NCBI RefSeq assembly: GCF_000699445.3
Contig: NC_067198.1
Coordinates: 8,616,801 to 8,680,800, forward strand
Source of the DNA: Schistosoma haematobium
Taxonomy: Eukaryota; Platyhelminthes; Trematoda; Strigeidida; Schistosomatidae
Length of the DNA stretch: 64,000 nt
Reading direction: 5' to 3'
The position numbers and the translations under genes are program-made. The notes beneath the pieces were generated by a model. The model made no database searches. It was not told where the DNA came from and was given only the letters and a program-made list of their open reading frames with translations. Below, in pieces: positions 1 to 64,000 of the stretch (position 1 is the first letter of the stretch; every line of letters starts with the position of its first letter).

Positions 1-97
1 GATCTTTACGACTCCTACAGCATGTATGACAACTTAAATCTCATATAAAATAATAGGGCAAACAACACACAAGGATGTAACACTACGATTAACTTAC

Positions 98-3000
98 CAA
101 TAAGGACTTTTGATTTAATGAAACATCGAAATTCTTCCTCAGGACGAAAGTCATACCACCTTCGTAGAACAAGAATCGGTTTGGAATTGAAAAGACAGCA
201 ATTTTTCTCTGCTGGAGTATCTGTACACAGAGCGAAACTAAAGGAACGCAAAATATCGGTCGTTATGTTTGTATAAATATACACATTACGGAGCAGTCAA
301 GTCATGTGCTGCGAAATCTGAAGATTTAAGGAGTAAGTAAATATCGGAAAACGTTTTGCACTTCAGTGACCCATCGAAAGACATCCAAGATGCATCCTAC
401 AGCAATTAAATATGTTGAAATACAACACTTACAGATGGGGCGCTCCAATTTAACTTCGGAAATACAACACCACCTAACTTCCGGATGATACTTTTCAACT
501 GAGATTCGAACTGAGGAAATTCTGGTCTCTTAACGCAATATTTTTCAAATTTTGTTGGGTGATAATTACCTCTGAGTTCTTTTCATCAGTATCGGAATAG
601 TCTGACCAAATGCCCTGAAATTATAACAATTAAAACACTTTTTAAGAAAATATGAGACGATTATAAGTAAAACACGATAATGGTATCAATACCAAGCTTA
701 GATTTGATAGTTTAAAATAAATTGAACATTGAGTAGACAGGTTAATACTTAATTATGCCTGTTACCCCTCGTGGAGGAGCACAGACTTTTCACTTTTCTC
801 TAACTCTGTCCTGGGCACTCCTTTTCATGTCTGCTTCCGATTCCTGACGCAGTGTATTTCTTGGTCTTACGCTTTTTCGTTTCCTTACAGGATTCCAAGT
901 TAGTGCTTGCCTCATGATTCAGTCTGATGATTTCCGCAAAGTATATCCTATCCACCTCCAATGTCTTCCCCTAATTTCCTCGTCTGGTGGAAGCTGGTTA
1001 GTTCTCTCACACAGTAGGCTGTCGCTGATGATATCCGGCTAACGGACATTAAGTATCTTACGTAGACAATTTTTCATAAATACTTGTACCTTCATGATGA
1101 TGGTTGTGGTAGTTCTCCAAGTTTCAGCTCCGTACATCAGAACTGTCTTGACGTTCGTACTGAACATCCTGACTTTGATGTATGTTGACAGTTGTTTTGA
1201 GTCCCATATGTCCTTCAATTGTAAAATTTCTGCCCTTGATTCACCAATCCTTGCCTTTATGTCTGCATTAGATCCTCCTTAATCATCGACGATGCTACTC
1301 AGATACGTGAATGTTCCCACCTGTTCCAGAGTTTCTCCATCAAGTGTGACTGGATTGGTGTTCTCCGTGTTGTATTTGAGGACCTTGCCTTTCTCTTTGT
1401 GTATCTTGAAACCTACTGATGCAGAGACTGCCGCTACACTAGTTGTCTTCATCTACATTTGTTCATGTGTATGGAATAGAAGGGTCAGGTCATCTGCGAA
1501 GTCCAAATATTCTAATTGATTCCGAGCTATCCATTGTATTCAGCGTTTCCTCTCAGATGTCGAGGCATCCATAACCCAGTCGACCACCAGAAGAAAGGGA
1601 AAGGGTGAGTCTAAGCAGCCTTGTCCGACTGCGGTCCTCACTTGGAATTTCTGACAGCTTTTCTCCATTCACGACTTCGCACTGCAGTTCGTCGTATAAA
1701 TTCCGGATGATATTGACAAATTTCTCAGGAACTCCATAGTGTTGAAGAAGATTCTATAATGTTCTCCTATCTGCACTATCAAATACTTTCTCACAATCAA
1801 GGAAGTTGAGGCATAGTGACGAGCTCTATTTAACTGGTTGTTCAACAATGCTCCGTAGTATCGCGATTTAGTCTGTGCACGACCGATCCTTACGGAATCC
1901 AGCCTGTTGATCTCGAATTTGCGCGTCTACTGGGTCTTTCATCCGGTTCAGCAACGCTCCGTTGAAAGCCTTTTCTGGTACTGACAGTATTGAGATGCTT
2001 CTGTAATTCTCGTATTTGCTTGGATCTTTCTTTGGTATCTTGATGAGGTGTCCTTCTTTCCAGTCCGTCAGTACTCGTTCTTCCTCCCAAATCTTCCTGA
2101 ATAGGATGCGGAGCATGTTTGCAGTTACCACTATGTTTGTCTTTCGTGCTTCAGCTGGTATTTTTGTCAGATCCTGCTGCTTTCCCAATCTTGATTTATC
2201 TGATGGCCATCCTGATATCTTCGATCGTCGGTGGGGTGACAACTATACGAAGGTCTGTAAGTGCTGTTTCGATGTTTGATGGATTCAATAGAGGTGGTCT
2301 TTTCAAGAGTTCCTTGAAGTATTTCACCCATCTGTTCCTTTGTTCTTGAATCTCGGTGGTTGTCTTACCTTATTTGTGCTTGATTGCTTTCTCTGGTTTA
2401 CTATATTTCCCTGCCAGTTTCCTCGTTGTGTCATATAGTCGTTTCACATTTCCTTCTTTTGTAGCTTTTTCCGCTGTCGCTGCTAGCTCTTTCACGTATT
2501 TTTGTTTGCCGGCTCTAATTCTCCTCTTCACTTGCTTATTTGCTTCTGTGTTTTCAGTTTTGCCTTGACTTTTTCTGTTCTTGTTCAACTGTTGTTAATT
2601 GCTGTCTTCTTGATCTTCCTTTCTTCAATCTTGTCCCGGGTTTCTATAGATCCATTCCTTATCATGATACTTCTTGCCTCCCAGCACCTCCTAAAATGTT
2701 GAAGTTAGTGCTTCTTTGACCCCTTTCTAGTTGTCCTCCATAGTAGTTTCTTCTTTTAGTAGATCCTGTGCGGCTTGGAACCTGTTGTTGAGAGTTAACT
2801 TAAATTCGTTGAGTTTGTCAGTCTGTCGAAGGAAGGCTGTATTAAACCTCTCCTGGTTCACGCGTCCTCCATTAACCTTGTGAATTTTTTACTAATGCAA
2901 ATATGATCAATCTGGTTCTTTGTAGTGTGATCTGGTGAGATCCATGTAGCTTTGTGTATGCGTTTGAGGGAGAATATTGTGCCACCTATAACCATTTTGT

Positions 3001-5375
3001 TGGATGCACATAAATTTGAAAATCTCTCACCATTCTCGTTCCTTTTTTCTAGTCAGTCCATGTTGTCCCATGATATCTTCTTACTCGATGTTTTCCATCT
3101 CGACCTTGACGTTTAAGTCTCACATCAGGATTGTCATGTCTTTTCCTGAGCACTTCGCTATGATCGATTACAGCCTTTCACAAAACTGATCTTCATTGTC
3201 TTCATTGCTATTATTGATCGGTGCATAACACTGGACAACATTCATTGTGATTCCCTTCTTCTTTGTTTTGAATGATGCTTTGATGATCCTGGACCCATGA
3301 AATTCCCATCCTGTAAGTGAATTTCGTGCTACTTTGGACAGTATCAGAGCAACTCCCTGAGTGTGCGGAGCATCTTTTTTGTGACCAGAGTACAGCAGCA
3401 TCTCTCCCGTATCCAACCTTTGCTGTCCAGCTTGGGTCCAATACGTTTCGCTCATTCCGAGTACTGTTAAGTTGTATCGCCTCATTTTCGTTGATATTTG
3501 ACTGATTCTCCCGGTCTTCCACATTGTCCAGACATTCCATGTACCTGTATTAATTGTTGTTGTGGTTGTTAGAAGGAGCGACAGCCTCGTGACGTTGGAA
3601 AAATTTCGAATTTCATCACGAGGCGTCATAATTCTTCTTTCAACTCCCAGGTCAGAGTTCAAATGGTTTAATTTGTTTCTTCTGGTTGGCGTTTTTTAGC
3701 AAGGTTTTTTTTTTAACAGGATGGAGTTACCGACCCTATGCTCAACCCTACCCCTTTACCAGAGCTTGGAATCGGCAGTTATATCCCAGTGAGTAGAAAA
3801 ATTGTATTTCCGACGTTTTGTGACAATATAAACAACTTTTTCGAAGTAAATAAATAAATAGAATAAACAAGTTTAAATGGTTATGAATGCTTACTGAGGG
3901 CAGGAAACTGGGTATTAAATTACTGTTATGCAGTAAACAATCATGTATCACTTAAGGAGTTCGATGTAACAAATCGCTGACCAAAAGTCACGCAGTAAAC
4001 GATTGCACAGACATCCAAAACTAGTTAAAGCATATCGTAACACAACTTTACATAATGATTCATCCTGACTAAAGCTGAATACAATATCATATTTGATCGT
4101 AAGGATGCGGTTCAATTGTTTATGGACTCGGATCTCAAGCATTCAACGTGGATTCAAACCCACTTCGTCTGATTTATTTATGCTACCCAAGTAATATTTT
4201 GGCCCCGAACAACATATGGGACGTAAAGCTTAACGATTGGGCTACTATGCATTTTATAAGTAGCATGAAAAAAACGTTTTTGTAACTCACGTCGTTGTCT
4301 AGGTCCGACAGATGTCCGTTTGTTGGTTTTGCACTAAAAACATACATTCAAAGAGGCAGAATATTTATAGTTTGTAACAAAGACGTGCTAAGCTCGGCAT
4401 TTTAAATAAATAATTAAACATTACTGGTTGGTAAATGGAAAGTACAAAAACCTAAATTTAAAGAATAAAGAGCAGCAACTTTATTTTCTACACAGAATTT
4501 ACTAGGACTATGAAAAGTGTATATACAACATAACATTAAATCTCACCTAATAGAAATAATAATAATATAGCAGTATTGTATTTGTTTTATGCTATATTGT
4601 CTTCATTTTTTCTTCGCCTACCATCTTCATGTCGCAAAATACTACGTAATGATATCTAGTAACTTCTGTTATATTTAATCATTTATTGGAAATTAGATAT
4701 TGCAATGCACTACACATGATTATCGCAGTGAACTGTTAATCCGATCAACATGTATGACCATTTGTATGTCTTAGTTCGTTTGCCTAAGTTGTAGTAGCAC
4801 ACGAGTGCGCCAGACATAAAAGGAATTAGGTATGTTTCAAAAATAAACAAAATGTATAATACGATGCGCAAGAGGGAGTGGTCTGGAAACTAATTTCCTC
4901 GAATAGTCTGTCGTATTTTGCCATGTCATTCTTTGTGTATGAGCGAGTCATTTTATTGCAGAAAATATACATTTTCCCAGCTACTAGTTTTGCTTTCGCT
5001 TTCAAATTATTCGAGGGACCGCACAAAAAGTGGCAAACAAATCAAGAATGAATTTAGATAGGTGGGAGAAATTTAACAGGCATGGCTAGCTCATTAGTTT
5101 TAGTCTAACCATATAATTAATTAGTTATTTAGAGAGGAAATAAGAGAATGAATCAAAACTACCTAGTTTCCAATATATTTACGGTAATTACCTTTTAGGG
5201 AGAATGAATTCGTCATTTGTCAATGAAGCTATAAGGTCATCTGGGAGATTTATAAATATACTGTAGGAGAATTTATCAGTGATATCATTTACATAGTGTA
5301 CCTTTCTTGAGTGTAAGATTCAAAAGTGTGATACCATGAATTAAAAGCGCACTGTTCAACATCTGCTATTTTCAT
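98..5375 (-). CDS. CDC123: CDC123 (D123 family) eIF2 assembly chaperone, 5' seven exons, 3' part outside window
   Basis: CDC123 is a cytosolic ATP-grasp-fold protein that helps join eIF2 gamma to eIF2 alpha during assembly of the translation initiation factor. Exons, in order on the minus strand: 5375-5302, 5260-5192, 4333-4291, 614-570, 528-433, 396-290 and 237-98. Every junction is GT-AG and every phase agrees, giving 191 complete codons; human CDC123 is about 336 residues, so roughly the last 40 per cent lies to the left of the window. Family landmarks seen: FNSWYHTF (residues 11-18), WSDYSDTDE (65-73), PEFPQF (79-84), [10 protein letters not shown] (about 99-108), [18 protein letters not shown] (120-137), and the LVLRRW...EFRCF block in the last exon. 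ATG at 5375 is chosen because MKI..V..C.F..WY aligns with the family N terminus; the open frame upstream of it does not. An acceptor-like AG ends 8 bases before the ATG, so a 5' exon or a trans-splice site is likely. The 3.7-kb third intron contains an RTE insertion in the same orientation as the gene. Confidence 0.93.
749..3785 (-). mobile_element. Degenerate RTE-type non-LTR retrotransposon copy in CDC123 intron
   Basis: Read on the minus strand this is an almost full-length relative of the element at 38211-41427. The 3' end lies near 749-760, and endonuclease motifs ([14 protein letters not shown]) lie near 3450-3560. The reverse transcriptase region around 1868-2242 still shows [18 protein letters not shown] and [12 protein letters not shown]. 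Many stops and frameshifts break the reading frame, so it cannot be active. The 5' end near 3785 runs into the short repeat terminus at 3774-3862 and lacks the usual start of the family, so it is truncated or overlaid. No target-site duplication was seen. Confidence 0.9.
3774..3862 (-). repeat. Short repeat terminus with AAATAAATAAAT end (three copies in window)
   Basis: A stretch of about 80 bases also occurs at 8745-8805 (plus) and 15913-16012 (minus). Shared words in the plus sense are TGAAGAAG or TCGAAAAAG near one end and ACGTCGGAAATACAAT in the middle. It resembles the terminal part of Penelope-like or other retroposons in flatworms, but it is too short to classify. Confidence 0.5.
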
Positions 5376-5534
5376 TAAAAAACCTGAACAAAAAAACATC
5401 AACTGCATTGAGATACCATACAGAATGAAAATGAAACTGGTCAACAAGAACTCACCAATTTTCATGAGCTTCACTTGTAGATGCAGTCCGGCAGGCCTAT
5501 GAGATGATCACACGTATAGAATGTAAAGTAAAAT

Positions 5535-6051
5535 CAACCCCAAATGACCTGGTACGGTCGAGGGTGGGGAGATTCTACCCTCTCTTGAAATGCTCTCACA
5601 TGGCAACGCGTATACAGCCAGTGTTAGGGAAGTTCTACTCACTATCTTCTCACAGTGGGGGTGTTATTTATAAAATTGAGAGGACGAAAAGCGAATGTCC
5701 GGCGTTCTAACCGGGTTAACGGATGTAGAGGATCTATGGGAATTGGGAAACCCTGATTCCAAACCAATAGTGCACATGGGTCCCAGGATCCTAAGGGAAA
5801 AATTGAGTATGAACCTATAGCTGACCAACGGCTACCATGGGACTGCATCTCTTGACGTTGCTCCACTGCCTTATGGATTAGACCTCTAGGTCAGAGGCTC
5901 GGGAAGTGGCCCTCCAAGAAGACTATCTGCCTCGGTTTGTGCGCCCGGGCAGTATTCGAGCCCTCACACAAATCGAATGATTTATGTGGCGGATATTTAT
6001 TTGGTGCCTTCTTGTACCTATGTTTGTGTTTAAATAAAATAAATAAATAAT
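5535..6051 (+). repeat. Family C SINE-like retroposon (about 520 bp), copy 1
   Basis: This is the same roughly 520-bp repeat as 20299-20820 and 56680-57140, in the opposite orientation. It ends in AAATAAAATAAATAAATAA, a retroposon-style tail. Shared blocks include GGAAGTTCTACTCACT, GAGGACGAAAAGCGAA, AACCAATAGTGCACATG and GCCTCGGTTTGTG. The open frames in it (for example 5642-5866 minus) are not conserved between copies. No clear Pol III boxes were found, so SINE-like is a description and not a proven class. The target-site duplication is not clear for this copy. Confidence 0.75.
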
Positions 6052-6269
6052 CAGTTTACCAATAAACCAGGTGTTAAGTACAAGTTGAATCGTGGTAAGT
6101 TTTAGCTAGATTATAGTAAAGGTCATTGGGTTAACGCAGCTAGTACGAAAACACTAAATGTTTAGAAATCTATTTCAATCAGGTTTGAACAAGATAAATG
6201 AGGGGAGTAATGGGCATCATGAGTATCATTAGGGGTACACACATAGACTATAGGTAATATTGGGATAAG

Positions 6270-7108
6270 GTTGGAAAGTCGGTCTCTAGTGGAAGTAACT
6301 CTGAGAATAAGGAACCACTGACCCACTCTCAGATAAAGCCACTAGAAAAGGTCGACCCTAAAAATGCACACCTCGCCTTATCCTACGGATATCCGTCTCC
6401 GGCGGTAAGGTCTCAGCAAGTACGGAGCTAACACAAAAATTACCCATAAAAAGATCGTGTGTGACCGACCTCAAGCAGTTGTCCATTGAGCACTGCGGTC
6501 ACGCTCTCAGGTCACTAAGACCACCTTTAATCCAATTTCCTCTTCAGGTACCTCCAGAACAAACCTTTCACGGTGTGGGAAACCGGGAAGTGATAACCGC
6601 CCTCATACCTCTAACAGCACTCAAGACCACTGTATTCATAATCAACCTCCGTCTTCACTTCCTATTATTCCTCGTACTTAGCTAACCGGTGTTCGGGATG
6701 GTTGGAAGAAAGTTAGGGGCGGCCAAACCAAAACGTGGCATCAGTGCTTGGAGTCACTGACTTTTAGACTGAACCATTTTGAAAGATGCAGATTACTTGG
6801 TTGGGTTCTACTTGACTATTGTAATCAATGGTTGGAAACTCTGTGTGACACGGCCCAGAATCGGTCACAATGGCGTCGGTGTATACACTGTTTATCTTTC
6901 CACAAACCATGAGATTAAAATCGCTTCATATATTTCTTTCCACGAACTAATTCTTTCTTCCTGTACTATGTCCTCATATGCAATCTTTTTTTATATATTA
7001 CCACCATTGACTTAACCACTCCTATGAATCCGGTGTTCATCTTTCTGTGCTAATGCGGTATGGCAACTTGGACCGATGCATATGTGCCTGGTCCTACGTT
7101 GTAGCTGA
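6270..7108 (+). repeat. Family D non-autonomous retroposon with GACT tail, copy 1
   Basis: Blocks such as AGAAAAGGTCGACCCTAAAA, CGTCTCCGGCGGTAAGG and TGTGGGAAACCGGGAAGTGAT recur in the same order at 7628-8735. Both copies end TACGTTGT..CTGACTGACTGA, a short tandem repeat as used by some non-LTR retrotransposons. No reverse transcriptase motif is seen. It is probably a non-autonomous or 5'-UTR-derived non-LTR element, but its clade is not determined. Confidence 0.65.
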
Positions 7109-7139
7109 CTGACTGAAAGTGACCTTAAGACAAATCACC

Positions 7140-7300
7140 TTAGTGAGGTTAAAAATAGGTTAGAAATTAGTATGAGTAATTAGGATTATGATTTAAAGTT
7201 GGAATTTAGGGTTAGGAATTAAAGTAAGAGTTTTCGCCACAAATCGACAACAACTATAATACTGGGATGCTATTTGCATATAAGTATAGATAAGTTTAGC
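7140..7300 (+). repeat. Fragment related to the interior of the inverted-repeat element at 54186
   Basis: The order of words GTTAGGAATTAAAG, TTTTCGCCACAAATCGACA, ACTATAATACTGGGATGCTA parallels the middle of the 54186-54472 element (GTTAGGAACTAGG, TTTTCATCACAAACTGACA, GCTATAATGCCAAAAC). The terminal repeats are missing, so this is a decayed fragment. Confidence 0.45.
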
Positions 7301-7627
7301 GTCGAAACCTGTTGTATCTGCGTCGCTTATTATTTATACTTGAAAAAACAACGATAAACCAATGCAATTCCCACGATGTGAAGTAAGAACACCGAGACTG
7401 GTACAAGCGAAAATTTATTGACCCCAAAATACGACGACGAACCTAGTCAAAAATACACTAATATATTGATCATACACCTATTTCGTTTATTAATTAGAAT
7501 AAAACCACACATATGAAAAATACCAAGCGTTATAACAAATCACATCCTGCATGTCATGCAGGTCGTAGTTCATGTTAACTTAATACGGGGATATCGTACC
7601 TCGAATAGACATCAGTTATTTATTTAC

Positions 7628-8735
7628 TCTCCCGACCGTAGCTGCTACCTCGACGTGGTGGTCCGGCTTGCCTATCGCGATGACCCAACCGAGCTATATT
7701 GGATGGAACATATGTTCCTGTAGGTTCTACCATGCCAGATAGGTCGATTGGAGAACGGCAAGATTAAAAGCAGCAACTCAAGGTCTGAGGGCGAAGTCGT
7801 ACTGGTGACTGTAGAGGAGTGGGACAGCAGTAAGGTGTTTCCCTCGGACAACCAGCATCTGCAGCGATGCCGCCTTCTCACAAGGGAGGAAGGGGTTAGA
7901 AAAGGTCGACCCTAAAAATGTCACACCTCACCTTACCTCACGGATTCCCGTCTCCGGTGGTAAGGTCCTTTGAAGGACGGAGCTAACACGTCAAAAACCT
8001 CCCACAAAAAGGCCGTGCGCGACCGGCTTCAAGCAGTTGTCCCTTGGGCTCTGCGGTAACGCTACCAGGTCGTTAAGACCAACACTAATCTAACTTCATT
8101 TTAAGGTTCCTGAAGAAGTACCCTTCCACGGTGTGGGAAACCGGGAAGTGATATCAGCTATTTAGGTTGACTGGAAATCGTGGGGAACCGAAGTGTGGCT
8201 GACGGTCAGTTGAACTGATTCCTAAAGTGTTCTGCCCATCGATCCAATCTCCTGGACTGAGAATGAATAATATATCCATCTTCTTCTGAGATAGTCTCGC
8301 TAACAGTTGGGTTCCTAATACCGGTTTCCTTGACAAGTCTGAACAGTTGTCTGCTATTACCCATTGTCACTGCCTTTTCCATCTCGAGCTTTCGCTACCC
8401 GCCACTGTCCGCGATCATTGCGCAGGCTTCTTATCAGCCTGACTTCGCTCTTCGTCATGTTCAGAGCCAGAAAGGGATGAGTTTTCGAGCACCTATCAGT
8501 GCGGTAGATGCTGCTGAGATCCAGTATTTTCCCCTAACTTTATGGTTTACCTTACTAGTAGATATCACTGCTATTTCCACAGCTTTTTGGGTATCATTCC
8601 ATGCTGCCTCGGGGTGGGCATCACTTACATGGCTGCGGGATTTGAATCGACAACTGCATCTCTGTGCTAATGTGGTACGGCAACTCGAACTGATGTGGGT
8701 ACGTACGGAGTTCTACGTTGTTACTGACTGACTGA
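7628..8735 (+). repeat. Family D non-autonomous retroposon with GACT tail, copy 2 (longer)
   Basis: This is the second copy of the element at 6270-7108. It has about 240 extra bases at the 5' end (from GTAGCTGCTACCTCGACG) and a different middle. It ends GTTGTTACTGACTGACTGA before the terminus motif at 8745. A frame of 133 codons (8330-8731, no ATG start) lies in its 3' half but has no recognisable domain and is not shared with copy 1, so I do not call it a gene. Confidence 0.65.
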
Positions 8736-8744
8736 TTCATTTAC

Positions 8745-8805
8745 TCTGAAGAAGCGGCTTGTATAAGTCACGGAACGTCGGAAATACAATTTTCCACTCA
8801 TTGGG
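8745..8805 (+). repeat. Short repeat terminus, second copy
   Basis: Plus-strand copy of the motif at 3774-3862: CTGAAGAAGCGGCTTG followed by ACGTCGGAAATACAAT and CCACTCATTGGGA. It directly follows the GACT tail of the family D element. Confidence 0.5.
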
Positions 8806-9890
8806 ACATAACAAGAAAATTATTATTAAACATTACACTCAAATGAATCAGTGTTATAACGAATAGAATATCACAACAGAGAGGAAATATTACTCTAAAT
8901 AGTCATCAAATTGTATAAGAGACAATAATTTTCATCAAAAATCACGACTGAAAATCTGATTTCGCCTTTTTATCCCGCCATATGAAAATCCAGGGCTTTC
9001 TGTCCTTAATTTCGTTGATTTGCGCATAAGATATAGTCTCTTCGGATGGTAGTCTGGATACGTTATTCAGATAAACCGAAATATCAAGCCTTTGCATATG
9101 AGTTTCACTCAAGCAGGTGAGCTTTGTCAGAACCATTAATTTCACCTGCTGCTATCTCACAGATATGATTTAAAAAGGAGCACGTTGTCGTATGGATGTC
9201 CCAATTTATCTTTCACTTGTAGACTCATTGATTTCCAAGTTTTGTATTGAGGTAGAGATACTCCAAATCCTCCGACTTTGAAGTTTTCCCCAAAGTTTAA
9301 GGAAGCCCTCAAAAGTTTCTTGAAAACAGGGAGATTAGGCTCTGATTCTTGATTTACTTAAAACTGAGAAGCTCAAAAATCATGCTGAAATATTTTACGC
9401 AGCTTTAGAAAACAAGCGGGAGCACGTCTACAAGGGACTGTTATTTTAGTTACTGAGCACTAAACAAACGGTGTACGGTTAATCACTACTTAAAACAATG
9501 CGATACCAAACTTTAGTTTTCATTCTCAGACTATCTTAACCATACGTTTGTGTTATTACCAATTCCTATAGACTGTTTTCATGTAAATTTCCATCTTAAA
9601 TTAACTCAGATTTACTGCTTTTCATGCTCTCTAAACACGCAAGACACCTTTAGGCTAGACGCAAGATAACTAACAACTGAATGCTGCTTTACTTACTCTG
9701 ACCTTGAATATTCGAAAATGATCTCTTCAGTCTTATATCCAATATCTATGACACGAGCTTGTATAAACTGATCGATTCTTTTGAGTTCACTCCTTGTTAT
9801 TTCATTACGGTTCCGGGTATTTGATAATGTCCAATTGGTGATAGTTCATTCTCTCGACTGCACAAATTCTAGTCATTTTAGTAGTTTTTA
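8806..9890. other. No gene seen
   Basis: AT-rich, with no long open frame on either strand that looks coding and no repeat that I can match inside the window. Confidence 0.5.
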
Positions 9891-9891
9891 T

Positions 9892-9970
9892 ATCAGAAGG
9901 GTTTTGTGGAGATTGTAGTAATTTCAATGGTTAAGATCATGAGTCAGTTGAAGCTAGACCACCATGGAAA
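9892..9970 (-). repeat. Family B hammerhead SINE, tail fragment
   Basis: Only the 3' tail of the SINE family survives (minus strand): the TTTTGTGGAGATTGTAGTA end, then ATCATGAGTCAGTTGAAGC and GACCACCATGGAAA. The ribozyme and the Pol III promoter are absent. Confidence 0.75.
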
Positions 9971-11639
9971 CTGTTGTTTCAAAAAATATTATGTGGATAA
10001 GTTGGTAGGTAAATAAATGAACCAACCAATTGGTAATGTAGACAGTATAAGAAGACGTAATATGGAAAAAAAGAGGGTATAAGCGGATGATAATGAGAGA
10101 CTTAGGAAGTAGTTACAGATATGCGGTAACGATAAACGTCGTAATTTGTGAGAAATGCATGAGACACAGCTGATCCAAGAGGAAGAAGATAGTCAGCAGG
10201 TAGGTACATGCTTGTCAAGCCTTCTCTCAAGGCTATCCAATGATGGTGCTCCGTTCACTTTAACTGAGAGAGCATTGATTGGTAAACGTAAGAGCACACC
10301 TGGGTGTTTGCTCTTCGTTGTACAACATTCCGAGGGTTGCCTCAAGAGGTGCGATAATGATATTATTATAATGTGGTTGGGGTGATTTTTCCTAGCTGTC
10401 TCCACATAAAGTAGTGGAGTGCGTTTAACTTGGCTGCATCCCCCATGTAGTTTAGGCTGGTGTCTAAACTCTTCGTGGTTACAAGCGTGATATCACTCTT
10501 TGAAGAGATAATCGGGAGCGGATTTCTCTGGATAATGCAAGTGCTTGGTATCAAGTGAGGCAAGCGGTCATTACACAACATTTTGACAAGTTGTTTTGAC
10601 CCATTGTGTGCTCCTCATCCCTCTATTTCTGTAAGGTCCTTTTGAAGCTCAAGTGAATTCTGACCACCTTATATTGACATTCAGGTCTTCTGTTAGTCCA
10701 GCAGATTATTAATAGAGATTAAAAACAGAAGATCTATAGACGTTCATCGTAAAATTCCCGATGTTGGGACCCTATAACCCGTGTGATTACTACTGATCTT
10801 TATACAAAGCATTCTTTTATCTAAGTAGTTTTGGAGTTAGGATTCAACGTGGGTCGTTGAATTCTATCTTTTCAACCTCTACTATGAGAAGTGCGCGAGA
10901 TAGTGTGTTTGAATTGAATTCATCTCTTTTCATAAAAGTTTTGGTTACTACAATAGTTGAAAAAATGACCTGCTTTCCTCGAAAATATCATACTATTTTA
11001 CTAGATATGCATTTACGTAAAATTGCTTTGCTAAAATAAAAGTATTTCCTCAAATATTCAGTTAAGTCATAAGGTAGTGTCTGGAGGTACTCGACTGGAA
11101 ATCATGGATCTGGGTTGCTTGTTATTTGAAACTTGTCAGAAGTGTTTAAGTGCTTTTGTGGGATGGACGACACTAAATAGAGTCCACTTGAGAGCACATA
11201 ATCCCTCAAGATTACGCCTTAGTTACAAGTGCCACATAGAACGAGACCTCGTTCATGCAAGGTTTCCTGTTGACTACCCCCACCCACCATCCAACATCCT
11301 AATATGAAGTGCACGATATCAAGTCACTTAGACTAGTGGCCACATTGTAATTCGGTCGAAAAAATTCAGTTAGCACTAAGAGGGACTTGACGTATAAGAT
11401 ATTGGTCACTACTCAGTAGTCAATTAATTCATATAATTAAAATTTTTCCATTATTCTGTAATTAAGATTCATTTTACTCATTCATGTTATGACTTCGTTA
11501 GATTGCATAGTAAGTTCCAGATGGAGTTGAGTGATGAGAAAGTTTCCACAACACATTGAAAAACATCAGATCCTTTTATGGATTTTTCAATACCCTTATA
11601 GAAAATTTATGTTTAACTACTATAATAAACAACAGCTAC
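9971..11639. other. Unassigned, relatively GC-richer stretch (10150-10640, 11080-11330)
   Basis: No exon is supported. The segments 10150-10640 and 11080-11330 are less AT-rich than their surroundings and have short open frames on both strands, which is what decayed retroelement sequence often looks like. I could not match them to anything else in the window. Confidence 0.35.
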
Positions 11640-11800
11640 GACAAAGACTTCAAGGGAGTGCTGGACAACTGTTTCACCTAAATTCAGGACTCCTGAACGG
11701 TGAAGATCCAGGGTTTTATACAGAATCGAGCCCATAACCTACAGGTCTCGTAGCTGACACAATACTTTGAACCGGTGAATCAATAATTGACCGTTTAGAC
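11640..11800 (-). repeat. Degenerate family B SINE
   Basis: The minus strand shows a weakened A box region, the B-box-like word GGGCTCGATTC, and a decayed hammerhead (TCAGGAGTCCTGAATTTAGG then GTGAAACAG, and GTCCAGCACT). Core bases are changed, so no cleavage is expected. Confidence 0.45.
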
Positions 11801-11932
11801 TTCTTGGCTTAATCCACACTGTAATATAGTATGTACATTGTAAATATATCCCAGGTTTTACTAAACTTATAGTCTTTTTATCGGTTTTTAATATTCGTCA
11901 ATATTTTGGCACCGAATGAAAAAAATTCGAAA

Positions 11933-12310
11933 TCATCTGAGCGATTGGAGTTTAGAAAATCCCGACGTTTTGTCTAGTGAACTTGTCTGGAGTTCTCAAG
12001 GGTAATAATCAAAATCATAATGTTTAATAGTCAAATAAAATCTATATTGTATTTATTCATTCGTGTCAGATGTTGACTTTCGTTTGTAAGGTAACGTGAG
12101 TCAGTTAAACGTGAATCATATGAAAAGTTCACACTATGAACATAAATTAATATGTGATAATGTGTGTTTATGTGTACATTTGGGTTATCGGTAGTTGACA
12201 TAAGATGTTGGTTATATTGTTGATATATTTTGGTGATCATTGCACTGAAGAAGTCCAGGCAAGTTTTCTGGATAGAACGTCTTAATTATTTAAATTTCAG
12301 TCGCTGAGAC
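11933..12310. repeat. Fold-back element with about 65-bp inverted ends
   Basis: The left end (CCCGACGTTTTGTCTAGTGA, ACTTGTCTGGAGTTCTCA) is mirrored by the right end (TGAAGAAGTCCAGGCAAGTT, TTCTGGATAGAACGTC), and both continue outward into a second matching block (GAGCGATTGGAGTTTAG versus AAATTTCAGTCGCTGAGA). The roughly 240-bp middle has no coding frame. It could be a non-autonomous inverted-repeat element or the two terminal repeats of a lost Penelope-like element. Confidence 0.6.
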
Positions 12311-12689
12311 TATTTCAAATATAATTTTCACAAACTACGACTAATTTAAAGTTTGATTATTGAATGGTAACCAGTGTCAAGTTCGTCTAGTCTTTGATTT
12401 CGATAGAATTATATCGGTCAGTTTTGAATGTGACTTCTAGTCCAAGTGACTCGATATCAGATGTACTATGTTTTGATAATAATTGGTTGAAGGTAGTCGA
12501 TAAGATACCTTAAACCTAAATCATGCAGAACCTTTCATTTGTTAGCAAGACGTATCTGAATTCTTGAGGGATTTTGATGTTGTATTTTGAGGCCTAACTT
12601 GGATCCAAAGCGACTGAATGGTGACGTCTCAGACTAAGGAGCTGGGTGACGTGAGTCCTGATCTTAATCGAAGCACTAATTCTTTTGAG

Positions 12690-12965
12690 AGTGTAAATAC
12701 GTCTTGTTGACAAGTACAAGTGTAGTAAATAAGAAGACGAGTGGGGACAATCGAACGTACTTGACACAAAATCACAGGACTTGTTAATAAAACCTAACAA
12801 TCATTAGGTAAATGCTTAATTTGCAAAATGTTCATCAAATTGTCTCAGACTTCATTGTTCTTGCATTTTCATACAAATTACATTCTGTTTCCATTCTTTA
12901 CTGTTCGATCTTCTTGTCTCTCTGCTGCCAGACATTCTGTTGACGACTAACGTCATGTACTGCTG
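12690..12965 (+). repeat. Family E interspersed repeat, copy 1
   Basis: Shares an ordered series of words with 61855-62140: GAGTGGGGACAATCGAA, TTGACACAAAATCACAG, TAAATGCTTAATTTGCAAAATG, GTCTCAGACTTCATTGTTC, TTACTGTTC. A 5' portion also recurs at 29850-29930. It is non-coding, and its class is unknown. Confidence 0.55.
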
Positions 12966-12969
12966 ATGT

Positions 12970-13869
12970 CAATATAATTAGCACACAGCACACAAGCAAA
13001 AAAAGCATTTCCCATTTAAAATATCACAAATATATGAAGTTTAAACAATAAATTTAATCAGAAAACGATTAATTACCTTTAGCTTACCATTTAGTAACCT
13101 TGTGAACTAATAATTATGCCTAATTCTCATTAAATATATATGCCAACAGAAACAGAACAATTACAGTCCTGATTATCAATAATTGGAAATTACCGGCCTT
13201 TACTGATAGGATTTATTTTTTTGTTTGGACGTATAATATTTTTAGATAGTCTCTTCAAAATGATCTTTGAACTGGTTGAAATCTGATGAAATTGAAAAAG
13301 AGTACAATAGTTTAACCATTACTCTTATATATATATTACTTATTACAAGATATGCTAGTTTACAAGTACTTTCTCATTCGTAAATACACTTAACAAAAAT
13401 CAAACTTTTTTTTTCACCACTAAACAATGTACTTTATTAAAAGGTAAATATTTTATTTTCTATTATCACTTGAACTATTCCTTAGTTAGAAATTATTATA
13501 ATAAATAATTTAATCAATTAAACATTTGAGAAAATTCTATTGTGGAGAAAAAGGCAATATAAGAAAAGAAAAATACCTTTCAAGGATGTTTATTCTTATT
13601 TTTGGGTATAATTCCCTCTTTATTTTTATGGCTTTTGTTTTAAATAAGTATTATTATTATTACTATTATTATTGAATTTTGAGTTGAGTAAGTTTTCATG
13701 TCAATTTTGATTGGTCTAAAAATTATAATAATTATTGTTGAAATAAGGTCATAATTTATAATGAAGATGAACTATAAGGTAATTTGAAGTAATATGGGAA
13801 AATTTCCAAGTCCTATCAAATATTAATATAATTGAAATGATATCATTTGTTTTGAATGAATTTAAGGTA
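12970..13869. other. No gene seen, very AT-rich
   Basis: Homopolymer and ATT-rich DNA with no supportable exon or repeat match. Confidence 0.5.
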
Positions 13870-13995
13870 AATGGGAGCTTAGCGGTTTAAAAGTTTAATG
13901 TTCGTTTGAAAATCTCAAGGTCATGGTTTCAATCCCTGATTGAACCGTAGACATGTACTGCTGAGGAGCCTTATACCAGGATGAAACATTTGTTT
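13870..13995 (+). repeat. Degenerate family B SINE
   Basis: The order A-box-like GCTTAGCGG, B-box-like GGTTTCAATCCC, then TACTGCTGAGGAGCC and GGATGAAAC follows the family B layout. Stem II and the cleavage triplet are lost. Confidence 0.5.
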
Positions 13996-15640
13996 AGTAA
14001 ATTTTGATTTTCAATCATGATCTAACTAATTTCACCTCATCACACAAACTATGAAATCCATTTTATTTATTTAAGTAAGTTGAATTCAGGGAAAAATATC
14101 TAAAAACATTTTATAGCTTAAACTGATTTTATTAAAGCGTTTAGTGTAATCATCTATCAAAACGGTTAATTTCTTTATCTTGAATGAAAGATGATAATTT
14201 CATCGAAACATTACAGTACTATAAGAAGTAGCGTCATGACAAATATGAGTGTTTATTAACCATAATTTCTTATAAAAGAATAATTAAATGAGTAAACATA
14301 GGTAAATAATATGGCACTATTATTTGACTCAACAATATATTTACAATTTTGCATCCAGTACATAGATAATGATCAATTTTCCGGTAAACATATCTCCAAA
14401 ACGTTGGGTCTGAGTATCATATCAGAAGAATAATGTTAATTCACAATATGTTAGGTGTTTTTATCAAATAAAACATTGTAAATTCAGTGTTCTAAAAAAC
14501 GATTCAATGGCAAAAAGTCATCCTAATAATCACAAGCTCAGTGAAGCAAAACAGTATAAAAGATGTCAATAACAATTTTTACAACCAAATAACTAGTCAA
14601 CGAGCGTCGATAATTTCTGTATATATAGTCTGCATTTTATGTGACATTTAAGATTTTACTGTCGAAAAACGGAAGATCGAACGAAACATATTGAGACATT
14701 CTAGATCTACTATTCAAAAAAGTATTATAATTTATGAAACCGAATAAAAACATGTGACTGTTTAGCAGTTAATTTTTCCAGTAATCCACTTGTAAATGAA
14801 AAACAGTATCAAAACAATTACTGTCAATCGTGCATATTGGCCTGTACAGTTTTGTTCTTTGATTTATTTTAATTAGGAAACCGTTAGAAATAAGATAATA
14901 TAAAAATGTTTTGCTATGCTGCAAGACTTTTAAAAGTAGGGATTAATCAACCTTCATGGAATCGAACCCAGGACATTTGCAATGGTTATTTTTAAATTTG
15001 ACTTAACTGTACAAGTAATTCAACCAAGCAATCTGAAAGTTATTTAATTAGACGATTACTTTCTAACTTAGTACATTTCTAGTATGTACTATTTTAATAG
15101 TTCAGTTGGTGGTTCAATTCTACTTAGAGTTACACTGTACTTAGTTAGCTCTTTATTAAGTTTATTAATTTTGTTATCCTATTTAATCATAGCTTAGTGA
15201 CTGAATATATATTAAAAAAACACTATGTGGATCGAATTTCTACGTTTGTGATTATGTAGGTATGGGTGAATTTATTCGTTTACTAGTTATATTTCATAGT
15301 TCATATAGGGTCACGTTATTAAGTGTTTAATGCTTTGTTATTTAATTCAGTTAAAGGGATATGCTTGTATCGATGCACATTATTGCTCATAATTAAATTA
15401 TATATGCTATTGGTGAACTATTTAATCCAATGATATTAAGTTATTGATTATTTGAAAAACTGAAGTATTTACTTCGTAAAGTATAATTAATGTCAGCAAA
15501 CTAATTTGAATATTTTTATAAATGGATTACTTTCCTGTAATAATTCTGGTTAGTTTTAATAAATGTTAAACTTGTTAAAAAAGACATACGATATAATGTA
15601 GATAACAATTTTAATGTTGAACTTGATAGTTTCAAATAAT
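13996..15640. other. No gene seen
   Basis: AT-rich, with no coding-like frame and no repeat that I can match. There is a B-box-like ATCGAACCCAGGAC word near 14950 on the minus strand but no other SINE sequence around it. Confidence 0.45.
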
Positions 15641-15912
15641 ATCAAAAGCGGTTTTGTGGATATTATAGTAATTTCAATAGTTGGAATCATAAACTACCAT
15701 AGAAAACCTGAAAGCACTGGACGTCCTATCAGACCTATAAGTGGTCTAATCGTTAGGACTGATAGGTTTTGGGTTCGAATCTTGCGAGTAGGGATCGTGG
15801 ATGCGCATTGCTGAGGAGTTCCACAGTAGGAAGAAACCGCCGTCCAGTGCCTCCAAGTTTTCCATTGTGATCTAGCTTCAATTGACTCATGATCTCAACT
15901 ATTAAAGTTTCA
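15641..15912 (+). mobile_element. Family B hammerhead SINE with inverted tail (fold-back)
   Basis: The left 90 bases are the reverse complement of the family tail. They are followed by a forward body with B box GGTTCGAATC (15772-15781) and a hammerhead: CTGAGGA at 15811-15817, GAAA at 15833-15836, cleavage triplet GTC at 15842-15844. Stem I is GCATTG with CAGTGC (one G-T wobble). Stem II is TTCC with GGAA, which differs from the family GTCC/GGAC form but still pairs. The usual 11.1 C is an A, so activity is uncertain. The tail at 15850-15910 is shared with the other copies. Confidence 0.8.
15805..15850 (+). ncRNA. Hammerhead ribozyme motif, family B, near-intact
   Basis: Core CUGANGA and GAAA are present with a GUC triplet, and stem I closes. 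The base pair next to GAAA in stem II is broken. Predicted cleavage after 15844. Confidence 0.6.
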
Positions 15913-16012
15913 AATAAATTGAGCATTGGGTAGGAAGACGATGAATAGAAAAACTGTATTTCTGACATATCGTAGCTTAATGTAAGCTACTTTTTCAGAG
16001 TAAATAAATAAC
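15913..16012 (-). repeat. Short repeat terminus, third copy
   Basis: Minus-strand copy of the motif at 3774-3862, ending in AGAGTAAATAAATAA. It abuts the family B SINE. Confidence 0.5.
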
Positions 16013-16672
16013 CGACAATAAATTAACACAGGTTTAAAATACAATCCAATATTTCAAATGTCACAATTCCAGTCACTTCAGCGAGTGAAATAGAAATATA
16101 ACTAATCAAGCCAATCACTTTTATTATAAGTTTATCTGGAATTTTGAGAGGATCAATGCTATTGGGGAAATCTTACTCTATATTACGCAGCTTGATAACA
16201 TGATAAGTTACCAATGAGCTGTATGAACCTACTGTATATAGAGGGTATCTTGTGGACAACCTTAAACCTCTTAAAATAGTGTATTCAATCGCTCCACTTA
16301 AACTAGTTGTCACACTACAAATTGATCGATTTAATTTGAACGGAGCTAAAAGATCATATAATATGAGACTGGTCATTATTTAGTGAACAAACATTTGTAA
16401 GTTATATGTTCATATTAAGACCAAAGTAAAGTATGATTAGTTAAAGCTATTTCTATCAACGTTCTTTTTTATGAAACGGGATTGTTAACTTCATGCTCGA
16501 TACATCTTCTTTATCCAAGTATGGAATCGGCAGTAAACATAGAAGGGGTCCAGGCGGATCTAGCTATGATTAGTATTATTTTGTAACATTCCATAATTGT
16601 ACTGATCAAACCTAATTAAAATGTAATGATCTAAAGTTTTATTGATTTAATCTATTAAAACTATTTAGAAAT

Positions 16673-17106
16673 AAATTCACTTGGTATTGTTTGGCTTGTA
16701 TCTTCCCATTGAGGTTTAAGACTGCAATTGATCAGTCTGTTATTGGCATATGTGCATACTGTGCGTATGCCTCGATATTGCCTTAATTCACAAGCTTTTT
16801 GCAAGCAATGATGGATAGTGGCTAGCAGTGGTATCCAGGACGCGCGTTTCATCCTACTCGGGATTGACTCAGTAGCTGAGTGGATAACGCTATGGCGTTT
16901 GAAGCGAATGGTACTGGGTTCGAGTCCCAGAGTGAGCATCAACTCTGAGATGCAGGTACATCCAGCTGACGAGTCCCAAATAGGACGAAATGCGCGTCCT
17001 GGATCCCACTGCTAGCCACTATCCATTATTGCTTACAAATAGCTTGTGAATTAAGGTAATATCGAGGCATACACACAGTATGCACATATGCCAATAACAG
17101 ACTGAT
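16673..17106 (+). mobile_element. Family A (Sm-alpha-like) hammerhead SINE in a fold-back arrangement
   Basis: A tRNA-like Pol III promoter is present: A box TAGCTGAGTGG (16873-16883) and B box GGTTCGAGTCC (16917-16927). A hammerhead follows at 16960-17004. The flanks are inverted: 16731-16866 is mirrored by 16964-17106, with words such as GGCTAGCAGTGG, TTAATTCACAAGC, CCTCGATATTGCCTTAA and ATTGGCATATGTGCATACTG all having their reverse complement on the right. The left arm thus also carries a decayed antisense hammerhead (16832-16866). Schistosome Sm-alpha SINEs are known to carry hammerheads with the same core and stem II, so the family assignment is confident; the arms are what I see here directly. 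It lies just upstream of the first exon of the 415-residue gene. Confidence 0.88.
16960..17004 (+). ncRNA. Hammerhead ribozyme, intact core (Sm-alpha type)
   Basis: Stem I is ATCCAG (16960-16965) with CTGGAT (16999-17004). CUGANGA is CTGACGA at 16966-16972. Stem II with its loop is GTCCCAAATAGGAC at 16973-16986. GAAA is at 16987-16990, minimal stem III is TGCGC, and the cleavage triplet is GTC at 16996-16998. All conserved core bases are present; one stem III pair is a T-G wobble. Predicted self-cleavage after 16998. Confidence 0.9.
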
Positions 17107-17281
17107 TATATTTAAAAATAAAATTGAATAAAATCTTACTTATCTTTAATAATATTAAATTCAGATGTCTTAGTTCCACAAATAAATGGGGAAGTTCTCA
17201 ACAACAACAATAACAAAACTGGATTGAAATCAATAATTACAATTTATATTTAACAAAACTTCATTAATTCCCTTCAGAGTA

Positions 17282-20200
17282 ATGTCAACTGTACTTGAAA
17301 GTCAACCATATGCAATATATCCTATTGTGTTTAATCCTTATGAAGTACCAAGTTATAAACGACTAGCTACTTTCAGTAAGTTAATTTTAAAAAAAGTGAC
17401 AAATAAACAAAAGAACAAGCATTTTAATTCAATGATCAATGTTTTGGTGTGTTATTTAAATATTTAGCTCTTTTTTATCATTTACCAACATTTATAATCA
17501 TTTATTAACGTTATCAAACACGAATTTACCCTCAAGTTTGATTAACAGTTGACATCGAATAATTTGAGTGAATTATATTTTATGGATTCTGACCGGGTGC
17601 TTACAAAAATAATTGAAGAATGAACAGTTTGACTAAAAGATTTAAACGGTAAGGATTATTAGAACAACACATCACTATTACATATGTGCGGATGGATATG
17701 TAAGGTCATTTAAAATAGATATGAAAAACAGTGATTATTTACACTTTGGAAACTGATAAGATGAAGTGCGGACTAATTACCGGATATCTGAAGAGTTAAC
17801 ACAAGTTTTAATAGTTGGATCATAGGAAGTTATACAATGAGTGAAAAGGTTATTGTAAACTGAATGTATCTTAATAGACAATAAACTTGTAGCACACTGT
17901 TTTTCAACTTTGAATACGTATAACCGATCCAACAAACGTCAGTGTATTTCCACTAAAATCTTAATGTAATTCAGTCACTGAATTAACTATGTATTTGCTT
18001 AAATGTGTGCGACTGTTTATATGTCTATTATCTATTCTTTTGTCGGTTGTAAAGATAATTTTAACAGTTCGGTAAGAATTTGTTCATGTTTAGGGAGGGG
18101 CGGTTTTTCATCATAAATATACTTTGCTTCACCTAAAATATGAAAATTTTATCAGGAAAAAACACCTAGCAATTGTTGAAAGTTTCATTTTAATAAAAAG
18201 AATTAACTTCTAATCAATGCACTTATTTGACATAGTCGATATAACATACTCTGTCTAATAAGTGCTTAACTGAGGTCATAGAGACTTTATGTCACAAAGC
18301 GTAAAATACTCCAATATCATTCCTTTCAACTCATCTCTCACTTGTGGAAGTTATTTGTAAATCTTTGAATTGTTTAAACATCATTGGACATCTTCAGAAG
18401 TTAAATTTTACAGAAGCCTGTTCAGTAAAGAATTTGTGATTAAGTATTAGAAACCCTATCGGGAAAATTGTGAAACATCAAAAGTGGAAGTTTGAGATAA
18501 AACGTTGAAGAAATATTTTTTTTTAAGATATGTAGACTGAATTTTTGAAAGTAGAAATTTATGTACTCAGTTCATCTATTTATTGAACAAAGTTATAGTA
18601 TATAAATCTGCTATAGTAGTTGTTCTAAAAATGTTCAACTTTACCGATTGTTTGAGTAGGAAAAGTGACATCGAAAGGATATTCACTTAATCGATATCCA
18701 ATATGTGGTAAGGTAAATCTACAAGCGAATCGTAATTAAATAGTATTGAAGTTAGTGTGGAAAATGATGGAAGTAGATAAATTATTACATATACAAAAAT
18801 GTAATAATATGGTGGAAGTCGATAAATATGTTCAACGATAGGGGATCTAACGATCAACCGGACAATATTGATGTTTGAAAGGTGATAAACTCACGCTTAT
18901 CTTAAAGTATTATGATAGTTGAAGTAAGATTCGTTTGAAAGAAGCATTAGTGTGGTCTTTCATTTTTGGTTTAAATTGTGTAAGGAAGCCTAAACTTTCT
19001 GCTTTAGGCTTACTTGATGGATGAAACAAGTAATCAAAAGTTTAGAGGAATATAAGTTTGAGTCATTTTCGGTATTATCAAAGTATTCACTTGTTGTATT
19101 CCTCAGAGTCTTGATTATCTTCTTAAAGAATATAACTTGTCCGAATCTTCTCCATTTCTATTCGAGGACTATTTGTTTGATATAATCACGATGTAAACTA
19201 GGTAAAAATAAGTGGGGGTTCAGTAGACTATTATGCTCACAAAATGATAGAAAACTATGTCTCTATCGTAACACGAGTGTTGAAATTCTCTGTCCGATTA
19301 TCAAACATCCAATGGTGGAATTTACTGTGCAACGGTTTTCAAATTAAACCACCTAGAAAGCTTTGATCTATGTCAAGCTAATTCTCAACGTCTTCTTGAT
19401 GAGAAGATTATACTCATAATTTCTAGTCGACACTATACTGAGCTAAGTAACATTTTTTCTCCGTATTAGCTTTACTGGAAACTCAATTACGATTAATCAT
19501 TGTGTAAATTCATCTAATATAATTGTAAATGGATGAGAATTTCCAAATGGATCGACAACTATGCTTTCAAATTTCTATTAGCTTTTATGAAACCGTTATT
19601 TTCTCTGATAAACTGAATCTAATCCACAAAATGATACTAATTGAATGGGTATAGTCATATTCTTGATGTTTGAATGTGTTCATTTACATTCTGTGTTACT
19701 GTGTTACATTATCTGTCAAGGACTATTCAAATGAATTTATAGAATTAACTTTCATTATTATGAAATATCAAAATATCCAGAAAAATATTTCATATTTTCT
19801 ATACTACATAGATATGAGTAAATAAAATATTATGATGCCCATATATTATCATTGTTCAATAAAAACCTTCCATAGCACATCTATTTTGAAAGTAAAAGAA
19901 CACAATAAGACATATTTATAATCATTTAAATGTATATTTTTATTTATTTATCTAAGGTGGTATTCCATTTAAAGAACTTGATAAAACATACACTGATAAT
20001 CATTTAACCGATGAGATAAGATCAAAAGATTGTTCCACTACGAACTCTTCTTCATTATGTTTAAATGAATCTGATGTACAAAAATATTCAACAATCATTA
20101 AAAAACAAGTAAATAATGAAAATAATAAACAAATGAAACATAAATCATTATTTAAAACAATTAAAAAACAATTACAAGATAGATGTGGTATAGGAAATAA

Positions 20201-23200
20201 TTGGTTATTAACATCAAAAATCAAATTAATTCCAAGAGTAAGTTAAACAATAGAATATATATATATATATATTGTTTTTCATCAACTTGATGGTATTTAT
20301 TTATTTATTTATTTTAACACATAGATATTGGTACAAGGAGGCACCGAATACATATGCGCCACACAAATCTAGTTTTATTTGTGTGAGGTCTATGATACTG
20401 ACCGGGTACACAAACCGAAGCAGATGGTTTACTTAGGGGGCCACACCCCGAGCCTTCGACCTGAAGGTTTGATCCACAAGGCAACGGAGCATCGTAAAGG
20501 GATGCAGTCACATGGTAGCTGGTGGCCAATAATTGGTTCATACACCATTTGTTCCTTCAAGATACTGGAGCACATGTGCACCATTGGTTTGGAATCAGAG
20601 TTTTCCAACTCCACTAGGTGGACTCTCCATGTCCACCAACCCGGTTAAAGCACCGGACGTTCGCTTTTCGTCCTCCCAATTTCGTAAACAACATCCCCCC
20701 ACGAGAAGGCAGTGAGTAGGACTTCCCTGGCAGAGGCTATATACGCGTGTCCATGTGAGAGCATTTCGAGTTGGAGAGCGGACTTTTCGCACTCTCGGCC
20801 GTACCACAGCATTTGAGGGCTGATGGTATTTGACATAGTTATAGGTAATTGACAAAAAATCCTGCCTAACCAATATTTTTATTATTTGATTAAACATATT
20901 TAGAATATCTAGGTAACTATTAATTATATAGGTACTCAGATACTTATAATCGATTGTTATAACCATGAGGGCTACTAATGTAAATTAGTGAATTGAGACA
21001 ACAATAATAAATGGAATACACTGAACAGTTATTCTTATAAAATGGTATCATACAGAATCATATAGGATTCTGTAAAGGACATCTAATATGTGAAAGCAGA
21101 GGATTATCATTGACCAAAAATTTTTTTGATTTTTTAACTAAGATTCCTAATCAGCCTTGGATTTTAATGGGGATTCGGTTAAACGGTGAATATCTATTCA
21201 GAAGTAAAATAATGTATCTAGTGGTATTAGTCAAACTATAAAACAGGATAAATTTCGGTTGGAAGTTGCGTGATCTCGACCTTATCGATGGCAAGCACGC
21301 ATCTGAATAGCTGATTAAACTAATTCCTATCAGTCATTCATAGTTGTAGATTGAAAAGAATAAATTACAATCGTCTAAGTTTAGCCGATCAGTCATTACG
21401 CAATTGTAATAATTTTTTGAATCATTGGTACATAGAATATTTTAAAGTCGGCTTAAAAAATTAGAGGCTTTTAACCCTTATTGCGATGAAACGGTTACAA
21501 ATTAGGCCATTATAATGGCTACTTAGAAACCTGACAAAATTGAAATGCTGTAAGTTTTCATTCAGGACTGGTCGCCAACACAACTAACATTAGACAAAAG
21601 TTTCCTGACACAACCCAGTACTTATAAACAATGAGAATTAACAATATTTCTGTAAAAGAAGAATTTGAAAATATCCCTAGAGTTTAAGAAATTATTTTCC
21701 AATAAATAAATAATGTCAGGAAGGGTTTTGTGGATATTATAGCAATTTTAATAGTTGAGATCATGAGTAAATTGAAGCTAGATCACTATAAAAAACCTGG
21801 AAGCACTGAACGGCCGTTTCGTCCCACTGTAGGACTCCTCAGCAGTGCGCATCCACGATCCCGCCTCGCGAGATTTAAAAAAAAACCAAATTCATAAAAC
21901 AGATTTTCAATACGTTCAGTAATTTAACTTCATGGTATCAGTCATATAAGACAATGGATATAATGTTATGAAAACTACAGTGAATGTATATTAGTTCTTG
22001 TTTGTGTGAAAGTTATTCTGAAAGCTTGTCTAAATGTTTAAAGATAAAATCGTTTTTTATGAAAGGAAATTCTCTGTTTTCCAGACAACATTTCTGTTGA
22101 ATAGTGTTGTGTTCTCTGAACTAGTTGGTTTAATTACTAATTTATAATCGTCGTTCTGTATGAAATCATTCTGTAGGTTATTTTAGTGATATCATATATT
22201 TTTTCGTCATTGTTTTCCCATTTGTTATCTTGCTGGATTGACTTCAGATAATCAATCGACCTGCCGGGATGTATCTATAGACTGGATTTATAACAATATG
22301 TTTATTGATTATCTGCTGATGCGAATGTTATGTCATCAGTTCTTTGAGTTTCCTAGAATAACTCTCTGATATCGTTCAGAACGACAATGAAATAGTTGTC
22401 ATTAAACCATCTAACACAGAGAACACAGCCAATAAATCATCTAGCTAAAATATTACATCACCTCCATTTGAAAGAACTAGTTAAACCCGTTTGATTTATT
22501 TAAAATGACTGTTGAGTAATAATTCTTTAGCGAATGATCCCATTGACTACTGCATAAGTTTACGTGACACAATTGTAAACAATTATTTACATTCTCAAAT
22601 ATTATTCTCAGCTGATGATTTATTGAAAACCGTACTGTAATAAAATATACATGATTTTTCAGCAAGTAGTTTCATCCAAGAAACCAAGTATACCAACTCC
22701 AAATATGGATTTATTACAAGTGAATGTTTTAGATACAAATAGAAATAGTTATACTTCCAAAACAAATCAATCAACTTCTCATGAGCAAACATTAATAAAA
22801 AGACCACATTCAGTTGCATCCGTGAGTTGATTATTTTTGGATTTTGAACTAACTATAGTCAACAATAGAATATTGTCAAGTGTCAAATATGTAAGGTGCT
22901 CTTAAAAATAAGCAAATTTAAAAAATGATACGTCTCGTTTCAGTATTTGCTAAAAAAAATAAACACAGTGGTAATATAATTAGCAATGACTTAAAATAAG
23001 TACTGGAAATTAACAAAATCAAAGTCATTTCTTTCAACTATAACCTTTAATCCATTCTTGTGATTTACAGAATTTTGATCTATATGCTATCTATTGACTG
23101 AAATGCTTAACAAAATTATACAAAGTACAGACATTGTAGTATTGTTAAAATTGAAACTTATAGTTTGTTTAAAACGTCAAATGTTCACATATTTTTAATC

Positions 23201-26078
23201 AAAATAATTATGCAATAAATAAATAGATTTACAACTATCTAATATTTTTGTGATTCTGTATCACGGACTAATGTTAAACAAACAAATGTTAGAAAACAGA
23301 AACCTGTTTCGTCTTTGTGTGGGATTTCTTAACAGCATCTACCCATAAACTCGTCAGAAGTCGAACCCAGGACTTTTAAACCTCAAGGTGAGCATACAGT
23401 TTACAGATCACTGAGTTGGCATCGACTTGTTTATTTCAATAAATTTAGCTGACTTCCCAATATAACGCTGCCATCATCTATTGTTATTAGTGATAACTGT
23501 TTCACGTTCAACACTGTGGGATACCTTTGACCGCGGTTTTCCGGAAATTACCTCTGTAACTTGATCACCAGTAATATTTTCAGGAGTTTTGGGCATTGAA
23601 GTCTTGAAGACTGCTTAATTTTGTAGTTTGAGGTTGAGGACTAGCCTTGGTTGTTTTATTGTACAAATCGGTCTTCTAAAGCTACTTAAAAATTCAGACA
23701 TATTGTGTTTTACAAGTCTTTGTTCGTTACATCAAACAAAAGATGGAATATAATCTTGAAGCCAAGCCATATGATTGCTCTGTAAGTTAAATTTAATGAT
23801 AGTCAAATCCAGTCAACAAATCCCACTGAACTTGTTCTCGTGAATGTTGTGACATATTGAGAAAGTGTATCTACTAGAAAAAAAGAAATGATAATTACCG
23901 AAATTCTGATGTTTAATATATCATCGATAGAAGGTGGTCAGAATTTTTTACTGTACCAGAAATAATTAGGATGTGTATGTATGCTTACAACCCCGTTGAA
24001 TAGCATTACATTTCGGCACATGAGGAGACCAGGGAAATATAGACAATATTTTAGCTTCGTAAATCCTTATAGAACTTCCTTCGCATGTTTATAACGTTCT
24101 GACAGACTATATAGTTAAAAATGTATCTTACTATTTAAAGTAATGAAATGTGCTATTCTTTCTAAAATTATAGTACTTATAATGTTTACGGTTATTGAAT
24201 ATTCTCCCTATTTTATTGAATCAGTTCACTGATGACTGTACATTATCTACCTGCGTACTATTAGTTTATATATCATTCATACTGATTCCCATTCAATCAA
24301 CTCCATCAGCTTTTGACAAAACTCTAACGTGACCTTGAAATGTGATATAACGCGTATATATGAAATACATATTGATAGAAAAATTGTCATTAAGAATTTT
24401 AGTTACAGATTTAAGTTTTAAGTAGTTGATGATTTCCTGGCTGTTCTAACCAGTTGAATCAAAAGACGTAGATCGATTTCCATTAATTTATTCGAATGTC
24501 TTCATAACTGCTGAGATATTAAAAGCGAAATATCAATTTTTTCCATGCTGACAGTTTAGCTTTTTAGAGCATTTTGATGCTGTATTGGGTAATAAAAGCA
24601 GTCATCAATAAACGTTATATTTATTATGTTTATTCGCAGACACATTCAAGACTTTCAAATCAGCTTAATCCAGAATGTGATACTAATATATCAACTGCTA
24701 GTTCGCGTAGCAGCAGTAAACGTTTTCCATATTTGTATGAAGAAACCATTGCAAGGACCAAACCCAACAGACCAAATAGTGCTCCATGTATTGTAAGTAT
24801 CTACCAATATTTCTCATGATATGTCTGTAATATTTTCTTTACTAACGTAAATTTATTTCAAGGGTCGAGATCATGAGTCAATTGAAGCTAGACCACCACG
24901 GAAAACCTGGAAGCACTGGACGACCACTTCGTCCTATTTTAGGACTCCTCAGCAATGCACACCCACGATCCTGCCTCGCGGGATTCGAACCCAGGACCTA
25001 TTTATTAATCTGGAAAGTTTCTGTTACCTATTCATATTCGTATCGAAACTGTTTTGAAAGGTGATAAAGAACATGCGATTTTCAATATTCAGTGATATTT
25101 GTAAGTATCAATGTCAAGGTTGGACTTAATAGTTTCAAATAAATTGAGCTTTGAGTAGAAAGTTAATAATAAATATATTGGAATATAATAAAAATACATA
25201 TTTATTATTCAGGGGTATTTGTTTAAAAACCTAGTTTGCTTATTAAGGAGAGTAAACTAACAGATAAGTAGAATAAAAGTAATTTCTTTACTTCGCCACT
25301 TGAGTAATGTTGAAGCGAAAAATTATAATACATGGGTAAATCCGAAAAACTTGAAAAGCAAGGACCATGTTAAGTAGAAATTTCCCTTTAAACTTTTCTG
25401 GGAATACAAAGTTGAATTCAAGACAGTAACCTCCACATGAGATAAGCTTTGATGGTATTCAAAACTGCAATGATAGCTCCTCAACTAGATCGTCTATGAT
25501 GTGCCCAATAGTGACTAGCGTAGAAAGGAAAGTTTCATAGTTCTTGTGAGAACCTGTGACCAGTCGAGTTCAACCGTTTTCAGTGTGCGTAAGCTACTCA
25601 CTAATAATAATGTAAAATGGTCGCGCACTATCGCGGATTGATTTAAGTTAAAATTGAAAGCCATTGAATTCAACTTCAGTGTTCTAAAGGTTAGGCGTTT
25701 ATATGGGGAACCAGAAGGTCATGGGTTAGTTTCTGGTACGCGGTCATGGGTGTACACTGCCAAGGCTTCACATACAGGAGCAAACCAGCTTTTTACGGTT
25801 CCTAGCTTCCAACGATTATCTGACTTATGTCGGTAACATATCTCAATATACCATCTAGCTCAGAGAATTCAATATCACCAAAACGATGATTAATAAAATG
25901 GGTTACTTATCTTGAAGTTGAATAATGTACATTTAAGATGAAGAAAATTTACATGTTAATTTCATGTGGAAATTCTTCAATCACCAAGAAGAATAATCAA
26001 CTTCACTTTCATATCCTTATTCATGACGGCTTGAATTTTGTTGAGAAAATTCATTCAAACAGATGAAATGAAGCGGGA

Positions 26079-26126
<48 letters not shown>

Positions 26127-29100
26127 CATGACTTTATTCAATACTCTATCTTTACTATAATACAGAATTTTCTTTTACAATCAATATGTATTTGAAATAA
26201 CTAGATAAATAATCAAGAATTAAATGGAGTTTTTTAAACAAAAAAGAATCTGTACAACGTTTCATTAGAGATATGTTTAAGGATACAAGTTATTGACTAG
26301 GTCACCCCTGACAACCAGTTCGTCGCGTAGTATAGTTGCGTGATAAGGTATTGTAGAGCATTTATACATTTGATTGCGTGCATGGATTCTAATGTATTAG
26401 CGTCTCGTTCTACTAGAAGATATACAAGGAGACAAATGTGAATGAAGTGAATGGTTAGTATCTGCTAAGATAACAATTGCTAGGAGTTTGTAAGAATTTA
26501 AATATCCATCTGCAACCATATACATAATAAGCTCAAGAGATTCGTCACATGCCCTGGTAACTTCCCTCAGCACTCCCCGCAATACGGCAAAATCTTTTCT
26601 CAAAAGCCCAGGAAAGAGTAATTGGGAATAGTAAAGAACATTATATCATACATAATAATTAGATTGTAAAAGTGAGTAGGGAGCAATGCCAAAAACATGT
26701 GGTCTGCTTGTATAGTAATTCAAAAGGAAAACTTCCCTCGGTATCAATAAAACATGAATAGACCAAGAGAAATCAGAAGAAAAACTTACTTACTTACACC
26801 TGTCACTCCCAATGGAGCATAGGCCGCCGACCAGCATTCTCCAACCCACTCTGTCCTGGTTTTTTCGTACTACTTACATTTGGTTTTTCTTATTTTTGTC
26901 TTCTGTTGTTGTTGTTGTTTTCGAGCTTTGTAATTATCTTGGATTTCTTGGGTTTATCAGTATCCCGAAGAAAGGCCGTATTGAACTTTTGTGCTGTTGT
27001 CCGCCCGATTGTCAGGGGCTTCTTGAATTTCAATTTCATCTTGACGACCAGCAAGTGATGATCTGATGCTATATCAGCTCCTCTCTTAGTTCTCACATTC
27101 TCCATTGTCCTCCTGAATTTTTTGTTGATGCAGATATGGTCGATTTGGTTCTGCGTAGTGTGATCCATGGAAGTCCATGTGGTTTTGTGTATGCGTTTGT
27201 GTGGGAATATAGTGCCACCTATGACCAGTTTATTGAAGGCACATAAGTTTGCAAATCTCTCACCATTTTTGTTTCTTTCTCTCAGTCCATATCGTCCCAT
27301 TATGTCTTCATATCCGGTGTTGTCCATTCCAATCTTGGCATTTAGGTCTCCCATCAGAATGGCCAGGTTCTTTGTTTGGCACTTCTCGATGATTGACTGC
27401 AGCCTATTGTAGAATTGATCTTTAGCGTCTTCATTGTAGTCGTTGGTAGGAGCATAGCATTGGATGACGTTCATTGAAATGCCATTTTTTTGTTTTGAAG
27501 GAGGCTTTGATGATCCTTGGTCCATGAGATTCCCATCCTATAAGTGCATTTTGTGCTTGTTTGTATAGCATCAATGCAACTCCTTGTGTATTTGGGGCAT
27601 TTTCTTCTTCATGGCCGGAGTATAACAGAAGCTCCCCTGAAGCTAGTCGTTGCTGTCCAACTTGCGTCCAATGTGTTTCACTGATCTCAAGCACCTCCAG
27701 GTTGTATCTCCTCATTTCTGCAGCAATTTGGAAGACTCTCCCGGTGTCCCACATTGTACGAACATTCCATGTACCTAAATAAATGGTTGCTCTGGTTGTC
27801 AGAAAGGGGCATCGGCCTAGTGGCTTCCGAAGGAATTCGGCTTTCATCATGAGGCGTCATAGTTCTTCTAAATGAAGACCTTCTGACTCCCAGGGCAGAG
27901 TTTAAAAGGTTTGAATAATTTTTTCTGGTTGGCGTTTTTTTGGCGAGTTAGTTTTCTACGGGATGTGTTCACTAACCCCATGCCCAACCCTCCTCCTTTA
28001 CCCGGTCTTGGGACCAGCAATAGCCTCAGAGGGACTCCCGGTGGAGTTAGAAGAAAAACTTACACCAAGATGAATGACCTATGACACTTGTCAAGGAATC
28101 CCCATTAATACAAACTTTGTGAGATTCCGATAGGGTGCTTAATTGTTGTTCATGTTTCCCGCTAAATTTAACAGTTTGATATTTAGACGGATTAAGTGTG
28201 AGACCATTAAAAACAGACTACTGTTCAATAAGAGACAAGAACTCATTCATTTTAAGGGGATGTGAAGTGGAAAAAATCGTTGTACATACAGTGAGATCAT
28301 CCGCATATCTAATAAAAGTGTTTCCTATGGAAGATGGCAGATTATACAGAAAAAAATGAGAAAAAGAAGTAGAAACAGCAGCTTTTCGTGACGTATTTTC
28401 CTGAGTTAAAGACATTAAACATTGTTCTCCAAGTGCAGTATGTTATCCTCATCTAGAGAAGTAAGAACACATTCAATTGAATACTTAGCTAACAATGTTG
28501 ATGCTGTCAAACTTGTTTAGTAGTAGTGGTCTTAGAATAGAGTCAAAGGGAGAGGTATAGTTTAGAAATGCGCGTCGAACCCAATCCATACCCCTTTCCA
28601 GACTGAACACTATATTATGATGCGGAACAACAGAAACATCTAAGGAATTGAATTGGATGAATCCGCTCTTTACTGTAAGTTGAAGTGGGATTAGCAATAG
28701 ATTTTATATCGTTTTTAGAAAAGGTATAATTTTTGCTGTGGGTTTGAATTTTGCATTTTTTTTCACCAGGTATTTTCATAGATATTAGGTCTATATCTTT
28801 CTTCATATTTTCGATATAAAATTAGTCGAGGACTCGTTAAAGATGCTCGTGGTGGGATGACACAGAACGTCAATGCACTTCTTAAAGGGGAGGTTCGGGA
28901 TTTCACTAGATTGGGACAAGTTAAGTGACTGAAGTTATTTTCGAAGATGAATTTTGGTGAAAAGCGAAACACAACTCTTCTTCAAACTTGTGGATATAAT
29001 GAAGCATGACGTCAAATGACTGACTTAGAAAAGACTTATTCAAGTCGCAAACATTAAGCTAGGTATCTTCACAAATGCAAGGTAGTATACATTACTTTAA

Positions 29101-30652
29101 ATCAGCATAACTAATAATGACTATTCAAGCAAATAAATACAGTATCAATTAGATCATGTTTTTATCTTCCCAAAATGTTTAGTTTGTTTAGAAGAACAGT
29201 TCAAATTTAATGAAATAAACAATTAAATACATTTTATCTATAATTTAATACTACTAACTAGTAAGTAAATGAATCACTTGGAATTTTTCGGCCTGTAAAT
29301 CATTTCAAAGATATTTGTGTTTTAATTCTTGAATTAAATTTAGCTGGACGAATATGATAGAGCTGCCCCAGTTATTTCAGAACTAGAAGGTAACATGGCG
29401 GACACTGAGTCTGTTGTATCAGTTAGTGCTAGCAATACTGACCAAGAGTCACCGGCTTTCACATCAGACGAGAAATCATCAGATCAAACAGCTGGAAGAG
29501 AGGATGAGAAATTAGACGAAAGTACCAAGATTTCCCCAGCGATATTTGATAGGAGGTTATTAAAAGAATGTAAAATTGTGTTAGAAGATGAATATGATCA
29601 AGCTTTGAGATGTTACGGATGGAGAATGGAAATACCTGGTGATCCTCTCAATTTAAAGTAAGAATATGAAGTTTTATTTGACATTGGAGGTGATAATTAT
29701 TTACCAGCTTTTGGTAAATGTGATTGGTAAATACTCACATATGTATATCATTATCTGACAGCTCACTGAGCGTATATACGTTACGTCACCACAGTATTTT
29801 TCGATGGAGATAAGTTTGAGATTCATGAAATGCGTGCGCCCACAAATATGGTGTAGTGAACAAGAACACGAGTGGGAAAAATCGAATGTATTTAACACGA
29901 AATTAGTTAAATATAAATAACTCTAAAATAATATAGGTGATATATTTCTTTAAACAAAAAGATGCTTCATTAAGAAGTAAAATGATCATGTGGAAGATGA
30001 ATCTAACTCAAAACGTCTAGATAAATATCTTCATTTAAACTAAGGATTTCGTGAGACTAGTCAGTGATTCAGGTCAAATATGAAAACTTTCATTTTTGAT
30101 ATACATTTTACATAAACTCATAGTATCCTCGAAATGAGACATGGGTATGATGAAGAATGTATGATTTTCAACTTTATTTTATAACTAGTGAAATGTATTT
30201 GAATATTTCACAGTCATTGTCAATGTGACCGAATGCAGTCAGTTCATAAATATCAAACTTTTGTATTTTTTAGACTGTAAGTTGACAATTACCGTCACGA
30301 TGAGTCACATTTATAACGTATCATTCTGGAGACCGTTGTACTGTAATAAACAATACTCTAACAAAAAACACCAAGTAAAATCTCTTCTTTTACTGTTCGT
30401 TTTAGATCCAAATTATTACCTAAACGATTACCATACACTGTTAAATTACATCTACAACCAACTTTAGGTCAACCACCAAAAATGACGAAACAAAATCTTG
30501 AAACATTCTTTCAACCAACTGTTAAAATCCCAATACCAAGTTTCACTATCCATCCAGATTTTAATTCGGAATTTTATAATGCACGTAGAAATTATTTGAT
30601 TAAAAAAGATCTTTGGAATTACGCAACACGTAATTATTCATTTGCATATTAG
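17282..30652 (+). CDS. Unrecognised 415-residue protein, six exons
   Basis: Exons 17282-17375, 19957-20237, 22663-22821, 24640-24792, 29344-29657 and 30406-30652 all have AG acceptors and GT donors (mostly GTAAGT or GTGAGT). Their phases (1, 0, 0, 0, 2) join without a break into 1248 bases, ending in TAG. AATAAA follows at 30668. The protein starts MSTVLESQPYAIYP. Residues 32-125 are lysine- and asparagine-rich, residues 126-229 are serine-rich and probably disordered, and 230-300 are acidic. The C terminus (about 310-410) is the best-ordered part, with CYGWRMEIPGDPLNL, PKRLPYTVKLHLQP and ARRNYLIKKDLWNY. There is no signal peptide or membrane segment. The aromatic and proline-rich C terminus recalls some axonemal proteins, but I do not recognise the family. 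An acceptor AG ends at 17277, 4 bases before the ATG, so an upstream non-coding exon or a trans-splice site is likely. The gene could begin further upstream. Confidence 0.85.
17376..19956 (+). other. Intron 1 of the 415-residue gene, no repeat recognised
   Basis: AT-rich, with a clean GTAAGT donor and TATCTAAG acceptor. I see no coding frame or repeat match in these 2.6 kb. Confidence 0.6.
20299..20820 (-). mobile_element. Family C SINE-like retroposon, copy 2, with 11-bp target duplication
   Basis: This 522-bp element sits in intron 2 of the 415-residue gene, reversed relative to the gene. It is flanked by perfect TGATGGTATTT copies at 20288-20298 and 20821-20831. On the minus strand it ends in AAATAAATAAATA. 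Homologous copies are at 5535-6051 and 56680-57140. The perfect target duplication indicates a fairly recent insertion by a retrotransposon enzyme supplied in trans. Confidence 0.85.
21714..21885 (-). mobile_element. Family B hammerhead SINE, truncated at B box
   Basis: Tail, ribozyme and the start of the B-box region are present on the minus strand; the A box is missing. The hammerhead core is intact (see 21803-21848). Lies in intron 2 of the 415-residue gene, antisense to it. Confidence 0.8.
21803..21848 (-). ncRNA. Hammerhead ribozyme motif, family B, intact core with GUU triplet
   Basis: On the minus strand: stem I GCACTG (21848-21843) with CAGTGC (21808-21803), CTGAGGA at 21842-21836, stem II GTCC with GGAC, GAAA at 21820-21817, triplet GTT at 21811-21809. 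GUU fits the NUH rule but is usually slower than GUC. Confidence 0.7.
23295..23430 (-). repeat. Degenerate family B SINE
   Basis: The minus strand shows the B-box-like word GGGTTCGACTTC, decayed ribozyme words (AAATCCCACAC, GACGAAACAGG), and an A-box-like AACTCAGTGAT. No functional core. Confidence 0.5.
24862..25000 (-). mobile_element. Family B hammerhead SINE with GAAG core mutation
   Basis: Minus-strand copy with tail, ribozyme region and B box (GGGTTCGAATCCC). CTGAGGA and GTC are kept, but GAAA has become GAAG, which should abolish activity. It starts about 70 bases downstream of the fourth exon of the 415-residue gene. Confidence 0.75.
25650..25800 (+). repeat. Possible decayed family B SINE
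   Basis: AGGTTAGGCGTT and GGTCATGGG resemble the promoter and B-box order of family B, followed by TACACTGCCAAGG. Weak match. Confidence 0.3.
26079..26124. repeat. ATT microsatellite
   Basis: About fifteen uninterrupted ATT units. Confidence 0.95.
26789..28048 (-). mobile_element. Internally deleted RTE element with perfect 14-15 bp target duplication
   Basis: On the minus strand the 5' end and endonuclease part match the element at 38211-41427: GTWNVRTMW and SETHW near 27640-27780, [10 protein letters not shown] near 27350, SDHHLLV near 27050. The frame then stops soon after the endonuclease and jumps straight to the last 75 or so bases of the element, ending in the TTAC/GTAA tandem tail. 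The whole reverse transcriptase is missing. AGAAGAAAAACTTAC flanks both sides (26775-26789 and 28049-28063), so both ends are original. A frameshift near 27480 splits the endonuclease into two frames. It is not autonomous. Lies in intron 5 of the 415-residue gene, antisense. Confidence 0.9.
28064..28990 (-). pseudogene. Jockey/CR1-type reverse transcriptase fragment
   Basis: Minus-strand frames carry reverse transcriptase landmarks. RGMDWVRRAFLNYTSPFDSI near 28520-28610 contains the motif A region, here with N in place of the usual first D. FIRYADDLTVC near 28290-28320 holds the YADD catalytic box, and FNGLTLNPSKYQTVKF near 28160-28200 is the thumb start. In-frame stops and a frameshift separate them. 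The style (YADD, NPSK) is that of CR1/Jockey elements such as schistosome SR1, unlike the FADD of the RTE elements here. The 28720-28990 part is less clear. Confidence 0.75.
29850..29930 (+). repeat. Family E repeat fragment
   Basis: GTAGTGAACAAGAACACGAG, TGGGAAAAATCGAATGTATT and AACACGAAATTA match the 5' part of the repeats at 12690 and 61855. Confidence 0.45.
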
Positions 30653-30667
30653 ACTATTATGTTATGT

Positions 30668-30673
30668 AATAAA
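30668..30673 (+). terminator. Poly(A) signal of the 415-residue gene
   Basis: AATAAA 16 bases after the stop codon. Position and context fit a cleavage and polyadenylation signal. Confidence 0.6.
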
Positions 30674-31135
30674 ATATTATCCACTTATATATACGTTTTA
30701 TTCACTATGAAAGAATTGCTTCAGTATGTAGAATATGCTTTATGTATGACACACATGTAGAATACAAGATATTTTAGTGATGTATTCAACGAGTTTGGTG
30801 GAGAGGGTGATATTACTGTAATGAATGACAATGATTTTCATAGTGTCAGCCTTTTCATTTTAGAAAAATCAGGGTAATCGAAACCATCCTACTAAATTCT
30901 CGGTGTATATTTCATTAGGCATGTAACTTACTCTGTTTACAGATAACTGATGAACTATATTCTGAGTAGATATTCCAGATTAACTATTATAGATAAATTG
31001 TTTGTCACATTTATATTGGCAAAAGGACTAGAGATATAGTGAGGTATTTTTAAACGAATATTTTTAATAAGTTCAAGTACAAAAACCTCATATACTTAAA
31101 GTCTCACAAATAGGCAGACATTATAACATAGCTAC

Positions 31136-31657
31136 TGTTATGACTTTATGTCTTGCTAGTTATCACGTGATTTACCCACCAATCAAAATACGACTTTCAC
31201 AGTCTTGGCACTGTGCCGAACCAATGACGTTCGACCGGTATTAGCAGCCTAGCGTCCTTATTGGTCTTAAGTCCGCCTAGCCCGTCCACTTCAGTCCAAA
31301 ACACCAATACCAGCTTCCAGTATGCGAATCGTATCATTTATTTCAGACATACTGGGTATATATATCAAATAAACAGACTGCAACGCACCATAAAATGGGA
31401 AATAACACTTGTACACAATAAAGCCAAAAAGTGGCTGTGAACGTGAGAGGCAGTAGTCAATAAACTGAACATAGCTTAAGAACAGTAAATCGTACAATAA
31501 TAAATTATAGGTCAAAATAAAGCTTATAACAAGGGGAATATAGATATACATAATCTAGTCACTGAATATTTATACCATGAGAATATATAAATAATATTAG
31601 TCCATTAATGGGTTGCAGATGTTACTCGTAACGTAATCTTCACTAGGATATAACAGC
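31136..31657. mobile_element. Candidate solo LTR (522 bp)
   Basis: It starts TGTTAT and ends ATAACA, a short perfect inverted end pair, and is flanked by GCTAC (31131-31135) and GCTAT (31658-31662), a 5-bp target duplication with one mismatch. It contains AATAAA signals and TATATAAATA words. No internal retrovirus-like coding region is next to it. It could also be a non-coding DNA element; family unknown. Confidence 0.5.
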
Positions 31658-31662
31658 TATCA

Positions 31663-34077
31663 CCTTGTCCGTATATACAAATTGTCATGTCAGCTCTACT
31701 AATGCATGTGAATTTGGCAGCAAACGTTTTTATTCAAAAAGCTGATCGATACAAACGTAAAAAAGTTATTATTACTTCAAAATTTAAAGTATATGTCAAA
31801 TCTAAATTCGTCTGTAGTTAAAAAATAAATTTATTTCAAACCATCTTCTACCCAACGTCAAAGTAATGCCATGTTCCCTATATATTCCACATCAAATTTT
31901 TCTAAATAATTGACTGGATTTAATACTACTCATATAGGCAATGCGATGCCATAATGAAACACAAGACCTTGTCTAACTTAAATGTTGTTTAAAAACAATA
32001 CTAAATGTGGTTATAGTTATTCTTTTGAATTCAAATAAGTTTTTAGGTGAGACATAATGTAAAGTATTATCCGGTAGATGGCAAACAGAACTGGTATCTA
32101 GAAACACAATAACTTTTTCAAAGTCTCAGTCAAACTTGACGGTGTTTAGCCTTTCTGTAGTGGTTAAAGCGACCAAAGGTTACTTCATAAAGTAAGTGAT
32201 ATGATGCTTTTACGCTGACTTTATGTATATTTACCAAGAGGAATCCAAATTGACGTGATTTTAGGGTAATCGAATATCTTTATTCTTTGTACTAGGTTGA
32301 TTCCTAGTTCTTGGTGCTTTAATGCATAGAGAAGTAAAACTGTAAGATTATCTTTAGTAGATTACAAGAAAGAGTTGTAATTCTTGATCGATATTATAGT
32401 TGTAACGTCAAGTTGTAAGAGGGTGAACAGGGAAATAAAAATTGGTCTCAACAATTATAAAACTTCAGAATGTCTTTGAATATCTCTATATAACATTTAT
32501 TTTAAATAAGTTCTCTGCTGAACGTGAATGCTGGAAGACAATAATTGGGTGAAGCTATAAATAAATCTTTGAAATAGTTTCATATATTTTCTTACATCAC
32601 ATTGAAAATTATTCGACTGTGATAACGCTTGGACCAGTGATGTTACCTTATCCATGTTCGTCATATGAAGTTTCATTTCAACAATACTATTCAAGTTCCA
32701 AATGTCACACAAAAACTTTAAAAATTATTCATTTCACAACCAGTAATTCAGTGCCAAACAAATGATAACATAATACAATATACAGTCATCATTCATATTC
32801 ATCATTGTTATTCTGTCTCTTTAACATAACTCCACTTCTATAACATCGCGAAATGCCACTGTAATTTTTATGCTTATTGCTATATGAGCTTTTCACTAAG
32901 GATTAGCTTGTTTTAAGCAATCTGTTAAGATAGCCTACAAATTTTGCTTCATTCTTATAAATGTGACTGAAAATGTGCATTTAGGACATAAGCTGTAATT
33001 CAGAAATAATGACTATCTAAGTACAGACGTGATTCAAGTGAAATTGTGATAATCGATAATAAAATCAATAATTCTTAAACCAGCCATTCAGTTTAATTGC
33101 ATGCTAGACGTACGGTGAATACAATGAACATGGTTAATGAAATGTGTTCTGTTGTTTTCATTTAATTCCTATATCAGAAACTAACTTTGGGTAGACAGCT
33201 ACTGAAATATAAGGATGAATAACTGGCTGTTTCTTCCTGGTGTGGAAATCATCAGCGATGAGGACCCATAACCCAAAATGGTTCCGAAAACAAAGTCTTC
33301 AGGGCGCTTAAATTTCAGACTACTGAGTTACCATCCAATGGTTAATATTTTTAACTTCAGTCAGCGAATTTTCATGTCCATCATCCATTTTCGTCAAAGA
33401 TGTTTGCTTAAACCATACATGAAGTGTATGGTGTACTGTTTTCCAACCTCATTTTATATCATCATAACATTAACGGTAGATCGATTTCATTTCAACTCAC
33501 TTCATTCATCTTTCAATCATTCATAACGACATATTATTAGTTGTAATGTTATTTAGGTAAAAATATCTCTGAGGCTTTAACATAATATGTTTTATTTGAT
33601 GAGTTTAGAAAATGAATTTCCATTATGCTTGGCGATATAATGTTTTCTGTTAGTCATGAACTATTGAATGTAGTGTTAAATCGTAGTTTTTCAAATGAAA
33701 CCATCCATTTGAGCTGTACATTCATGTTTATCGTGTTTTAATGAATTTACGAGTTTATAGAATTACAGAACGAGAATGCATCATTAAGTAGTCAGTGATT
33801 TTAAGCAAAAAAATAAGATCACTTGTTAATCTGAAGGTTAGCGAATAATTGGATAATAAAAATAATTCACAGATAGGATAACTATCTACTTGACACATGA
33901 AAAAGTAATAGAAAACGTAAATATCATGATAACAATTAAATAATAATTGTAAACAGTTGTCAAGAGGTGATAGTAATTGATTACGGATTAAAATTACAAT
34001 AGAATGATGAGGATATAGTAATATAAAACAAGATCAATACTTACTGGAAAGGTAATTTGGACTACAGAAGGCTGAAT
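31663..34077. other. No gene seen
   Basis: AT-rich. The short frames at 32497-32712 and 33278-33526 have no coding character that I can support. A possible trace of a family B SINE is at 33225-33300. Confidence 0.45.
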
Positions 34078-34402
34078 GTGTTGAGTCGGCTTTCGGAGAA
34101 CTTCAACGGAGCCTCCAGAGGCCCGAAAGGAGCCGAAGAGCCCTAGCCAATCACAGCACGATGGAGCATAATAGAATTCCAACGTGGCGTGCTACTGTTG
34201 GTCAGTAGCATAATATGTCGCTAACGGATTGGCCGAAATATGATGTTGATTTAACAAACGTTAACATCTATAAATACCCATGATTTTATGTACAAAAACG
34301 AACCTTGGAGTAAAGTATTTCTCTCATGCTTTGCGTCCTCTCTCTGGTGTTCAGATCGCTGTGTAGTTCTAGCTTGCGGGTTACCAGAATAGCTTAGGAC
34401 AC
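34078..34402 (+). mobile_element. Candidate solo LTR (325 bp) with Pol II promoter
   Basis: Clearly less AT-rich than its flanks. Ends are GTGTTG and GGACAC, with GAAT on both sides (34074-34077, 34403-34406). It holds CCAATCACAG, then GATTGGCCGA, and a TATAAATA box near 34271 followed about 40 bases on by GAACCTTGGAG, a normal order for an LTR promoter. Size and layout recall Ty3/Gypsy LTRs of schistosomes such as Boudicca, but I cannot confirm the family. Confidence 0.55.
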
Positions 34403-34789
34403 GAATATAACGTTCAGTCAACAAGACTTATCAGAATGAGAGCATGTGTTACTTTTCGCCATAGAGTTCAGATGTGAATTGGTGAATTATCAGTCTCTCA
34501 CCGTTATATAGATTTTGATTTCACCTCCATTTGGCCCCTCAATCTTTTAAATGAGTAGATTATTTTGTAGGACATGAAACTAAGTTGAGTAGAAACTTTT
34601 TCTCAGAGATTTTGAGGTCCATTTATTCAACACTGCCACAGTACGATCACCTTTAAAATTCGATAAAACCAGTTTACTTTTGAACCATTTGTGATCTTTT
34701 AGGATTCAGTCTAGGTGTTTCGTTTTCATCAGCCACTTCTGATGAGTATTTATCAAAGTTGAAGTAATTCTTCGTTTATTGTCTCGTTA

Positions 34790-35158
34790 GGGAATATGCT
34801 TTTCATCCTGGAGGACAGACAGTAAATTTAGTTTCTCTTTCTACTCAATGTGACTCAGAATTAGAAATTCTGATATAGACTATTTCAAGTCCGTTTTCTA
34901 TACATAGATCTTGGTGAGAAACTATTTGAACATTTTTGTGTTAAAAATGTCACCCGCTATGTCCCCTTTAAAATTAAGTTTTAGGTATAGGGTTTCTTAC
35001 CATCTTTGTCAGAGTTTGTTCTTGTTTACCTCCAAATTGAAAATTTTTGACGAAATTATCTGGATAGCCTTTATTTCGTAATTTGTTATATATTTTATTT
35101 ATTTCGCTATCTACACTATCCGCAGAACTTAATGATGAAATTATTGAAAACAATTGTT
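34790..35158 (-). pseudogene. Penelope-like element fragment (C-terminal reverse transcriptase and linker)
   Basis: Minus-strand frame with CRQQLFSIISSLSS, EINKIYNKLRNKGYPDNFV and NFKGDIAGDI. These blocks occur between the reverse transcriptase and the GIY-YIG endonuclease of Penelope-like elements. Stops interrupt the downstream part. Its upstream side is cut at 35159 by the inverted-repeat element. Confidence 0.65.
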
Positions 35159-35447
35159 GGCGACACTTTAATTTATGGACGAACCAATCACGTATAAGAT
35201 AACAGGTCTTGGATTTTGGCGCGAAATTCATTCATCCATTTGGCTAAATAGAGTTTTGTGATTATAGCGGAAGTTAGTTCGTGATGAAAAACCTTCATGT
35301 GATTCCTAACCTAAACCATCAACTGCAAATCATATTTCTGATTTCTCACACTGGTTTATAAACCTCATTTGGTCCTAGTTATTAGGTGAATACTCTCAAG
35401 GTCACTTAAGCGTCTCTCAAAGGTCGTCCATAAATTATAGTCTCACC
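35159..35447 (-). mobile_element. Inverted-repeat (MITE-like) element, copy 1, 289 bp
   Basis: Ends are imperfect inverted repeats of 24 bases: the right end spans TCGTCCATAAATTATAGTCT plus CACC, and the left is a diverged complement of it. Orientation is opposite to the 287-bp copy at 54186-54472, with matching interior words (CCAATCACGTATAAGATAAC, CCATCAACTG, TTTATAAACCTCATTTGGTC). No coding capacity. It abuts Penelope-like coding sequence at 35158. Confidence 0.75.
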
Positions 35448-35544
35448 CAATTGTTTGCTCAAATACTTTTTTGGTTTTCGAATATTCTATGAGTATTTTT
35501 GAACTGCTGAAATCAAGTGAACACCCAGTTATTGATCGGACACC

Positions 35545-35892
35545 GGCATCCAACGGTGTTAATGTCTAACTTCAACTAATCCACGAAATTGCACCACCGT
35601 ACACCATTGTCTTCAGTGAGCTGATATCTCACAACAGACCTGGTTGAACTGCACCGGTAACGGCTTCTCACTAGAACTCCAGGAAATGCCTCTTAAAGCC
35701 AGTCACTAGTGAGCAGATGTTTATTATGAGAAGGGGTTTTGTAGAGATTTTATAGTCTCGCGGGGGGCGGGAACGTGGATGCGCACTGCTGAGGAGTCCC
35801 ATACTAAGACGAAAAGGCCATTCAGTGCTTCCAGGTTTTCCATGGTGGTCTAGCTTCAATTGACTTGTAATTCCAACTATTGAAATTTCCAA
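35545..35892. mobile_element. Family B hammerhead SINE, head-to-head composite
   Basis: 35545-35712 is the minus-strand 5' part of the long family form (CCGGCATCCAACGGTGTTAA, CTAACTTCAACTAATCCACG, TTGTCTTCAGTGAG). 35730-35892 is a plus-strand tail-ribozyme-tail unit from which the A and B boxes are deleted. The hammerhead at 35783-35828 keeps its core. Confidence 0.75.
35783..35828 (+). ncRNA. Hammerhead ribozyme motif, family B, intact core with AUU triplet
   Basis: Stem I is GCACTG (35783-35788) with CAGTGC (35823-35828), CTGAGGA at 35789-35795, stem II GTC with GAC, GAAA at 35811-35814, triplet ATT at 35820-35822. AUU is permitted by the NUH rule; stem III is weak. Confidence 0.6.
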
Positions 35893-36199
35893 ACAACTTG
35901 TTTGAATATTATTCTTGGCAGATAAATTGCAGTTACATAAATAAGTGTGATGACGGGTGTACTAGTTGTGATAAGAATAATAAAGGCTTGAATCAATGTT
36001 TCATAATGGGAAATAGGTCACTGATTAGCGAATATATAGACACTGAAATAACATTCATAAAAATTGTAAGATTATATAATAACAAGTGTTCAAATGATTG
36101 GACCGTGAAACGTATATTTGAGAGAAAATAAAACAAAATGTTAGGAGGGGGTGAAGAAAAATAAACTAACAAAGAGTATGGAGAATAATAGTAAATAAA

Positions 36200-36620
36200 A
36201 TCGTTTATTAAGGCCAAGGGAGAGATAAGGGTGTTAAAAGTTTCTTATCAACATAAAGACTTGGATTGTTGGCTCGAATTCCTATAGCTTCTGATATGTG
36301 TAAGAAACGATATCGAACTCCATAAAGAAAACTAGTAGGAATGCGATAAATAACTTTAAATGACTAATTTCTGTCTACTACATGACCGTTATCGATCAAG
36401 TGTGATAGAACCGAGCTGCGTATTGTCTTGACAGTACCTCTTCCTAACCACGAAGGTAGATGTTCACTAACTCTTTGGTTCAGTTGTCTGGTAGTGTGCA
36501 TAATTTCTCCTTCTCCACAGGAGCACCTGAATTCGTAGATGCACATAGAAGTGGCATAACCAGGCAAATTATCCTTTAGCTGGGGAATCACTATAGATCG
36601 GGTCGAGTACGATTGCAATT
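36200..36620 (-). pseudogene. Penelope-like element fragment with GIY-YIG endonuclease domain
   Basis: The minus-strand frame from 36618 reads CIYEFRCSCGEGEIMHTTRQ, RVSEHLPSWLGRG and SSVLSHLIDNGH, the GIY-YIG-like endonuclease of Penelope-like elements (the first motif is degenerate). After one in-frame stop it continues with SEAIGIRANNPSLYV, the conserved C-terminal block, to a stop near 36200. The reverse transcriptase part is missing upstream, so it is a 5'-truncated copy. The piece at 34790-35158 must be a different copy because the order is wrong for one element. Confidence 0.8.
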
Positions 36621-36714
36621 ACTAATTAGAATTAAGATATGACAATAATCTTTAATTATAAACTGATTTCTGTTAAATATAAATCCAGAATAACTAAACA
36701 ATAATTTATTTTCA

Positions 36715-36935
36715 GTAATTTTATAGTTGAATTCATGAGTCATTTGAAGCTAGACCACCATGGAAAACCTGGAACAACTAGACGGCCGATAACTCCACAG
36801 CAGTGCACATTCACGATTCTAACTCTCAAGAGTCGAACCCAGGACTTATCAGTCACGCGCGCGAGCGCTTATTCACTACATCACTGGGCCGGTATCCAAT
36901 GGTGTTAATGTCTAACTTCAACCCATTTTGATAAA
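36715..36935 (-). repeat. Family B SINE, ribozyme deleted
   Basis: Minus-strand copy with tail, B box (GGGTTCGACTC) and 5' part, but most of the CTGAGGA-stem II region is lost. Confidence 0.7.
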
Positions 36936-37576
36936 TTTATTTTTTATGCTTATATAAGAATCACATTTGTACATTCTTAATTGTGTTTTTTTCTATTAAT
37001 GTAGTGAACAAAAATAAGGATAATTTAAATATGGAAATTCAATAGGAAAAAAAACATACAAACCGAGATATAATTTCACAGAATAACCAAACCGTTTCTT
37101 TCTTTTTCTTCTTCGGTGAAAACAATAATCCAAATTCATTATGCCATTTTGATTCACCCCTTCTGATACTAAAGAGTAAAATGTCTAGATATAATAAGCA
37201 TGATGTAATTATTTTTGTAAAAAAACACAAAAATATTCCTCTGAAAAAAGACTGGGGAACTAGCAATTTTCTTTCATTATTTGATTGTATAACTTATAGT
37301 ATATAAATATTTTGTTATGATTCGGTATAACTTCAAAGAGAATTTGACTATGCAGTCATGCAATTATACAATTGTAAAACCATCTTAAATTTATTACAAT
37401 AAATTAATATAAGAGAGAGAGACTGTTAGGTTGAGGTGAGGGAAGAAAATTATGAAATTTAGATAGATACGTTTTTACGGAATTATTTCATATACTTTTA
37501 ATCAGTATTTATTGTAAAATTATTTTGTGGGTCTTTTATTACATAATAATAGTTCAATTCAATAAATGTTATCAGA

Positions 37577-37762
37577 CAAGGCTTTTGTGAATATTATAAT
37601 AATTTTGATAGTTGGTAGCACTAGACGGCCGTTTCCTTCTAGTATGGGGCACTTCAACAGTGCACATTCGCGATCCCACCTCGCGAGTTTCGAACCCAGG
37701 ACCTATCAGTTACGTGAGCGAGCACTTAACCACCCAATGGTGTTAATGTCTAATTTCAAACA
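37577..37762 (-). mobile_element. Family B SINE, left half of a head-to-head pair
   Basis: Minus-strand copy with tail, damaged ribozyme (TTGAAGTGCCCC), B box GGTTCGAAACTC and 5' part. It meets the plus-strand copy that follows at their 5' regions. Confidence 0.75.
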
Positions 37763-38068
37763 AGCAGTGGCCAGTGGAATTCAACCGGGTTTGTTGTGAG
37801 ATAGTAATTCACTGAAAACAATGGTAAATTTGTCGCTCATTTCGTGGATTAGTTGAAGTTAGACATTAACACCGTTGGATGGCGATTCAGTGGTCCAGAG
37901 GTTAGGCGTTCGTGCGCGTGACCGATAGGTCCTGGTTTCGAATCTCGCGAGTCGGGGTCATGGATGTGCACTGCTGAGGTGTCCTATACTAGGAGGAGAC
38001 GGCCGTCCAATGCTTCCAGGTTTTCCACAGTGGTCTAACTTCAATTGACTCATGAATTCAATTATTAA
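37763..38068 (+). mobile_element. Family B SINE, right half of a head-to-head pair
   Basis: Plus-strand long form: 5' part (GTGGCCAGTGGAATTCAACC is its complement partner region), GATTCAGTGGTCCAGAGG A box, TTTCGAATCTC B box, then CTGAGGT and GGAGAC where CTGAGGA and GACGAAAC are expected. The ribozyme is therefore inactive. The pair ends about 130 bases before the young RTE insertion. Confidence 0.75.
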
Positions 38069-38397
38069 ATCAACAATTGATAGTAATTTTTAAAAAAATT
38101 ATAAATTACATTCATTTAAGCCTAAATTAGTCTCTTTAATAAATTTCGATTATGTAATAAAAAAGGAATTATTCTGAGAAGTTTAATATAATTGCATGAT
38201 ATATTTCAAAACTCCGCCTGTAGCTCTTCTAGAGTTACTGCCGGTCCCAAGCCCGGGTAAAGGAGGAGGGTTGGGCATGGGGTTAGCGTCCCCATCCCGT
38301 AGAAAACTAACTCGCTAAAAAAACGCTTACCAGAAAAAATAATTCAAACCATTTTAACTCTGCCCTGAGAGTTAGAAGGTCTTCATTTAGAAGAATT

Positions 38398-39321
38398 ATG
38401 ACGCTTCATGGTGAAAGCCGAATTCCTTCGGAAGCCACGAGGCCGATGCCCCTTCTAACAACCAGAGCAAAAATTTTTATAGGTACATGGAACGTTAGAA
38501 CAATGTGGAAAACCGGGAAGACCAGCCAAATAGCAACGGAAATGAGGAGATACAACTTGGCAGTACTGGGAATCAGCGAAACCCACTGGACCCAAGTTGG
38601 ACAGAAAAGGCTAGCTACGGGAGAGATGCTGCTATACTCCGGTCACGAAGAGGAAAATGCTCCACACACACAGGGAGTTGCTCTTATGCTGTCCAAAGTA
38701 GCACGAAATGCACTTGTAGGATGGGAATCCCACGGATCCAGAATCATCAAAGCATCATTCAAAACAAAGAAGGAGGGGATCTTAATGAATATTATCCAAT
38801 GTTATGCACCCACCAATGATAGCAACGACGACATTAAAGATCAATTCTACGAGCGGCTGCAGTCAATCATAGAGAAATGCTCAAGAAAGGACCTCACCAT
38901 TCTGATGGGAGATCTAAATGCCAAGGTCGGAATAGACAACACTGGATATGAAGATATTATGGGACGACATGGACTGGGAGAGAGGAACGAAAATGGAGAA
39001 AGATTTGCAAATTTGTGTGCATTCAACAAATTGGTCATAGGGGGCACAATATTTCCACACAAACGTATACACAAGGCTACATGGATCTCACCGGACCACA
39101 CTACAGAGAACCAGATAGACCATATTTGCATAAAAAAATTCCGAAGGACAATGGAAGATGTGAGAACCAGGAGAGGAGCTGACGTAGCTTCAGATCACCA
39201 CCTAGTTGTAGCCAATTTAAAACTGAAGCTAAAAAGAACTGGACAAGTGGACAAACAGCAATACAAAGGTTCAATACAGCCTTCCTTCGAGATACTGACA
39301 AACTCAATGAATTCAAGATAG
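38398..39321 (+). CDS. RTE retrotransposon apurinic-type endonuclease domain (frameshifted from RT)
   Basis: This domain nicks target DNA to prime reverse transcription. Exonuclease III-like motifs in order: GTWNVRTMW (about residues 30-38), SETHW (60-64), CYAPTND (about 136-142), [10 protein letters not shown] (about 168-177) and SDHHLVV (about 264-270). These include the catalytic E, D, N and H positions. From near base 39235 the frame turns to unrelated codons and stops at 39321. The family sequence (as in the copy at 26890) continues in the next frame, which points to a lost base in the A-run at 39231-39236. In an intact element this would be one protein with the downstream reverse transcriptase. 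Confidence 0.92.
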
Positions 39322-39377
39322 CTCTCAACAACAGATTCCAAGCCTTTCAAGATCTACTGAAGGAAGAAGAAACTACC

Positions 39378-41414
39378 ATGGAGGACAACTGGAAAGGCAT
39401 CAAAGAAACATTGACTTCAACGTGTCAAGAGGTTCTGGGCCTAAAGAAACACCATCATAAGGAATGGATCTCTATAGAAACACTGGACAAGATCAAAGAA
39501 AGGAAGAACAAGAAGACAGCAATTAACAACAGCCGAACACGAGCAGAGAAAGTCCAAGCACAAGCTGAATACATAGAAGCAAACAAGCAAGTGAAGAGGA
39601 GCATTAGAGCCGACAGGAAGAAATACGTGGAAGAATTAGCAACGACGGCAGAAAAAGCTGCTAGAGAAGGAAATATGAAACAGCTCTACGATACAACGAA
39701 GAAACTATCAGGGAAATACAGTAAACCAGAGAGGCCGGTCAAAGACAAAGAAGGCAAGCCAATCACTGAAATTCAACAACAGCGAAACAGATGGGTAGAA
39801 TACTTCGAGGAACTCCTGAATAGGCCGGCTCCAATGAATCCACCGAACATCGAAGCAGCACACACAGATCTTCCTATAGATGTCAACCCACCAACGACGG
39901 AAGAAATTAGAATGGCCGTCAGACAAATCAAGAACGGGAAAGCAGCAGGAGCCGACAACATACCAGCTGAAGCACTGAAATCAGACGTCGAAGTAACCAC
40001 AAGCATGCTTTACCCTCTATTCAAAAAGATTTGGGAGGAGGAACAAGTGCCAATGGACTGGAAAGAAGGACACCTCATCAAGATTCCAAAGAAAGGAGAT
40101 CTGAGCAAATGTGAAAACTACAGAGGCATTACACTACTGTCAATACCAGGGAAAGTCTTCAACAGGGTGTTGCTGAACCGGATGAAGGATGCAGTAGATG
40201 CCCAACTTCGAGATCAACAAGCTGGATTCCGAAAGGATCGGTCGTGCACAGACCAAATTGCAACACTACGGATCATCGTCGAACAATCAGCTGAGTGGAA
40301 CTCGTCACTATACATCAACTTCATTGATTATGAAAAGGCATTCGACAGTGTAGATAGGAGGACATTATGGAAACTTCTTCGACACTACGGAGTTCCTGAG
40401 AAGATTGTCAATATTATCCGGAACTCATACGACGGACTACAGTGCAAAGTAGTGCATGGAGGACAGCTGACAGATGCATTCCAAGTAAGGACCGGAGTCA
40501 GACAAGGCTGTTTACTCTCTCCATTCCTCTTTCTTCTGGTGGTCGACTGGATTATGAAGACCTCGACATCTGAAGGAAAACACGGAATACAATGGACAGC
40601 TCAGAACCAATTAGACGATCTGGACTTCGCAGATGACCTAGCCCTCCTATCACGTACACGTGAACAGATTCAGATAAAGACAGCCAATGTAGCAGGAGTC
40701 TCTGCATCAGTAGGCCTCAGCATACACAAAGGGAAAACCAAGGTCCTCAAATTCAAAGCGGAGAACAGCAATCCAATCACCCTTGATGGCGAAACTCTGG
40801 AAGATGTAGAATCCTTCACATATCTGGGAAGCATCGTCGATAGACATGGAGGTTCAGATGCAGACGTAAAGGCGAGGATTGGCAAAGCAAGGGCCGCATT
40901 CCTACAATTGAAGAACATATGGAACTCAAGACAACTTTCAACCAATATCAAAGTGAGAATCTTCAATACGAACGTCAAGGCAGTTCTACTGTATGGAGCT
41001 GAAACTTGGAGAACTACAACAACCACAATCAAGAAAGTACAAGTATTTATAAATAGCTGTCTACGCAAGATACTCAACATCCATTGGCCGGATACCATCA
41101 GCAATAGCCTTCTGTGGGAGAGAACAAACCAACTACCAGCTGAAGAAGAAATTAGGAAAAGACGATGGAAATGGATAGGACATACATTACGCAAATCGTC
41201 AAACTGCATCACGAGGCAAGCTCTAACTTGGAATCCTGAAGGGAAGCGGAAAAGAGGAAGGCTAGAGGACACATTACGTCGGATAATAGAAGCAGATATG
41301 AAAAGGATGAATTACAACTGGAAGGAGTTGGAAAGGATTGCCCAGGACAGGGTTGGATGGAGAATGCTGGTGAGCGACCTATGCTCCTTCACGAGGAGTA
41401 ACAGGTGTAAGTAA
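39378..41414 (+). CDS. RTE retrotransposon reverse transcriptase (678 residues)
   Basis: Copies element RNA into DNA at the nicked target. Motifs: [15 protein letters not shown] (fingers), [20 protein letters not shown] (residues 315-324, first catalytic D), [10 protein letters not shown] (373-382) and FADD (417-420, catalytic pair). A thumb follows, and then an RTE-type C-terminal region with [10 protein letters not shown] and GWRMLV. ATG at 39378 is probably an internal methionine of the joined endonuclease-RT protein, because open codons in this frame extend back to the frameshift near 39235. The stop TAA is formed by the terminal GTAA repeat itself. No damage to catalytic residues was seen. 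Confidence 0.95.
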
Positions 41415-42084
41415 GTAAGTAAGTAAGTATATTTCAAACAGTCTTATCGTACATATACCTATCAGCAACGACTACATATAAAATGGTAATTAGAAAAAAA
41501 GAGAGAAAAGATAATATGGAAAGCATAAGAAGTTGCCAAATCATTAAAAGCCATAAGAGGGATTAAAAATTTTTTGAACAGGATCAAGATTATAACAAAT
41601 TGTTTTTATTTATATTGAGGAGATGTAAGTTTCCCAAATGGTTAGCGCTTATTTAAACTTAAGAATTCATTTTTGATAATTTCTATATAAACATTAAAGT
41701 TAGTTTTACGGCCTATTTCATAAATAAATTAGTCGATAAGATTATTCGAAATGCATAGCGTAAATCCATCACATTTTATAAATTGTCTTTGTCTTTTCAT
41801 TGCAATATCAACATTTATAGATCGGTCATTCAGTTATATGGAAAACATTTGTTACAGCGTTGTCATATAGTACACGTGACTGCCCATCTGGTTTCTTAGT
41901 AGACTGACTGGTTTCTTTTAACCCGTCATTGTCATAAAAAATAGGGTAGTGATATTAGTAAACTGGTTGTTGCTTGCATAGATAACGATGATAGTTCATG
42001 ACAAATTAGTTATTGGTCAATAAATAAATTTGAAATATTTCTGACAAAGTTAAGGGTAATTATAATAATCTGGAATTTTCAGTA

Positions 42085-42300
42085 TGAGGATTTAGAGGTT
42101 GCTGAATCTCATCAAAATCATAAATCCGTTGATGTTAGACCACCATTGAAAACCTGGAAACATTGGTAGACCGTTTTGCATTAATATGGGCACCGCCGAG
42201 ATGTCCCATACTGGGACGAACAAGATGTCCACTGCTTCCAGGTTTTTAGTGTTAGTCTAACATAGATTGATTCACGATATCAATGAAATCCGACAATCTT
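42085..42300. repeat. Palindromic family B SINE relic
   Basis: GTTAGACCACCATTGAAAAC with CTGGAAACATTGG on the left is mirrored by CCACTGCTTCCAGG and TAGTGTTAGTCTAACAT on the right. The centre holds GCCGAGATGTCCC and GGGACGAAC, a decayed ribozyme. Confidence 0.6.
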
Positions 42301-42369
42301 TACAACTTCACGCTAAAAGTTATCATGTACTCCCTGATAACGAGCTCTGAGAAGAAATTTCCGGAGTTT

Positions 42370-42655
42370 TAGTAAGAAGCCGTGGCCATCGGAATTAGAT
42401 AGTGTTGCGCGTGATACAGTTATCTACCACAGGCAATGGGCGAGGGTCGAATTAATTGAAGTTAGACATGCACACCATTGGATGCTGGCTCAGTAGACTA
42501 GAGATTAAGTGTTTACGAGCGAGATCATAAGGTTATGAATTCGACCTATGTTTGAGGGATCGTGTATATTTCATACTAGGATTAACGAGATGTCCAGTGC
42601 TTCCACGTATTTAATAAAGGTTAAACTAAAATCGACTAGTGATTTCAATTAGAGA
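42370..42655 (+). repeat. Family B SINE, long form, decayed ribozyme
   Basis: 5' part (AAGCCGTGGCC, GTTAGACATGCACACC), A box GGCTCAGTAGACTAGAG, weakened B box, then ATTAACGAGATGTCCAGTGC in place of the ribozyme, and the tail. Confidence 0.6.
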
Positions 42656-44555
42656 AATATGTTTTTCATTTTGTTTAAATGAATGTAAAAACAAACGTTT
42701 ATTCTGGATCAAAATGAAAGCGAATTCGATTATTGTGTTGATTGTTTTATAAAAATGAAGAAAATTGTACCATTTCAATGTACATGCCTTTGAAATAATT
42801 CAATTACCCAATAGGAGTTTGTTTAAATAATTGGAAATACATTCATAAACATGTAAGCGAGATTCGTTGAACTGGATGCCAAAAAATGCATCACTGTTAA
42901 ATTCAAACTGACGAAATCATAGCACGCTTAAGTTTTCTATTAAGTTCTAGCTTGTTTGTGGATGGTAATATCAGTTGACCAACAATATCTACTTTACGCA
43001 TCATTCGGCCTCACAGACGATAAATATCATTCCACTGACTAGATTGAACTTGTTCATAGGATAGTTGTTTCAATTAATTTTATTACTTACAAAGAACATG
43101 GAGGATATATAATATTTTCTCAATATCACATCAGTGTGAAAATCATCAAGGACAAGGATTGGTAAAAAACTCCACTTTTGTTACTGACTTCGCAATAGTA
43201 AGCTAATGTAACCACATAGGGAATACAATCTAGTTCATTATGATCATGAACTAACACTAAAATGATAAATCTCTAGAACTTAAGTTAAGTCTGTAAGGTT
43301 GTATAGGATGTATGCTAAGGAGTTCTAAACAGAGTGAAACTGTTTTTCAGTCGTTCTCCAGTATCGAAGCTAATTTTGGATGGATACACAAAATTTAACT
43401 CACTTTATTTACATAGTTGTTTCGTTAGAATTCAAGTTTAATTGAAGCTTACTGTTATTTTATTATATTTCAGTGTTTGTTAGCGGTTTGATCTAAAATG
43501 CAATCTTCATTTTATTTATTAACCGGCTGGTATATATATTTGAATCACAAACTGAGTATCAATTTTAAGGCAATTTTACTTCGGATTTGAACGCCCCTCT
43601 ATTCAGTCTTAAGAATTAAATTGGTCAAACCTCGTCCAACTTATAACATTTGGTATTATAACATATAACTTACATCTTCGGGATTATTACAATTAATCAT
43701 ATAATCTACATCAATCTCTATTTCCCGTTTTTAATAAAAACGGGACTAAATGGCACTTCTGAGTCGATCTGTTAAGGATGTAAATATCCTAATAGAGACT
43801 TATCAATTTCAATCCTTGGAATCAACAAGAGGAAAACAAAAAAACTTTCCAATGCAATTCATATCGACTGTACAAGTTGATAATTATCTGGACTCATTAG
43901 CTCAGTTGGTGTTTGGAGTGAGAAGTACTTGTTCTGAGTCTGCGTGTGAATATTGATGTGAGCGTGTCAACAACATCCAATACACAATTCCAAAACACAA
44001 TGGAACGCACACCTTGTGTTACAGTTTTGGTCACTATCCAACTTTAAGAATTAAGTAGCTGTATGGTATAAATGTAGTGCTCACAAACTTTATTCTACGC
44101 TGTGTCATTATAGAAAGTCTGAAAACGTTTAAGACAGGAAATTGATAAATAAGAAGCCAGGAAATAAAATAATTAGTTTTAATAATACTATTAAACAAAA
44201 CGATGTAATTTCATCCATCAAAGATTGACCCCATAATTATATACCTGTGGTGTATGCTACATATGTTTGCGGATATAAGTATCATGTAACATCAGTCGGA
44301 AGTAGAATGTTTGCGAGCATAAAGTTGAAAAGATTAAAATGAAGATAATAGAGGAAGAAACTGAAAGCAATTGAGATAACAGCAGGAATGAAGAAAAAAT
44401 GAAGTCTGTAAGAGACAATTCGCAGATGTTCAAATGATGTATTTGATATGTGATTTTTACATTTTACTAAGTCACTGTGTGATTGTGCATTAAACAATAA
44501 ATTCGTCTTTTCCCACCTGAATGTACGTTCACTACATATTGAGAAATTTCAGTTA
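42656..44555. other. No gene seen
   Basis: AT-rich. The frame at 43750-43956 has no recognisable domain. A GCTCAGTTGGTGTTTGG word near 43910 looks like an A box, but no tRNA fold follows. Confidence 0.45.
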
Positions 44556-44559
44556 TTAG

Positions 44560-44561
<2 letters not shown>

Positions 44562-44594
<33 letters not shown>
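44562..44594. repeat. TA microsatellite
   Basis: About sixteen TA units, 35 bases before a family B SINE. Confidence 0.95.
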
Positions 44595-44595
<1 letters not shown>

Positions 44596-44629
44596 TTGTG
44601 CCAGATTTTCAACTACTACTATTTTAATA

Positions 44630-44870
44630 TCAGGAGGGGTTTTGTGGATATTATAGTAATTTCAATAGGTAAGGTCAAAAGCCAGCTCAGTAGTCTAGAG
44701 GTTAAGTGTTCGCGTGTGAGACCGGTGCATCCTGGGTTCAAATCTCACGAGGCGGGATCATGGATGAGCACTGTTGAGGTGTCCTACAATATGACAAAAC
44801 GGTCGTCCAGTACTTACAGGTTTTCCATATTGGTCTATCTTCGATTGACTCATAATCTCAACTATTGAAA
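44630..44870 (+). mobile_element. Family B SINE with inverted termini
   Basis: Begins GGAGGGGTTTTGTGGATATT, then A box AGCTCAGTAGTC, B box GGTTCAAATC (44735-44744) and a ribozyme with changed core (TTGAGGT, ACAAAAC). It ends CTCAACTATTGAAAT, the complement of the start-region word. Good example of the complete layout. Confidence 0.8.
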
Positions 44871-45193
44871 TGACTACTATTTTATTTAAATTTGAATAGT
44901 AAATATTACAAAAGAACAATTAATTTATTTTGATCGGACAGGCTATTTTTATAATGGTCATACATTCATAATAAATATAAGAGAAAGTTATTTATTTATT
45001 TTAATAAATCCAAAGAAAAAATAATAAATATTTATCATTTAGATAATTCATTCTATTTTGTTTACAAAAACAATTTATGCAAGCAATCAGAAAGTATTCT
45101 GAATAAAAATTGATACGAAATAATCACAGTTCTTATGAAAGCTCATGACAGTCATCATGCATCAAGTGTGTAGTTATATACGTCTATATAACA

Positions 45194-45194
<1 letters not shown>

Positions 45195-45236
<42 letters not shown>
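45195..45236. repeat. AAT microsatellite
   Basis: About fourteen AAT units. Confidence 0.95.
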
Positions 45237-45237
<1 letters not shown>

Positions 45238-45424
45238 GTGAAAGTCGATGATTTACGCATTTTCTAACCATTGGAGAGTAAAATTTTTTTTTAATTTCCA
45301 CTAGAAAGATCATTCAATTCTATACGATACCAAATATACAAAAAAAAGTAGTTAGTAGAGTATTATTGTTTAGAAAATTTCGATGTAAAATATTTAGATA
45401 AATTAATATGTAATACATTAGAAA

Positions 45425-45575
45425 GTGTTCTAGGTGATAGATAGTAGAAGGGTGGAACAACATAATGGGAACTACACAGAAATCCCGTACCAGTGCGAAA
45501 CAACCGTCTAGTCTTTTCAGGTTGTCAATGGTGGTCTAAGTTAGATCGGTTAATAATTTCAGTGATATTGTCTCT
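45425..45575 (+). repeat. Degenerate family B SINE
   Basis: GGTGGTCTAAGTTAGATCGG tail and CCGTCTAGTCTTTTCAGG are recognisable; the promoter is lost. Confidence 0.5.
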
Positions 45576-45957
45576 ACCGTGTCGAGATTATAATTAATTT
45601 GAAGTAGTCAGCTGAAAATCATGTATGCCAATAAGTACTCTTTCAAATTCCTTAGAAAAACTTATCCCTCTCAAAATTGCAGGTAAGCCTTAATAACGGG
45701 AGTCAACTAGTAAATCATCTACTTCTAGGGTTTCCTGAAGAATACCTCTAAACAACTAACTTTGAAGTAATCGTTAAAACATATGGCCGATGTTTGTCGC
45801 CACAATGAATCGTTTTTTTCGACATAAAGATTATAACTATAAATAGCAACACATTCCGAATTTTTATGATCATTTAATTTTTTTAATTTTTCAAGAAAGT
45901 TTCTTAAGTTAACATGACTATTGTCAGTTAGTGACAATCATATAGTAATCAATTAGT

Positions 45958-46275
45958 TTTTTAGTGGTTTATATCATGAGTCAATTGAAGTTAGACCACC
46001 ATGAAAAACCTGGAAGCATTGGCCGGGCATTTCGTCCTATTGTGGGAGCTCTCAACAGTGCACACCAATGAACCCATGATTTTCAGTTTCCTGCGCGAAA
46101 TTCAACCCCTAGAGCGATCACTCGTGGTCAAACTATATTAATGTCTAACTTTAACTAATTCAATATATTCTGTAACCCTCATGCTCTGCCTTAAGTAAAT
46201 AACTGTCTCACACTTTACACGGTTGAACTCCATTGACCATGGCTTCTTACTAGAACTGTAACGGCCGGAACTTGG
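45958..46275 (-). mobile_element. Family B SINE, long form
   Basis: Minus-strand copy with tail, decayed ribozyme (TTGAGAG in place of CTGAGGA) and 5' part up to GGCCGTTACAGTTC. B box eroded. Confidence 0.7.
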
Positions 46276-47002
46276 AGTATATCAAGGATGGCTGGGAATG
46301 CTTTAAGAAGAATGGTTGTAACCATATGAGTGAATACTTCAGCAGTTAATCTTTTTAATTAAAATAATAAGATCATAATCTTAATTTCAGAAATTCATAT
46401 ATCTTGGTCCCTACCTTTTATGTTTCATATGTTTATCAATTTTAAGCGTTTTGTTAACTAAAAATTTGGTAGGTTTCACTTAATTTTCACTGAAATACAA
46501 ATTATGCATCATTGTGCTTTGAGTTTTCATACAAAAGTATAGTAATCGTTGTCTTAAATCTTATTAGTTCTTCATTAGTTTAAATAGTTCTCATAGAAAG
46601 GCACAACGAAAGTCTAACTGTCAAAAAATTTAAATAATAATAATTAAACTAGATCTATTCATTAAACATTAATAGACTTTAATCGATATTAACATCGAGT
46701 AAATGTTGCCAAGAGACTATAAATCTCAATTCACAAATTTATGTTTATGCTTATAGCTATAAAAAAAAATTTTTTTAATCACTATTACATGAAATCAATG
46801 CATAGAAGATAATAAACAATCAACAATTCCCTGTGGTAAACCATATTTCTGAGTCAATTTTTTCTTTGTAATCAATAATATTACATATCAAACATAAAAT
46901 TAATTTCCACTAAACTGTAATAATGTCAGTTTGATTACTTCTTATGTTTGTTTAATGAATGTAACAACCGATGTTTCTTTTTACACCAATTAATAAACTA
47001 GT

Positions 47003-47350
47003 GACTGACTTCAAGAGGTAGTTCCTGATGTTTTAGTGAGAATCAGTGACCAGTGGAGTTCAGCCGGTCTGTTTGGAGATAGTGATTCACTGAAGACAAT
47101 GGTGGACGGTGACGCAATTTCGTGGATTAGTTGAAGTTAGACATTAACACCATTGGGTGCCGACCAGCTCAGTGGTCTAGAGGTTAAGTGTACGCGCGCG
47201 AGCTCGATAGGTCTTGGGTTCAAATTTCGCGAGTCGGAATCGTGAATGCGCACTGCCGAGGAGTCTCAAAATAGGATGAAACGGCCATCCGGTGGTTCCA
47301 GGTTTTTCATGTTGGTCTAGCTTTAATTGACTCATGGTCTCAGCTATTGA
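47003..47350 (+). mobile_element. Family B SINE, best-preserved long form
   Basis: Complete order: 5' part (CAGTGGAGTTCAGCCGGTCT, GTGATTCACTGAAGACAATG, AGTTAGACATTAACACCATT), A box CAGCTCAGTGGTC, B box GGTTCAAATTT (47217-47227), ribozyme, tail. The ribozyme has CCGAGGA in place of CTGAGGA but keeps GAAA and an ATC triplet. Confidence 0.85.
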
Positions 47351-47935
47351 AATTAATAAACACTCAATAAAAACTTTCTATTTCATTGTGCTAATATTTT
47401 CATAACATTCTGAAAGAATTTCTTTCGGTTTCATTTATATGACTATATGAAAATTATAACCCATTGTTTATATTGGTGGAATATTACTCTCAGATATTTT
47501 ATTTAAAAACACAAGCGATTTAAGAAAACTAAAGCCATCTGAGTGAATAAAATTTCCTTTTCGATTGTGTTGTTCACTAAAGTTTGCTTTGTACTTTTTT
47601 TCAACTGCACATTGAATCAATAGTCAAAATGGCTACCTAGAATTGGATGTAAAATTAGTCAATAGTTCTATTGTCCATCTATCTAAATAAGGAGATTCAT
47701 TCAAAATCATTCATGAAATCGAACAAACTGACCTCAAAGAAAATTGTGTAAGAATTGTATGCACAGCTGATACTTTGATAACTCGTTAGTTGGAGAGTGA
47801 TTTATATTTTCTAGAGGGATATAACCAGTTCCGTTTCTTACCACAGTTATAAACTATTATTAATTTCATAATTTTGTTAGTTATTTTGAGCAACTTATAT
47901 TTAATACTTAGAAAAAAATATATATATAATATTGG

Positions 47936-48075
47936 CTAAGTGAATAAGGTGTTGGCATTTGATGAGGTAGGTATTGGGTTTGAGTCACAGTGTGAACATC
48001 AACACAGATGCAGGTGAACAAAGCCGACGAGTCCAAAATAGAACGAAACGCAGGTTGCGGATCCAAACATAGGAC
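47936..48075 (+). repeat. Degenerate family A SINE
   Basis: TTGGCTAAGTGAATAAGGTG, GGGTTTGAGTCACAG, then AGATGCAGG and GCCGACGAGTCC with GAACGAAACGC. The core has CCGACGA, and GTT stands at the cleavage site. Confidence 0.7.
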
Positions 48076-48159
48076 AAAAATCAAACCAAAATAATGAAGT
48101 AAACAATGACAGGTTTTAGGTCAACAAGAACCAATCAACATAGAGGTCTACAGGACAAG

Positions 48160-48330
48160 CTGTGAGCCATATGTGGAGAAATTCGAACACTTCAATTCTA
48201 CCTGACGTTTTTACTGATGATGTCGTTCAGAAGAACGATGAAAGCTCCACGACCAAACCATCCGTCTCCGAGAACAAAACTCCATCAAAATCATCCACCT
48301 GGGCTACGAATCTTCACTATCTTAATATTG
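48160..48330 (+). repeat. Repeat also seen at 58733-58870
   Basis: GTTCAGAAGAACGATGAAAG, CTCCACGACCAAACC, AACTCCATCAAAATCATCC and CACCTGGGCTA recur, diverged, on the right side of the 58.7-kb hairpin. The 76-codon frame here is part of this repeat and not a gene. Confidence 0.6.
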
Positions 48331-48764
48331 TTATTTCAGATTTGTTTAAACTTTTCATTATGAACTATGGTAACGTAATGGGAAGTTCATAATATTTTCC
48401 AGTGTTTAATGCTATATACTTTTAGTGCAAACACCACGGAAAGTTGGTATATACTCTTACAAGTGTATCCTTTTGAGAACCATGAGGTACTTCACTTTGA
48501 AGTTTACTCACCAAATTACTGTTAGACAAAGGAATATTTGAATGTCAGAACTAGTTGTAAACTCTCAAGATTTAGATAAACTGCAGTTGATTACCGTTGA
48601 ATATCTTTGTACTGAGAACTATTTACAATACCCGATGATATCGTAATAGATATAGAGTGAAATATTATTATTGTTATATTCTAAAATTTTTAAGTAACTA
48701 TTCCATTTAAAAATGAAAACCTGTCTAATGTAGTTATTTTATTATGGTTATCAAAATAGTTCCT

Positions 48765-49079
48765 GACAGCAACAACCTATTATAGGAGAGAACAAACAGG
48801 ATCCTGGCGGAGGAAGAAATCAGGAAAAAGTGCTGGAAGTGGATAGAACACACAATGAAGAAAGTACTCAACTGCGTCACGAGGCAAGACCCCACCTGGA
48901 ACCTTCGAGGCCAAAGGAGAAGAGGAAGATCAAAGAACACATTACGTCGAGAGATGGAGACAGCCATGAGAAGAATGAGCAACAATTGGATAGAACCAGA
49001 AAGAAAGGCGGAGAACAGAGTGACATGGAGAATGTTGGTCGGTGGCCTATGCTCCACTGGGAGTAAGTAAGTAAGTAAG
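48765..49079 (+). mobile_element. 5'-truncated RTE copy, last 315 bp
   Basis: Encodes the C-terminal end of the RTE reverse transcriptase (CVTRQDPTWN, WRMLVGGLCS) and ends in AGTAAGTAAGTAAGTAAGG. 5' truncation of this kind is typical for target-primed reverse transcription. Confidence 0.9.
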
Positions 49080-50014
49080 GAATCAAAGTAATTCTAAACA
49101 CAATGCAGCATTTAATGGAAAAATACTAGTCCGAGAAGACTGTCTTAAAGTGACTTAACTTTTCCGAAATTTATTCACTTATGATATTATGTCACACGAA
49201 TATAGATGTATTTATAAACAAGATTTACATACTTATCCGTTGTAACAATGAATATATGGTAATGATGGACTAACCTTTTGTTTTATTTCAATGAGATGAA
49301 TATTGAACCGTTTATTTAAGCATCATTGATACAAATTGAATTCATGTAACAAATAGATGGCGTTTAATTTTCTCCTTAAATTGTTACATTTAATTGGTCA
49401 AGTCTACCTAGAAATACTGGGCATGACAATTTGTTATTTACAAGTACTGGACAACTATTATAGATACATATGGGCAGTAGGAGAATAGCATTATGGTACA
49501 TCTAAATTGAAGTGCTACAATTTTAAAGTCATCATTAAACTAATAAAATAATTTAATATACGGTACCTAACGTTCATATTTATTTGTCACTAAGTAATAA
49601 CCAGTTTCATGTTTCCAAAATAAATCACCTCGTAGACTGAATTAATCATAATTGTAATATACTACTATTTAATCTTAAGTTGTTGAAGATAACAGTTAGG
49701 CTTAAACCTAGTTTCATTCCGGTTGAAACACTACAGTGGTAACAGCCCTGACTTTGATATTGAGCGTTGTGAATGACACTTTGTTGAGAGCCTATAATAA
49801 AAAATTTACTGAATATTCGGAAAGACAAAAACAATCAGTAAGTCCACAAACATGTTTAGTACATTAAAATCCACTGTTGTCAGTGGATGAACTCAATAAA
49901 CTCTCGATATGCGGTTATGGAGATAGTTGAGTTCTAATAAGTTCACAAACCGATCGTAATTAGACAGTCATGAAATTCTGGCAGTATCTGAGAACTGTCT
50001 TATCTTAGTATAGA

Positions 50015-50285
50015 GCTCAGAAGTGCACATCTATAACCCCAATATCAAGAATCAACCATAGGACCTTCCGTTTTGCACACAAACGGCTTACCTTAAGATC
50101 AGTGGGGTGGAATCCAATAGTGTTTAAAGGCTGGGAGTTCACCCGCGAAATCAAAAGTTCCGAGTCTGAAGATTGTTGTCGTGGTCGTCCACTCTTGAGA
50201 AATCCCATTCTAGGACGAAACAGCTATGAAATGCTTTCAGCTTTTCAATGATTGCTTAACTGTAATCGATTCATTATCTCAATAC
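50015..50285. repeat. Degenerate family B SINE pair
   Basis: A minus-strand relic (AGAAGTGCACATCTATAACC, GGACCTTCCG) meets a plus-strand one (GAGTTCACCCGCG, GAGAAATCCCATTC, TAGGACGAAACAG) at the shared GTGGAATCCAATAGTGTT word. Confidence 0.55.
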
Positions 50286-50324
50286 CATTAAATAATTTCG
50301 GTAAGGGTAAATTAAATTAAATCT

Positions 50325-50690
50325 ACCGGCGAGACTATAATTTATGGACGAGCCAATCAGGAGCGTCTGAGAGATTTCAAGGTCACGGCGCCAACTTCAT
50401 TGCTTAATGCTGACGTACGGTAGGTTCACAGGGGATTTTGTACAAAACGTGATAATTGAGAGGCTATAACGAACAAAACGGCGAGACTGTGATTTGTGGA
50501 CGAGTCAATCAGGTATAAGATAACAAATCTTGTATTCTGGCCGTTTCGTTCTAGTATGGGACTCCTCGGCAGTGCGCGTCCACGGTCCCGTCCAGTGCTT
50601 CCAGGTTTTCCATGGTGGTCTAGCTTCAATTGAGTCATGAATACAACTAGTGAAATTCTTAAAATCTACATAAAACCCCTTCTGATACTA
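50325..50690. repeat. Composite of inverted-repeat element ends and a family B SINE tail
   Basis: Two partial left ends of the 287-bp element (GAGACTATAATTTATGGACG at 50330, GAGACTGTGATTTGTGGACG at 50492) precede a rearranged SINE. The SINE's ribozyme is in minus orientation (CCGAGGAGTCCC) and its tail in plus orientation. Confidence 0.6.
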
Positions 50691-50859
50691 ATAATTATTT
50701 AAAACTGCCCATCTACTTCTCAGAGTTTCATAATTTTACATTATTGTTTAATCGGAATAATTTATTTTCATGCTTAAAAAAGGTAAAACTAATTTTCTCA
50801 TTATAAATTTCATGATTTCTTTGTTTTTTTTTAAATTTCTATTTATAGTGAAAGGTCCC

Positions 50860-51050
50860 TTACCAGGCTGATCTATAATTTCGGTGAAGGTTGAACTTCC
50901 AAACGTCGTTTCCCGCTGTGAATACCTAATGTTTAGACCACTGAACAGGCATTAAATGGTTTACACATCTAGTTGAGGATAGAATCCAGGGACATCAGAT
51001 ATCTAGGCGGAGCTTAACTTTCAGACCACTGAACCAGAGTTCACTAATTT
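50860..51050 (-). repeat. Degenerate family B SINE
   Basis: Eroded GGTTCAGTGGTCTGAAAG and CTGGATTCTATCC words on the minus strand. Confidence 0.4.
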
Positions 51051-52930
51051 ATACATATAACTTAGTAATTAAAAATTACGACGTGCTTAGTTTTAAATAA
51101 CTAGACTAACTAGTTGTATATAGATTTTGCACATAATATTTTATTTCGAGATATTCATCAGTTGTTTTCCTCATTCGAATGACAATGTCTTTTTGTATGA
51201 TGAATTAATTGACACATATCAATATATGTCAAAGTGAAATATCAAACACAGAATAGCTGTTCATAAAATTTCAAAATAATTTCATACAGGGAAAGCAGCT
51301 GTATGACTGACAAATTAGCAGGCAAGCAATAATAAGATGATTGATCATGATCCCCTATCAATTAAGACAAATATGTTATCATAATGATAAAGTCAGATAG
51401 AAGAATAACTTGATACCATTAAACACTCAAAGTCGTACTTAATTAAGTGAAATGAAAAATTAGAGAGTATGAAATTATTCAGTCAAATAATAAATGAAAA
51501 GAAACTTGAACATCATATGTGAGACGATACAGCTTCAGAATAGAACCATCCATCATACATCTTATTCATTTAACAAAATGATGTACCTCACTACCTATGA
51601 CGAATACAACAACAAAAAATACAGACTACAATATCAATATCATTTACTTTGAATACGAAATTTCCCCATTTTCATTAGGTTACCCTAGGAGTAATGAAGA
51701 ACTAAAAGATATTAATCCAACACAAATACTCTTCATTCCGTGGTGCAAATTTACGTACTGAGAACTTAGTTTGAACATTAGGTATGCTATTTACAACTCT
51801 TAAATTTGTGAAAACAAACCAATTGCTTGAAGATTGTAGGAGATTTATGGAAGATCCTATAAGCATGAATTTATATAAAAGCCTTTTGAAAGGAGTTGTT
51901 AAAAAGCTTCCAGAGTATTATCATTTTTCTTCAGATTGAAGGTACGCTTTACTGAGGGTTGTTAGCTAGAACAAAGCCTAGGTTCAACAGTTATTGCTAA
52001 TTACTTCCATTCACCCAATATTCAAGCTATGGATGGTATTTCAAACAATTCACTTTAGTATATCAATATAGGTTATGCTTCAATATAATTATGTATCTCT
52101 TTTTTCATATGTAGCATAGAGTTATCGTCAATTAACATAATAAAAATATATTGAATGTGTGACTCAACTGAATATTGTTTAAGTGTCAAGAAAAGAGATG
52201 TTTCAATACATGGAAATCATGCTTTCTAACATGGAATGAATAGCTGCATATTGATATAAAGGTTACTTTCTTTAATTAAGATTTATAATGATGTAATCAA
52301 AATCACTTAAACTACAGAAAGAAATGTATTATGAAATCACTTTAACTATTATTTAAAGCAAACAAAAGGTTTTATGACAACGAAAAGAAACTTTTAGTTC
52401 CTGGTTGAATTGTTAAGCGATATGGAATTCCATAGGTTTCTATTAATTTTCGTTGAATATCTGTTACCTCGATGAAAATGGTATTACTGAATTGATTATA
52501 CAACTAAATAGGTAAAGTTTTCAAATCGATATAACCCACATATTTTGATTTCGCATCTTACATAAAAATATTCAAGTAGATCATCTGTAGCCAAGCTCCA
52601 TGAGAACTTTCATTTTGTTTTAAATTAATACTGTTATAAATGGTAAGCATTAGGTATATGGAAAAATATGTAAGATTAATAGACACTAAAATCTATTCAT
52701 TCTGAACTTTTGCTCACGAATTTTAGTTTGAGGTTCTTTTGAGAAAGATCTAAATTTGTGGTTTCAATAAAACGTAAACTCTTAGAAAAAGAGGAATAAA
52801 TCGAGAAATTATTTATTTGACGAATATATTAGGCAGCATCATAACAAGAAAAGGATTGTAAAGCAAATTCGTTTGCTCCGTGATAAGCAAGTTAATTCTG
52901 AGAAAATTTCTTTTCGGTGATGTTATTTAC
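51051..52930. other. No gene seen
   Basis: AT-rich, no coding-like frame, no repeat match. Confidence 0.5.
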
Positions 52931-52934
52931 TCAA

Positions 52935-53110
52935 TACACCAGTGGGTTTCAGCTTAGTGGTCTAAAGATTAGGCTTCGTCTCGCAAGACCGGAGGTCCTG
53001 AGTTCGACATTGGTCGTAAATGGGGATTTCTGAGGGGTCCTATTCTTTTCAATGTTCTTAAGTTTCCAATGGTTAACTTATATCGGTTCGTAATCTCAAT
53101 AACATTTAAC
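52935..53110 (+). repeat. Degenerate family B SINE
   Basis: TCAGCTTAGTGGTCTAAAG A box, GAGTTCGACATTGG B box, TTCTGAGGGGTCC ribozyme relic, and tail. Confidence 0.6.
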
Positions 53111-53224
53111 AATATCTACAACCTCCATACTAGCAATTATATTTAGTAAAAAAAGTAACCTATTGAAAAGTAAAAAGTAGATTATATAACAGATTTTTTG
53201 TTGATTTCAAGTGTTAAATGAAGG

Positions 53225-53323
53225 TTACTGAACGATCCAGAACTTGGAGATGCAAATAAACGTACAAATGAAAACTACCAACTTAAAGAGTATGGTAAAG
53301 GTGAAGAAATAATTAAAAAACGT
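53225..53323 (+). CDS. Weak candidate exon, unknown protein
   Basis: The frame LLNDPELGDANKRTNENYQL followed by KEYGKGEEIIKKRG is hydrophilic and reads like protein. A usable AG precedes it only at GAAG (53223-53224, weak pyrimidine tract), and the donor would be GTAATA at 53324. No neighbouring exon has been found. It may be chance. Confidence 0.25.
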
Positions 53324-54185
53324 GGTAATAATAACATGTAACTAAAATTCTGATTTACATAGTGTGAAAAACTAAGTGTTACAACTATCATAGAATGAGC
53401 GTTTAAATGTATGTCACTTCCACATGGAGTTCTGGTTAGAAATATTAAATTTCTAAAGCCTCTTCAGTGCGAAATTTATTGAGTCCAATCTTTTGAATGG
53501 GCAACTGATTTTGAAGGACGTTTCTGGTGTGTACTATGCCCATAATTACCGAGATACTCTAACATTGAACTACTGATTATTTTTATTCTTCTTAAATGAG
53601 GTCACAAATGCAACACTGTAATAAATGATGATAGTTTTACAGACATATGTTCATTTCTAAAGTAAATAAGTTCCGCCAACATATTCATGATCTAGATAAA
53701 TATATAAAACAAATAAGTTCATTCGTCCCATTAAATTATCTTGAATATATATGGGAATATTACCACAAAGTTAAAGTTAAGACCGTTTAATATTGATTTA
53801 GGTATAGATACTGTTGCAATATATATATATATATATATTTCCTGTTTACTGACCTAAAAATCTGCTAACACAGGCGTTTTAATATCCGAAATGAATATTC
53901 CTGATGAAAATGTTTTCTTTTCTATCAGTTTAAATAATCAATAAAACTTGCTGGCTCTAATACACAATATTTAAACGAACTTGGACTCAGAATGTAGAGG
54001 TAGAAAGTCGTAAAACATACATAACAATAAACTAATCAATTTAAAATTTATTCATAATATATAAAAATAATAGAAAACGAAAGGTGTATTTTCAAATAAA
54101 ACTTGCAAGTAATTGTAAAATTCAATGATGTTGATTGTTTATTTCTGTATACAACTTTAGACTCATTTAGATTTAGTGATAACCT

Positions 54186-54472
54186 GGTGAGACTATAATT
54201 TATGGACGACCTTTGAGCGACGCTAGATTGACTTTGAGTGTCCACTTAATAACCAGGACCAAATGAGGGTTATAAACCTGTATGAAGAATTAGAATTAGA
54301 ATTTACAGTTGATGATTAAGGTTAGGAACTAGGTGTTGGGTTTTCATCACAAACTGACATCAGCTATAATGCCAAAACTCTATTTGGTCAAATGGATGAA
54401 TGAAGTTCACGTCAAAATCCAAGACCTGTTATCTTATACGTGATTGGTTCGTCCATAAATTATAGTCTAGCC
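54186..54472 (+). mobile_element. Inverted-repeat (MITE-like) element, copy 2, 287 bp
   Basis: 24-base terminal inverted repeats at 54186-54209 and 54449-54472 match in all but one or two bases (core GACTATAATTTATGGACGA and complement). The interior has no coding frame and matches the 289-bp copy at 35159-35447 in reverse. This fits a non-autonomous DNA transposon. No clear target-site duplication was seen, so the superfamily is open. Confidence 0.8.
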
Positions 54473-55069
54473 GTTTCAACAATCTTTACTATCACTAAGA
54501 GTATGAATACCTGTAGTAGAAAGTTGAATTATGGTTAAACGCTTATGATAAATGTTCTTTTTCTTACTTAGAAAGTAACTAGCAACATCTAGAGACAGTC
54601 GTGCTGGTTTAATTTAGTTATTCTTAAATTTCACTCAAACGAGAAAAAATTCAGAGCGTGTAGGATGTATTACAAGCTCAGTTGTTGAGTTTATACTCGG
54701 ATATTTGCTTTCTTAACAAATAAATTAATTGCGATAAATGTTGTCTTCAGCACAATTTTATTTTCCAAATATTTACATTTCATTTACATGATAAAGGAAT
54801 TCTAAAATGACATTAGGTGAATATGGCATTTGTAACAGTATGGCAGACAACTGATTATGCAACACTTGAGATATGTCAAAATCTATGATAATCATGAACA
54901 ACTCATCACGTGTTTCTTATCTATAATTCCCTTATGTGTAGACGAAATGTGACAGAAAATTGAAATGGTCAAATTAATCGTTCAATGATAACACAAAGTA
55001 GATAGCTGATTAGAATACAATTCAAACGTATGTTACAAAAGAGTTCTTCTGAAACAAAAATTATTTTAA

Positions 55070-55565
55070 ATTCACTTGGTGTTGTTTGCTTTCTGTCTTC
55101 CGATTGTTCATTAGGACGGCAGTTGATCAGTCTGTTATTAGCATATGTGTTTACTGTGCGGTTGCCTCGATATTGCTTTAAGCCACATGCTTTATAAGCA
55201 AAGATAGATAGTGGCTATTGGTGGAATCCAGGACGCTTATAAGGCTTGTGACTTAGGGTAATATCGAGGTAATTCGCACAGTATGAACATATGCCAATAA
55301 GAGATTGATCAATTGCAGTCCTAAACAACAATGGGAGGATACAAGCACACAACATCAGGTGAATTTAAACTTCATCCAATCTCACAAGCTAGCGGCTATC
55401 AGGAATCAGTAGCTAAGTGGAAAATGTGATGTCATTTGAAACGGACGGTACTGGATTCAAGTTCTGGAGTGAACACTAACTCTGAGATGCAGGTACATCC
55501 AGCTGACGAGTCCCAAATAGGACGAAGTGGCGCGCGTCTTGGATTCTATTGCTAGCCACCATCTA
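55070..55565 (+). mobile_element. Family A hammerhead SINE, fold-back, GAAG core mutation
   Basis: AATTCACTTGGTGTTGTTTG start as at 16673. Left arm and mirrored right arm meet around 55225 (words CCTCGATATTGC and GGTAATATCGAGG). Then come A-box-like AGTAGCTAAGTGG, B-box-like GGATTCAAGTTC, and a hammerhead with CTGACGA, intact stem II and GTC but GAAG for GAAA (near 55525). Predicted inactive. Confidence 0.85.
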
Positions 55566-56660
55566 TCTTTGTTTATAAAAATTATTTTGCTAAGATTATG
55601 AAGTAAAATATTTCCAACTACAGAATTCTACATTTTTCAGTATCTGAATAATCAAAAAAATTATTCAGAAATATATACTAAACTTAAAATGATTTACTAG
55701 AGTTTATGCATAGAATACTGAAATAAATCTACTCTTCATCGCCTTATGTGTAGAGTAATTATTTTGAAACAACTTTGGAAATTTTAATATTTTGTACAGT
55801 CATCCGAGTTTGATAATGATAAATATGCTTCTTATACTCAAATTCAATTAGCTACTCTAGGGATAAAGTCAAAAGTGACTAGGAAGCTTTTATTGCTCAA
55901 CTGAATCGAGAATTTATACATAACCAATACACAAATATATATCAATTTCCTAAGAGAGTTAAGCCAAACCTTAAATAATCGCATCTTTCGACTGTCATTT
56001 GATCTGTATTTGATTGACAGAGCATATCAAATTCTTTATAATTATGTACTGATATTACATAGTTATGTACCCGTTGAACAAGGCAAATTGACTATATTTA
56101 TATAACAAACATTACAAGTTTGTATACACTCATGAACTCAGAATTTATTTCCACAAATAATTAATACAATATGAAAAAGCAGCGAAAATAAGTTGCCACT
56201 GATTATCTGTTTTATCACTTGTTTGATCATTTTTGTATACCTAGTTACGTGATATACTAAGAAACCAAGTTTGATTATAGTGTATTACTCACAATTGAAA
56301 ATTAAAATAATTAAAGTTAATTATACATTTTAAAAAATATTTATTCAAAATAAAAGTAGTAGATATTACAAATCATGTTTATTTAGGTTAAAGTGTGTAT
56401 AAATGACCTATTTACTTAACCAACTAACTGTTTAGTATATATAGAGCTTTTGATAAACTAGTGATTCTTTATATTCTTGAGATAGAGTCAAACAGTGATT
56501 AACAGAACTTTTGTTTGTTTTATTATATTCACCCTTAATTGATTTTGAAGAAAAATTACATTTTAATGTAACACTGAATTAAACTTATAATCTGGTGTTT
56601 ATCACACATCATCAATCGACTGAATAAAGATAAAAAAATTACAGACATTAGTTCGTAATA
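55566..56660. other. No gene seen
   Basis: Very AT-rich; no supportable exon or repeat. Confidence 0.5.
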
Positions 56661-56679
56661 ATAAATATTCATTTCAACA

Positions 56680-57140
56680 CATAGATATTACTGCAAAGGG
56701 CATCGAATATATATGCACCACACAAGTCACTTGATTTGTGTGTGGGTTGTGATACTGCCCGGGTGGTCAGACCGAAGCAGGTGGTTTTTTTACGAGGCAC
56801 ACTCCGAACCTTCGTCCCAAAGATCTGATTCATTAAGCAGTGGAGCAACGTAAGAAGATGCAGTCCCATGATAGCCGGTGACCAACGATTGGTTCATACT
56901 AGAGCCCATGTGCACCACTGGTTTGGAACCAGGGCTTTCCAACTCCCCTAAGTGAATCCATCTTGTCCGCCAACCCGGTTAAAGCTACAAACATTCGGTT
57001 TTCCTCCTCTGAATTTCGTAAACAACACCCCCGTCGCCAGAAGGCAGTGAGTAGGACTTCCCTGGTAGTGGCTGTATACGCGTGACCATGTGAGAGCATT
57101 TTGAGAGGGAGAGTGGAATATATCCATCTTCGTCAGTACC
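56680..57140 (-). repeat. Family C SINE-like retroposon, copy 3
   Basis: Same order of blocks as 20299-20820 (AACACATAGATATT, GGTTTGGAACCAGGGC, ACCCGGTTAAAGC, AGAAGGCAGTGAGTAGGACT), more diverged. The distal end differs after about 57113. Confidence 0.75.
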
Positions 57141-58019
57141 ATGGAATTCGGGGACAAAACCGCTGAGCCCGACGTGATAATAAAGCGAAATTTGTGTACA
57201 TAGAAAAAGCAGATGAAGTAGATTTTTAAGAGTTTGTTAACCAGGTATGACACTTTGTTTTGACAAATGCGTGTCAAGTTAATATTCTACTAAACAATTG
57301 ATATTTCATGTTCTTACATTGAAATTTGTACATAAGGAAACAAATAAATCACGTTGCATAACTAGTATTTATATCTACTATGAAATACCTTACCATATGG
57401 TTGGTTAATTCATGATTTTTCCCAGTTTCTGCCTAGTCTGGTAATGTACAATCACTCAAATAAATGTCAAATAATACAAGTTAATTGCGAACTGCAAATG
57501 AAATGTCAATTATACTAAATATTCTTTACCTCTGAGTGAACTAATCTTTGCTACTCATTCCAAAATACAACGGACTATATAATTAAGATCTTATATAAAT
57601 ATTCGTCAATATTTGTTTGAATAATTTGGTAGGAATTAGTCACCTATTACAGGGAAGACATTATACCTAAAAATTATATTGAAAACAATCTCAGAGATTG
57701 AAATTTAAATATTTACATTTCTTTCAGCAAACTTGTCTGTCTACCACTATATACATGTTAGTTGTTCTGTTGTTTGCTCAAAAACAATAGTACAAATTAA
57801 AGGTTTTAAATTACCAAAATGCATATAAAATGAGAAATGTCAAATACATAGTTGTGATATTAAAAACTTGATCTTTGTCGGAAATAAGCGATATAAACAG
57901 AATGGACAGAAATAAGATTCAAACTACTTGTTAATAATCAGTCGTCAAATCGTGACTAATTGCTTTCCAACTTTTTGTCAGATTATTCCTATTAGCCTAT
58001 ATATACAATAATTCTGTCA

Positions 58020-58291
58020 TTAATCTTCCTTTGTAAGCGCCAAACTCTTTCTGAAGTATTTTAGTCCCTTCAATGTTGGTTTTTTTATCCTGTTTCTAAA
58101 GAATGTCGATCCATCCTCAAGTTTTTTAAAGTTTACCGAGGATTTAGTAACATAATTCAAGCATTTTTTATACTTCTCCAATCTCAGATTTAGTCGTTTG
58201 AATGTTTTTATCACATAGACTGTATTACTTTCATGTAATTTGATTCCATAGATAGGATCTTGTTGTTCTTCATCTGGTGACTTATGGGAAA
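58020..58291 (-). CDS. Candidate 3'-terminal exon, unknown lysine-rich protein
   Basis: The minus-strand acceptor TGTTTAG ends at 58292, and two bases complete a codon. Then 89 open codons follow to TAA at 58020. The peptide includes SHKSPDEEQQDPIYGIKLHE, TFKRLNLRLEKYKKCLNY and LKYFRKSLALTKED. Composition (K, R, E, Y) is coding-like and unlike the surrounding AT-rich noise. No domain is recognised. Upstream exons should lie at higher coordinates on this strand, but I could not identify them. No poly(A) signal is evident just after the stop. Confidence 0.55.
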
Positions 58292-58658
58292 CTAAACACA
58301 ACTATCTGGTGTCCGATAATCAGCAAAATGTACTATGGTTGTTTGCTTACAAATAACTAACTTTGAAAAGCATACCTGGAAACGTGACGATAAGTTGAAG
58401 GTTCTGAATGTGAGAAGCATGGTGGTTACTCAGAAGCGATATTGAGTAATAGTGATGCCTTATCATGAGTTGAGTAAAGTTAAAAAATGAATTATTGAAT
58501 TCTGATTCAGTACTCTGCAAGAATTGTGGACACTGTGTTAACTGCAGTATTATAATTAAAAAAAAGACATTATTGTGCATTGATAAGGGACACAAGTATA
58601 AATTGAAATTGGGGGAACTGTTCTCTGTTATTCGAAATAATTCTACAGTTCGATAGCT

Positions 58659-58790
58659 TGGAGCTCTAAGTGTTCTTCAGAACATCATCATCAGCATAAA
58701 CTTGAAGTAGAAGTGGAGTATTGGAATTTCTTCACTTCTACTTCAAGTTTATGCCGATGAATGATGTTCTGAAGAACACTTTAAGCTCCA
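58659..58790. repeat. Long hairpin, arms about 57 bases
   Basis: 58659-58715 and 58733-58790 are near-perfect inverted copies separated by 17 bases (for example AGTGTTCTTCAGAACATCAT with ATGATGTTCTGAAGAACACT). The right arm continues into the repeat known from 48160-48330. Confidence 0.9.
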
Positions 58791-59059
58791 CGACTAAATC
58801 GTTCAACCTGGAGGACAACACTCCAATAAAATCATCCACATGAGCTAAAAATATCCACAATCTCAATATCTATGTAATCTTTCTTTTAAAATATTTGTTA
58901 CAAACATCTGCGAAACATAAAAATAGATAACTTTAATTATAAACCTTATCATTTGAAATATTTTATGGTCACTGATTTTTAACGGCAATGCATTTTGTTA
59001 CGTTATCTTATGATTGAATCAATTCGTTTCAACAAATCGTTTACTATCATTATAGAGGT

Positions 59060-59150
59060 TGTGAAGATTATTAAGTTTTTGATTGAGATCATGAACCGAT
59101 TGATGTTAGGCCACCGACGGAAACCTGGAAGCACTGGACGGCCATTTATT
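59060..59150 (-). repeat. Family B SINE tail fragment
   Basis: AGGCCACCGACGGAAACCTG, GAAGCACTGGACGGCC; cut before the ribozyme. Confidence 0.65.
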
Positions 59151-59287
59151 AAAGGAAAAATATTGGAGAATAGGTACTTTTTTAAGATATTTAAATGTTT
59201 GTAACTGTTGAGTGAAACCAGCTGACATAGAATCGAAAAGTACAGAGTTTTCTTACCCCCATATAAATTTAAGTTGGTAAAATTTAC

Positions 59288-59288
<1 letters not shown>

Positions 59289-59339
<51 letters not shown>
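59289..59339. repeat. TA microsatellite
   Basis: About 25 TA units. Confidence 0.95.
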
Positions 59340-59342
<3 letters not shown>

Positions 59343-59460
59343 AGTGGTCTCTGCGCCTAATATGGACATCAAATCCGGGATGTAGGTACATTCAGCTGGT
59401 GCTTCTTAGATAGAACCTTTAGCTGATTTTTGATTCTACTGATAGCTACAATCCATATAT
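59343..59460 (+). repeat. Degenerate family A SINE, 3' part
   Basis: GGGATGTAGGTACATTCAGC, TTCTTAGATAGAACC and GATTCTACTGATAGCTAC. The ribozyme core is lost. Confidence 0.5.
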
Positions 59461-60324
59461 TCTAAAATTAACATCATATAAGAACTTTTATTGAAGTCAA
59501 AATACCATTTACAAGATTACATCGCTTACATTATAATAAGTAAGATTAACTGTTCTTTTTCTACAATTGATTGAAGGACTATACATGAAATCTGAACACG
59601 ATAGTAATTTTTTATATTAAATTAGTTCCATCCATGTTCACTTGGTTGTTCAATAATCTCTATAGAAGTTTATAAGATATGTCACTTTATACCCTTATTC
59701 TCTTACGTCATTTGATAAACAAGCATTCAAAAATTTACGCTAATAATCTGTGCTTTAATACATTGTTATTTGTCCGTCATACTCATCATATTAGTTTACC
59801 TGTGTTTTATCTCATATGGCTTGTATTTATTACAGTAATTACTTGTGTACAAGGGCATATTGAGCAGTAAGACAGAAATGATGAGTGTATATTGTTCAGC
59901 TAAAATAAACCGAATGGCAAAATAATATCATCAACTCTTATCACTATTTACATAAAGGAAATTTTTATTTACGTGATCTATTATTTTACAGCTGTTTGAT
60001 ACTTCAAAGTGAAACCGATGTTATGGTTCAGGGTGGAAGTTGACAAGAAACCTTAGACCTAGATTTCGTGCTAACGCTCTCTGATGAACTCGACCCCGTA
60101 TCACTCATTTTCACAGTAACGGATTTTAACTTTGAGCTATTTCGGATGTTGGTCGCTTCCTTTAGGACGAAGGTATACTTACGACTGATTAACCTCTAAA
60201 TAGTATTCAGTGTCATTTATCCCAAATCCTTCTTTGTAATGATCGGATTCGGTCGACGTTGTGCCGTTTTTTTTAAAAGTAGTTCATTATTTTTCATTTT
60301 ATACTTTCCATTCTGTGATTATAG

Positions 60325-60645
60325 GGTAGTAGAGATTGTTTAGTTTTGATTGAAATCATGAATGGACCAATGTCAAACCACCATCAAAAACCTTTAAGCA
60401 CTGGATGGACGTTTCGTCCTAGTATGGGACTTCTCAGCAGTGTGCATGTATGACACGGTCTCGCATACCAGACTGGGGCCCAGGAACTTCGGTCTCCCGC
60501 ACGAATGCTTAGCCTTTAGAAGACCGAGCAAGCGTTCAACAGTGTTAATGCATGAGTATAACCAATGCACGATATTGCGCAATCGTACTCCATTGTTTTC
60601 AGTGAGTAACTGCCTCACACCACACACAGTTGGACTTCATTGGTT
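60325..60645 (-). mobile_element. Family B SINE, minus strand
   Basis: Tail, ribozyme (CTGAGAA in place of CTGAGGA; GAAA kept), eroded B box (CTGGGCCCC) and 5' part (AACAGTGTTAATGC). Confidence 0.7.
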
Positions 60646-60775
60646 TGAGTCCCACTTACGAAATCGTTGATGCACACTTCTGAGGAGTCCTATACTTGGG
60701 CGAAATGTTCGTTTAGTGCTTTCAGGTTTTTTATTGTGGTTTAAGATTGATCCATCGATCCTGTAATTACTCATA
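60646..60775 (+). mobile_element. Family B SINE fragment, plus strand, with intact ribozyme core
   Basis: Follows the minus copy head-to-head. GGTTTGAGTCCC B box, then a hammerhead at 60673-60719, then tail. Confidence 0.7.
60673..60719 (+). ncRNA. Hammerhead ribozyme motif, family B, core kept, GUU triplet
   Basis: CTGAGGA 60680-60686, stem II GTCC with GGGC (one wobble), GAAA 60702-60705, GTT 60711-60713. Stem I has a mismatch at the base nearest the core. Confidence 0.5.
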
Positions 60776-61490
60776 TAATATATGTTAGTTATTTCCTACG
60801 CATATGCCATAACTGTTTTCCCACCCTGCGTAACTAAAAAGACATTTTATTAGATTAACAAGCATCAGATAACCATTACGTAATGTAAAAAGGGCGGCAA
60901 TAAAATCAAGTAATAAATCCTGATTTAATTAGGAGTTCTGTAACCTACGGAGTTTTTATCATTTTATCTCGTTTCTTAGTTACTTTTCACTAATGTTGAT
61001 GTTTGGTTTTACATCATGTACATAAGTTATCAGATGTGACGGCATATCATCTGCATATCATCCTTCTATTCATTGCTTTAACAACCTGAAATGTGTTTAT
61101 CACTACAAAAGTCTTAAAACAATTCATTCCAACGTTATTGCACTTATATAAAACGAAATACAGAACTAAACAGCTCTTAGAACACAGGTTATTCATGTCT
61201 CGTTCTTTCGTGTATCATTGTCTCTGCATAATCGCTCTACATTTTGTCACAGTAATCTGACGTGATTATCGAATTATGTTCCACAAACTATTGTATATTT
61301 ACAACTGAGTGTCCAATTATGTATAAACCAGACAGGCTATGTACTTGTTGTGAAAATCCAGAGTTCATTGATAGCTAGTCGAATAAGAAAAGCTGTTAAA
61401 GTAAGACTAATCCAAATTAGTTGGGGTTTATTTAACTGTATTCGTACGTGAAAATTTAAATATTTCAATTCATGTATTCGTTATAAACAG

Positions 61491-61665
61491 TTTGTGCCCC
61501 AGTAAAACAAATCAATTATTTTTAATTGATTCATTGGGTCAATCTGAAGTCAGCCAAATTATAAATGCACTTGATTGGTCAACTGATGACTTAACTTTCC
61601 TAGGAATTAAACGTACACCATTAGTGGCTTTATTTTCTAAAGGAAATGTGTATTTATATAAATGA
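61491..61665 (+). CDS. Candidate 3'-terminal exon, WD-repeat-like C terminus
   Basis: Acceptor AAACAG ends at 61490 (an alternative, CCCCAG, ends at 61502 in the same phase). The frame runs to TGA at 61663-61665 and includes NQLFLIDSLGQSEV, INALDWSTDDLTFLGI and ALFSKGNVYLYK. The pattern of a buried L-D-W-S turn, then G-N-V-Y-L-Y resembles the last blade of a WD40 protein, but it is too short to be sure. Earlier exons should be upstream on the plus strand; none was identified with confidence. Confidence 0.55.
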
Positions 61666-61854
61666 ATAAGTGAGTTTCCGTAGATTATGATGCGTTTTAG
61701 TCAATAATCATCCTTTCTCACTCATTCTCCTCATTCGACGATATAGTTGGGCTTGTGTTTAGGAATACTGCAAATCTGTATGAACTCGTGGACACCACTC
61801 AACACAACAATAAATACTAGTATTATTGGTTTATAAGCTACGCTTTACTTATGG

Positions 61855-62140
61855 TATTGTAGTGGACGAGAACATAAGTGGGGGACAATTGAAAGTATTT
61901 GAACACAAAATTACAGTATATCTTAGTAAAATCAGCGAACCATACAGTAAATACTTAATTTACAAAATATCAATCAATTGTCTTAAACTTCACTGTTACT
62001 TTTTCAAATATCAGTCAATCATCACAGACTTCATTGTCCCTTCATTTCCATACCCATTGCTTACTGTTCATGTTCTATGCTTCTCGACCTTCTATTTCCA
62101 AACATTCTAATCCTGATTATCATTACATACTACTTATATC
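61855..62140 (+). repeat. Family E interspersed repeat, copy 2
   Basis: See 12690-12965; same word order (GAACATAAGTGGGGGACAAT, GAACACAAAATTACAGTA, GTAAATACTTAATTTACAAA, ACTTCATTGTCCCTTCATTT). The 94-codon frame inside is not conserved in the other copy. Confidence 0.55.
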
Positions 62141-62294
62141 GATATAAGTAGCATACGTCACAGTATTATACCATCAACTGAGATTTGTTAATTAATAGTT
62201 GGTTATGTAATGATTCCATTGACTTTTTCTTTTAAAAAAAATAAAGTTTACACCAATCTAATCTTTGATGATATTTCATGGTGGTCTGTTAAAT

Positions 62295-62313
62295 CACACA
62301 CACACACACACAC
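62295..62313. repeat. CA microsatellite
   Basis: Nine to ten AC units. Confidence 0.9.
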
Positions 62314-62989
62314 GAAGAGAATGATCTAAATTAAATTAAGTAAATTTGAATCAATTCATTATGATTTATTATAAAGTGTGTGGTTGATAGACTAATAGTG
62401 AAAATATCCTAAATTCAACAAGTGATAAAAATCAAATTGTGAACAAACAATGAAACAAACAAAAAACCAATATTGTAATTAATGTTTGTGTTTACTACCA
62501 ATGAATTACATAATTATAATACAATACAATAACAACTAGAGAATATTATTTATAATTTCCGTTTCCTTGGTAGGTAACACTATATAGTGCTCAGATTACA
62601 TTTTTCCATGTAAGTCTTTTCTTTCTTTTGTGAATTCAAAATAATTTATGTATTGAAATAACTCTGTGAAGTTAGTACTGATATAAAATCTGCATTGTCA
62701 TTATTAAGAAAGAATTTAAATAATCACGTTGTTAATAAAATGGACTGAATTTGATCGGTCTTGTTGATTTATGTGTATTTTCTACAAAGTGTCTCAATCT
62801 AGACATTTTTCACAGATTTATGTACAGTAGATGGACTTAAGGTTAGCGTCGAGGTAATCGACACAAGCAATACAAACAAAGATCAGTTAGTTATCAGTCA
62901 AGTTTTATCAACAGAGTGATTATTTCAATCCTTTACAATAAGAATAAAAATAACATGTCCAGTGCACAAATAAGTTAATATTTGGAATC

Positions 62990-63135
62990 AGTAACTCAGT
63001 CGATAACGTGTTAGGGATTTGAAACTAAAGTAACTGGGGCCGAGTCCCGGTAGAGATATGAACAATGAGATGGCAATGTATTCAGTTAAAGAGTCCAGAT
63101 AAGATGAGACACGTGTCCTGTATTTTACTGGTATG
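62990..63135 (+). repeat. Degenerate family A SINE
   Basis: CAGTAACTCAGTCGATAACG A box, GGGGCCGAGTCCCGG B box, then GAGATGGCAATG, AAAGAGTCC, GTGTCCTG. The ribozyme core is lost. Confidence 0.65.
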
Positions 63136-63579
63136 TACAGATTCATTTATCCAAAAAAATATAAATTGCCAGTTACTTAATTATTTGAGTCGTCAAACGA
63201 TGTAAATATAACAAGATACTAAAAACTGTATTGTTGTTCCAATTCGTTTAGTCTATTTTCATACAGGAAAATCTCACATTGTATGTTATTCAGAAGTTGT
63301 TCAACAGTTCAACTGTCCTAATTATTTTTAAAACATATGTTATGACTAGCAGTGAAATCCTAGATGCATGTTTTATCCTATGTTGGACTTGTGAATAGGA
63401 TGTCTCTGTACCTCAGTGTTGGTATTCACACTACGAATCGATTACAGTGTAGTTCTCAAGCCATTTTGGGGGTATCCAATCAGGATGAAAATAGGCCAAT
63501 GAATCCCGTGATAATAAAGTTTTTTAATAATAATATAAACTGTTTTCATGTCATGTGCACATATATAAAGTTATAAATA

Positions 63580-63720
63580 TGAATTTCAATAGTTGAGATC
63601 ATGAGTCCATTGAAGCTAGATAACCATGGAAAACCTGGAAGCACTGGAAGTCCGTTTTGTTTTATTGTGGGACCCCTCATGATTTCAAATATTGAAATTA
63701 CTATAATATCCACAAAAACC
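63580..63720. repeat. Family B SINE fold-back with core deleted
   Basis: A left minus-strand tail (AGTTGAGATCATGAGTCC) and the right plus-strand tail (AAATTACTATAATATCCACA) enclose a shortened ribozyme relic. Confidence 0.7.
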
Positions 63721-63782
63721 GCTCCTGATTATAAATATTATATAATCATAATTCCAAAGTGAGATATGAGTAATTAAAGTGA

Positions 63783-64000
63783 AAACTGATAATGTCTCCC
63801 TTCAAATACCTAGGAAGCATCATCAATAAACAAGGAGGATCAGATGCAGATGAAAAGGTGAGGATTAGCAAAGCAAGAACCGCATTCCTACAATTCAAGA
63901 ACATATGGGACTTAAAACAACTTTCTACCAATATCAAAGTGAGAATCTTCAACACCAACGTCAAGGCAGTTTTACTGCATGCAGCTGAAACTTGAAGAAC
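63783..64000 (+). mobile_element. 5'-truncated RTE copy, runs off the window
   Basis: Matches the reverse transcriptase frame of 38211-41427 from about residue 482 (FKYLGSIINKQGGSDADEKV). It still reads open apart from a TGA in the last bases (AAACTTGAAG against AAACTTGGAG). Confidence 0.9.

Follow-up and report, generated by a model that had tools for sequence, protein, structure and literature searches.

In a window of Schistosoma haematobium DNA (the whole 64,000-nucleotide stretch that was analysed), we find copies of a tRNA-headed, SINE-like repeat carrying a type I hammerhead, here called family B, alongside copies of the known Sm-alpha type (family A). Judged from their sequence, the insertion ends of B look like the work of a Penelope-type retroelement and not of ordinary LINEs; family A has mixed ends as well, with a longer extension. 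Our best reading, which we regard as fairly probable, is that B is a non-autonomous element mobilised by a Penelope-like enzyme, with a hammerhead that would function best as a dimer.

Family B and its relatives

A second hammerhead-bearing, SINE-like family had been proposed for this window in an initial annotation, and it is upheld, with B copies present at the places named. B is a high-copy, non-coding retroelement made up of a leader, a tRNA-like head containing pol III boxes, a hammerhead and a 3' tail, the last having two alternative ends about 35 nt apart; the composite unit measures 403 nt. The window is part of the genome that was searched (400,267,458 bases, 163 contigs), and every genome count given here comes from this one genome. 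Stem I and core together are found exactly in 3,892 genomic copies of B and, in the family A version, in 953 (reversed-pattern controls: 0 in both cases), and the B tail is present at 5,976 genomic places when up to two mismatches are allowed. An iterative nucleotide profile seeded with seven window copies of B gave 33 matches in the window (E < 1e-3), three being family A copies and 30 being B. The hammerhead has at most six gaps in 19 of these 30, seven of which keep the nine core letters and two of which (21803 and 24913) combine the core with standard pairing throughout the 13 positions if wobbles are counted. The pattern CTGANGA-N4-24-CGAAA matches five times in the window compared with 0.47 times in shuffles, and four of the five matches are A or B copies. 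The order A box, B box, hammerhead, tail that had been given for B is partly right: as read from the letters, no A box is present in the copies at 21803 (minus strand), 35783 and 60673, while the one at 24913 (minus strand) has the B box only. Table 1 lists the features.

Table 1. Family A and family B features in the window
Feature	Position	Strand	Remark
Left target-site duplication AGTTTCAAATAA of 15805 B insertion	15628-15639	.	right copy 15906-15917
Left inverted arm of 15805 insertion	15640-15723	-	reverse complement of B tail (long end) and hammerhead 3' strand
Arm pair of 15805 insertion	15696-15723 / 15841-15868		
B hammerhead	15805-15850	+	all nine core letters kept; in common frame stem II has a G.A mismatch and a T.G wobble
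B tail with short end, then duplication (15805 insertion)	15851-15905	+	
Family A (Sm-alpha type) head-to-head inverted pair	16731-17106	.	arms 133 nt, 92% complementary
Family A hammerhead	16960-17004	+	69.5 bits (Rfam)
Best window B hammerhead	21803-21848	-	core and all 13 pairs, triplet GTT; head 5' truncated
B hammerhead above Rfam gathering score	24913-24958	-	13 standard pairs only counting G-U in stems I and III
B leader adjoining B tail extension	35544-35755	-	tail-to-leader (tandem) order
B hammerhead	35783-35828	+	stems II and III each mispaired at one position; triplet ATT
B head-to-head pair	37613-38018	.	minus-strand hammerhead 37618-37663, plus-strand hammerhead 37968-38013; complementarity of the 119-nt arms 79%
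Left target-site duplication ACTACTATTTTA of 44768 insertion	44615-44626	.	right copy 44873-44884
Left inverted arm (long end) of 44768 insertion	44627-44684	-	
B hammerhead	44768-44813	+	core decayed
Long B copy without inverted arm	46999-47350	+	leader, tRNA-like head, hammerhead 47250-47295, tail
Duplication AATTAATAAAC around long B copy (hammerhead 47250)	46988-46998, 47351-47361		
Family A hammerhead	55497-55544	+	3-nt insertion; 57.1 bits (Rfam)
B head-to-head pair	60362-60755	.	minus-strand hammerhead 60398-60443, plus-strand hammerhead 60674-60719 (60673 of the initial annotation); complementarity of the 86-nt arms 80%
B insertion with inverted arms	63581-63728	-	10-bp duplications TTATAAATAT (63571-63580, 63729-63738)

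Sm-alpha (SMalpha; the W36 W-elements) of S. mansoni and Sj-alpha of S. japonicum are likewise SINE-like, with a type I hammerhead and a very short stem III. Family A matches the Rfam consensus and shares the tRNA-Gln (TTG) head of Sm-alpha (PMC2770079), whereas B differs from Sm-alpha in stem I, head, tail and leader; the tails of A and B do not align (score 9). With its threshold relaxed (-ps80), ARAGORN scores the B head as tRNA-like (87.3) and that of A as tRNA-Gln TTG (96.5); at the default threshold it reports no tRNA in either. When the heads were compared with 16 human tRNAs, Thr and Pro came out best for B and Gln ninth for A, a ranking on which we place no reliance. Among the W-element hammerheads of S. 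mansoni, W25, W26 and W27 are described in PMC8490949 as only weakly like Sm-alpha and as having an extremely short stem III, and three selected W25/W36 variants are stated there to cleave in vitro. B is set beside W25-W27 by that description only, and identity with them is the main risk to the novelty of its stem I variant. S. haematobium hammerheads are represented in Rfam (AF036390.1), and 16 hammerhead-like small-RNA clusters, seven of them overlapping SINE/tRNA repeats, have been reported from the species (PMC5993326); the passages of that paper concerned with them give no family split, anatomy or end structure, unlike the account given here. When the literature was searched with B sequence letters, the matches listed were unrelated.

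Conservation of the hammerhead

A covariance search with the Rfam hammerhead model, suggested as a check on the original claim, recovered copies of both families in the window. The Hammerhead_1 gathering score is reached by two B copies, 21803 (minus strand, 40.9 bits) and 24913 (minus strand, 40.3 bits), and by the two family A copies scored in Table 1 (16960 and 55497, plus strand), with sub-threshold matches at 37968, 35783, 15805, 44768, 60398 (minus strand), 47250 and 37618 (minus strand). The B consensus has the CUGANGA...GAAA core, the three helices and the H17 other than G of a type I hammerhead. In the consensus of 69 genomic copies (those kept of the 92 sampled below, 23 having been dropped for truncation or gaps) the motif is intact, with a very short, palindromic stem III. 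The window consensus of B has the stem I GCACTG/CAGTGC that had been read there and a stem III ACG-GC-CGT, and both are also the consensus of these 69 copies. The triplet, said to stay, does not: it is GTT at 21803, ATT at 35783 and GTT at 60673. Among these three copies, which had been put forward for cleavage assays, 21803 pairs fully, 35783 is mismatched once in stem II and once in stem III, and 60673 has a stem I broken at both ends.

Compensatory change had been claimed for three stems, but both-sided change is seen in stem I and between families only. It was examined in a mixed alignment of hand-chosen rows, three from family A (two from the window, one from a genomic locus) and 26 from B (eight from the window, 18 from the 30 loci L009-L038), in which four of six stem I pairs differ on both sides between A and B. 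There are 12 both-sided cells in stem I compared with 3.1 in shuffles, and since all 12 lie in the three A rows, they represent one evolutionary split and not many events. Stem II has no both-sided pairs, and the TTCC/GGAA compensation reported at 15811 is a register slip: the strands pair in that way only when shifted by one, with a surplus G then separating A9 from the stem, while the common frame gives G.A, T-A, T.G and C-G. We therefore reject covariation in stem II. In stem III the three real pairs are identical in A and B, and the CG to GC swap from A to B affects the middle two letters of ACGCGCGT/ACGGCCGT, which in cis make up a loop of two bases and have no way to pair, so covariation in cis is rejected here too.

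Within B there is no covariation among 68 distinct rows (three double changes compared with 5.9 in shuffles; 777 of 884 cells paired compared with 781). The initial annotation had staked its claim on a genome-wide B alignment, naming loss of both covariation and consensus core as the outcome that would undo it; in the sample aligned here, covariation within B is absent, yet the consensus core is intact. Pairing is thus kept in the family consensus and decays in single copies, so that constraint acted on the source elements, individual B copies looking neutrally decayed. The fraction of changed letters in the 69 copies is 0.079 in the core, 0.091-0.109 in the stems, 0.128 in loop II and 0.203 at H17; the value of 0.30 for the flank upstream of the hammerhead is inflated by truncations and gaps and is therefore no test of constraint. 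C>T and G>A make up 179 of 314 substitutions in B. Letter changes among repeat copies that are decaying lend only weak support to an RNA structure.

The palindromic stem III would suit pairing between molecules. When two molecules of the B consensus are cofolded, the structure of lowest energy is precisely the double hammerhead, at -36.1 kcal/mol compared with -13.8 for each monomer, and if B does act in this form, the CG to GC change in stem III would be compensatory only in the dimer. On the other side, the double hammerhead of family A lies 1.2 kcal/mol above its dimer minimum, which speaks against the dimer reading, and the minimum-energy fold of the monomer is not a hammerhead in A or B alike. 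In the anole system the hammerhead cuts only with protein present, so the problem of a short stem can be solved without a dimer (PMC11167929).

Structure of the insertion ends

The ends of B were examined in 92 copies drawn from 100 listed exact-tail places on two contigs; being picked by an exact tail, these are young copies. An inverted tail arm is found within 460 bp upstream in 48 of them, and six have a tail upstream in direct order (tandem). The 48 rows with arms divide into 25 long/short, 13 short/long, five long/long and five short/short, short ends running 2-10 nt past the tail and long ends 35-44 nt. Mixed ends thus make up 38 of the 48 (Fisher p = 1.9e-4; p = 3.9e-4 with one row per insertion). 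Duplications of at least 10 bp flank 21 of the 48 rows (from 20 insertions, as L087 enters once for each of its arms) compared with 0.2 with swapped flanks, and these are 21 of the 38 mixed-end rows and none of the 10 same-end rows: in every one of the 21, the two ends differ in length by about 35 bp. The target duplications measure 10-16 bp and are 84% A+T. Copies differ in the lengths of their arms and in their junctions. Close hammerhead pairs are head-to-head in 27 of 43 cases, where a quarter would be expected (p = 1.8e-7), and a sister-arm test gave a modest difference (6.7 compared with 8.6 differences, p = 0.004). An apparent A/B chimera at one locus (L016) was rejected, being an ATCCAG string at a junction.

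These ends recall Penelope-like elements, in which a 31-bp optional tail occurs on one inverted pLTR and head-to-head arrangement is commonest (PMC3846280), and in which there are two start sites, with a 30-40 bp tail called unique to this group, an AC-rich start, extension of both strands and AT-rich targets (PMC11167929). B shares with them the inverted head-to-head arms, the optional tail of about 35 bp on one arm, tandem copies, a hammerhead upstream of the start sites and AT-rich targets (PMC3846280, PMC11167929). It is unlike them in its tRNA-like head and in having no reverse transcriptase/GIY-YIG frame, none being seen in units of about 400 nt, and for the latter reason we do not file B as a Penelope-like element. 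Two observations tell against a Penelope-type origin of the ends: 38 of the 92 copies have no arm within 460 bp, and the copy at 47250 has a duplication and no arm.

Family A was sampled in 30 rows from 28 loci. All eight rows (seven insertions, L130 appearing twice) with a duplication of at least 10 bp have one long and one short end, and mixed ends occur in 14 of the 18 inverted-arm rows, though the association (4, 12, 2, 0) is not significant (p = 0.098). In family A the extension runs to about 125 bp, unlike the 30-40 bp expected of a Penelope-type tail. Family A (Sm-alpha) has probably moved in the same way as B.

Mobilisation of the hammerhead SINEs

The course of events that we favour would begin with transcription of B by pol III. 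Two RNAs, or two tandem units, would form a double hammerhead by base-pairing along stems I and III, and this would cleave after GUC. A Penelope-like reverse transcriptase, our candidate enzyme, would then bind the B tail and cut both strands of an AT-rich target, copying would start on each side at one of the two tail sites, and the two cDNAs would be joined, so that a long inverted tail arm at one end and a short one at the other would be enclosed by a duplication of 10-16 bp. The 5' break points give cleavage use no backing, as they form no sharp peak at the cleavage site among 80 truncated copies; with six of the 80 lying within 4-10 nt of the tail, such a peak is rejected. No autonomous partner was found: a genome search with the Pfam GIY-YIG model (139 candidates scored, E <= 0.001), which may miss Penelope endonucleases, gives only the host nuclease SLX1, and NCBIfam names nothing at the GIY-YIG match. 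From S. mansoni, Penelope-like elements of the Perere-10 clade have been reported.

A tentative alternative, which we take seriously while favouring it less, is that B is a metazoan retrozyme, its tandem units being processed by the hammerhead into circular RNA and its insertions copied from circles. Small non-coding tandem units with type I hammerheads are what the part of PMC7229834 concerned describes for non-LTR retrozymes, and B agrees with them in size. The tail-to-leader junction at 35544-35755 and the six sampled copies with a direct-order tail upstream confirm that B forms tandems, and six of eight same-strand pairs are spaced by 375-427 nt, near the 403-nt unit. Head-to-head close pairs (27) nevertheless far outnumber same-strand ones (8), and this preponderance, like the tRNA-like head, sets B apart from the retrozymes described there. 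The retrozyme account is compatible with a Penelope-like mobiliser, since the same authors propose one.

We consider it unlikely that A and B are ordinary tRNA-SINEs moved by a LINE of RTE or CR1 type, the inverted copies being products of twin priming or template jumps. The tRNA-like heads would suit such an origin, as would the 38 copies without an arm and a LINE with endonuclease and reverse transcriptase in the window, and variable duplications with 5' truncation fit LINE priming. In twin priming, however, the inverted piece ends at an internal position of the RNA, whereas here its outer end is a tail end, and duplications of at least 10 bp go with one long and one short end in 21 of 21 rows. 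For the single window LINE that was compared, the match of its 3' region to either tail is not clearly better than in shuffles, with a score of 14 against the B tail (shuffle 95% level 14, maximum 16) and 14 against the A tail (95% level 19). A MITE-like DNA transposon with terminal inverted repeats would account for inverted ends and duplications, but is highly improbable, being strongly disfavoured by the variable duplication length (10-16 bp) and opposed by the end about 35 bp longer, the copy-to-copy variation in arms and junctions and the tRNA-like head.

Animal hammerhead repeats have been tied to Penelope-like elements on the grounds of hammerheads in common, tandem copies and occurrence together, their mobilisation being, in the parts of the sources concerned, proposed and not shown (PMC7229834, PMC7761336). 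What B adds is an end signature, called Penelope-only by its finders, in sampled copies of a tRNA-headed SINE numbering thousands, and this makes Penelope mobilisation testable by genome comparison and in a published in vitro system. We see about an even chance that the schistosome hammerhead SINEs, B and Sm-alpha, form a class of tRNA-headed SINEs mobilised by Penelope-like elements and not by LINEs, in which the palindromic stem III would be kept for an intermolecular double hammerhead. If true, this would explain the head-to-head palindromes of these repeats and would give SINEs another kind of partner.

Hammerheads of the two families

The proposal of the initial annotation that a second hammerhead-bearing SINE-like family (B) accompanies the Sm-alpha type family (A) is borne out by the Rfam search it had called for. 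Hammerhead_1 matched the window above threshold at two A sites (16960 and 55497, plus strand) and two B sites (21803 and 24913, minus strand), with weaker matches covering most of the remaining places implied by that annotation. An iterative profile search of the window, seeded with seven B copies (cut-off E < 1e-3), gave 33 matches in its final round; three of these are A copies, and some of the B copies among them are old or truncated. One A copy (16903-17001) matched the B-only first-round profile across the B box and hammerhead (E = 1.3e-4); no alignment between the A and B tails was found. As schistosome hammerheads were already known beyond typical Sm-alpha, a second family is unsurprising by itself. 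The available parts of earlier papers describe hammerheads in Sm-alpha and Sj-alpha, with >38,000 candidates in S. mansoni (PMC2770079), active W-element hammerheads, some weakly Sm-alpha-like (PMC8490949), and S. haematobium hammerhead-like small-RNA clusters, some overlapping SINE/tRNA repeats (PMC5993326).

Exact stem I plus core occurs 953 times (A) and 3,892 times (B) in the genome (reversed controls 0); with stem I left free and the core and stems II and III intact, 5,399 sites are found (control 0). Among the matches listed (100 of 3,892; sampled locus L118), at least two forms of loop II are common, CACAATA and CATACTA, while some head-to-head pairs have rare variants shared by both members. 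The listed A matches contain a cluster of variant hammerheads on another contig (C1, see table), which is a local amplification.

Within B, individual copies simply decay. The nine core letters are intact in 7 of 19 window rows with at most 6 gaps, and the core plus standard pairs at all 13 positions in two, 21803 and 24913. The cleavage triplet, described as constant, varies among window copies, and of the copies put forward for cleavage assay (21803, 35783, 60673) two are damaged. We then picked copies by tail, not hammerhead: 92 have the exact 48-letter tail and 69 a full ungapped hammerhead, their consensus being an intact one (GCACTG CTGAGGA GTCC CACAATA GGAC GAA ACG GC CGT C CAGTGC). The core is kept in 30 of the 69, and the core, U16.1, H17 and all 13 pairs together in 5. 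This decay is indicated by pairing no better than in shuffles: across 68 distinct rows, 777/884 cells are paired (781 +- 2.8 shuffled), with 3 both-sided changes (5.9 +- 2.2). Absence of covariation together with a broken consensus core had been named as evidence against the claim; the genomic sample lacks covariation within B, but its consensus core is intact.

Of the compensatory change claimed for three stems, only that in stem I, across the A/B split, survives. A mixed alignment chosen by hand, with 3 rows from A and 26 from B, has 12 cells changed on both sides against 3.1 in shuffles. They affect 4 of the 6 pairs of stem I and, in one case, stem III, and every one is in an A row. Structure was thus kept in stem I along this split. 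At 15811, GTTCC...GGAA shares columns with the GTCCC...GGAC of other copies, the first pair being G.A and the third T.G, and four clean stem II pairs arise only by sliding the stem one position. The stem III swap from CGCGCG to CGGCCG affects only the two middle letters of ACG-xx-CGU, which form a two-base loop within a single molecule. The covariation claim is thus reduced to one split, in stem I, while the hammerhead claim holds. The old B-like copy at 33172 and the 15805 copy possibly represent a small B subfamily.

Stem III palindromes

The stem III regions of A (ACGCGCGU) and B (ACGGCCGU) are both eight-letter palindromes. Neither single consensus is predicted to fold as a hammerhead. Two B molecules are predicted to have as their minimum-energy structure exactly a double hammerhead whose stems I and III are intermolecular (-36.1 kcal/mol; monomer -13.8); for two A molecules, the double hammerhead has -33.7 against a predicted minimum of -34.9 kcal/mol. 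On these predicted folds, the A-to-B stem III change is compensatory in the dimer only, and two palindromic families are suggestive, not proof, of a hammerhead that would work as a dimer. Dimeric cleavage is known for the newt short-stem-III hammerhead (PMC6155905, in part) and is cited for Penelope-associated ones in the available part of PMC7761336. Another way in which the short stem may be overcome is protein assistance, by analogy with the anole system (PMC11167929, in part).

Insertion ends and target duplications

Family B units run leader, tRNA-like head, hammerhead and tail, with the leader again after the tail in tandem copies; same-strand spacings are 375-427 nt in 6 of 8 pairs, close to the 403-nt unit. 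Among 43 close hammerhead pairs, 27 have the head-to-head arrangement, for which one quarter would be expected (p = 1.8e-7). A first scan found target-site duplications of at least 10 bp at 29/92 B copies (8.9 with swapped flanks), and during it numerous B insertions unexpectedly came to light that start with the tail's reverse complement: within 460 bp upstream of the 92 copies, 48 have such an inverted arm, 6 a direct arm and 38 none.

The two ends of armed insertions tend to differ. A short end lies 2-10 nt past the tail, a long, AC-rich end 35-44 nt past it, and the types are long/short 25, short/long 13, long/long 5 and short/short 5 (Fisher p = 1.9e-4). Once the ends are fixed, 21/48 armed rows carry a duplication of at least 10 bp (0.2 with swapped flanks), namely 21/38 rows with mixed ends and 0/10 with same ends (p = 0.0026). 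One locus (L087) enters twice, once per arm; with one row per insertion the counts are 20/47 overall, 20/37 mixed and 0/10 same-end (end-type association p = 3.9e-4). The duplications are 10-16 bp long (A+T 84%). None was found at window pairs 60398/60673, 49940/50159 and 42115/42186, the A pair 16960, or copy 21803. In a tail-to-tail B pair on contig C2 (see table), the identity of upstream letters on both arms means that flanking DNA was included in the inverted duplication.

The family A extension is ~125 bp. Its 30 rows comprise long/short 12, short/long 2, long/long 4, tandem 2 and none 10, an association not significant alone (p = 0.098); the 8 rows (7 insertions) that carry a duplication of at least 10 bp nevertheless all have mixed ends.

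The two LINE copies in the window share similarity starting at the twister ribozyme; twisters at the RTE 5' end are mentioned as work in preparation in the available part of PMC7761336.

Features of the window, which is C4:8616801-8680800, and of two other contigs (C1, C2)
Feature	Location	Strand	Details
B copy	15805		inverted arm; 12-bp duplication
B copy	44768		inverted arm; 12-bp duplication
B copy	47250		no arm; 11-bp duplication
Old B-like copy	33172-33289	-	CTGATGA, TTTCC/GGAA, GAAAC; odd stem II like that of 15805
A head-to-head palindrome	16731-17106		arms 133 nt, 92% complementary
Twister-P1	38205-38274	+	75.6 bits; directly 5' of LINE reading frames
LINE endonuclease	38311-39318
LINE reverse transcriptase	39183-41411
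Twister-P1	27984-28053	-	52.7 bits, below threshold; directly 5' of LINE reading frame
Palindromic hairpin	58692-58756	both	mir-5928 model, 41.9 and 40.1 bits, below cut-off 59
A hammerhead cluster	C1:8013598-8182941	alternating	five identical variants in 170 kb
B tail-to-tail pair (L083)	C2:24972200-24973900		75 upstream letters identical on both arms

Comparison with Penelope-like elements

According to the available part of PMC3846280, rotifer Penelope insertions are bordered by inverted pLTRs, most commonly head-to-head, with duplications of 8-10 bp and a 31-bp tail optional on one arm. The accessible text of PMC11167929 describes an anole Penelope-like protein with two internal RNA start sites for reverse transcription, separated by the stretch that forms a 30-40 bp tail; the target, which is AT-rich, is cut and extended on both strands. 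The start is AC-rich there, and so is the long end in B. The B hammerhead cut lies ~61 and ~96 nt ahead of its two ends (hand count), against ~85-92 nt upstream of the main start site in the anole (by subtraction from the same source). Insertion in the anole system did not need hammerhead cleavage; family B shows no peak of 5' ends at the cleavage site, and by analogy this and the uncut B hammerheads would fit cleavage-independent insertion.

A Pfam search for GIY-YIG gave one match, SLX1, and an autonomous partner is the remaining gap in the Penelope-type account. Penelope-like elements have been proposed to move hammerhead repeats (PMC7229834 and PMC7761336, as available). In the literature found, as far as its text is available and with subscription papers mostly outside coverage, a Penelope-type end signature is unreported for a tRNA-headed SINE or Sm-alpha. 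That these SINE-like insertions have Penelope-type ends is a more interesting result than the hammerhead covariation.
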